IMG/VR virus record: IMGVR_UViG_3300043773_002196
Coordinates: 1 to 32,875 of that record
Source: a virus
Direction: 5' to 3' (one strand)
Length of the DNA stretch: 32,875 nucleotides
Shown here: in pieces, positions 1 to 32,875 of the stretch
Position numbering within the stretch: the first letter of the stretch is position 1
Layout: each line of letters begins with the position of its first letter
Made by a program: the position numbers and the translations under genes
Notes under the pieces: generated by a model
The model's input: the letters and a program-made list of their open reading frames with translations, nothing else
What the model was told of the DNA's origin: nothing
Databases searched by the model: none

Positions 1-1
1 T

Positions 2-211
2 TGCCTCACCCGTGTCGGCAGTGAGAGTAAGATGGTGTTGATCGGAGACACCAAACAGGCTGACCTTGACGTCTTCCGCCGTGAGAACGGTCTGGTCGAC
101 GCCATCTACCGACTCCGCCACCTCCAGGACGTGGGTATTCTGGAGTTCCACAAGGAGGACATCGTCCGCAACTCCGTCATCGCCCACATCCTCGACCGTT
201 ACGACGACTGA
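2..211 (+). CDS. phoH: PhoH-like ATPase, C-terminal end (partial)
   Basis: The reading frame is open from the left edge and gives the last 69 residues of a PhoH-family P-loop protein. The visible signature is R-V-G-S-E-S-K-M-V-L-I-G-D-T-K-Q-A-D-L, matching the family's conserved 'G-x-x-S-K-x-V-x-x-G-D-x-x-Q-x-D-L' strand and loop. It is followed by a helical stretch (NGLVDAIYRLRHL) and an F-x-x-x-D-I-V-R-(N/H)-x-(V/I) ending typical of the family. PhoH-like genes are very common in T4-like cyanophages. They carry a predicted ATPase/helicase fold whose biological role in phages is unresolved. The Walker A half lies outside the window. The TGA stop overlaps the ATG of the next gene (TGATG), which suggests translational coupling. 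Confidence 0.85.
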   Translation, partial: CLTRVGSESKMVLIGDTKQADLDVFRRENGLVDAIYRLRHLQDVGILEFHKEDIVRNSVIAHILDRYDD

Positions 212-651
212 TGAGAACATCGACTCGCTGGAATCGCTCCGCACCTCACGAACTTGACGCGATGGTCATGGCACCCGCACTGCCATACCTCGGTGATCAG
301 GGAGTGAGCAACAAGGACAACAACCCACCGCCGTCTCAATCGAAGGTGGACACCGGCGAGTCGTTCTCGGAGGCAAAGAGACTTAGTTTGGCCGACCCAC
401 AGACGTTGGGGATCTGGAACCTAATGAAACAGGCCGACGATCCTTCACATGTTGCTCACATTTATCGTTCCAATTGCGCCTCCAAATACTGTACAGTCCC
501 GAAGGAGCACTTGCGCCACATGCGGGATACAATGATAAGAGACATGCGGGAACATGAGCGCAACTCGCCCAAACCCCGCAAACAGACACAGGTCGGGAAC
601 AACGCTCCCACCTGGAACTCACCTCAACTTCACATTCGTCGAGGCGCCTAA
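211..651 (+). CDS. Hypothetical phage protein, 146 aa
   Basis: I do not recognise this protein. It starts inside the phoH stop (TGATG) and its own TAA overlaps the next ATG (TAATG), so it sits in a tightly coupled chain. The first 17 residues are basic and low in complexity, and a second ATG at 262 (MVMAP...) could be the true start. Neither has a clear Shine-Dalgarno sequence. The middle contains the segment DPQTLGIWNLMKQADDPSH followed by a two-cysteine element (SNCASKYC) and a charged helix (EHLRHMRDTMIRDMREHE). The C-terminus is rich in Asn, Pro and basic residues and is probably unstructured. Function is unknown. The neighbourhood suggests a small late or structural protein. Confidence 0.6.
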   Translation: MRTSTRWNRSAPHELDAMVMAPALPYLGDQGVSNKDNNPPPSQSKVDTGESFSEAKRLSLADPQTLGIWNLMKQADDPSHVAHIYRSNCASKYCTVPKEHLRHMRDTMIRDMREHERNSPKPRKQTQVGNNAPTWNSPQLHIRRGA

Positions 652-986
652 TGTCTTCCCCCATAGATTATACAGTTCCTTGTGGTAAGTCAAAGGTTCA
701 CCCTGACGGAGTTTGTAGGCAAAAGCTCCACAAGAACATCCATAGTGGCCTTCACCGTCTTCATGAAAGAATGGAAGAGGAGGCAATGCAAGCTCAACTC
801 GAACAGCAAAAGCAGCAGTTTGATGAGCAGCGGAAACACCTTGATCTTCAGGAGAAGATGCTTGGAGTGGGAATGGGCACCCACCGTGTGATCAAGGACA
901 TGCGGAAAAACAAGCCCAAAGTTAACCCCTATCTCCCCGGTGCCAACGCCGGTAACCCCAACAACAAAAACGGTAAGAAACAATGA
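651..986 (+). CDS. Small coiled-coil protein with a two-cysteine motif, 111 aa
   Basis: The N-terminus carries a C-x10-C element (VPCGKSKVHPDGVCRQK), a short variant of the cysteine-pair motif repeated in several downstream proteins. It is followed by a long charged, Gln/Glu-rich segment (about residues 35-75, HERMEEEAMQAQLEQQKQQF...) that should form a coiled coil. The tail is basic and rich in Asn, Pro and Gly (NPNNKNGKK). The start overlaps the previous stop (TAATG) and the end overlaps the next start (ATGA). No catalytic motif is visible. A virion-associated or scaffold-like role is inference from neighbours. The product could equally be a small DNA- or protein-binding factor. Confidence 0.6.
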   Translation: MSSPIDYTVPCGKSKVHPDGVCRQKLHKNIHSGLHRLHERMEEEAMQAQLEQQKQQFDEQRKHLDLQEKMLGVGMGTHRVIKDMRKNKPKVNPYLPGANAGNPNNKNGKKQ

Positions 987-1348
987 ACGGATTCTTCGCA
1001 CCCGAAGCCCTCGAGGCGCTCCAACAGGCCTACGAGATGCAGCTCACCCCCGAGGAACAGGATTACGACCTGACCACCGGTCTGCCCACGAATCAGGTGA
1101 GCAACACCTCGCCGTGGCACGGCACCGTGGATCTCTGGAAGTACCCCGACGGTAAGAATAAGCTCGAGACTTCGCCCATCATGTACCACGGCTCCGATGA
1201 GGACGAGTACGATGATGAAGAGGGTGAGGAGGAGTACGATGATGACACAGTGTCCCAGTACGAGGTTGATGACGAGGAGGCACTAAGTGACGAGGAGATC
1301 GATAATTTGATCGAGGAGCTACTCCACTCGGACGAGGATGACGAGTGA
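983..1348 (+). CDS. Acidic small protein with shared N-terminal peptide, 121 aa
   Basis: This protein begins MNGFFAPEALEALQQAYEM, a member of the short N-terminal peptide family seen also at 3820, 4181 and 5535. The last 50 residues are extremely acidic, with long runs of Asp and Glu (about residues 72-121). Acidic tails of this kind occur in phage prohead-core and scaffold proteins such as T4 gp67, but there is no alignable similarity, so that comparison is only by composition. The start uses ATGA overlap with the upstream gene and the stop overlaps a GTG start downstream. The Ser-rich open frame on the opposite strand is simply the complement of the Asp/Glu codons. Confidence 0.65.
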   Translation: MNGFFAPEALEALQQAYEMQLTPEEQDYDLTTGLPTNQVSNTSPWHGTVDLWKYPDGKNKLETSPIMYHGSDEDEYDDEEGEEEYDDDTVSQYEVDDEEALSDEEIDNLIEELLHSDEDDE

Positions 1349-2133
1349 TTCCAAAGATAATCCACCATTCGGCACCCGCAAATAGAAAGCATTGGCATTA
1401 CATCTGGAGTATTTGCTTTCCAACGTGGAAGGAGCACTTCCCCGAACCCGAGTATAAGCATGTGATGTGGGACGATGAGGCCATTGATAGCTTCATTGAG
1501 GAAAAATTCCCGAATCACGTCGACTTTTACCACTCCCTACCTCATCATATCATCCGCCTGGACTTTTTCAGGTTTGCGTTGTTGTATGAAGAGGGCGGCA
1601 TTTATGCGGACATGGACATGTACTGTGTTCGCAACTTCTATGATGAGCTGTATAAGGACGTCGCATTTGTCGAAAGTCCTTACATTAAGGGTGAGCTGGA
1701 AAACTCACTGATGGCCGCGATGCCTAAAAATCCCCACTTACTGCGGATAATGTTTCGTTGCCGTGAGACATTCGCCGAACTCGGTGTACGAGAAAACATT
1801 ACTGGCGCTGAAGGGTCTCAATATGTGCTTGAATTGTGTGGCCCTCAACAAATCACGAAATATCTTGCCGAGCGTTCTAAAGAGGAGCAGAAAGAGGTGC
1901 AGCGATTGCGCTACCCGCTATTCAACCCCCATGCTGAACGCGCTGACCCTACTCGCTTAGAGAAGTATTTCACCATCCATATGAACACAGGCAACTGGGG
2001 GAAAGATTTCACAGAATGGGCGCTTAAAAATCTAGCCCATACAGGAGAAACCTACGAGGGATTCACCAAAAGAAAATGGGCTTCTCACAGCCCAGTCTGG
2101 GCACGCAGGTTTGGAGCCGTCTTTCCGAACTAA
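1345..2133 (+). CDS. GT32-type sugar-binding-region glycosyltransferase
   Basis: The protein (262 aa) begins IPKIIHH, typical of the Gly_transf_sug / GT32 family (Och1- and capsule-type transferases). Diagnostic features are the conserved H-H-I-I-R-L-D-F-F-R-F-A-L-L-Y-E-E-G-G-I-Y stretch and the D89-x-D91 metal and nucleotide-sugar motif in GGIYADMDMYC. It would transfer a sugar from a nucleotide donor onto host envelope glycans, virion proteins or modified DNA; the acceptor cannot be told from sequence. The start is GTG inside GTGA, overlapping the previous TGA; no in-frame ATG lies near the family's conserved N-terminus. Codon use looks more AT-rich than in neighbouring genes, hinting at separate acquisition. 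Its TAA is followed directly by the GGGTAAAA motif. There is no signal peptide or membrane segment. Confidence 0.85.
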   Translation: MIPKIIHHSAPANRKHWHYIWSICFPTWKEHFPEPEYKHVMWDDEAIDSFIEEKFPNHVDFYHSLPHHIIRLDFFRFALLYEEGGIYADMDMYCVRNFYDELYKDVAFVESPYIKGELENSLMAAMPKNPHLLRIMFRCRETFAELGVRENITGAEGSQYVLELCGPQQITKYLAERSKEEQKEVQRLRYPLFNPHAERADPTRLEKYFTIHMNTGNWGKDFTEWALKNLAHTGETYEGFTKRKWASHSPVWARRFGAVFPN

Positions 2134-2141
2134 GGGTAAAA
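2134..2141 (+). promoter_or_regulatory. GGGTAAAA motif 1 (putative late promoter)
   Basis: This is an exact copy of the octamer that precedes the head-of-unit genes in this window. It directly follows the TAA of the glycosyltransferase gene and leaves 22 bases before the ATG at 2164. That distance leaves little room for both a -10 element and a ribosome binding site if this were a -35 box, so it is better read as the -10-like core. A weak dyad (AAACT/AGTTT) follows. Promoter activity is inferred. Confidence 0.6.
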
Positions 2142-2163
2142 ACTGCTTAGTTTCTGACATCGC

Positions 2164-2862
2164 ATGGACGGCGTAGTTCTGCCTGGCGTTGGTGGCATGA
2201 TCAACGCCTCCAACGCTCAATCTGACCCCTCACTGGAAAAGGAGAATAAGCAGAAACGCAAGTGGGGTGCTGGTGTCAACAAGGAGGGTTTCATGACCAT
2301 CGGTAAGACCGACCACAACGAGCTTCGTCTTGCTAACCATAAAGAGCGTCGTGAGAGCAGGGTAAACCTGATTAACCGATCGATGAACGAGTACGCCGAC
2401 GGCGGTCAGGCGATGAGCGAGATCATGGGCCGCCGCTCCCTCCGCGCCGCCGAACATCGCGAATTGAAGTCGAAGGAGTACGTGTTCTCCGAACAGGAGG
2501 ACGAGTACCTCGCGATGGGTTCGTTCATGCCCTCATTTGATGAGGGTTGCTCCTGTGGGACATGTGCTTCTTGCCGCAGCAAGAAAAAGGCAAACGCAGA
2601 ATATCGTGAGTGGTCGACTGAAAAGCGGAAGGAATTGGCGAAAGGCGAAGTCAAAGGCCACTTTGCTGGCCCCGATCAATCATTCCCTATTTCAAATGCC
2701 ACTGATGTAAAGGCAGCTTGGTCCTCAGTTGGCCGCGCGAAAAATCCTCGCGCTGTCATGAAGCGGATCATTTCAATTGCAAAAGAACTTGGTCTGGAAT
2801 CGGCACTCCCTGACTCTGTCAAACAACGTCTCGCCGAAGGTGGTTCTGGTCTGCCTGGGTGA
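2164..2862 (+). CDS. Phage protein with Cys cluster and C-terminal FAGPDxSFPI domain
   Basis: This 232-aa protein has three recognisable parts. The N-terminal two thirds is charged and helical (KERRESRVNLINRSMNEYAD...). A compact cysteine cluster C-S-C-G-T-C-A-S-C (C-x-C-x2-C-x2-C, about residues 129-136) could bind zinc or an Fe-S centre. The C-terminal region contains HFAGPDQSFPI followed by a helix with SVGRAKNPRAVMKRIISIAKEL. That pattern recurs in many phage and bacterial proteins, often as an add-on to head or structural proteins (DUF6582-like); its function is unknown. This is the first gene after GGGTAAAA motif 1, and its stop overlaps the next start (TGATG). A virion role is inferred. 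Confidence 0.7.
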   Translation: MDGVVLPGVGGMINASNAQSDPSLEKENKQKRKWGAGVNKEGFMTIGKTDHNELRLANHKERRESRVNLINRSMNEYADGGQAMSEIMGRRSLRAAEHRELKSKEYVFSEQEDEYLAMGSFMPSFDEGCSCGTCASCRSKKKANAEYREWSTEKRKELAKGEVKGHFAGPDQSFPISNATDVKAAWSSVGRAKNPRAVMKRIISIAKELGLESALPDSVKQRLAEGGSGLPG

Positions 2863-3149
2863 TGCCGCTACACGTTATCTTCGCGATCGCTGGACCTCTG
2901 ACCGGCTTCATTCTCTCCGTCATCCTGTATCTCGGTAAGAGAAACCTTGACGAGATGACCAACACCTTGAGTAAGGTGCAACACACACTCACCGAGCTGC
3001 GTGTGGAGATTCCTAAGTCCTACGTGACCAAGGAGGAACTACTCTCCCACATGCACGCCGAAGAGCAGTGGCACAGCCACATCACCCAACAACTTCGCGA
3101 CATCCGCGAGGAAATCTCGTCAGTCCGGGACTGGACCCACCGATCATGA
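2862..3149 (+). CDS. Small membrane-anchored coiled-coil protein, 95 aa
   Basis: Residues 1-23 form a hydrophobic N-terminal helix (MPLHVIFAIAGPLTGFILSV), and Lys-Arg directly follows it. The rest is a charged coiled coil with L-R-V-E-I-P-K-S-Y-V-T-K-E-E-L. This plan, one membrane span then a 'lP..YV.k.el' helix, resembles small phage membrane proteins often found near holins and lysis genes, although no lysis gene is visible here. I chose ATG 2862 (TGATG overlap) rather than the GTG one codon earlier. The end overlaps the next ATG as ATGA. It could be a holin-like or superinfection-related inner-membrane protein; this is uncertain. Confidence 0.6.
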   Translation: MPLHVIFAIAGPLTGFILSVILYLGKRNLDEMTNTLSKVQHTLTELRVEIPKSYVTKEELLSHMHAEEQWHSHITQQLRDIREEISSVRDWTHRS

Positions 3150-3820
3150 ACCTTGAAGACTACGATTTTGATCGCCTCCTCGCGCTGGGTTACACCGAGA
3201 AGGCTACCGGCGACCTGAAGGATGCCTGCTGGAAGGGTTACACCGCTGTTGGTCTGAAGAAGAAGGGTGGCCGCACTGTTCCAAACTGTGTGCCCATCAA
3301 AAAGAGCAAGTCTGACCACGCCGAGGAGATGAAGCGTAAGCCACTTATCGCCGGTCCGAGTGCCGGTTCACCGTCCTTTGGTGAGGGCAAGGGGACTGGA
3401 AAGCCATGTGGTGGCTCGCATATTTCGGCCAATAAAACCTGTCACGTTGGTGGTAGTGCCGGATACAAGGACGTGACCGAAGCCATCAGGGCTGACATGG
3501 GAAGCTCCTTCGATGACGCGCATGAGAAAGTGTTTGAGGAGCGCTACGCCAAGGCCAAAGACACAAAGGATCTGGGTCGTATTCACAAGAAAGCCATCAA
3601 GGATCTGGACAATGATGACCTTGATGCTAAAGAGGGTGTCCTCAACGCTATGAAAAAGGCCATGCAAGCTCACCTCGAGGTGAACATGGCGAGCGGTCAG
3701 GGCGCCAAACGTGAGGCGGAACTCGCCGCGATGACCCCTGAGGAGCGTGCGAAGGCTCGTTCGGCGGACGCCATTGAGCGAGGGATCAAGAACAAGGTCG
3801 TCTCCGGGAGAATGCGCTGA
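3146..3820 (+). CDS. Phage protein with ACWKGYxAxGxKKKGGRxVPNC motif, 224 aa
   Basis: The start at ATG 3146 (ATGA overlap) is preferred over an upstream ATG at 3068, which would bury most of the preceding gene. The N-terminus MNLEDYDFDRLLALGYTE is followed by the element ACWKGYTAVGLKKKGGRT ending VPNC (C-x19-C). This element recurs in many phage proteins, including virion and head-associated ones, but its function is unknown to me. A second cysteine pair follows (KPCGGSHISANKTCHVGG, C-x10-C). The C-terminal half is charged and helical (AKDTKDLGRIHKKAIKDL...). There is no enzyme motif. It lies in the middle of the cysteine-pair cluster, so a virion-internal role is plausible but inferred. Confidence 0.7.
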   Translation: MNLEDYDFDRLLALGYTEKATGDLKDACWKGYTAVGLKKKGGRTVPNCVPIKKSKSDHAEEMKRKPLIAGPSAGSPSFGEGKGTGKPCGGSHISANKTCHVGGSAGYKDVTEAIRADMGSSFDDAHEKVFEERYAKAKDTKDLGRIHKKAIKDLDNDDLDAKEGVLNAMKKAMQAHLEVNMASGQGAKREAELAAMTPEERAKARSADAIERGIKNKVVSGRMR

Positions 3821-4176
3821 TGTTCGGTTCCTTCCCCGAGGATCTCCTCGCCGAGTTCAAAGAGGCCTACGCAGAACGTCAGACTATGGCCATCGGGTAT
3901 CCCCAGCAGTCCTACTCCGACAAAGAGGATATGCCGTGCAACAAGCCCAAGGCTGAGACGCACAACGGTAAGTCCCACGTCGTGAAAGCTTGCTATGGCG
4001 GTCAGGAGAAACTTATCCGCTTCGGTCAGGCCGGAGCCTCCACAGCTGGCAAACCCAAAGAGGGTGAGTCGGAGAGGATGAAGGCGAAGCGTGCCTCCTT
4101 TAAGGCCCGCCACGCAAAGAATATCGCCAAGGGTCCGTCTTCAGCGGCTTACTGGGCGGACAAGGTAAAATGGTGA
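3820..4176 (+). CDS. Conserved small phage protein ending MKAKRASFKARHAKNI...AAYWADKVKW
   Basis: This 118-aa protein opens with the shared N-terminal peptide MFGSFPEDLLAEFKEAYAE. It then carries a domain with C-N-K-P ... G-K-S-H-V-V-K-A-C, KLIRFGQAG, and the strongly basic ending MKAKRASFKARHAKN plus SAAYWADKVKW. That C-terminal domain recurs, often as a small stand-alone protein, across many phages and some bacterial genomes; its role is not established. The basic RHAK-rich helix would suit nucleic-acid contact. The start overlaps the upstream TGA (TGATG). Near its stop is GGTAAAAT, a near match to the promoter-like octamer, four bases short of the next gene. Confidence 0.75.
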   Translation: MFGSFPEDLLAEFKEAYAERQTMAIGYPQQSYSDKEDMPCNKPKAETHNGKSHVVKACYGGQEKLIRFGQAGASTAGKPKEGESERMKAKRASFKARHAKNIAKGPSSAAYWADKVKW

Positions 4177-4180
4177 TCTC

Positions 4181-4933
4181 ATGTTAGGACATTTCTCTCC
4201 AGAAGCCCTCCGCGCATTTGCTGAGGCACTCGATTTAGATACCGGAAATCAAGACTTCTCCGAAGGAGTGTTCGATTTTAAGGTATGCCAGAAACCTGAT
4301 GGGAAGCATTATGGAGTGTCAGACAATGACAGGTGCGCTCCGCCGGCTAAAGAAGTTTCTAATAGACCTGGGGGAGGTTTTCTAAACCTCCAAGCAGGCA
4401 AGGGAATCAATTATGATACCGCCAAAGGTCAAGGTGACGCCAAGACTATGGCAAAAGCAGAAAAAGAATACTTAAAATGGCGACACTTGGGTGATAGCCA
4501 CCAACAAGCTAAAGACAAAGCTCTTAGGTCTTTTCCGGGAACCTGGGAAGACATTATGCCAAAAGCAAAAGGAATGTATGAAAGGGCTCAAAGCAAAGTC
4601 AAAGCCTCTAATGTACTAAAGCAGTCTAATGAGCCTATGGTTAGGCCAGGGGCAAAGACGGCTGTTGTAAGCCCAACTCCAAAATCTGGGCGTTCTGACT
4701 ATGAGGCAATTGTTAGTGACTTGCAAGAAGCTCGCAAAGGGATTATTCGATCTATTTCTCGAGAAGCGACGTGGGATTCGGAGAGTGACCCAAGGCGCTT
4801 AGAGGCCATACGAGAAGTAAAAGCCTTAATGAAACCCCAAGTTGATGAAATTACAAAAATGGCCAAATTCACACCTGAACAACGACGTCAAGCTTGGGAG
4901 GAAATCTCTCAAGGAATCGAGAGCAACCTCTGA
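4181..4933 (+). CDS. Hypothetical protein with N-terminal peptide and Cys-pair motif, AT-rich gene
   Basis: The 250-aa protein begins MLGHFSPEALRAFAEALDL, then carries a C-x15-C element (VCQKPDGKHYGVSDNDRC), a clear variant of the cysteine-pair motif. The rest is helical and highly charged, with YLKWRHLGDSHQQAKDKAL and a C-terminal helix KFTPEQRRQAWEEISQGI. No catalytic residues are recognisable. Lines counted by hand within the gene are 35 to 48% G+C, against about 60% in the start of the next gene, and AGG, AGA and TTA codons are frequent. The gene may therefore have arrived from another genome. It stops two bases before the next ATG. The N-terminal peptide, kept despite the different composition, suggests that the peptide is functional. 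Confidence 0.65.
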   Translation: MLGHFSPEALRAFAEALDLDTGNQDFSEGVFDFKVCQKPDGKHYGVSDNDRCAPPAKEVSNRPGGGFLNLQAGKGINYDTAKGQGDAKTMAKAEKEYLKWRHLGDSHQQAKDKALRSFPGTWEDIMPKAKGMYERAQSKVKASNVLKQSNEPMVRPGAKTAVVSPTPKSGRSDYEAIVSDLQEARKGIIRSISREATWDSESDPRRLEAIREVKALMKPQVDEITKMAKFTPEQRRQAWEEISQGIESNL

Positions 4934-4935
4934 TC

Positions 4936-5535
4936 ATGAACACTTTCAACATCCCCTCAGTGGACCACCTCATCGAGAGCGTTCACTATCGCGTCGTCGA
5001 CTGGTCCTTTGCCGAAGGACGCGACCGCGGCCTAGAGACCAACATGCCAGGCCGTGGCGCACCATCCACCTTTGCCGAAGAGTGTGGCCCTGATGAAAAG
5101 ATGATCTTTGGTATGTGTCGAAGCACCAAAACCAACCCCAAAGACGATAAGGACTTCGACTCCTCCAAGAAGACAAAGCAGGAGGAGGAAGGTGAGGCTC
5201 AAGCTAAGAAAGAGGGCTCTGAGTTCAAGAACAATAAGATGATCAAGGATGTGAAGTCCGGTAAGAAACTTGGTTGGGCAATGAAGGATGGTAAGCCTGT
5301 ATTGGTGGAATGGGGATCTGTAGCTGGAGAAAAGAAAGTCGGTTCGAAGAAGCCCGAAGCGAAACCCCAAGGCGGTGGTGGTGGCGGTGGAGCTCAGGCG
5401 CCCAAGCCACAGTCATCGGCTCAGCCTCCAAAGCCAAAGGAAAATAAGGATGAGGCACCAAAGCCGGGCGACCTCCTTCAGAAGGAGCGTCAGGAACGTG
5501 CTGATGCTTGGAGAAAGGGCGGGCAGGCAATGTAA
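4936..5535 (+). CDS. Low-complexity protein with Cys-pair and GWAxKDGKPVLVEWGS motif
   Basis: The true start is taken as ATG 4936 (MNTFNIPSVDHLIESV), just after the previous stop; a longer frame from 4894 only overlaps that gene. The 199-aa product has a C-x10-C element (EECGPDEKMIFGMCRSTK), then a Lys/Glu-rich stretch. A short conserved-looking block, KKLGWAMKDGKPVLVEWGSV, follows. The remainder is a disordered tail rich in Lys, Pro, Gln and seven consecutive Gly. Its TAA overlaps the following ATG (TAATG). No function can be assigned. The architecture, a small folded block in disordered linkers, matches its neighbours. Confidence 0.6.
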   Translation: MNTFNIPSVDHLIESVHYRVVDWSFAEGRDRGLETNMPGRGAPSTFAEECGPDEKMIFGMCRSTKTNPKDDKDFDSSKKTKQEEEGEAQAKKEGSEFKNNKMIKDVKSGKKLGWAMKDGKPVLVEWGSVAGEKKVGSKKPEAKPQGGGGGGGAQAPKPQSSAQPPKPKENKDEAPKPGDLLQKERQERADAWRKGGQAM

Positions 5536-6677
5536 TGATAGGTAGTTTCTCAGAGGAGGCACTTCAGGTTCTGGATTTCGTGCGTTGCGAGCGTCCCAAT
5601 GGAACTGCGTATGGAACTGCGGGAACCTGCCGTAAAGGGGTCGAGAGCGCTGTAGAGACCAAAAAGTACAGCTGGGGCTCCACGATGAAGGTGTCGGGAG
5701 ACGGCGACAGTGTCGTCCTCCACGATGACAATCAAAGTGCCATTGGCAAACTCGCTGACGGTGAGAGCACAACCTTCAGAGCGGATAGTGGGGACAAATG
5801 GACCGCCACTCGCAAGGGCGATACTGTGGAGTTGCAGTCGGGCTCACAGAAACTTTCAGTCAGCCACTCGAGATTCGACCAGGGTGACTCCGATGAGGCC
5901 CCTAAGCCAAAAGCGGAGCCCAAGGCGGAGGAAGCTCCCAAGTCATCTCCTAAAAAGCCGAGAGAGGAGAGCTTCGAAAAAGGTGGTACCTTTGAGGGTG
6001 ATTCAACCAAAATCACTGGAGGGCCTGGAGCCGATGCTGTCAAGAGACAGATCGACCACGCCAAAATGGTGATGGAGAAGTACCCCGACATGGCGGACTC
6101 CATGAAGGGTGAGCTTGAGAAGAATCTGAAGCAGTTGGAGCCCTTCCAAAATAGCCAAAGAGTCCTTGATAGCATCGTCGCCAATGTCCCAGCGGGAACA
6201 ACTGTTAGGGTGACCCCAATGGGCACAATCCAGACAGAATTCACGACGCCCGGCGGAAACGTCGTCAGCACGACATTCGGTCGAAACAGCTTCAACTTCG
6301 AGGTGAATGGCACCTACGAGGCCGGAACGGTGACTCAGGGCCGAAAGGAGGAGATGGCAGTGGCGAGGCAGGTACAACGTTGCTTCAACGCCGTTCTGGG
6401 TTCCCTTCCTGAGGGTTATGTCATGCGAACGTATGCCTACTCCGAGGACGGTAAGGGCGCCTCCAGACAAAGGGCGTACGAGAAGATGGGCTTCTCTAAG
6501 GCGACTCCAGGGGAAAACATCTACGGCAGGCTCAAAGACGGCGTGCTCGTCCCTTCAACAAAAGAGGAGCAGAGTAAAACTGACACAATCCTCTCATTCT
6601 CCGAGGTTGTTGGCCCTAATTCCATGGCTTTATGGTATGTGGCCATCTTCGGAAAAGACCCACGGGTAAAACCTTAG
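5535..6677 (+). CDS. 380-aa protein: N-terminal peptide, Cys-pair, possible GNAT-like C-terminal domain
   Basis: The protein starts MIGSFSEEALQVLDF and runs directly into CERPNGTAYGTAGTCRKG (C18-x13-C32), nearly identical to the motif in the 705-aa kinase-like protein. Residues 35-110 look beta-rich, then comes a Lys/Glu/Pro-rich linker. The C-terminal half contains ARQVQRCFNAVLGSLPEGYV, RTYAYSEDGKGASRQRAYEK and MGFSKATPGENIYGRLKDG. The 'R-A-Y-E-K-M-G-F' step resembles the last strand and helix of GNAT acetyltransferases, but I cannot identify the acetyl-CoA loop, so this is tentative. ATG 5535 is chosen over an upstream in-frame ATG at 5508 that overlaps the preceding gene. The coding end contains GGGTAAAA motif 2. 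Confidence 0.65.
   Translation: MIGSFSEEALQVLDFVRCERPNGTAYGTAGTCRKGVESAVETKKYSWGSTMKVSGDGDSVVLHDDNQSAIGKLADGESTTFRADSGDKWTATRKGDTVELQSGSQKLSVSHSRFDQGDSDEAPKPKAEPKAEEAPKSSPKKPREESFEKGGTFEGDSTKITGGPGADAVKRQIDHAKMVMEKYPDMADSMKGELEKNLKQLEPFQNSQRVLDSIVANVPAGTTVRVTPMGTIQTEFTTPGGNVVSTTFGRNSFNFEVNGTYEAGTVTQGRKEEMAVARQVQRCFNAVLGSLPEGYVMRTYAYSEDGKGASRQRAYEKMGFSKATPGENIYGRLKDGVLVPSTKEEQSKTDTILSFSEVVGPNSMALWYVAIFGKDPRVKP
6664..6671 (+). promoter_or_regulatory. GGGTAAAA motif 2 (putative late promoter)
   Basis: This exact octamer overlaps the last codons of the preceding gene (R-V-K-P-stop) and lies 21 bases before the ATG at 6693. A second, looser copy (AGTAAAAGT) follows about 10 bases on. It is the only motif embedded in coding sequence rather than at or after the stop codon. 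Promoter function is inferred from the shared position upstream of unit-leading genes. Confidence 0.55.
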
Positions 6678-6692
6678 TAAAAGTACTTCCCA

Positions 6693-7379
6693 ATGCGCAA
6701 AGATTCGATCGCCGACGCCGCGCTTAAGCAGGCGTATGAACTCTACAGTTACTCAGAACGCGGCTTCCACGGCACTGGAATCGACGCAGAGGATGTGCCG
6801 GTGCTTGCCCCTCAGGTGAGCAAGCTAAAGAAAGAAGATAAGCCATGGGAGCCTAACTCGGCCTTCTACGGCAATCAGCCACGTGGCAGTGGCCCTCCGA
6901 CCTTCAATTATGGTGAAGAGCAAGGCACAGGCGAGTACAACTCAATGCAAGCTGAGCTGACCGGCCTTATGGACATTCAGGAGCGTCTGAGTGGCCAGCT
7001 TCGTCGTGCCCGTCAAATGGGCAACTTCCAGGAGGAGCACCGCATCGTCAAGGAGCGGAATCAGATCCTGAAGGCGATCTCGGCCGTGGAGGCCAAGATG
7101 ATGGTGAACGATCTCGGCCGTACTCAGCGTGGCATGAACAATGGCATGATGTATGAGTCACAAAATCACCAAGAGGAGGCCAACCCCTTTCGTGATTACG
7201 CCGAGGCCATCAACGAAAATGACGAGAAGATCGCACGTCTCGAGGAGGCCCTTCTGCGGTTTGCCGAGCTAAAGTCTGCTGGTGGTGACGCCGGCGCTGA
7301 CCCTGGTCAGTCCAACTCCCTCGAGGACGAGGAAGATTCCGACGACAAGGAAGACGAAGAGGAACTTGGTGAAGCCTGA
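6693..7379 (+). CDS. Coiled-coil protein with acidic C-terminus, 228 aa
   Basis: The N-terminus MRKDSIADAALKQAYELYSY ends in the 'A-L-x-x-A-Y-E' pattern of the shared N-terminal peptides. About residues 85-160 form a strong coiled coil (MDIQERLSGQLRRARQMGNF..., then IVKERNQILKAISAVEAKMM). A second helix lies near residues 170-195, and the last 25 residues are almost all Asp, Glu, Lys and Ser. It is the first gene after GGGTAAAA motif 2. Its TGA overlaps the ATG of the kinase-like gene (TGATG), so the two are probably translated together and may form a complex. I do not recognise a family; a scaffold-like or adaptor role is inference. Confidence 0.65.
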   Translation: MRKDSIADAALKQAYELYSYSERGFHGTGIDAEDVPVLAPQVSKLKKEDKPWEPNSAFYGNQPRGSGPPTFNYGEEQGTGEYNSMQAELTGLMDIQERLSGQLRRARQMGNFQEEHRIVKERNQILKAISAVEAKMMVNDLGRTQRGMNNGMMYESQNHQEEANPFRDYAEAINENDEKIARLEEALLRFAELKSAGGDAGADPGQSNSLEDEEDSDDKEDEEELGEA

Positions 7380-9496
7380 TGGACGAGCAGGACTTTTACG
7401 ACTTTCGGCGCTGTGTGCGCCCAAACGGAACTGCTTACGGCACGGGCGGCCAATGCCGTAAAGGTGATGAGCAAGGCCTTTCTCAGCGAGTAGGGAAGAA
7501 GTTTCTAGCCCAAGCGACCACACAAAAGCTTGAGGATTACGCTAGACGTGCTCCTCATAAGTATCAGCGTGATGCCATTAAGGCCGAATTGGCCCGTCGT
7601 GCCGGGAAACCGGCATCAGGTCCTGCTGGAAGTAAGCAAAAGCCCAAACCTCTAGATGGTCCCACTAATCGGGCTCTTCAACGTGAGAAGGACAAGTTAA
7701 GCAAGGAGCAAAAGGTTCTTCAAAAAGAGTTAGACGCTCTCATTGCTCAGCGCGATGGTGGAGCGCCTGATAAGAAAGACAAACTCTCAAAGCAAATCAA
7801 CGCTGGATTCCTTGCCAAAGCTCCAAAAGAAAAGCTTGAAGAGTATCTAAAGCGTGCTCCTCACAAATATCAACGGGACCGGATTCAAAAGGCTCTCGAC
7901 GAGAGGGCAAAGATGGATGCTGGGAAAGCTGATAGTGTTCCCCCAGGGCTTAAGCTTGCAGCCAGGTGGAATTTGGAGGCCCGCAAGGAGAACGTGACCC
8001 CGTCCGCTATACGGAAGGAGGCTGCAGCCATTGAAGCTCGGCAAAAGGGCCAAGATCAGGAAGCAGCGAAACAACAAAGCAATAGCGTCAAAGCTAAAAA
8101 TCTGCCTCCCGCTGATTCCAAACTCTTCCGAGGGCTTAATCCGAAGGATCTCGACGATCTCGAGAAGAACTACATTAAGGATGGTAGCCCCGAGGCTATG
8201 GTGAGGCTGGACGCTTTGCGAAGGGAGAGAGCCCGACGTGCGGGGCAGGCCGATCAGCAAGCTCAAAGGAAGGCTCAAGCTGCTGGGGCTCCCGATCCCA
8301 AGTGGGGCAAGTACGGTGACGCCCAACTTCGCAATCAACTCCAAGCTGCGAAGAACCTTGGGAAGGACGCTATGGCAAAGGAAATCGAAGCCGAGATTAA
8401 AAGGCGAGCCAAGGCGAATCCCGCAGATCCCGGCAAATGGAAGAAGTGGGGCGACGAGGAACTTCGTGATCAACGCAGTGTCCTCATTCGTCAGGGAAGA
8501 GCGGGTGAGGCGGGTGACGTCGAAGCTGAGATGGCAAGGCGTGGACTCTCTAAACGTCCATTAGGTCCTGCAGGCCTCCCTCAGAAAGTGAGTAAGTGGA
8601 CTCACGAAAACATGGTGAGGCTCGACGAGCGTGTCGAGAGTGACACCCAGATGCAGATGGGCAAGGAGGATTTCGTCTGGGGCAACTCGCTCAAGAAGGG
8701 AGCTAAACTCCTTGGAGAGGGCGCTTACGGCACGGCCATCGCGGACAAAAACGACGTGGTTGTCAAGCGCGGAACTGTCGGTGAGAATGAGGCGAAACTC
8801 ATTGAGAGACTCGGAAAAGTTGATCTTGGGCCTAAGCTGATCGCCGCGCAGTATGATGGTCCTGGTTACGAGAGAGGTACTCACAATGGCCGCATCGCCA
8901 TGACACGAGTCCCTGGCTCACCAATTGGCAAGAAGAAAGGTGACGAGCCAGTCGGTAAGACTGGTAAGGTTGTTTCTGATGTCTATTGGGAGGCCCGAGC
9001 CAAACTTCACCGTATGGGCATCGCTCACAACGACATGCACATCGAAAACGTCTTCATTGATAGGAATGGAAACGGTCGCTTTGTGGATATGGGCTTGGCC
9101 CAAGCTGGTCCTAAGGCGGCACTCGCCGAGGCCATGGGAGTATTCACCCGAGTTCCTCAAGGGGCTATTAGGAGGGGCGGCTCCGACGCTGGAGATTGGC
9201 AAGTTCGACGTTGGGACGGTACTGCTGGAAAGGAGATGGTGAATGCCGAAATGTCCACCAGTCCAGCAGCAAGGGCGGAATTCGCTCGGAGATTTCCGAC
9301 TGCCTCGAGGGTGCTTCAAAACAAAGAAAAGGCTATATCTAAGCTGAAGAGTTTTGGCCTCACCGATCAGGATGTGGCCGACGTGATTTCACACGGTATC
9401 CGCACTAAAGAAAGTTCCTTTAGTAAGCGTGGTATGGGCAAACTCACTGACGCTCAAGCAAAGCAAGTTATCGAGGTTCTTTACGATGGCATCTGA
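7379..9496 (+). CDS. Protein-kinase-like protein with Cys-pair motif and helical repeats
   Basis: This 705-aa protein begins with FRRCVRPNGTAYGTGGQC-RKG (C12-x13-C26). It then has about five helical repeats of 35-40 residues, two very alike (residues 40-76 and 142-180, both with (L/Y)-x-(R/K)-R-A-P-H-K-Y-Q-R-D), and three looser ones near 240-390. Residues about 430-600 match the protein kinase fold: glycine loop LGEGAYGT (445-452), VVK463 in strand 3, catalytic loop H550-N-D552-M-H-I-E-N557, and D570-M-G metal-binding loop. All key catalytic residues are present, so it is probably active, perhaps on host proteins like T7 gp0.7, although it is unrelated in layout. The activation segment is short and the C-lobe atypical. 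Substrate is unknown. Confidence 0.8.
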   Translation: MDEQDFYDFRRCVRPNGTAYGTGGQCRKGDEQGLSQRVGKKFLAQATTQKLEDYARRAPHKYQRDAIKAELARRAGKPASGPAGSKQKPKPLDGPTNRALQREKDKLSKEQKVLQKELDALIAQRDGGAPDKKDKLSKQINAGFLAKAPKEKLEEYLKRAPHKYQRDRIQKALDERAKMDAGKADSVPPGLKLAARWNLEARKENVTPSAIRKEAAAIEARQKGQDQEAAKQQSNSVKAKNLPPADSKLFRGLNPKDLDDLEKNYIKDGSPEAMVRLDALRRERARRAGQADQQAQRKAQAAGAPDPKWGKYGDAQLRNQLQAAKNLGKDAMAKEIEAEIKRRAKANPADPGKWKKWGDEELRDQRSVLIRQGRAGEAGDVEAEMARRGLSKRPLGPAGLPQKVSKWTHENMVRLDERVESDTQMQMGKEDFVWGNSLKKGAKLLGEGAYGTAIADKNDVVVKRGTVGENEAKLIERLGKVDLGPKLIAAQYDGPGYERGTHNGRIAMTRVPGSPIGKKKGDEPVGKTGKVVSDVYWEARAKLHRMGIAHNDMHIENVFIDRNGNGRFVDMGLAQAGPKAALAEAMGVFTRVPQGAIRRGGSDAGDWQVRRWDGTAGKEMVNAEMSTSPAARAEFARRFPTASRVLQNKEKAISKLKSFGLTDQDVADVISHGIRTKESSFSKRGMGKLTDAQAKQVIEVLYDGI

Positions 9497-9647
9497 CGAC
9501 AAGAAGTACATCGCGCTGATGGACAAATACAAACTCAACCGGCGAAGTGATCCGCAAGGTGCCATGAAGTACCTTGATGCGGCTCTCGCTCTAGCTGATA
9601 AGGGCAATGTGAGTGAGGACGCCATCGCCGGCGGTGCTTATCTTTGA
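9486..9647 (+). CDS. Conserved small phage protein, 53 aa
   Basis: The frame from ATG 9486 (MASDDKKYIALMDKYKLN) overlaps the end of the kinase-like gene by 11 bases and is preceded by GAGG about 10 bases upstream, an acceptable ribosome binding site. The sequence is three short helices (YIALMDKYK, GAMKYLDAALALADKG, VSEDAIAGGAYL). Small proteins with this pattern (KY-x-A-L-x-x-K-Y ... AMKYLDAA) occur in cyanophages immediately before large structural genes. Their role is unknown. A longer in-frame start at 9429 exists but lies wholly inside the kinase-like gene. Confidence 0.75.
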   Translation: MASDDKKYIALMDKYKLNRRSDPQGAMKYLDAALALADKGNVSEDAIAGGAYL

Positions 9648-9651
9648 GCCT

Positions 9652-9659
9652 GGGTAAAA
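9652..9659 (+). promoter_or_regulatory. GGGTAAAA motif 3 (putative late promoter)
   Basis: This exact octamer begins four bases after the stop codon at 9647 and lies 46 bases before the ATG at 9706. Between them is a six-base-pair hairpin (9669-9684). It heads the first tail-fibre gene. Confidence 0.65.
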
Positions 9660-9668
9660 GTGCTGAAA

Positions 9669-9684
9669 GCCCGTCTTTACGGGC
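9669..9684 (+). other. Short hairpin in the leader of the large fibre gene
   Basis: GCCCGT, a CTTT loop and ACGGGC form a perfect six-base-pair stem between GGGTAAAA motif 3 and the ATG at 9706. There is no following T-run, so it is not a standard intrinsic terminator. It could stabilise the 5' end of the messenger or terminate weakly the upstream unit. Confidence 0.4.
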
Positions 9685-9705
9685 ACGCACTCGCTCCTCA
9701 GCAAC

Positions 9706-12700
9706 ATGGCCGTCCGGATCACACTCAAGCGTTCCAGCATCTTCAACAAGCGCCCCACTCCTGACTTATTGGATCCGGGCGAACTGGCACTGAACACCAA
9801 CGCGCTGTCCCCAGGTCTGTTCTTCGAGACCGAGAACAATCGTGTTGTCAAAGTGGGTCCGACGGCAGTTGGCACTGAATATCCCACTCCCTTCCCCTCA
9901 CTGGGGGAAATGAGCTACAATCCGGTCAACAACTCGCTCAGTATCGGCGATGTTGACCCTGAAACCGCAGCGCAGGTATGGCGTGAGATTTCCGCACCCT
10001 ACCTCGGTGGAACAAACGGATACGTGGTGTTTATTGCGCCCGAGTTTCCGACATCCAACGACGACCTCAAGAATGACGGTCAGTCGGCACCCTACAAGAG
10101 CCTTAACCGGGCCGTTCTTGAGATCGCGAAGCAGTCGATCGTCAGACAGAACGAGTCGGACGCGTACCAGAATAACCGATACACCATCTTTGTTCAGCCT
10201 GGCACCAACACCGTGTTCAACGGTCCGGGCAAGTCCATCGCCACAACTGCAGACCCAGAGGGCGCTTTTGGTGTCAACTTTGATGTGTCTCCTGACGTCA
10301 ATCCTGACATCCTGACTGAGTTCAACCCTGTGACGGGTGGTCTAATTGTCCCACGTGGAACAAGCATTCAGGGTCTAGACCTGAGGAAAACCATCCTCGC
10401 CCCAACCTACGTCCCTACTTTCAAAGTTCCCGGCAGTTCACTCGGCACCAACGAGCCCATCACGTCCATTCTGAAGTGGACAGGCAACTCGTACGTCACC
10501 GAACTGACATTCAAGGACAAGCCGTCAGTTGCACTTGTCAACAAGTTCGGCACCTACAAGGACACCAATAGCGCTGTCTTCTACAGCATCCAACCCCACG
10601 GTTTCGCTGCCAACGACAAAGTTTTCTTCGAGTACTCTCCAGGAGCCAACCGCATCCCCACCGGCACTGGTCAGGTAGAGGTTCTCAGTGGTGACTACTA
10701 CGCATACCCGCTGTCTGTCGACAGCTTCCTTTTGTCGTACACCCCAATCACCGCTGAGACTGCAAACTACGTTGAGCGCGCTCAGCTGCCCGCTGACAGT
10801 CAAGGTCTTGCCTTCACTTGCTCAGTGACGTGGAAACCCTACTCTCACCACCGCTTGCGTTGCTTCAGCAGTGCAAGTCTGGAAGAGATGAACGAATTCT
10901 ATCAAAAGGTTCAGGCTGCTTTCCCGACGTACTTCGATGGCAAGCGTAACCAAGCTGAGGTGATCAACCCAGGTGAGACAGAAATTGTTGCACCGACTCC
11001 CAATATCATCCCTAGCCTCATTTCAAACAACAACCGTCAGGGTTCTCCCTACGCGTTTAATGTGTCGCTTCGCTCTTCCTACGGTCTTTGCGGGGCAGAG
11101 GCAGATGGTCGAATTGTGACAGGATTTAAGTCGTCCCTATTCTCTCAGTTCACTATCGCTTCGATTCAAAACGACCCGTTTGTTTACGAAGTTTACACCA
11201 CAATTTACGACAACACGACCCAGAAGTCGGTGACCACGTGGTACCCGCTTCCCGTCGCGACATGGGCTTCCATTGACAATATCAATCGCCCAGACAATGC
11301 CTGGCTCGTCCCAGCAGAGCAGATGCTCGCTTACTTGAACGAAGTCCCAGTTATCAACGTTCGGTACGCCTACACGAGCCAAGTCTCCCCTGATAACAAA
11401 ACTTACGGTCTTCCCGACCTCGATAACGACTACCGTCACTTTGGCATTCGCGCTTCGAACGACGCTTACGTGCAGGTGGACACAGCGTGGACTGTGGGAC
11501 CAGCCGTCGGTTTCTGGACGTTGAACGGCGCTCGCATGTCGGTGACAAACTCGACATCGAACTTCGGATCGACTGCTGTCCGCACTGAGGGTTTCGCTGG
11601 AATCGGAACACTTGGCGGCGCACTTCCTCAGGACCAGGGCTTCCGCTTTGGCGGCATTCGCATGCCTCTCAAGCTGACTCAGTACGGTGTGGCGAATTTC
11701 AACCTCTACTCACTCGGCGTGGCGGTGAAAGAAGTGACCACAGACCTCACCACAGGGGTGCAAACTGTGCTAGTGGGACCTGGTTTTGAGCCCATCACAC
11801 TTCTTCCTTACTCCCTAGCTCCAGGCACTGCGCTCTGGATTCAAAGTTCAATCTTAGAATTCCGTGGTTTCTTCGTTGACGACGGTCTCCCCACTGCAAT
11901 CTTCCTGCCCAATGGGGATTGTCAGCTTCGTCTGCGTTACGAAGACTCTACTATTCCAAATGGTGGACCTGATGTAACAAATGCTTGGGACCCACCGTTC
12001 ATTAAGCGTTTCCAGGATCCTCGGACTGTGATGGAGCAGTCTTACGCTCTTATCCTTGACAACACCACTCCTGGTCACCGCGACCCGATTTCCGGCAACA
12101 TTCTGCGTCTCCAACAGACTTCGAACAACAACAATCAAGCGCTGACAGTTCGTCCTGGTGTGCAGTTCGACCCTGGGCAGACTGGTGGTTGGGGCCGTGT
12201 GTTCCAGGTCGCTTTCTCACAGTCCTCCTCTGATGGTGACGCACCTCAGTACAACGAGACACTGCTCAACCGAGTCATCTCCACATCATACTATACGGCC
12301 CTCCTCGCTGTGGACAATAGTCGTCCGTGGTTGGAGACGTACGATAAGCCTCACGGTGCCTACGTAACATTCCAGAACCGCAACTGGTACGCTACCTGTA
12401 ATGATCAGTGGAACGGGGTGTATTTCTCCACATCCATTGACGCACAAACCGCCAAAAAGCTCATCCCAACCAGCTACGTTTCTCCGTACGCCAACACCTT
12501 GTGCCTGGAGAACCAGTATGAGGTTAATAGCACTTTCCAAGGCCAGTTTGGAGGAGATCCCACTGCGGCACTATACAAAGATGACACATATTTGAGAGGA
12601 TCCTCGCCAGCCAGAGCCAATTACGACTTCTCCGACTACTATAACGGCGACAATGGGTCGACCAATTTTGGTCTTCTCCGCAATGACATCAATGCTGGAC

Positions 12701-14226
12701 TGAGCGTAGCTACTACCCAAATTCTAAAACCTACTGAAAAGACAATTTACTTCCAGAGTATTGCTCAAATCTCTAATCTTGCGAATCCCAAGAAAACCTT
12801 TGTTGTTCTCGCTCTAACTAACGATTCCCTCTCAGGTAAAAAAGAGTATGTCCAGGTCATCGCCTGGAATCCGACGGACAACTCTGCGACCGTGATTCGT
12901 GGTCTGTACGGAACCACCGTCAATTTCGATTGGCCGATTGGCTCTCTCGGAGCACTTCAAGCTACCAACACCACGGTGAATCCACTCGACTACGACCTCG
13001 ATTGGGCACCCACGAAGTACGCGATGATTCGCTTCCTTCAGGTGATGGGCTACTCCGATGTGGACATCCAGACACTACTTCAGCCACAGTCGCCATCCTC
13101 ACGGAACCGCCAGCTGGCGAACATTTCCATTCAACCGAAAGGCGGCTACGCGCTCAACACAGGCCCCTGGAACATGGAGTTTAACCTCCCAAGTTCCCTA
13201 AACTGCGCCTTCCACCAGTTCTACAGCGTTGGCTACTTCAACTACTCTCGCGGACTTCCAAAGTATCTCGAGAGCAACCTTAACACCAAGCAGTATTACG
13301 ACTTCATCTCGACTGCGATGTGGGGTGGCTACTTCACTCTGTTCGGTCAGAACGAGTACGGAAGCACCATCGTTGAGGGTGAGCTGACTCAGGCACTAAC
13401 CGGTCGTCCCTACGGTTCACTCTCTTCCGACATCACCAACTTCCCACGCTACAAAGTGGACCGTCGACAGGACGAGGATGAGCAGTCCTACGTTCGTGTG
13501 GTTGACACCGGAGACGGTCTGACCGGTGGTCCTATCACCGACATCGGGTCCATTTCATTGCTTCCCGCCACAACGGGAAGTCTAGGCGGTGTCATCGTTG
13601 GTGATTTCTTATCCGTCACCCCCTCAGGTGTGCTGAGCCTCGATGCTTCTCGTGTGGGAACAGTGCGTGGTGTCACTGCTGGCATTGGCCTTGGCGCTCC
13701 AAACACTGGCAATACCATCACTGAGACGGGAACAATCAACCTTCTGCCTCCAACTGCCACAACAATCGGTGGCGTTCTCGCTGGTGAGGGAGTCCAAATC
13801 AGCATCAGTGGTGTGCTTGGTCTCAAACCACCAACTGTTAGCACACTCGGCGGCGTGAAGCCTGGTCCTGGTGTTGACGTGTCTCCTGAAGGAGCACTCG
13901 TTCTCCTGCCCCCCACCGCGACACAGATCGGTGGCGTGAAAGCCGGCGCTGGAATTGTCATCGACCCAGACGGAACAATCAAGCTAGCAGACGGTCCTTC
14001 TGGCGTAGTTCGGATTGACCCGATCACGTTCGACGGGACTCGAACCGACTTTCAGCTCCTTTCTGGCGGTCAACCTTTCACCCCAGAAAACAGCACCTAC
14101 CTCCTCGTCGTTGTTGGCGGCATCACTCAGCCGTCTCCAGACGCCTACACCGTCAACGGCTCCACCCTCACCTTCACGAACGCTCCGCCCGCTGGAGCCT
14201 CCTTCTACGGCATCGCCTTCCTCTAA
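9706..14226 (+). CDS. Large virion structural protein / tail fibre, 1506 aa
   Basis: The N-terminus (LKRSSIFNKRPTPDLL...PGELALNTNALSPGLFFE) is an attachment-type domain shared with the 14281 protein and common in cyanophage structural proteins. It is followed by a segment (NDGQSAPYKSLNRAVLEIAK...) typical of the start of pectate-lyase-like beta-helix fibres, then about 1,000 residues of beta-rich sequence with few charged repeats. Near residue 1265 begins a series of Gly-rich repeats: GLTGGPIT..G-(S/T)-I-x-L-(L/P)-P, then (L/I)-GGV-x-x-G-x-x-(V/I)-x-(I/V)-(S/D)-x-(D/E)-G. The C-terminus is the recurrent domain FDGTRTDFQLL...LLVVVGGITQPSP...APPAGASFYGI. A receptor-reaching fibre or baseplate-attached structural protein is the likely role. 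The gene heads a unit with motif 3 and is alone before motif 4. Confidence 0.8.
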   Translation: MAVRITLKRSSIFNKRPTPDLLDPGELALNTNALSPGLFFETENNRVVKVGPTAVGTEYPTPFPSLGEMSYNPVNNSLSIGDVDPETAAQVWREISAPYLGGTNGYVVFIAPEFPTSNDDLKNDGQSAPYKSLNRAVLEIAKQSIVRQNESDAYQNNRYTIFVQPGTNTVFNGPGKSIATTADPEGAFGVNFDVSPDVNPDILTEFNPVTGGLIVPRGTSIQGLDLRKTILAPTYVPTFKVPGSSLGTNEPITSILKWTGNSYVTELTFKDKPSVALVNKFGTYKDTNSAVFYSIQPHGFAANDKVFFEYSPGANRIPTGTGQVEVLSGDYYAYPLSVDSFLLSYTPITAETANYVERAQLPADSQGLAFTCSVTWKPYSHHRLRCFSSASLEEMNEFYQKVQAAFPTYFDGKRNQAEVINPGETEIVAPTPNIIPSLISNNNRQGSPYAFNVSLRSSYGLCGAEADGRIVTGFKSSLFSQFTIASIQNDPFVYEVYTTIYDNTTQKSVTTWYPLPVATWASIDNINRPDNAWLVPAEQMLAYLNEVPVINVRYAYTSQVSPDNKTYGLPDLDNDYRHFGIRASNDAYVQVDTAWTVGPAVGFWTLNGARMSVTNSTSNFGSTAVRTEGFAGIGTLGGALPQDQGFRFGGIRMPLKLTQYGVANFNLYSLGVAVKEVTTDLTTGVQTVLVGPGFEPITLLPYSLAPGTALWIQSSILEFRGFFVDDGLPTAIFLPNGDCQLRLRYEDSTIPNGGPDVTNAWDPPFIKRFQDPRTVMEQSYALILDNTTPGHRDPISGNILRLQQTSNNNNQALTVRPGVQFDPGQTGGWGRVFQVAFSQSSSDGDAPQYNETLLNRVISTSYYTALLAVDNSRPWLETYDKPHGAYVTFQNRNWYATCNDQWNGVYFSTSIDAQTAKKLIPTSYVSPYANTLCLENQYEVNSTFQGQFGGDPTAALYKDDTYLRGSSPARANYDFSDYYNGDNGSTNFGLLRNDINAGLSVATTQILKPTEKTIYFQSIAQISNLANPKKTFVVLALTNDSLSGKKEYVQVIAWNPTDNSATVIRGLYGTTVNFDWPIGSLGALQATNTTVNPLDYDLDWAPTKYAMIRFLQVMGYSDVDIQTLLQPQSPSSRNRQLANISIQPKGGYALNTGPWNMEFNLPSSLNCAFHQFYSVGYFNYSRGLPKYLESNLNTKQYYDFISTAMWGGYFTLFGQNEYGSTIVEGELTQALTGRPYGSLSSDITNFPRYKVDRRQDEDEQSYVRVVDTGDGLTGGPITDIGSISLLPATTGSLGGVIVGDFLSVTPSGVLSLDASRVGTVRGVTAGIGLGAPNTGNTITETGTINLLPPTATTIGGVLAGEGVQISISGVLGLKPPTVSTLGGVKPGPGVDVSPEGALVLLPPTATQIGGVKAGAGIVIDPDGTIKLADGPSGVVRIDPITFDGTRTDFQLLSGGQPFTPENSTYLLVVVGGITQPSPDAYTVNGSTLTFTNAPPAGASFYGIAFL
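13501..13995 (+). repeat. GGV-type beta repeats in the 1506-aa fibre
   Basis: Four tandem copies of a 25-45 residue Gly-rich unit are visible: SLGGVIVGDFLSV, IGGVLAGEGVQIS, LGGVKPGPGVDVS and IGGVKAGAGIVID, each ending in a turn such as P-x-G or PDGT. The unit recurs in at least seven other genes of the window. A 20-base exact match (13954-13973 and 15052-15071) shows that relatedness is still visible at the DNA level. Confidence 0.7.
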
Positions 14227-14227
14227 C

Positions 14228-14235
14228 GGGTAAAA
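14228..14235 (+). promoter_or_regulatory. GGGTAAAA motif 4 (putative late promoter)
   Basis: This exact octamer starts two bases after the stop codon of the 1506-aa gene and 45 bases before the ATG at 14281. A short palindrome (GTTGCAAC) follows it. It heads a five-gene fibre and collar unit. Confidence 0.65.
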
Positions 14236-14280
14236 CTGTTGCAACGCGACTTCACCCGGGACAAGTAATTAAGAACCTCC

Positions 14281-15780
14281 ATGACCGTCTCCGCAACTCA
14301 GATTCAACTTCTTCGGTCGTCAATTCCGAACTTTCGTCCCGACCCAGCACAGTTGCTCCCGGGACAACCTGCCGTCAACCTTGACGCTCTTCAGCCCGGA
14401 CTGTTCTTCACCGACTCCAACGGAGTTTTGGCAAAGATCGGTCCATGCGCGGTGAGTCTTCAGCCTCCGAACACGAACGCCGCGGGAACTCCGGGAAACT
14501 CTCGGGGTGAGCTGTGGTTCAACGCGCAGGAACAACGCCTCTATGTCTTCAACGGCGTTGAGTGGGTTCGTGCTGACCCCTCGGAGACCGGTTACGCGAG
14601 GGTCATTATTCAGACGACACCTCCTGACATCACACTCTACCCGAGCGGGGCACTGTGGTGGAACGACTACAACGGGGAGATGTACGTCCTGTACGAGGAC
14701 CCCAACGGTCGTCAGTGGGTGCAGGTCGGTGCGGGCGGCGGAAGTGGCGGTGGCGCTGTCATCATCTCCGACCAACAACCCGACCCTGACATCACTTCTG
14801 CGGGTGCACTGTGGTGGAACGACGACACTGGTTCACTGTTCATCCTCTTCAATGACGGCGGCCCAAAGAAGTTGTGGGTGCAGATTGCTGGAGCTGGAGC
14901 GATCAACGCCGGACAGGGCGGCACAGTCACAAAGATCGATGCTGGCACGGGACTGACAACGGCCAATGGACAACCGATAACAACCTCGGGAACACTTCTT
15001 CTCAAGCCAGCTGCCGCTAACGAAATCGGCGGTGTGAAGCCCGGAAACAACATTGTCATCGACCCAGACGGCACGATCAACGCGGTTGGAGACGGAACAG
15101 GCACCGTTACTCAGATTCAGACTGGTCCTGGAATCACAGGTGGTCCTATCACCTCAACCGGAACTATCGGTCTTGCTTCCGCCACAAGCTCTCAAATTGG
15201 CGGTGTGAAGCCCGGCGCGGGGGCTTCTGTCACGGGCAACGGAACTTTGTTCGTTGTCCCCGCCACCACAAGCAGTATCGGTGGCGTCATCGTAGGTCAG
15301 GGTTTGAATGTCGATGGCTCTGGTGTTCTCGCCGTGGACTCAGTGCCCCAAGGCTTTGTTCCGCCCGGCACGGTTCAGTGGTTTGCAGGCCCCCTCTCAA
15401 AAATTCCAACCGGATGGCTCTACTGTGATGGGGCCCAGTACCCAGTCGCCACTTATCCAGCGCTTTACGCGGCTATCACCCGTATCTACTCTTTCCTATC
15501 CACCCCAGCAGATCAGTTCCTCCTCCCAGATCTCCGAGGCCAATTCCTGCGTGGCTGGGATAACCGAGCCACCGGCGGCATAGACAGCGGACGAATTTTT
15601 GGTTCGTATCAGAACGACGAGTTTAAGTCCCACACTCACACCTACACGGACAACCTAGGCCCAGGTTTTGGTCTGACATTCACAGGTAACTCTGCAGCTC
15701 AAGACAATACAACCGGTGCAACTGGCGGCAGTGAGACCCGTCCGAAAAACTGCGCAATGCTTCCAATCATCAAAGTCTGA
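14281..15780 (+). CDS. Tail fibre with tail-collar C-terminal domain, 499 aa
   Basis: Residues 1-60 ([20 protein letters not shown]... [10 protein letters not shown]) match the N-terminal domain of the 1506-aa protein. Two 'GALWWN-D-x-x-G' modules follow (about 115-205), then GGV repeats (about 215-355). The C-terminal 135 residues are a phage tail-collar domain of the T4 gp12 type (Collar family). Its diagnostic blocks are GTVQWFAG...[32 protein letters not shown], one metal-binding HTH triplet and an ending [17 protein letters not shown]. Collar-type domains form trimeric host-binding tips. The next gene starts two bases after its stop. Receptor binding is inferred from family knowledge. 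Confidence 0.85.
14926..15350 (+). repeat. GGV-type beta repeats in the 499-aa fibre
   Basis: Three to four Gly-rich repeats of the same unit as in the 1506-aa fibre: [26 protein letters not shown] and [13 protein letters not shown], separated by [16 protein letters not shown] and [13 protein letters not shown]. They form the shaft between the LWWN modules and the collar domain. Confidence 0.7.
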
Positions 15781-15782
15781 CC

Positions 15783-17363
15783 ATGCTTCCAGATATCGTC
15801 TCTGCAGCGTACGTTTACAGTACGAGTCAATCTGTAGTTCAGGTCACCTACATCGACGCGACTACTGCGGTCGTCTACCCTAATCAGTTTGAAAATCCCC
15901 GCACTCAACAGCTCAATGCGTGGGTGCGAGGCGGTGGTCAGATCACACCTTTCGTTCCGACTCCAACTCCACAGCCCGGACCTCCGGCTTTTATCTCCCT
16001 CGCCGCTAGCGCCAACCAGACTGGGGTTGGATATAACACCGCTCTCAACGAGTGGATCTCTCTGGCAGAGTACAACCTGGAGACCGACGGGACGTCCGTT
16101 CAACTCATTGCCTACCGCAACTACGAGATTAGTCTCGCTCTTGTGGCAGAAGACTACAGTGGGTCTGGAGGTGAGGTGTTCGGCGTAGTGGACACCGCGA
16201 CCGGTGACCCCATCTATAGCGACAATTCAGGCGCTGTTATCATCGCGCCCTATGCTACAGGTGGCAACTTCTCCGGTACACCTGCCAACACGTTTCTCTA
16301 CACCCCAACAAGTGCAGTCTCCATCAGCGTTCGCTGCTTGAGCAACACTGGTGAGTCTCTGACAATTGTCGAGGGCGCCTCTACTTTCACCATCTCCGAG
16401 CTCGTTAGCGGCTCCGTCTACGCCGAGAAGATGGGACCACAGGGACCGCAAGGTGTTGCGGGTCCTACAGGCCCTCAAGGCGTTGGGGGTCCCGCTGGGC
16501 CTCAAGGCGCTTCAGGACCTCAAGGTCCGGCAGGCCCCGACGGTCCTGCGGGTCCTCAAGGTGCTCCAGGTCCTGGGTTCATCTTCTTGGGCAACGTGGC
16601 AACTGTTGGCGGTCTTCCTCCAACAGGCAATGACCAAGGGGACGCTTACCTTGTGCTGGCTAGCTCCGACCTCTACATTTGGAACGGCACAAGTTGGGTC
16701 AACGCGGGCCCCATCCAGGGACCTCAGGGTGTTGCTGGTGTTCAAGGACCTCAAGGACCTGCTGGACCCACTGGCCCTGCCGGACCTGCTGGTGCAGTGG
16801 GTCCCACTGGAGCCACCGGGGCGCAGGGACAGACAGGCCCCATCGGTCTCACTGGTGCCCCCGGAGCGCAGGGTGTTCCCGGTCCCACTGGTCCAACTGG
16901 CCCTCAAGGACTACAAGGAGCCCAGGGTCCTGCGGGACCCCAAGGTCCTCCGGGAAATTCAGCAAATGTCATCTGTCGAAGTGGTTCAGCAGCTGTGCCT
17001 GCCAACACCATTTCGGTGCCCTACACATTTGACACCTTTACACTGCCGGCTGCTGCTACCGCCTACGTTATCAATCTGAGTTTTGGCTTCTCAGCTCAAG
17101 GCGGAAGTGCGTACGGAGCCATGCAACCGCAAGTAACCGTACTCAACTCCACATCCGGATACAACAATACGCAGTACTCGTTGGTTCCGGCTAACTTCCG
17201 AGTGATTAACTACATGAACTATCCGACAGGGTCAACTATCACGTATGCTGATAGCGGCTTGGCGGCGGTCGGGCGGTTGGGATTCACCTTCCAATATCAG
17301 GGAAGTTGGGCTAGTGGGAGCAGTCCCGTAGTCTTCTGGCAATACACTGTTACGTACTGGTAA
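15783..17363 (+). CDS. Collagen-like tail fibre protein, 526 aa
   Basis: The N-terminal 60 residues end [16 protein letters not shown], a small domain also starting the proteins at 18174 and 19114. A beta-rich region follows to about residue 217. Two collagen-like (G-x-y)n blocks, about residues 218-266 and 312-390, flank a compact domain ([20 protein letters not shown]... [14 protein letters not shown]) that is common in phage collagen fibres. The last 130 residues, aromatic and Ser/Gly-rich, have the look of a trimeric tip or receptor-binding domain (ending [11 protein letters not shown]). Bacteriophage collagen-like repeats usually form trimeric flexible rods. The stop overlaps the next ATG (TAATG). 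Confidence 0.85.
16434..16578 (+). repeat. Collagen-like (Gly-x-y) block 1
   Basis: About 16 consecutive Gly-x-y triplets rich in Pro and Gln ([19 protein letters not shown] and on to GAPGPG). Codons for repeated Gly-Pro-Gln are varied, so the repeat is conserved as protein more than as DNA. Confidence 0.85.
16717..16956 (+). repeat. Collagen-like (Gly-x-y) block 2
   Basis: About 26 consecutive Gly-x-y triplets (from [17 protein letters not shown] to [10 protein letters not shown]) following the inserted globular domain. There is no interruption of glycine spacing that I can see. It probably forms a trimeric triple helix or extended trimer rod. Confidence 0.85.
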
Positions 17364-18172
17364 TGGCAGCCATCCCCCAAAACCTCGGGGTTCCGACTGG
17401 AACCGTCATGTGGTCGGCCGTGTCAGAGCCTCCAGTGGGGTGGCTTGTCTGCGACGGTCGTTCGGTGGTGTCTGAAGATTACCCGGCGCTGTACACTTCA
17501 ATTGGAAACACTTACGGTGGAGACCAGTTCTCCTTCGTTTTGCCCAATCTTGTGGGGCGGTTCATTCTAGGAGCTGGCGACCCGGGTCGAGAGCCATTCA
17601 CCTACGAAGATGGCGTCAATAAAGCGCACTTTCACAAGATGAATGCCACCATACCTCACACTCACGGTGTGACTGACCCGGAGCACGAACACTCCACCTC
17701 CTCTGGTTCTCACACTCACCCCACAACGTCCAACCACGCGCATGCTAACACCACAAATCACTTTCACGCCACGGCTTGGGGTGGACCTAGTAGCCAGAAC
17801 TTCAAGGGTTTCATTACCCTTGACTACGCATTTGCGCCTGGTGACTGTCGTTTTCAGACATATGCTCCCAACGACAACACGGTTTACCAACATTGCGAGC
17901 GAGTTCCTCGAGAAGACTTTTTCTACACCGTTTACTTAGCAGTTGACGACCCAACTTTCACAAACTCCACAGGTAAGACTGGCATCACACAGGTGAACAC
18001 TAACATCACCGGAACGACGGTTGACATTGCTTTCACTGGAGTGACGCTTGTTTCTCAAACCACAAACATCACTCTTGTTCCTGCCTCGCCTAACATAGTT
18101 GCCGGAGAGTTTGGCGCAGTTGGTGGACCGCAACCCAAAAACATAGCTTTCCTACCGATCATCCGAACCTGA
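17363..18172 (+). CDS. Tail-collar protein with six HxH motifs, 269 aa
   Basis: The protein starts directly in a tail-collar domain (PTGTVMWSAV...PPVGWLVCDG, YPALYTSIGNTYGG, FVLPNLVGRFILGAG), without the N-terminal anchor of its neighbours. Residues about 92-135 then carry six His-x-His triplets (HFH, HTH, HEH, HTH, HAH, HFH) at spacings of 6 to 14 residues. HxH arrays coordinate a line of metal ions in the needle of the T4 gp37 fibre tip. The C-terminus ends G-G-P-Q-P-K-N-I-A-F-L-P-I-I-R, the collar-family signature. It may be a tip subunit assembled onto a fibre made by a neighbour. The stop is followed one base later by the next ATG. Confidence 0.8.
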   Translation: MAAIPQNLGVPTGTVMWSAVSEPPVGWLVCDGRSVVSEDYPALYTSIGNTYGGDQFSFVLPNLVGRFILGAGDPGREPFTYEDGVNKAHFHKMNATIPHTHGVTDPEHEHSTSSGSHTHPTTSNHAHANTTNHFHATAWGGPSSQNFKGFITLDYAFAPGDCRFQTYAPNDNTVYQHCERVPREDFFYTVYLAVDDPTFTNSTGKTGITQVNTNITGTTVDIAFTGVTLVSQTTNITLVPASPNIVAGEFGAVGGPQPKNIAFLPIIRT

Positions 18173-18173
18173 C

Positions 18174-19112
18174 ATGCTCCCAACAAACGTTCGAATCACG
18201 TCGGCTCGGTACGACAACGCCCAAAACTCGGTGGTCTTTGTCTTACTTGACAATGGCGAGACGTGGCACGTTACTCCAAACAACGGTTCAGGTCAGGCGA
18301 ACGTCCTTGCGGCGTGGGTCCAAGACGGTGGAAACATTGGCCCGTTTGTGCCTCCCACTCCGGGCGCTATAGTTCCACCTGGGGCACTTATTTGGTTGGC
18401 TACTCCACAAGTTCCAGTCGGCTACCTTTTCTGTGACGGGTCAGCGGTTAAACGGTTGCAGTACGCTAAACTGTTCACAGCCATCGGCACAACTTTCGGG
18501 GCCGGCAACGGCTCTTCTACATTCAACCTCCCAAACCTCCGTGGAAAGATGATTCGAGGGTGGGGTCCAGTCAATCCTCTGGACTTAGACCGAAAGTTTG
18601 GAAGTGCTCAAGAAAGTCGACTTGGAGCCCACAGACACCCAATATCTGATCCAGGCCACACACACATTGTTCAAGACCCTGGACATATTCACGCAGTTGC
18701 GGACCCCGGGCACACTCACCAAAGCGAGGATCCAGGCCACACACACGCTGTGACAGACCCTGGCCACGCGCACAGCATCAGGATGTACGAGGATAACTTG
18801 CTTTTCGGGGTGCAATCGGGAATCAACCCTGTGATCCTCTGCCCCTACTCCACGTATCTTGATACGCCGGGCGGCATACCTAACTACGGTTCATACTCAC
18901 CTTTTACCGACGTCTCCTCCGCAAATCTGACCGTTAATCAAGGATCCGCAAACCTTCTCACCGCTGTCGGTGAAGCAAATGTTTCCGACGAATTGAGTCC
19001 GGCATCTATCACTGTAGACCCCGCTCTCCTCAACATCTATGAGACGGGCAGTCAAGGAGGTGTTCGTACAGAGCCTGTCAATCTAACTCTCCTGCCGTTC
19101 ATCCGCTACTGA
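18174..19112 (+). CDS. Tail-collar fibre with DPGHTH repeats, 312 aa
   Basis: Residues 1-60 are the small N-terminal domain ending LAAWVQDGGNIGPFVP, shared with 15783 and 19114. A collar domain follows (GALIWLATPQVPVGYLFCDG, YAKLFTAIGTTFGAGNG, FNLPNLRGKMIRGWG). Next is a histidine needle with five 9-residue DPGH-x-H repeats plus an upstream HRH. The last 100 residues hold a Ser/Asn-rich insertion and the ending R-T-E-P-V-N-L-T-L-L-P-F-I-R-Y, as in T4-like collar tips. It is paralogous to the 19114 protein. Receptor binding with metal-stabilised trimer needle is inferred. Confidence 0.85.
   Translation: MLPTNVRITSARYDNAQNSVVFVLLDNGETWHVTPNNGSGQANVLAAWVQDGGNIGPFVPPTPGAIVPPGALIWLATPQVPVGYLFCDGSAVKRLQYAKLFTAIGTTFGAGNGSSTFNLPNLRGKMIRGWGPVNPLDLDRKFGSAQESRLGAHRHPISDPGHTHIVQDPGHIHAVADPGHTHQSEDPGHTHAVTDPGHAHSIRMYEDNLLFGVQSGINPVILCPYSTYLDTPGGIPNYGSYSPFTDVSSANLTVNQGSANLLTAVGEANVSDELSPASITVDPALLNIYETGSQGGVRTEPVNLTLLPFIRY
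18648..18780 (+). repeat. DPGH-x-H nonapeptide repeats
   Basis: Five copies at 9-residue spacing: DPGHTHIVQ, DPGHIHAVA, DPGHTHQSE, DPGHTHAVT and DPGHAHSI. Each contributes one HxH triplet, the pattern that binds metal along the axis of trimeric fibre needles. Confidence 0.85.
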
Positions 19113-19113
19113 C

Positions 19114-20025
19114 ATGGTGCCAATTAAACTCGCACAATACGCCGACGTTGAGGGGATACTGCACTTCGTCCAGTATGAGGACGAAACACACGCGTTCGTA
19201 TATGCAGACGACGACACCGTGGAGTCCGCTCAACTGAAGAGTTGGATCCAGGCCGGAAACACAGTCGGGGACTATGTGCCCATCATTTCAGGCGGCATCA
19301 TCCCTGTGGCCACAATCATGTGGTTCTGTTCACAAAATCCGCCTGAGGGCTACCTGCTCTGTGACGGTAGAGAAATCAGTCGAGCACAATACACACAACT
19401 TTTTAGGGCCATCGGTGAGACTTTCGGTTCAGGGGACGGTTTCTACACATTCAACCTCCCGGACCTCGTAGGACGGTTTTGTCGGGGTTGGGGAGCTGGT
19501 GACCCACTAGATGAAGGTAGGGAGTTCGGCTCCTACCAAAAAGACGAAGTTGGCATCCACACTCACGATATGCCACCCACCACTCATACCCATGGAGTCA
19601 CTGATCCCGGCCACACTCACACTGTGACAGATCCGGGTCACTCCCACGCCGTGACGGACCCAGGTCACAATCACAGTGTGCTTGACCCCGGACATCAAAT
19701 GCTTATCACTGAGCCAATTACCCACCAAGGCTGGATTTCAGGCTTCAGCAACCAAAACGTTGGCTGCATTCGAATGGGCGATCCACCTTCAGGCTGGTTT
19801 AGAATTAAAAACTTTGTTCTGAGTACCGACCGCAGTGAGATGGTGGTGGCAAGTGACCCCTCTAATTTAGTCCTTGCAAACGCTCAGTCCAACGTGGCAA
19901 CAATCAGCGCCTTTACTGGCATTACCATTAACACTGCAGAGACCAACATTCCTTTCACAGAAGTCGCCGGTGAGGCAGACACTCGTCCAGACAATATTGC
20001 TCTTCTTCCGGTCATTCGCTATTAG
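19114..20025 (+). CDS. Tail-collar fibre with DPGHxH repeats, 303 aa
   Basis: A paralogue of the 18174 protein. The N-terminal domain ends LKSWIQAGNTVGDYVP. The collar domain reads ATIMWFCSQNPPEGYLLCDG, YTQLFRAIGETFGSGDG and FNLPDLVGRFCRGWG. Five HxH triplets follow (HTH, HTH, then HTH, HSH, HNH inside DPGH repeats), with a further DPGH lacking the second His. The C-terminus has ANAQSNVATISAF... and ends G-E-A-D-T-R-P-D-N-I-A-L-L-P-V-I-R-Y. The middle about 60 residues (WISGFSNQNVGCIRMGDPPS) are unlike the 18174 protein, as expected if the two tips bind different receptors. It is the last gene before motif 5, and its TAG overlaps that motif. Confidence 0.85.
   Translation: MVPIKLAQYADVEGILHFVQYEDETHAFVYADDDTVESAQLKSWIQAGNTVGDYVPIISGGIIPVATIMWFCSQNPPEGYLLCDGREISRAQYTQLFRAIGETFGSGDGFYTFNLPDLVGRFCRGWGAGDPLDEGREFGSYQKDEVGIHTHDMPPTTHTHGVTDPGHTHTVTDPGHSHAVTDPGHNHSVLDPGHQMLITEPITHQGWISGFSNQNVGCIRMGDPPSGWFRIKNFVLSTDRSEMVVASDPSNLVLANAQSNVATISAFTGITINTAETNIPFTEVAGEADTRPDNIALLPVIRY
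19603..19695 (+). repeat. DPGH-x-H nonapeptide repeats (second set)
   Basis: Four copies: DPGHTHTVT, DPGHSHAVT, DPGHNHSVL and DPGHQ. The last has lost the second His. They are closely related to the repeats in the preceding gene. Confidence 0.8.
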
Positions 20026-20032
20026 GGTAAAA
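20025..20032 (+). promoter_or_regulatory. GGGTAAAA motif 5 (putative late promoter)
   Basis: This exact octamer's first G is the last base of the TAG stop codon (ATTAGGGTAAAA). It lies 34 bases before the ATG at 20067. It heads a four-gene unit. Confidence 0.65.
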
Positions 20033-20066
20033 GTTTCATAATTGAGCCATCCCTAACGCCGAGCGC

Positions 20067-21161
20067 ATGGCATTTACCCCTTACAACTTTCCAGACACCC
20101 CGTTCGACGGTCAACTCTACCCCAACCCTGCGGTTCCCGGTACTTTCCAGTACAAGTGGGACCTAACAAAAGGTGTGTGGGTGTTGGTTTCCGGAGCCGT
20201 GCTTCAGGTTCTGGGCAACGATCCTATTGTGATCACGGGCACCGCTGCGGTTCCCACTGTCAACATCAAGCCCGCTACAATCAACAACGCTGGTTCGCTC
20301 TCAGCAACGGACAAACAAAAACTCGACAGCCTGCCTCCAACAGTTGGTTCCGTGACACGGATCAACACCGGAGTTGGACTGACAGGCGGTCCGATCACGT
20401 CTTCAGGCACTCTCTCACTTGTTCCACCTTCTGGACCGAACATCGGCGGGGTGAAAGCTGGTCAGGGAGTCACCATCCTTCCTGACGGAACGATCGAGTC
20501 GAATGCTGGTGTGACGTCTATCACTGCGGGTCCTGGACTTGGTGGTGGCACAATCACTGGCACTGGCACCATCTTCCTTCGCCCACCAACTGGCGGCATC
20601 ATTGGTGGTGTGAAAGCCGGGAACAACATCACCATCTCCTCTGACGGCACAATCAGTGCGGCTGGTGGTGAGGGAGCGACAGGAGCATTCATCATCCTAG
20701 ACGACATTGCTCCACAATTTGACGGGATTAAGACACAATTCACTTGTAGGGTGAATGGTGGAGCGCAGCTCGTTGACTCGGCTGCCAACCTCTTCATCGT
20801 TCTCGGTGGAATTTTGCAGCCCTCGCCTGCAACTTTCACCGTGATCAACAACGAAGACTTGAGGTTTGTCTCCCCTCCAGCGGCTGGAACCACATTTAGT
20901 GGCCGTCTGTTTGTTCCGAACGGTCAGTCGTTCCAAATCATCGAGGATATCTCTTCGCAGTTCAACGGGGTCAACACCACGTTCCAACTGCGAGTTGGTG
21001 GGCAACCTTATCAGCCCGCAAGTCCAGCTCCCCTCTTCGTGGCAGTTGGTGGTATTCTTCAGACTCCCTACGTGGCCTTCACCACTAGCGCAAACAACAT
21101 TGTCTTCAGTTCGGCACCGCCTGCTGGGGCTACTTTCAGTGGTCAGGTGCTAGGATTCTGA
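20067..21161 (+). CDS. Tail fibre, NFPxxPxxGQLYP class, 364 aa
   Basis: The N-terminal module (YNFPDTPFDGQLYPNP, then PGTFQYKWDLTKGVW) is shared with 21163, 21924 and 25879 and probably anchors the fibre. Residues about 60-200 hold GGV repeats (GLTGGPITSSGTLSL, NIGGVKAGQGVTI, IIGGVKAGNNITI) plus ATDKQKLDSLP, a common fibre trimerisation-like segment. The C-terminus has two successive copies of the recurrent FxG..T.F domain (FDGIKTQF...GGILQPSP... and FNGVNTTFQL...GGILQTP...PPAGATFSG). No enzymatic motif is visible. It is the first gene after motif 5, and the next ATG lies two bases after its stop. Fibre function is inferred. Confidence 0.75.
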   Translation: MAFTPYNFPDTPFDGQLYPNPAVPGTFQYKWDLTKGVWVLVSGAVLQVLGNDPIVITGTAAVPTVNIKPATINNAGSLSATDKQKLDSLPPTVGSVTRINTGVGLTGGPITSSGTLSLVPPSGPNIGGVKAGQGVTILPDGTIESNAGVTSITAGPGLGGGTITGTGTIFLRPPTGGIIGGVKAGNNITISSDGTISAAGGEGATGAFIILDDIAPQFDGIKTQFTCRVNGGAQLVDSAANLFIVLGGILQPSPATFTVINNEDLRFVSPPAAGTTFSGRLFVPNGQSFQIIEDISSQFNGVNTTFQLRVGGQPYQPASPAPLFVAVGGILQTPYVAFTTSANNIVFSSAPPAGATFSGQVLGF

Positions 21162-21162
21162 T

Positions 21163-21924
21163 ATGGCCTTCAACTTCCCAAGCAACCCAACGGATGGGCA
21201 GCTCTACCCAGACCCTCCGGTTCCAGGCGCTCAGCAATACATCTACAACGGTACGAAGGAAGTTTGGCTCACCACAGCACGTGGCGTGCAACAACTCTTC
21301 GCCGAGCAGCCTATCTATCTGACGGGCACAGACGAAGCGCCGATCATCAACATCAACCCAGCCACCCCAACCGACGGTGGCTACATGACTGCCGCCGATA
21401 AGGACAAGCTTGATAAGCTCAAAATTGCCAACGGCACGGTAGAGGAGATCACAGCGGGTGTTGGCCTTGGCGCACCTCTGACGGGCGACAAGATCACCGT
21501 CACTGGCACCCTCGACCTCCTTCCACCAACTCCGGTCTCCATTGGAGGTGTGAGAGAGGGCGACAACACCGTCATCTCCACGGACGGTCGACTCTCTGTC
21601 AAGCCTCCTTCCTCTCTGATCAACGGAGCTGTCCGTCAGGGGAAGGGACTTACCATCTCCGCCGATGGTGTGGCTTCCATCGCCAACGGTGGAACCTACA
21701 CTCTTATTGACAGTTTGACCACTCAGTTCAACGGCACCTCTGTCGCCTTTGCGTTGAGAAGCGCGGGGATTCCCTTCTCTCCGTCGTCTCCAAACTCCCT
21801 TCTGGTTTTCATCGGGGGGATCGTTCAAATCCCCAACGTTTCCTTCACTGTGAGCGGTAGTACCATCACTTTCGGTTCCGCGCCGCCGACAGGAGCCACC
21901 TTTTACGCTGTCTCACTCACATAA
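21163..21924 (+). CDS. Tail fibre, NFPxxPxxGQLYP class, 253 aa
   Basis: A short paralogue of the 20067 protein. It has the N-terminal module FNFPSNPTDGQLYPDP and AQQYIYNGTKEVW, then MTAADKDKLDKLK, then GGV-like repeats (GVGLGAPLTGDKITVTGTL, SIGGVREGDNTVI). The C-terminus has one copy of the recurrent domain (FNGTSVAFALR...LLVFIGGIVQIPN...APPTGATFYAVSL). Its stop overlaps the next ATG (TAATG). Lengths of shafts differ between paralogues while the ends are kept, as expected for modular fibres. Confidence 0.75.
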   Translation: MAFNFPSNPTDGQLYPDPPVPGAQQYIYNGTKEVWLTTARGVQQLFAEQPIYLTGTDEAPIININPATPTDGGYMTAADKDKLDKLKIANGTVEEITAGVGLGAPLTGDKITVTGTLDLLPPTPVSIGGVREGDNTVISTDGRLSVKPPSSLINGAVRQGKGLTISADGVASIANGGTYTLIDSLTTQFNGTSVAFALRSAGIPFSPSSPNSLLVFIGGIVQIPNVSFTVSGSTITFGSAPPTGATFYAVSLT

Positions 21925-22982
21925 TGGCTTACATCTTTCCAGTTAACCCAGTAGACGGCCAGCTGTATCCCGTCCCCGCCATTCCAGGGTCACTTCAGTA
22001 CCAGTGGAGTTCGGCTCAGCGCAGCTGGTTGATCTACTCCCCACTGGGCGTGACCTCCATCACGGCGGTTCTCCCGCTCCAGGTGACGAACCCGACTGAC
22101 GACGCCGTCATCAGCATCCTCCCCGCCACCGTCAACAACCCCGGCTCGATGTCGGCAGCTGACAAGGCGAAGTTGGACGGGATCCCGCCTGACGCGGCAC
22201 CTGGTACGGTGACCCAGATCAACACAGGCCCAGGACTCGCCGGCGGTCCGATCACTGAGAGTGGCACTATCGATCTTGAACCGGCGACGAGAACCACTGA
22301 GGGTGGTGTGATCATTGGTGAGAACATTGATGTCGACGCTGCTGGTGTGATTTCCATTCCGGCCGCTCGATTTGGTGTCACGAGCATCAACATCGGCCCT
22401 GGTCTCATCGGAGCTCCGTCACCCATCGTCAACACCGGCACCATCTCCGCCGCGCTCGCGACGCGTCTGACTGTCGGTTCGGTTCGAGTCGGTGCTGGAA
22501 TCGCGGTGGCTCCTGACGGCACTATTTCAGTCGACGGTGCTTTGTCCAAAGCCCAGATTCTCGCCTACGCCTCCGTCTCCGTCGCTAACGCCTCCAGCCC
22601 ACCGGTTTTCACCGTTCTCGAAAGCTACAACGTCTCAGCAATCACTTGGGCAGGAACTACAACCTACCCCCGGGTTCGTGTCACCTTCCAGAACCCGTTG
22701 GTAAACACCAACTACGGAATTGTCAGTGGCGCCACTTCCGCTCAGACTTTCCCTCCAGCGTCGGGAACGAACCCACAAAGAAGTCAGGTCCTTAACTTGA
22801 GCAACAGGACAAACTCATACTTTGAACTTCAACTTTCCACCTTAGCTGTGTCAAACGTAGTCACCAACGTGTCTAACACTACCCTTTGGAATGACTGGTC
22901 TAACACCGTCCCAGGCCCGGCAGGTGGTCCTGCTGGTATCGCCCAGTTTGACTTTGCGATCATCGACACCCCAGTGTTCTGA
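21924..22982 (+). CDS. Tail fibre, NFPxxPxxGQLYP class, 352 aa
   Basis: The N-terminal module reads YIFPVNPVDGQLYPVP and GSLQYQWSSAQRSW, followed by MSAADKAKLDGIPPDA and GGV-type repeats (GLAGGPITESGTIDL, EGGVIIGENIDVD, GLIGAPSPIVNTGTI, VGAGIAVAPDGTIS). The C-terminal 150 residues differ from those of its paralogues (LAYASVSVANASSPPVF...VPGPAGGPAGIAQFDFAII) and may be the variable receptor-binding part. The stop is followed two bases later by the 22985 gene. Fibre role is inferred. Confidence 0.75.
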   Translation: MAYIFPVNPVDGQLYPVPAIPGSLQYQWSSAQRSWLIYSPLGVTSITAVLPLQVTNPTDDAVISILPATVNNPGSMSAADKAKLDGIPPDAAPGTVTQINTGPGLAGGPITESGTIDLEPATRTTEGGVIIGENIDVDAAGVISIPAARFGVTSINIGPGLIGAPSPIVNTGTISAALATRLTVGSVRVGAGIAVAPDGTISVDGALSKAQILAYASVSVANASSPPVFTVLESYNVSAITWAGTTTYPRVRVTFQNPLVNTNYGIVSGATSAQTFPPASGTNPQRSQVLNLSNRTNSYFELQLSTLAVSNVVTNVSNTTLWNDWSNTVPGPAGGPAGIAQFDFAIIDTPVF

Positions 22983-22984
22983 CC

Positions 22985-23473
22985 ATGGACGTTATCATTT
23001 ATCCGGACCCCTCAAGTCCAGCACCCTCAAGGCTTCAGGTCGTCTTCCCAGCCAACGACACACTCGAAGAGTACGCTTTCAAGTACCTTGAGTCGTACTC
23101 GATTGACTACCTGACCGTGGAATACTCCACTATCCCACAGTCTCCATACATCGGCGCAGCACAACTCGTCGAGTTTGTGTCAGGAGATCCAGTTTACAGC
23201 TACGACCTGGACGAAGCCAAAGACATCGCTTCTGGAATCAACTCCCGCTACTGGCAAAATCAGTACGACGCTGGGCTGCTCGGTGTTGGAATCACCAATG
23301 ACTACCAACTGCAACTCGCAGTGGCAACTCCTGAGGGTGAGAGGACAGCTGATCAAATCGCTGCCATTGAGTTCATGTCCGGAATCAACGGTCTACAGAC
23401 TGAAGTTCAAGACGAAATTGACGCCGCAACCACGGGTGAGGAGATCATTACTATCCTGAGCCAGCTCGGGTAA
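22985..23473 (+). CDS. Fibre-associated protein, possible assembly chaperone, 162 aa
   Basis: This small acidic protein (MDVIIYPDPSSPAPSRLQV...) lacks fibre repeats. Its C-terminal half is helical (AADQ-like TADQIAAIEFMSGINGL, ending IDAATTGEEIITILSQLG). The ending resembles that of the 30582 protein (INAATTTTQLYSF) and of small tail-fibre assembly proteins that often close fibre operons, where a helix with a 'xAATTxEE' turn is common. The position after three fibre genes supports that reading, but similarity is weak. The TAA stop overlaps motif 6. Confidence 0.5.
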   Translation: MDVIIYPDPSSPAPSRLQVVFPANDTLEEYAFKYLESYSIDYLTVEYSTIPQSPYIGAAQLVEFVSGDPVYSYDLDEAKDIASGINSRYWQNQYDAGLLGVGITNDYQLQLAVATPEGERTADQIAAIEFMSGINGLQTEVQDEIDAATTGEEIITILSQLG

Positions 23474-23475
23474 AA
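23468..23475 (+). promoter_or_regulatory. GGGTAAAA motif 6 (putative late promoter)
   Basis: This exact octamer contains the stop codon of the preceding gene (GGG-TAA-AA) and lies 21 bases before the ATG at 23497, tied for the shortest spacing in the window. A small palindrome (CAGTT-TC-AACTG) follows. Confidence 0.6.
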
Positions 23476-23496
23476 CAGTTTCAACTGGTTTGAAAG

Positions 23497-25872
23497 ATGG
23501 CGAACGCTTTTACTAAGGCCCAATTTATGGAGCCACCGTCAACCTCGGCGGTGGGTCCAGTCCCCGTAGGTGCTGTAAAAGCGGGGAGTGGCATTCAGAT
23601 CGCAGCTGACGGCACGATCAGCACCACTCAGGGTGGCGGAACGATCCAAAACATCGTTTGCACCAACGGTATTCAAGGCGGTGGGTCCACTGCACAGGTG
23701 TTCATCGGTCTTTTGCCTCCCACTGAGACAACGATCGGTGGTGTTTACACGGTTGACGGCTCCGGTATCTCGATTGACACCAACGGCTTAATCCGTTCAG
23801 CTACTAACTACGTACTGACTCCTGGCAACGGTATTTTTCTGACCAACGTGACCCCTGGGGGAGCCACGGTCAACTTGAGGATTGCTGGTGCGGCGGCGAA
23901 CAGCCTTGGTGGCATTTACGTCAACCCAACTCTAAACCCAGGCTTGGCCGTCTCTCCGGACGGAAGCCTGACACTCACGCCTCCTCAGAGTACGGGCATT
24001 GGTGGAGTCAAGGCGGGTGTTGGGTGCACGATCAGCGCACTAACCGGCGAACTGAACTGCACGGGAACAGGAGGAACAATCACAGGTGTTGGCGCTGGAA
24101 CCGGTCTTGGTGGCGGAGGCATCTCTGGAGCGGTTACCGTCTTCCTCCGTCCAGCCAACGCGACCACAATTGGTGGCATCTACCCTGGCGCAAACTGTAC
24201 AGTCGACCCTGACGGTAAACTCAACGTTGACAGCGGAGCTCTTGGCGTTTTAAGTGTTAACGCCGCGCCGGGAAGTGCCATTGTCGTTACTGGCACCTCC
24301 GCTGACCCACTCGTTGGAGTGAACGTGGCGAGCACCACTGGTGACGGTGTGGTCACCATTGTGGACTCCACTTCTTCCACTCAAGTGGCTGGCTTTGCAG
24401 CCTCACCAAACTCGGTGAAGACGGTGGCTGACGCTGCCGCCTTAAAACTCCCCTTCACTGGGGGACAAATGACGGGTCTCATCGGTTTCCAAGCTGGTCA
24501 GACTTTTCCGGGAACTGTCAGCTCAGCCGCCTTCACACAGACTGGCGGACTTCTTGTTGGTGACTCGTCCCCTCCAGGCTACGCTCAGCTTCCTGTTGGA
24601 GCGGACACTTACGTTCTCTCCGCAAACTCGTCCGCACCACTCGGACTTGAGTGGGTTCCGAGTGCCACTAGCCCAACCCTCCAAGTCGTCACCACCGCCG
24701 GCGCGACTACCAACGTAACAACCACGTTCAGTAGCTCCGCACCTGGAGAAACGGGCCTCAAGACAGTGCTGTCTGGCAGAGCCGTCACGTTCTTTGACGG
24801 CACAAACGACTTCATTACGATTGAAAACCAACCGGGAGGAAGCCAAAGAGTAAACTTCGGACCGGTGGCGGGCACTACTGGTCTTAGTTTCTACAGTCCC
24901 CCTGGTGGCGAAAGTCCCAACATCCGGGCTCGTTCTTTCACGGGGAACCTTACAATCTCCGGCGGTTCGCAACTCTTCTTCGAAAGCACCTCGGGTGACC
25001 CCTGGGGCAACTTCACAAGCACCGGGTTCACTGTCGACGTCCCGCTTACAGCCTCAGGTCTCAGTTACCCGAGCGTTGACGGTGCCGCAGGTTCCGCAAT
25101 GACGACGAACGGCGCGGGAGTTCTGAGTTTTGCTCCCGTTTTGCTGCTTGGCGGCGGAACGATGACCGGAAACATTACGTTCAACGGGACTCAAACTTTC
25201 CCAGGCGTTCTCGTTAATGGGAGCATTGGCGGCTCTGGAGCGATCACCGTTGGCGGAACACCATCCAACCCAATTATCTCCGCAAACACTGCGACCTCTT
25301 CAGCTCTTGGTGTGGTTCAGCCCGACGGCACCACAATCACGATCAATGGCAGTGGTGTGATCTCCGCCGCCAGTGGTGGAGCTTCGCTACCACTTGCTGG
25401 TGGCACGATGACCGGCAACATCGTGTTTGCTGCTGGTCAGACTTTTCCTGGAACGCTCTCCTCCACACTGTTGGATGTTACGGGCGACATTGTTTTCGCT
25501 TCGGCCCCAAATACTCCCGCCTCTCTCCCAATTGGGGCGGCGGGTTCTATCCTTGCGGTTAACGGTGGAACGCCAGCCTGGCGCACTTCGACTCAACTCG
25601 ACTTACTGACAAGTGCAGCGGCGTCAACCACTTACGCCCCACTCAACTCCCCGACTTTCACTGGGCCTGTTACTGTTAACGCAGGCGGCGGAGCCGGGGC
25701 TAACGCCCTCGTAGTCAGTGGGGGAAACCTCGTCTTAGCCACCTCTTTCACCCCTGCTTCTTCTAGCGATACGGGAAGCACTGGGGAATTAGCTTGGGAC
25801 GCCAACTATTTGTATTTCTGCTACGCCCCCAACTCTTGGGGTCGCGTCGCCGTAGACCTGACTCCGTTCTGA
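23497..25872 (+). CDS. Tail fibre, KAQxMxPP class, 791 aa
   Basis: The N-terminal module (FTKAQFMEPPSTSAV... GAVKAGSGIQIAADGTI) is shared with 28595 and 29459. It is followed by at least seven GGV-type repeats to about residue 250 (TIGGVYTVDGSGI, LGGIYVNPTLNPG, IGGVKAGVGCTI, IGGIYPGANCTV). The middle has repeated MTGLIGFQAGQTFPGT, MTGNITFNGTQTFPG and MTGNIVFAAGQTFPGT units, a beta-solenoid-like element seen in many fibres. The C-terminus ends SSSDTGSTGELAWDANYLYF-CYAPNSWGRVAVDL, a frequent phage tail-fibre tip block. It heads the unit of motif 6 and is followed six bases later by the 25879 gene. Receptor-binding fibre is the likely role. Confidence 0.8.
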   Translation: MANAFTKAQFMEPPSTSAVGPVPVGAVKAGSGIQIAADGTISTTQGGGTIQNIVCTNGIQGGGSTAQVFIGLLPPTETTIGGVYTVDGSGISIDTNGLIRSATNYVLTPGNGIFLTNVTPGGATVNLRIAGAAANSLGGIYVNPTLNPGLAVSPDGSLTLTPPQSTGIGGVKAGVGCTISALTGELNCTGTGGTITGVGAGTGLGGGGISGAVTVFLRPANATTIGGIYPGANCTVDPDGKLNVDSGALGVLSVNAAPGSAIVVTGTSADPLVGVNVASTTGDGVVTIVDSTSSTQVAGFAASPNSVKTVADAAALKLPFTGGQMTGLIGFQAGQTFPGTVSSAAFTQTGGLLVGDSSPPGYAQLPVGADTYVLSANSSAPLGLEWVPSATSPTLQVVTTAGATTNVTTTFSSSAPGETGLKTVLSGRAVTFFDGTNDFITIENQPGGSQRVNFGPVAGTTGLSFYSPPGGESPNIRARSFTGNLTISGGSQLFFESTSGDPWGNFTSTGFTVDVPLTASGLSYPSVDGAAGSAMTTNGAGVLSFAPVLLLGGGTMTGNITFNGTQTFPGVLVNGSIGGSGAITVGGTPSNPIISANTATSSALGVVQPDGTTITINGSGVISAASGGASLPLAGGTMTGNIVFAAGQTFPGTLSSTLLDVTGDIVFASAPNTPASLPIGAAGSILAVNGGTPAWRTSTQLDLLTSAAASTTYAPLNSPTFTGPVTVNAGGGAGANALVVSGGNLVLATSFTPASSSDTGSTGELAWDANYLYFCYAPNSWGRVAVDLTPF
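23560..24250 (+). repeat. GGV-type repeats in the 791-aa fibre
   Basis: The longest run of the Gly-rich fibre repeat in the window. At least seven units, each with a (L/I)GG(V/I) core followed 6 to 10 residues later by an (S/A)-x-D-G turn, cover about 230 residues. Borders are approximate. Confidence 0.6.
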
Positions 25873-25878
25873 TAACCC

Positions 25879-28557
25879 ATGTCTCAGCTGAACTTCCCTG
25901 ACAACCCGCTGAACGGGCAACTGTACCCGAACCCCTGTCCAACGGGAGTCACACAGTACCGCTGGGACTCCTCAACGGGGATCTGGCGAATTGTCGGCGT
26001 GGCGACCGGTGTCGTTCCCGGAACTTACGGTGACTCGATCAACGTCGGTCAGTTCTCTGTCGACGTGCAAGGCAACGTCACTCAAGCCGCCAACATCGCC
26101 ATTCGCAACGCGACTCTGACATTGACAGGTGTCGTTCAGCTTGAGGACACACTCACTTCGGTCTCAACAAGCAGAGCGCTGACTGCCGCAGCTGGCAAAA
26201 GACTGCAGGACCAGATTGGCAACCTCAACACGTGCATTGTACCAAACAACGCGAATGTAGTTCTTGCACTCAACGATCTGCAAAATCAGACCTTCCAGCT
26301 CCAACAAGGAGCGATGATCTGGTGCGGATACTATAACGCGCAAGAAGGTGATATTTCGTATGTCAGTGACACTGGCTTCCGTCTCGGCTATCGAATCGGA
26401 CAGGAGCTTCCGAACCCTGGGCCAAGTAACGGTGGTGACTTCTTCATCGTTAACATTTCCGGGAATCCTTACATCGCGGGAGACACCAATGCTCCGAACC
26501 AGCAGATTGAGGCCGGAAATTGGCTCATTTCGGAGGTCAACCGGTGGCAGGAAGTCGACTCTCGAGGTAGAATTCGCGCCATCGATGTCGAATACACGCC
26601 GAACTTCCCACTCACCGCGATAAACGTTCAGAGCGCTTTATTTCAAATCACGCAGTTGTTCCGCACTGGAATTGGCGGCGCGACTGTCTCCTCCACGAAG
26701 CCACCGAACCCTTACCCGGGCCAACTCTGGTGGGACAACGATGACGGCCTGTTCTACATCTATTACCGTGACCAAAACGGTGACCAATGGGTTGAGGCAA
26801 GTGGTAGCGCCGGTGGAATTGCAAGTGGTCTTGGCAGTGGCGGCGGCAGTGTCTATGAGGTGAAAACTGGCAAGGGTCTCACCGGCGGTCCGATTGTGAC
26901 CACAGGCACTGTCAGTCTCAAGCCCGCTTTCTACAACTCTCTCACTCCCACAAACTCCGAGATCGGCGGCGTTGTCCCCAACCTCGGTTTCTCCTACAAC
27001 AACACCAGCGGACTCCTCAACCTCAAGGTTTCCTCTGACCCTCAAGGCAAGGACCCGTTCACGGCTTTCAGTCAGGCTGGCGCCAACATCATCAACTCGA
27101 AGGTCAACTTCGTCACTGGCAAAGGCGTTCTAGCCGGCACCTACGACGCCTCCGAAGGTGTGATGGCAACTGTCACACCAGCTGGTGACGCAAACGGTTT
27201 CGTTGTGGGTGAAGGTCTTCCGACATCAATCGCTTCACTCAACAACTTCTATGCGATCGTCACTGTTGCTGGTGATGACGCCAAGTCCGGGGACTGGTTC
27301 GTCTGCACGTCGACCGAGTGGTTCCTGATTGACTTCCAGACCACCTTCTCAAGCGCCAGAAACATCGATGTGACCTCCATCGACGGGCTTGAGTTCTCCG
27401 GTGACGTTCAGTCCGTCCTTGAAGACCTTCAACTCGAGGTGGGCAACCGTGTGGGTGGTCTGACATCACTCAGCGACGGTCTCATTATCGAGTCCAGTGG
27501 TTCCGGCCTCTTCGGTTCGACCGCCTCCTTTTCCCTTCTCCCCGCAAGTGTGGACAACGCGGGAGTTGTGCAACTCACCAGTGACATCACTGGAAACTCC
27601 GAGTCGTTGGCGGTCTCACAGCTCGCTGTCAGTCAGCTCAACACCAAAGTTCAGTCTCTGTCGAGTGGCCCACGTGTCCTCGCCGGAACGTTCAACGCGA
27701 CAACAGGTCTTGTTGTCTCCGTCACCGCTGCAGGTCTTGACGCAGGCTTCAAGGTTGACGAGCCTGCTCCCAACGCCGTGCTCGTCCCCGAGAACTTCTA
27801 CCTGATTGTCACAGTCTCTGGCGGTTTCGGACCGTCTGGCGCTGAAGTGTCCGAGCAAGGCGACTGGTTCCTGACGGAGCGCACCGATGTTGGCAACTAT
27901 TGGGCTGGCATCCACTTTGACAACCTCTCCTCAGCCGCCACCAACGTCTCCCTCGCCCCGGTTTCCAACCTTACTGCGACAAACGTTCAGGATGGCATCT
28001 CTCAGCTGCAGGAAGCTGTCGATGAGGCCGTATGGAATGTCTTCGTTGACGGTGCTGGACTTACAGCTGAGAAGACACCGCTCCTTGGCGGAGCTGGCTC
28101 GAACGTCACCCTCTCACTGACACCTGCCTCCTCAACAAACCTTGGTGGAGTCACTGTCTTCCCCAACAAGGGACTTGGCATCAACGATCAGGGATCACTC
28201 GCTGTTGTCCCAGCCACGACCAGTTCTCTCGGTGGCATGATTGTCGGTGACAACTTGACGGTGGATAGTAACGGACGCGTGAGCGCTGTGATCCCACCTC
28301 AAACCATTCCGCAAATCCGCCTCCTCGACGACATCTCACTGCAGTTCACAGGCCGTAAATCGACTTTCCTTATCACAAGCGCTGGTAATGAACTTCCCCG
28401 CACTGTGGGCTTGGCACAACTTTTCATCGTGATCAATGGCTCTGACCTTCGCCCCGGGATTGACTTCAGCTGGGATCCTAACAATTCGCTTCTGACTATA
28501 TCCACGGCTCCTGCAGTCGGCAGCACTTTCTCAGGTCGAGTGATAACTTTCTCCTGA
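25879..28557 (+). CDS. Tail fibre, NFPxxPxxGQLYP class, 892 aa
   Basis: The N-terminal module LNFPDNPLNGQLYPNP with QYRWDSSTGIWR matches 20067, 21163 and 21924. Later modules are an LWWN unit (NPYPGQLWWDNDDGLFYIYY, about residues 280-312), GGV repeats (about 330-390 and 735-805), and two copies of a roughly 100-residue domain. Those copies are marked VLAGTYDASEGVMATVTPAG...NFYAIVTVAG...GDWF (about 415-480) and VLAGTFNATTGLVVSVTAAG...NFYLIVTVSG...GDWF (about 597-665). The C-terminus is the recurrent FxG-x-x-T-F domain (FTGRKSTFLITSAG...APAVGSTFSGRVITF). It ends just before motif 7. It may form a long fibre together with the 23497 protein, with which it shares a transcription unit. Confidence 0.8.
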   Translation: MSQLNFPDNPLNGQLYPNPCPTGVTQYRWDSSTGIWRIVGVATGVVPGTYGDSINVGQFSVDVQGNVTQAANIAIRNATLTLTGVVQLEDTLTSVSTSRALTAAAGKRLQDQIGNLNTCIVPNNANVVLALNDLQNQTFQLQQGAMIWCGYYNAQEGDISYVSDTGFRLGYRIGQELPNPGPSNGGDFFIVNISGNPYIAGDTNAPNQQIEAGNWLISEVNRWQEVDSRGRIRAIDVEYTPNFPLTAINVQSALFQITQLFRTGIGGATVSSTKPPNPYPGQLWWDNDDGLFYIYYRDQNGDQWVEASGSAGGIASGLGSGGGSVYEVKTGKGLTGGPIVTTGTVSLKPAFYNSLTPTNSEIGGVVPNLGFSYNNTSGLLNLKVSSDPQGKDPFTAFSQAGANIINSKVNFVTGKGVLAGTYDASEGVMATVTPAGDANGFVVGEGLPTSIASLNNFYAIVTVAGDDAKSGDWFVCTSTEWFLIDFQTTFSSARNIDVTSIDGLEFSGDVQSVLEDLQLEVGNRVGGLTSLSDGLIIESSGSGLFGSTASFSLLPASVDNAGVVQLTSDITGNSESLAVSQLAVSQLNTKVQSLSSGPRVLAGTFNATTGLVVSVTAAGLDAGFKVDEPAPNAVLVPENFYLIVTVSGGFGPSGAEVSEQGDWFLTERTDVGNYWAGIHFDNLSSAATNVSLAPVSNLTATNVQDGISQLQEAVDEAVWNVFVDGAGLTAEKTPLLGGAGSNVTLSLTPASSTNLGGVTVFPNKGLGINDQGSLAVVPATTSSLGGMIVGDNLTVDSNGRVSAVIPPQTIPQIRLLDDISLQFTGRKSTFLITSAGNELPRTVGLAQLFIVINGSDLRPGIDFSWDPNNSLLTISTAPAVGSTFSGRVITFS

Positions 28558-28565
28558 GGGTAAAA
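28558..28565 (+). promoter_or_regulatory. GGGTAAAA motif 7 (putative late promoter)
   Basis: This exact octamer begins immediately after the TGA stop (CTGAGGGTAAAAG) and lies 29 bases before the ATG at 28595. Confidence 0.65.
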
Positions 28566-28594
28566 GTCTTACAAAGCCGCATTTACGCTGAAAC

Positions 28595-29413
28595 ATGGCC
28601 AATCTTGCGACTGCCCAACTTATGGAGCCACCGGAGGACGGGGGCCCCGCGTTTGTTGGTGCGGTGAAACAGGGAACTGGCATTTTCCTTGATGCTCCCA
28701 CTGGAACCGTCAATGCTGACTTAAACGCATTTTGTAGCAAGATTATCGCTGGCACAGACATTCAAATCTTGCCAGGAAGCGGTATTGGCACGGTCACAAT
28801 CTCCTCAACCATTAGAATTGACCCGAACTCGTATCTGCCGATCGGGACTCAGATGACATTCTATCAGTCTGGTGCTCCTCCGCGTTGGATCACTGAAAAT
28901 CCCGGCACCCGCATGCTTCGTATTAACAGTACGGGGGGTGGTCAGGGTGGTTCTTCAGACTGGACCACTTGCTTCACCACTCAGACTTTCACCGGCAGTG
29001 TTAGCACAGGAGGGGCCAGTATCAGTGGAAGTACTGACACTGTGAATGAAACTCCGTCAGGTTCAGTTCAAGTCAGCGGCGTTTCTCTTGGGGCCACTTC
29101 ACTGTCAGAAGGTCAACTACCGGGCCACACACACCAATACGCGCGTAGACCCCAGAACGGTCAAAAATCTGGTAACCAGAATGGTGTGGCCGACTCGGAT
29201 TTCAATGAGCCTACTGGAGCAGCTGGCGGTGGCGGAGCTCATAGCCACAGCGTAAGCGGTGGTGGTGGTTCTTTCAGCGGCAACAATATGTCCCACAGTC
29301 ATAGTGTCTCCGGAAGTTTGAACGGTTCTGGATCTTTTACCGGGGGCTCAGTAGATCTCAACGTGCAGTACATCGACATGATTGTCTGCCGAAAACTCAG
29401 CAATCCGGGGTAA
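28595..29413 (+). CDS. Fibre tip protein with three HxH motifs, 272 aa
   Basis: The N-terminus (LATAQLMEPPEDGG... VGAVKQGTGIFLD) is the KAQxMxPP anchor module. A collar-like start follows (PIGTQMTFYQSGAPPRWITE). Then comes a Ser/Gly-rich, beta-patterned tip with GHTH, AHSH and SHSH triplets, the block YARRPQNGQKSGNQNGVADS, and an ending ...VDLNVQYIDMIVCRK. This recalls the needle-shaped, HxH metal-binding receptor tip of T4 gp37, in composition and motif rather than by alignment. The 29459 protein is a close paralogue. The TAA stop lies in motif 8. A receptor-binding tip is the likely role. Confidence 0.75.
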   Translation: MANLATAQLMEPPEDGGPAFVGAVKQGTGIFLDAPTGTVNADLNAFCSKIIAGTDIQILPGSGIGTVTISSTIRIDPNSYLPIGTQMTFYQSGAPPRWITENPGTRMLRINSTGGGQGGSSDWTTCFTTQTFTGSVSTGGASISGSTDTVNETPSGSVQVSGVSLGATSLSEGQLPGHTHQYARRPQNGQKSGNQNGVADSDFNEPTGAAGGGGAHSHSVSGGGGSFSGNNMSHSHSVSGSLNGSGSFTGGSVDLNVQYIDMIVCRKLSNPG

Positions 29414-29415
29414 AA
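29408..29415 (+). promoter_or_regulatory. GGGTAAAA motif 8 (putative late promoter)
   Basis: This exact octamer contains the stop codon of the previous gene (GGG-TAA-AA) and lies 43 bases before the ATG at 29459. A GGGG/CCCC four-pair hairpin can form across it. It heads a three-gene unit. Confidence 0.65.
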
Positions 29416-29458
29416 GCCCCTCAGAATGCGCTCAGACCAGGCTCTATCGTAGACAGTC

Positions 29459-30253
29459 ATGCCTCTTAACAAAGCCCAATTGATGGCCACTCCTGGTGGT
29501 CCTGGCGTGATCGGTGCCGTGAAAGCCGGTGTCGGTATCGCGATTGCCACTGATGGAACCATTAGTTTAGACCCCAACGAGGTGGTCGCAAAACTAGTCG
29601 CTGGAGCAAACGTCTCTCTTGTGCCAAGCACTGGCGTAGGAACCGTCACTATTAACGCCATTCCTGAGGCCGCAGGTGACTTCCCTCCAGGCACCATAAC
29701 TTTGTTTGTTCAGTCTTCTGCACCGTTGGGATGGGTTCAAGTCAACTCGCAGAACAACAAAGCTATTCGTGTGGTTAATGGAAGTGGGGGTGGATCAGGC
29801 GGTTCTCAACCCTTCACATCAGTCTTTACTTCTGTTCCTGTAACTGGTTCAGTGAGTTTCTCAGGCCTGAGCGTCAGTGGGGGTTCAACTAACACAGTTA
29901 GTCAGACTCCTTCGGGTTCGGTTCAACTTGGAAGTCTAAGCGTAAGCGCAACTTCCATTGACCAAAACCAAATGCCTGGCCACAGCCATAGTTACGCCCG
30001 TCGTCCGGCCTCTGGCCAAAAGTCGGGTAACCAGAATGGTGTGGGTGACGTTGATTTCAACAACCAGACGGGCGCGGCTGGTGGCGGTGGTGGCCACAGC
30101 CACAGCGTGTCGGGCTCGGGCTCATTCAACGGAAACAACATGAGTCACTCTCACTCCGTCAATGCGTCAGTGAGTGGAAACGGCTCATTTAGCGGCAACG
30201 CAATCAATCTTGCAGTCCAGTATGTGGACGCGATCCTCTGCTCCAAGTCCTAA
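29459..30253 (+). CDS. Fibre tip protein with three HxH motifs, paralogue, 264 aa
   Basis: A paralogue of the 28595 protein in the same order: NKAQLMATPGGPGVIGAVKA-GVGIAIATDGTI anchor, collar-like PPGTITLFVQSSAPLGWVQ, then a Ser/Gly tip with GHSH, GHSH and SHSH triplets, the block YARRPASGQKSGNQNGVGDV and the ending INLAVQYVDAILCSKS. The two genes share a 19-base exact match (29171-29189 and 30026-30044) inside the tip, while flanking bases have diverged. The next ATG lies three bases after the stop. Two tandem tips may widen the receptor range; this is inference. Confidence 0.75.
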   Translation: MPLNKAQLMATPGGPGVIGAVKAGVGIAIATDGTISLDPNEVVAKLVAGANVSLVPSTGVGTVTINAIPEAAGDFPPGTITLFVQSSAPLGWVQVNSQNNKAIRVVNGSGGGSGGSQPFTSVFTSVPVTGSVSFSGLSVSGGSTNTVSQTPSGSVQLGSLSVSATSIDQNQMPGHSHSYARRPASGQKSGNQNGVGDVDFNNQTGAAGGGGGHSHSVSGSGSFNGNNMSHSHSVNASVSGNGSFSGNAINLAVQYVDAILCSKS

Positions 30254-30256
30254 CCA

Positions 30257-30589
30257 ATGGCAAAGAAAATCATCTGCCCTCTGTTAAGAAAACCCTGCAT
30301 CGAACACGAATGCGCGTGGTGGGCAACAGTTCGAGGCTACGACATTAACACCGGCAAGGAAGTCGATAACCAGCAGTGTGTAGTTAGCACACTTCCACTG
30401 TTGATGATCGAAAACTCAGCCCAGCAACGAAGCACGGCGAGTGCGGTAGAGAGTCTCAGAAATGAGTCCATCGACCGTCAAGATATTGCCAACAAGCTCT
30501 TAGCAAATGTGATTGTGGGTGCCACTATCACACAACTCCCGTCAACTGACGTTCCTTTCGCTGAACTTCCCTCCTCCAACGATGGCTAG
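30257..30589 (+). CDS. Conserved phage protein with CPLxRxPCIxHxCxWW motif, 110 aa
   Basis: The N-terminus carries CPLLRKPCIEHECAWWATVRG, a tight three-cysteine and one-histidine cluster (C-x6-C-x4-C with HxC) that could bind zinc or iron-sulfur, followed by GKEVDNQQCVVSTLPLLMIE with a fourth cysteine. A helical C-terminal half follows (AQQRSTASAVESLRNES). Similar small proteins occur near tail genes in cyanophages, but their role is not known to me. The C-terminus overlaps the ATG of the 30582 gene by eight bases. Confidence 0.65.
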   Translation: MAKKIICPLLRKPCIEHECAWWATVRGYDINTGKEVDNQQCVVSTLPLLMIENSAQQRSTASAVESLRNESIDRQDIANKLLANVIVGATITQLPSTDVPFAELPSSNDG

Positions 30590-31316
30590 AATCACTCTTT
30601 TCCCTAAGACCGGCAGCGCCCAAATTGACGGCAATCTCGCCACCGGCGTTAGCTATACAGGCATCAATCCCACTATCCACTGTGTCCAGTGGTACGACAC
30701 TGTCGGATCTGTAGAGTATGTAGATGATCCAATTACTGGAGCGAAACCGCCAAACCAAACGATTGATAGCATTGCTCCGTACATGGTGTACGTTGTAGCA
30801 GCTGAGACTATCATCGACGCTTATCTTAACCCTCAAGTTTTCTACTCAACAGCCAGCGAAGTAATTTACCAAGGTTTGAGTTATGGTCTTGGGGATGAGA
30901 TTGTAATCTCAACGCCCGATACGCTTCCTCCCGCTCAATCTACCAATGAGCAACCTCCCAATCCGCAAGATTTCCAACAGTTGTGGTGGTACAACTCTGA
31001 GGATACTTGGGTGGTTTCTCCTATAGACCCATCCTTGAGCCTTTCTAACGCTAAGTTTGAACTGACAGTGAAGGTTCAAGAGTCAGCTGCTTTCCAAGCC
31101 AATTATCAAGCTCGCATTTACTCCCTGGTTGACCTTATTTCAACCCCTGATGTGACTGCGCTTTTTACTGCGGACTATTATGGTTTGTCTCTTGGAGCTT
31201 ATCAGACCTATCTTGATGATCAAGTGACGGCAATGGTGGCTCAGATCAACGCCGCCACAACCACCACGCAGCTCTACAGCTTTGATTGGCGTGTTCAGGG
31301 TGACCCGAACGCCTAA
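30582..31316 (+). CDS. Fibre-associated structural protein, 244 aa
   Basis: The start is taken as ATG 30582 (MARITLFPKTGSAQIDGNL), which overlaps the previous gene; a longer frame from 30513 lies within it. The N-terminal half contains TIHCVQWYDTVGSVEYVDD, typical of small proteins next to cyanophage fibres. It then has an LWW element (NPQDFQQLWWYNSEDTWVVS) that mirrors the LWWN modules of the fibres. The C-terminus is helical and ends VAQINAATTTTQLYSFDW, like the 22985 protein. The two together suggest a tail-fibre assembly or adaptor family. It converges with the minus-strand gene and overlaps it by four bases. Confidence 0.55.
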   Translation: MARITLFPKTGSAQIDGNLATGVSYTGINPTIHCVQWYDTVGSVEYVDDPITGAKPPNQTIDSIAPYMVYVVAAETIIDAYLNPQVFYSTASEVIYQGLSYGLGDEIVISTPDTLPPAQSTNEQPPNPQDFQQLWWYNSEDTWVVSPIDPSLSLSNAKFELTVKVQESAAFQANYQARIYSLVDLISTPDVTALFTADYYGLSLGAYQTYLDDQVTAMVAQINAATTTTQLYSFDWRVQGDPNA

Positions 31317-32062
31317 AAATCGAGATCGATCTCATCATCGGCTTGGGGCTTGAACGTCCCGAGCAACTCCACAGGCGTAGCGTATCCCGCTGCGCCTTTT
31401 GATCTATTTGCCTTCGCACACACCACTGCAAGCCTTGCGTGCTCAAGATGCCACTCCTTCCACGACTGCCATAGCGTGTCGTCCTTTATTCGTTTGCCAG
31501 TTGGTGGCCCGCAAAGTATAATGTCAGCATACGTCAGCATGTTATGGCTCACCCACTCGTCCGCAAGCTGCGCGAAGGGCTTCCCGTGGTGGTCGATGTC
31601 GACCCTCGTTCCTTTCCTGAGAAGGCGCCCTGTCACCAGGCACTCGATCGGGTAGCTCGTGGTCGCCTTGTAATCACGGAGTTGCTGCTCCACCCCACGG
31701 CGCATCGCTGCCTTGACAGTGTTGAAATGCTTCTCCTCTAGGGTTGCAGTAGTGGCGATCTTTTTGGTGGGATACAGCGCCTCGATGAGTTTCGCCTTCG
31801 GGACGGGCTGCCTGGTGCCTCCACCCTCGAGGGAGATCATCTTCACTCTCCTTCCGCCCGCCATCTCGAAATAGCGAAGATAGACAGCAGTGTCAGGTTT
31901 TTGGGCCAGCTTCTCCCATCTTTCGGACAATTTGCAAACGCGAAGAATGAAGTCGCGGGGCGCTCCAATAAGCCGGGAATTTGCGCGATTGTTGTCGATG
32001 ATGCGGCTCACCTTTTGAGTGAATTCGCCTTTGTTTAAGCCAAGGGTTTCCTTCGCGGTCAT
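31313..32062 (-). CDS. HNH-like nuclease (DUF3223/DCL-like region), 249 aa
   Basis: This is the only minus-strand gene. ATG at 32062 is preferred over a TTG at 32095, which would lie two bases from the divergent oxygenase start. The C-terminal half contains IECLVTGRLLRKGTRVDIDH, then KPFAQLADEWV, then WHLEHARLAVVCAKANRSKG. This arrangement, D-(I/H)-D-H, PF..L...W, and WK.(W/F)H...A.L...C..AN..KG, fits a small HNH-type or DUF3223 metal-dependent nuclease domain. The N-terminal half is helical (KVSRIIDNNRANSRLIGAPR). Stand-alone nucleases lying between phage operons are frequently homing endonucleases. An intergenic, minus-strand insertion agrees with that, although no intron is visible. Confidence 0.65.
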   Translation of the reverse strand: MTAKETLGLNKGEFTQKVSRIIDNNRANSRLIGAPRDFILRVCKLSERWEKLAQKPDTAVYLRYFEMAGGRRVKMISLEGGGTRQPVPKAKLIEALYPTKKIATTATLEEKHFNTVKAAMRRGVEQQLRDYKATTSYPIECLVTGRLLRKGTRVDIDHHGKPFAQLADEWVSHNMLTYADIILCGPPTGKRIKDDTLWQSWKEWHLEHARLAVVCAKANRSKGAAGYATPVELLGTFKPQADDEIDLDF

Positions 32063-32097
32063 GCGACTATAGTAGTTATGTTGAGTGTTACCCAAGC

Positions 32098-32664
32098 ATG
32101 ACCTTTTTGGAGCCTCAATGGGACTCCATCTTCTCCTCCTTCATCTTTTCCTTCGTGCTCCCGTCGGAGATTCAAGATCAGATCATGAGTGAGTGTGTGT
32201 CCCTGCGTCAAACTGGCTTAAGGGGCGTAAAGAAGAGCAATCTTGGAGGCTGGCAGAGCGACTTCATCGAGGATCGTGGACCCGGCATCACTTACCTCAT
32301 CGACAGCGCTACGGCGTTTGCTCGAGAGGTTGTGACGCCAAACCGAAATCTTGAGTCCCTCGCTTACAAAATCTTGAGTCTGTGGGTTAATTTCAACTCC
32401 GCCTCGGATTTCAATGAGCCCCACACTCACGGTGACACCAAGATAACTGGTGTTTACTATGTTAGGGTTCCCCAAGGAGCTGGGGAGCTATGCTTGATCC
32501 GTCCAGACCACAATCCCATTTTTCCTTCAGAGGACACCACTCTCAGATTGGTTCCCCAACAGGGGCGAGTCTACCTCTTTCCAGGCCACCTCATTCATTA
32601 TGTATTGGCCGGAGACAAAAGTCAAACTGAACAGCGTGTATCAATCGCCTTTAATATGGTTTAG
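32098..32664 (+). CDS. 2OG-Fe(II) oxygenase superfamily protein, 188 aa
   Basis: The protein matches the putative 2OG-Fe(II) oxygenase family common in cyanophages. Iron-binding candidates are H109 and H111 in NEPHTHGDTKITGVYYVRVP, and H164 or H167 in GRVYLFPGHLIHYVLAG. The likely 2-oxoglutarate-binding Arg180 lies in RVSIAFNM. Its reaction would use O2 and 2-oxoglutarate to hydroxylate a substrate, which is not known for these phage enzymes. Upstream, LGGWQSDFIEDRGPGITYLI is the usual N-terminal block. Start ATG 32098 faces the minus-strand gene. There is no GGGTAAAA motif upstream, so it is probably not in the same expression class as the fibre genes. Confidence 0.85.
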   Translation: MTFLEPQWDSIFSSFIFSFVLPSEIQDQIMSECVSLRQTGLRGVKKSNLGGWQSDFIEDRGPGITYLIDSATAFAREVVTPNRNLESLAYKILSLWVNFNSASDFNEPHTHGDTKITGVYYVRVPQGAGELCLIRPDHNPIFPSEDTTLRLVPQQGRVYLFPGHLIHYVLAGDKSQTEQRVSIAFNMV

Positions 32665-32676
32665 CACACAGATGTA

Positions 32677-32875
32677 ATGAGTCACAAGACATCCGTGCCC
32701 GCCGAGGAACGGATCTACTCACCCGACTACCGTGAGGTGCTCGAACCGTTCGAGGACCAACTCGTTGAAGTCACGGGGAGGATAAAGGAGTTTCGTCAGC
32801 ACCCCAGAAAGAAACACTTAGAGACCGTTCTCCTTGTCAACCTCATCGTGACACCTATGCCCCTAGGGGAATCCG
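32677..32875 (+). CDS. Hypothetical protein, N-terminal part (cut by window)
   Basis: An ATG 13 bases after the oxygenase stop opens a frame that runs to the right edge (66 residues so far). It begins MSHKTSVPAEERIYSPDYRE and contains FEDQLVEVTGRIKEFRQHP-RKKHLETVLLVNLIVTP. The alternating strand pattern V-E-V-T-G-R-I ... T-V-L-L-V-N-L could be an OB-like barrel, but this is only a pattern. No family is recognised. No Shine-Dalgarno sequence is clear. Confidence 0.5.
   Translation, partial: MSHKTSVPAEERIYSPDYREVLEPFEDQLVEVTGRIKEFRQHPRKKHLETVLLVNLIVTPMPLGES

Follow-up and report, generated by a model that had tools for sequence, protein, structure and literature searches.

The octamer GGGTAAAA is very probably the on-switch of virion-building genes in S-CBWM1-like cyanophages, with a phage sigmaB/SigF-type sigma factor as its probable reader

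Late promoters of the TATAAATA type in T4 lie at the -10 position, have no -35 element, and are placed at late genes; presumably they also serve cyanophage S-PM2. They depend on a phage-encoded sigma factor, gp55, which belongs to phrog_234, with the sliding clamp and gp33 as coactivators. A second point of comparison is the sigmaB/SigF family, whose promoters follow the pattern GTTTWW-N~14-GGGWAW for sigmaB of B. subtilis and S. aureus and TAGGC...GGTAA for SigF of Synechocystis. The sigmaB -10 consensus is GGGWAW (PMC11156646, PMC8346170). In the open complex formed by S. aureus sigmaB, -15G is read by R110, -14G by R100, and -13G by R97, with -11A flipped out (PMC11156646); the GGTAA read by SigF of Synechocystis is at -12 (PMC2758279). 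SPO1 gp28/gp34 and the sporulation-like sigma factors of Bacillus phages also redirect the host polymerase. Some of these phage sigmas are SigF/SigG-like, and the sporulation-like ones are dispensable in SPO1 and SP10 (PMC9429907).

The octamer described here, GGGTAAAA, has elements of each. Like the T4 late promoter, it would be an 8-bp, -10-only element of late structural genes served by a phage-encoded sigma, but its sequence is different, no gp55 homologue was found, and the candidate sigma comes from another family. It has the GGGTA -10 core in common with sigmaB/SigF promoters and probably the same reader family. Unlike those promoters, it has no -35 element, the AAA after GGGTA is nearly fixed, it stands before phage virion genes, and its candidate reader is phage borne and without conserved -35-contact residues. 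The sporulation-like sigmas are dispensable in SPO1 and SP10, whereas the sites of the octamer cover the virion genes.

The stretch of DNA that was analyzed (the window) spans IMG/VR record IMGVR_UViG_3300043773_002196 from end to end (32,875 bases). It is a phage fragment and not a complete genome, so genome-wide claims needed relatives. PHROG and tblastn comparisons matched its genes to tail fibres, a baseplate-wedge protein, PhoH, a kinase-like protein, a glycosyltransferase, and a 2OG oxygenase. Among isolates, Synechococcus phage S-CBWM1 (NC_048106, Aokuangvirus) comes closest; the wedge proteins are 35% identical over 85%, and PhoH, kinase, wedge, fibres, and a minus-strand gene follow a similar order in both. 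No near-DNA match of the window to isolate phages was found. We conclude that the window is a fragment of an S-CBWM1 relative. The conserved phrog_7595 protein was tried as a guide, but it is present in many unrelated phages and was useful only as a background set. The kinase-like gene (7379-9496) has weak Pkinase and PHROG kinase matches, and several serine/threonine kinases are encoded by S-CBWM1. Five consecutive genes at 14281-20025 have tail-collar or fibre matches and may represent duplicated receptor-binding fibres of a single operon. A stable hairpin, GCCCGUCUUUACGGGC (9669-9684; z=-3.4), is part of the leader predicted for the baseplate-wedge gene, and a similar one, CCCGTCATCACGGG, occurs at the same place in the relative G002.

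An exact word search of both strands found eight copies of GGGTAAAA in the window, every one of them on the + strand (Table 1); they are the same eight that the initial annotation had noticed. That annotation had expected about one copy by chance; in 100 dinucleotide-preserving shuffles the mean was 0.72 and the largest count 3. It had also placed a copy at every + strand gap of at least 15 bases, and our recount, made with our own gene calls, agreed: there are eight such gaps between 32 and 31316, each with a copy inside or, at gap 6678-6692, adjoining. In this count, bases 1-31 belong to a PhoH gene truncated at the window edge, and a seeming 574-base gap (4934-5507) vanishes when an ORF in frame 4936-5535 is included. 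The distance from the octamer end to the ATG, when re-measured, was again 21-46 bases, and, as had been proposed, the TAA of the motif doubles as a stop codon at two sites (23471 and 29411); at 20025, the upstream TAG stop ends on the first G of the motif. What had been missed is a continuation, N7-A-R, directly after the octamer in 8/8 window copies (reversed-pattern control, 0). The near-consensus word AGGTAAAA at 4163 may be a ninth, weaker site.

Table 1. Predicted promoter cores in the window, with predicted transcription starts and genomic context.
Feature	Position	Strand	Predicted +1	Context	Relatives
Predicted core GGGTAAAA	2134..2141	+	A 2149	Upstream of gene 2164-2862	
Predicted core GGGTAAAA	6664..6671	+	6679	Overlaps 3' end of ORF 5508-6677; upstream of 6693-7379 and kinase-like 7379-9496	Conserved in G002 and G003
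Predicted core GGGTAAAA	9652..9659	+	9667	Upstream of baseplate-wedge/tail-fibre gene 9706-14226	GGGTAAGA in G002; GGGTAAAA at identical -54 in G003
Predicted core GGGTAAAA	14228..14235	+	14243	Upstream of tail-collar-fibre operon 14281-20025	
Predicted core GGGTAAAA	20025..20032	+	20040	Upstream of fibre operon 20067-23473	-42 also in G002
Predicted core GGGTAAAA	23468..23475	+	23483	Holds TAA stop of 22985-23473; upstream of structural gene 23497-25872	-29 spacing also in G002
Predicted core GGGTAAAA	28558..28565	+	28573	Abuts TGA stop of 25879-28557; upstream of 28595-29413	
Predicted core GGGTAAAA	29408..29415	+	29423	Holds TAA stop of 28595-29413; upstream of 29459-30253	
Near-consensus AGGTAAAA	4163..4170	+		10 bases upstream of ATG 4181	

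In the complete S-CBWM1 genome, 33 copies of the octamer are on the coding strand and a single copy is on the opposite strand. Twenty-four copies sit 20-62 bases upstream of annotated genes, and the operons led by an octamer include portal, head protease, major head, tape measure, baseplate-wedge, and fibre genes; two copies are upstream of tRNA genes. With gene classes that we assigned from the record annotation, and with operons allowed, an octamer precedes 16 of the 21 virion or packaging genes versus 2 of the 37 other named genes (Fisher p=3e-8), the two exceptions being NMNAT and PhoH. The region from 26.7 to 47.5 kb, which holds small unknown genes, a topoisomerase, and a DNA polymerase, is octamer free; this fits a late-gene role, with timing inferred. 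GGGTAAAA is thus very probably, as judged from sequence, the on-switch of virion-building genes in this group of cyanobacterial viruses.

Can a strand-specific octamer near gene starts instead act on the RNA (in translation, processing, or antitermination) or serve as a tag for DNA packaging or recombination? At 21-46 bases from the ATG it is beyond ribosome-binding range, it is selectively upstream of virion genes plus the two S-CBWM1 tRNA genes, and it fits a sigma-factor -10 consensus and is carried alongside a matching sigma. We regard a role of this kind as very unlikely.

When no word was chosen in advance, GGGTAAAA was the top upstream-enriched 8-mer in the window, in S-CBWM1, and in the relatives G002 (IMG/VR 3300006641_000078), G003, G018, and G019, and it tied for first in G013. 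Of the 83 copies in six genomes, 66 fall 18-75 bases upstream of a start (5.0 expected). The 24 single-mismatch words tested in the six genomes were mostly at background, with the exceptions of AGGTAAAA (9/19) and GGGTAAGA (3/6); AGGTAAAA was the only common single mismatch enriched upstream, and the tolerated pattern is almost only RGGTAARA. In G002 the octamer is kept upstream of orthologues at 40-79% protein identity, with nearly unchanged spacing (G002/window: -33/-29, -50/-53, -42/-42, -29/-29, and -31/-37), and the downstream flanks are 19-44% identical at five of six sites and 74% at the sixth. Two other relatives carry a sigma of the gp045 family described below: G010 (IMGVR 3300035703_000020) weakly favours GGGTAAG(A) and its octamer is weak, and the AT-rich G011 (3300010354_000050) has no clear octamer enrichment. 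The initial annotation had proposed a late promoter with a -10-like role. The S-CBWM1 distribution, the late-gene association, the footprinting, and the intolerance of mismatches strongly support a promoter; its lateness is read from gene class.

No -35 or other upstream element was found in 93 dereplicated sites, either by position or as 4-6-mers with free spacing. GTTTAA was present at 0/93 sites, GTTT had no positional peak, and the positions of GTTT and TTGAC revealed no -35; the sites have no sigmaB/SigF-type GTTTWW at about 14 bp. The GGGWAW -10 of that family is present in all copies, as GGGTAA. Downstream of the octamer in the 93 sites, positions 9-10 are pyrimidines and positions 15-16 are A or a purine; all eight window copies have A at position 16, and S-CBWM1 and G003 favour A at position 15, not 16. 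These data suggest a -10-only element with a likely transcription start 7-8 bases after the octamer. In sigmaB numbering, GGGTAAAA would occupy -15 to -8, and +1 would be octamer position 16, the invariant A in the window. Short conserved promoters are typical of single-subunit phage polymerases as well, so that a T7-type enzyme might be the reader; however, T7-type promoters are longer and span the start site, and PF00940 had no match in S-CBWM1 or G010, a weak test in which no positive control matched. We consider such a reader highly improbable.

Which sigma factor might read a -10-only octamer? The window has no sigma gene within its 32,875 bases, and S-CBWM1 has two, gp045 and gp055. The initial annotation had suggested a gp55-like factor of changed specificity, that is, a T4-type late promoter that has drifted, and the size, -10 position, lack of a -35, and late-gene placement of the octamer are like those of TATAAATA. 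However, phrog_234 was absent from S-CBWM1 and 22 relatives in a search that found the T4 member. TATAAATA occurs 0 times in S-CBWM1 versus 9-32 times in T4, Syn9, and S-PM2, and these three phages have no excess of GGGTAAAA. The suggestion is contradicted for S-CBWM1, and we give it almost no credence. The sliding-clamp model PF02916 matched T4 only; it was silent also in the T4-like phages Syn9 and S-PM2 and is therefore insensitive.

The best match of gp045 is to SigB/SigF/SigG (E=2.8e-14), over regions 2-3, and the proteins of its family match TIGR02980 (SigBFG) in 34/34 cases, below the curated cut-off of that model. A profile of gp045 relatives recovered 62 IMG/VR loci, 52 of them clear relatives. 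Octamer density was 2.18 per 10 kb in these 52 sigma-bearing loci compared with 0.41 in 79 loci of other phages (p=7e-14, an optimistic value because some loci are near-duplicates). Strand bias alone was rejected as proof because the reversed word (34:8) and unrelated phages (36:7) are biased too. In 48 sigma-bearing loci, 133 of 167 coding-strand octamers are no more than 120 bases from an ORF start. By family, by residues (below), and by co-occurrence, a sigmaB/F-type phage sigma is the probable reader of the octamer.

An alternative is that the octamer is a promoter read by gp055, which is likewise phage encoded and resembles SigK/SigE/RpoS, or by host SigF, given the -12 GGTAA read by the Synechocystis protein (PMC2758279). 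However, gp055 is without the LRD..VPR segment that bears the GGG-reading arginines, and it matches an ECF superfamily model over its full length, including the -35-reading end, yet the sites have no -35 motif. The host SigF promoter has a TAGGC -32 box, but no upstream element is enriched at octamer sites, and octamer density follows the gp045 family. These readers appear unlikely to us.

To return to gp045, we aligned its family profile to the sigmaB chain 8x6g_H. SigmaB R110 and R100 correspond to R103 and R93, both invariant in 34/34 gp045-family sequences, and R97 corresponds to H90, also invariant in 34/34. The family combines homology in regions 2-3 with putative GGG-reading residues, and the flipped -11A is implied. 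SigmaB contacts the -35 through S235, Q236, M237, and R241, and the profile has A, E, E, and E at these places; the corresponding columns of the region 4 helix-turn-helix are variable or acidic, and the segment is poorly conserved. This apparent loss of -35-contact residues matches the absent -35 element, and a sigma without them, together with promoters without a -35, would make a -10-only late promoter. An AlphaFold model of the sigma (pTM 0.42) supported a helical sigma fold and did not settle the domain arrangement.

These results can potentially be explained as follows. GGGTAAAA would be the core (-15 to -8) of an S-CBWM1-like cyanophage late promoter, and its reader would be the host RNA polymerase core carrying a sigmaB/SigF-type factor that the phage encodes, a member of the S-CBWM1 gp045 family. 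The GGG would be read as double-stranded DNA by regions 2 and 3 of this sigma, the A of GGGTA would be flipped out to nucleate melting, and transcription would start at a purine 7-8 bases past the octamer. The phage sigma would have lost recognizable -35-reading residues, giving a layout like that of T4 with a reader from the sigmaB family. We hold this account of an S-CBWM1-like, -10-only late promoter read by a gp045-family sigma to be quite probable. With somewhat less confidence, we favour the view that a stress sigma of the sigmaB/SigF type gave rise, independently and within one cyanophage clade, to a -10-only late system resembling that of T4, in which -35 reading was lost, the GGG-reading arginines were kept, and one GGGTAAAA drives most of the virion regulon.

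If so, phages would have a third sigma-based route to late transcription, in addition to those of gp55 and SPO1 gp34, and one in which sigmaB-family chemistry works without a -35 box. The late genes of uncultured S-CBWM1-like phages would become readable from DNA alone, and R103, R93, and H90 are predicted to read GGG. This raises the question of how -35 anchoring is replaced, by a coactivator or simply by strong binding at -10. No paper pairing GGGTAAAA with phage and promoter was found in the literature searched, a search that the original S-CBWM1 genome paper lay outside.

Cyanophage S-TIM5 (NC_019516) resembles S-CBWM1 in having a SigF-annotated sigma and no gp55 match found, but it has no excess of GGGTAAAA. 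Instead, GTTTAAA(G) stands upstream of its structural genes, where GTTTAAAG recurs; GTTTAAAG occurs 12 times in 50 kb versus once for the reversed word and is possibly a parallel short phage promoter.

Follow-up and report, generated by a model that had tools for sequence, protein, structure and literature searches.

A likely virion-borne kinase of an S-CBWM1-like cyanophage and its exchangeable N-terminal cysteine modules, candidate head-loading tags

The phage kinase gp0.7 of T7 is made early in the infected cell and is thought to reprogram the host. In cyanophages, kinases and NMN adenylyltransferases (NMNATs) have repeatedly been found in the virions themselves, with carry-over always possible. 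For S-CREM2 gp14, a homologue of the kinase analysed here, proteomics of virions gave 21 unique peptides (PMC10665884); kinases in the virions of S-CRM01 and S-TIM5 are cited in the same paper, as are APH, ChoK and Rio2 kinases together with an NMNAT for S-CBWM1 virions (the NMNAT also in PMC9602691). Its authors concede that proteins may be carried through CsCl purification. The virions of S-CREM2, S-CRM01, S-TIM5 and S-CBWM1 thus set precedents for a kinase carried by a cyanophage particle, which in itself is not a new finding; a preliminary description of this locus, which held that a kinase delivered with the DNA would be a novelty, was anticipated by reports of cyanophage virion-associated kinases from 2011 on. 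In T4, the first ten residues of internal protein IPIII suffice for loading (PMC9026906), and cleavage behind a Glu residue is known for the head proteases of T4 and of giant phages (PMC5694885). The kinases of polyvalent proteins have been described as being without the C-terminal subdomain (Iyer et al. 2017, PMC5512222).

The kinase gene described here lies on a virus record of 32,875 bases, a metagenomic fragment analysed at its full length (the window). Its source is most likely a Synechococcus phage of the S-CBWM1-like (Aokuangvirus-like) kind: the tail-fibre gene (9706-14226) has its nearest match in S-CBWM1 (35% over 85%), and the large terminases of S-CBWM1 and of a syntenic relative (L008) are 55% identical. 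The kinase gene overlaps a gene at either end:

6693..7379, plus strand: coiled-coil partner gene, overlapping the kinase start; homologues stand directly upstream of kinases with each of three module types (M1, M2 and M3)
7379..9496, plus strand: kinase gene, 705 aa (open reading frame, PHROG and tblastn matches, predicted fold)
9486..9647, plus strand: 53-aa partner gene ending in AYL, overlapping the kinase end; its position after the kinase is conserved in both metagenomic relatives and T4-like cyanophages

The coiled-coil partner of the preliminary description is therefore borne out by the neighbourhoods of related kinases; the conserved small gene at 9486-9647 had been missed. Scans for promoters and terminators gave no more matches than in shuffles. 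Elsewhere in the window, a glycosyltransferase with a DXD motif (1345-2133; PF04488, E 2.6e-14) lies upstream of a cluster of tagged genes, and a 2OG-Fe(II) oxygenase of a kind common among cyanophages is encoded at 32098-32664 (PHROG 81, E 2.2e-27).

The kinase domain contains the following elements:

8603..9493, plus strand: kinase domain, residues 409-705 (AlphaFold2 and fold searches)
8711..8734, plus strand: glycine loop LGEGAYGT, residues 445-452 (residue check, 27-domain alignment)
8765..8767, plus strand: ATP-binding Lys463 (VVK), invariant in 27
8789..8791, plus strand: alpha-C Glu471, invariant in 27
9026..9049, plus strand: catalytic loop H550-N-D552-MHIE-N557 (His, Asp and Asn invariant)
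9086..9094, plus strand: metal-binding D570-M-G572 (Asp and Gly invariant; no APE motif behind)

Every core residue named in the preliminary description was found where it had been placed, and an alignment of 27 kinase domains, 27-93% identical to that of the window kinase, shows no variation at G, K, E, H, D, N and D-x-G; the invariant Glu471 had gone unnamed. Structure prediction and fold searches, the check proposed at the time, gave a kinase-like fold (AlphaFold2 model of the domain, pLDDT 93.3, pTM 0.91), and the homologues keep the catalytic Asp and Asn; neither a fold unlike kinases nor homologues lacking these two residues, the outcomes then named as contrary, was seen. The motifs follow in order within a two-lobed kinase fold, as in the protein-kinase-like fold superfamily. 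PHROG 18305 'kinase' matches the protein with E 8.6e-8, and tblastn searches of annotated phages recovered kinases in 14 records, all from Synechococcus phages, at 27-36% identity (E 7e-16 for the S-CRM01 kinase). The top six matches in the viral structure library BFVD are all cyanophage kinases: three of S-CBWM1 and one each of S-H34, S-TIM5 and S-CRM01 (entry F5B400, assigned to that kinase because it has 821 aa). A sequence search against solved structures yielded nothing beyond weak hits in the region of the catalytic loop (E of 0.005 or higher). The window protein is certainly a kinase as far as its fold is concerned and, judging by its conserved residues, very likely an active one. The kinase domain is under purifying selection: compared with the nearest relative (L005), its dN/dS is 0.085, and that of the preceding part is 0.178. 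Fusions to the Mu F head protein among distant relatives demonstrate that a minor head protein can include such a domain, which would suit a pseudokinase serving as a structural head protein; however, none of Lys, Glu, His, Asp, Asn and Asp-x-Gly varies among the 27 diverged sequences, and with so low a dN/dS we consider this reading highly improbable.

The substrate is a separate question. No APE motif was found within 75 residues behind DMG in the window kinase and in 24 of 26 relatives, the two matches being stray SPE triplets, and the activation segment of the window kinase does not end as in Hanks-type kinases; the enzyme is therefore atypical, and its substrate class is left wide. It could as well act on small molecules, and a virion-carried kinase of aminoglycoside, choline or sugar type, rather than a protein kinase, is a serious if unlikely alternative: relatives match Pfam APH with E 5.7e-7 to 1.8e-4 (L027 and L017 above the cut-off, the window protein at E 0.14) and weakly Kdo, and S-CBWM1 relatives are annotated as APH- and ChoK-like. 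Conversely, the best Pfam match of the window protein is Pkinase (E 1.2e-4, under the gathering score), and the solved structures that align best are eukaryotic protein kinases (STK10, Z 9.5 over 192 residues with rmsd 4.1; AAK1, 9.4; MYT1, 9.3), neither of which settles the substrate. RIO kinases have the metal loop IDxxQ, without Gly; as all 27 domains have DMG, DFG or DLG, this family has no support as a direct relative. The HipA fold was not among the best 50 structural matches listed for the window kinase; HipA kinases thus gain no support as direct relatives either, although absence from such a list is no proof against them.

Between the N-terminus and the kinase domain, the preliminary description had counted five helical repeats, of which two pairs stand and the middle one is doubtful, resembling only repeat 1:

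7487..7606, plus strand: helical repeat 1 (z 17 against repeat 2)
7793..7912, plus strand: helical repeat 2 (z 17 against repeat 1)
8117..8248, plus strand: possible repeat 3 (z 4.8 against repeat 1; no likeness to the other repeats)
8297..8416, plus strand: helical repeat 4 (z 11 against repeat 5)
8435..8554, plus strand: helical repeat 5 (z 11 against repeat 4)

The Cys pair C12/C26 noted earlier at the start of the protein does lie at the true N-terminus, since an in-frame stop stands a few codons upstream of the ATG. It belongs to a short module that also occurs, in variants, on other genes of the cluster:

7412..7465, plus strand: Cys module M1 of the kinase (C12-VRPNGTAYGTGGQ-C26-RKG), proposed virion-loading tag (module searches; in-frame stop just upstream)
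3068..3820, plus strand: cluster gene with an M2 module (GKPCGGSHISANKTCHVGG), FGE before the module
4181..4933, plus strand: cluster gene with an M1-like module (C36/C52), FSE before the module
4894..5535, plus strand: cluster gene with a shorter Cys pair (ECGPDEKMIFGMCR)
5508..6677, plus strand: second M1-tagged gene, module C27-C41, FSE before the module (module pattern)

An acetyltransferase-like part is suspected in the product of 5508..6677, for which the structure model is of low confidence (pLDDT 58; four sequences). A further conserved cluster protein (2164-2862, also in L005, L007 and L008) has four close cysteines (EGCSCGTCASCR) and belongs to no known family.

Three patterns describe the modules: M1, C.RP[DN]G..YGT.G.CRKG, the type of the window kinase; M2, GKPCG.SFI.....C, which takes the place of M1 on the kinase orthologues of L007, L008 and L011; and M3, KRC.KGKSCGATCI....C, on the kinases of L012-L014 and L018-L020 and on three S-CBWM1 kinases. 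Across all loci, which overlap so that the matches are not independent, coding strands gave 192 pattern matches, and neither the opposite strand nor shuffled ORFs gave any. M1 occurs in 43 viral loci and at one place in 84,980 species genomes (a 50-kb bin fragment); in annotated phages, a tblastn search with the M1 motif alone found S-CBWM1 and one chance match, so the modules are rare among isolates, and M2 gave weak matches only, probably by chance. Mapped onto the kinase tree, M1, M2, M3, CTS and MuF as labels require 9 changes. The M2-type kinase of L008 falls in one clade with the M1-type kinases of the window, L005 and L006 (95/92); outside this clade support is moderate, and some of the branches are long. 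The modules are thus exchangeable, one replacing another on orthologous kinases. Downstream of M1 and M3, the sequences sort into 28 groups that show no detectable likeness to one another (the largest, with 50 members, may be chained by coiled coils); recognisable among this cargo are kinases, NMNATs (PF01467; L016 and S-CBWM1 gp39) and, in 4 of 34 scanned, ADP-ribosyltransferases (PF03496, best E 1.4e-14), M1 cargo including both of the latter enzymes. One M1-tagged ADP-ribosyltransferase, of the T4 Alt-like enzyme class, is encoded at L038:4326-5378 (E 1.9e-14). Two arrangements of M3-tagged kinases were also observed: five tandem kinase genes with a module on each, on a cyanophage-like contig (L018:4004-11338), and a 1462-codon ORF with three successive kinase domains behind a single module, the first with a clear glycine loop (L020:6840-11225).

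A triplet [FYL][SA]E, of the kind that head proteases cut, precedes M1 by no more than ten residues in 41 of 77 instances, which are not independent, vs. 2.5% of control windows; the window kinase itself has no FSE-type site upstream of its module. In one ORF (L041:8352-9923), M1 occurs twice, and a Glu-ending site (FFE|G) closely precedes the second copy, as though a single polypeptide were cleaved to yield two tagged proteins. Rather than loading tags, the modules could be sites of redox chemistry or metal binding, or they could make contact with a shared scaffold partner that has a different role. M2 is alignable to M3, but the first and third Cys of M3 are missing together and the other two are kept, as expected for two disulfide pairs, and what ties the module to packaging is indirect. 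Nevertheless, the modules cap unrelated proteins, swap on orthologous kinases and occupy the position that a targeting-like sequence has in T4-like homologues, and we find the redox, metal or scaffold reading doubtful relative to a role as loading tags.

A link to the virion comes from S-CBWM1, where exactly seven ORFs bear a module (gp39, gp106, gp113, gp161, gp162, gp165 and gp174). All four of the virion enzymes named in print (RIO-, ChoK- and APH-like kinases and the NMNAT) are among them; by counting alone, the probability of four out of four among 7 of 178 proteins is 9e-7, which is a guide only, as the kinases are paralogues and the four names come from second-hand, partial citations of the virion list. 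Module-bearing gp174 carries the annotation of a virion structural protein; the PknB-like kinase gp173 lacks a module. In the S-CBWM1 record (MG450654.1, at 70398 and 117830), the starts of gp113 and gp161 are annotated too late, and the longer frames include M3. The S-CBWM1 coat protein has no obvious T4-like propeptide.

The T4-like cyanophage homologues of the kinase start with VKRFDAFLTE, MISFDQFLSE or similar, like T4 IPI (MKTFKEF...ITE), with a poorer fit in S-H34 and MA01. In S-CREM2 (OR473000.1), L073 and L074, the virion SAM hydrolase, the kinase, gp13 and the cytidylyltransferase have MKxFxxFLxE-like starts, and the virion Cas9-like protein has FASFMAEA near its start; these are likely T4-type capsid-targeting sequences. 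The window kinase starts with MDEQDFYDFRRC, which is not of the T4 type (an MKxFxxFLxE-like propeptide cut after Glu). In distant relatives (L021, L023, L024 and L027), the kinase domain stands at the end of a Phage_Mu_F head protein (E down to 2.4e-17). The packaging-like N-terminus proposed in the preliminary description thus has good indirect support from the S-CBWM1 modules, the targeting-like starts, the Mu F fusions and the S-CREM2 virion kinase (PMC10665884), and delivery with the DNA is a further step that we infer. By homology, the window kinase belongs with the cyanophage virion-associated kinases, and it is likely a virion protein, with strong indirect support for its loading. Its presence in the particle could still be incidental if its targets were phage structural proteins and it acted at a late stage within the producing cell: in relatives, the kinase lies between the terL/PhoH side and the tail-fibre genes, in the late structural region, and CsCl carry-over is conceded for the virion preparations (PMC10665884). 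However, the T4-like homologues sit among DNA-metabolism genes and yet have a targeting-like N-terminus, and the distant relatives are fused to a head protein, so that late action appears improbable to us.

The gene trio of coiled-coil protein, kinase and 53-aa protein is conserved. The 53-aa gene, which is below the usual gene-size cut and overlaps the kinase stop, stands behind the kinase in at least 13 viral contigs; by tblastn it occurs in 11 records of annotated phages, all with the kinase and adjoining it where looked at, and it is present in S-B68 too. A small AYL gene lies behind the kinase in S-CREM2, S-CRM01 and S-H34, and S-CBWM1 gp114, behind the kinase gp113, is by eye a likely homologue. 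In T4-like phages, the 53-aa homologue has a targeting-like start of its own, and S-CREM2 gp13 was represented by one peptide in virions (PMC10665884). The 53-aa protein may be a co-loaded cofactor, or an inhibitor silencing the kinase until delivery. In the open-access literature searched, which falls short of the full literature, we found no description of the module system or the small partner; these are the new parts of the finding.

Taken together, we favour as fairly probable an explanation in which an S-CBWM1-like cyanophage encodes an atypical protein-kinase-like enzyme that is competent for catalysis. During head assembly, this enzyme would be directed into the virion by its N-terminal M1; it would then enter the host with the DNA and at once phosphorylate a host component. 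The coiled-coil and 53-aa proteins would be made together with the kinase and probably help to load it or hold it inactive until delivery. An injected effector acting on host proteins is plausible; the injection, the host substrate and the roles of the partners are the conditional steps. More broadly, M1, M2 and M3 would be exchangeable head-loading tags of S-CBWM1-like cyanophages, unrelated to the T4 targeting sequence, that fill virions with varying host-takeover enzymes (kinases, NMNATs, ADP-ribosyltransferases and many uncharacterised proteins), the kinase travelling with a dedicated small partner; for this wider proposal we see the chances as evenly balanced. If it is true, a short sequence predicts the loaded proteins, which is a testable rule; the injected enzymes of uncultured phages could be listed from sequence alone; a small tag for putting proteins into phage heads would be at hand; and the 53-aa partner and many tagged proteins are singled out as candidate takeover factors.

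Compared with known systems, the window kinase shares a homologous kinase domain with the cyanophage virion kinases (S-CREM2 gp14; S-CRM01_130, 'PKN8'; S-CBWM1 gp113, gp161 and gp162; S-TIM5), at 31-36% identity to those of S-CREM2, S-CRM01 and S-CBWM1 gp113, and the small AYL gene behind the kinase is shared with S-CREM2, S-CRM01, S-H34 and probably S-CBWM1 gp113. The starts differ: T4-like members have a T4-like targeting sequence and the S-CBWM1 kinases M3, whereas the window kinase has M1 followed by helical repeats. T7 gp0.7, which the preliminary description had cited as a known phage kinase, has no support as a direct relative, as its PHROG was matched weakly by S-CBWM1 gp162 only and not by the window kinase. 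As with the T4 capsid targeting sequence and internal proteins (IPI-IPIII, Alt), a short N-terminal element stands on unrelated proteins, ADP-ribosyltransferases are among the cargo and Glu-ending protease-type sites are close by; loading has been shown in T4 and is proposed here, and the modules, Cys-paired and of 12-20 residues, have no sequence likeness to the T4 element and usually stand behind a possible cleavage site, not before it. In polyvalent proteins and Mu F fusions (PMC5512222), as here, phage-borne kinases, ADP-ribosyltransferases and other effectors are linked to head proteins, and distant relatives of the window kinase are themselves Mu F fusions; the cargo consists of separate tagged proteins here but of one giant polypeptide there, and the window kinase, in contrast to the polyvalent kinases, has a helical C-terminal part.
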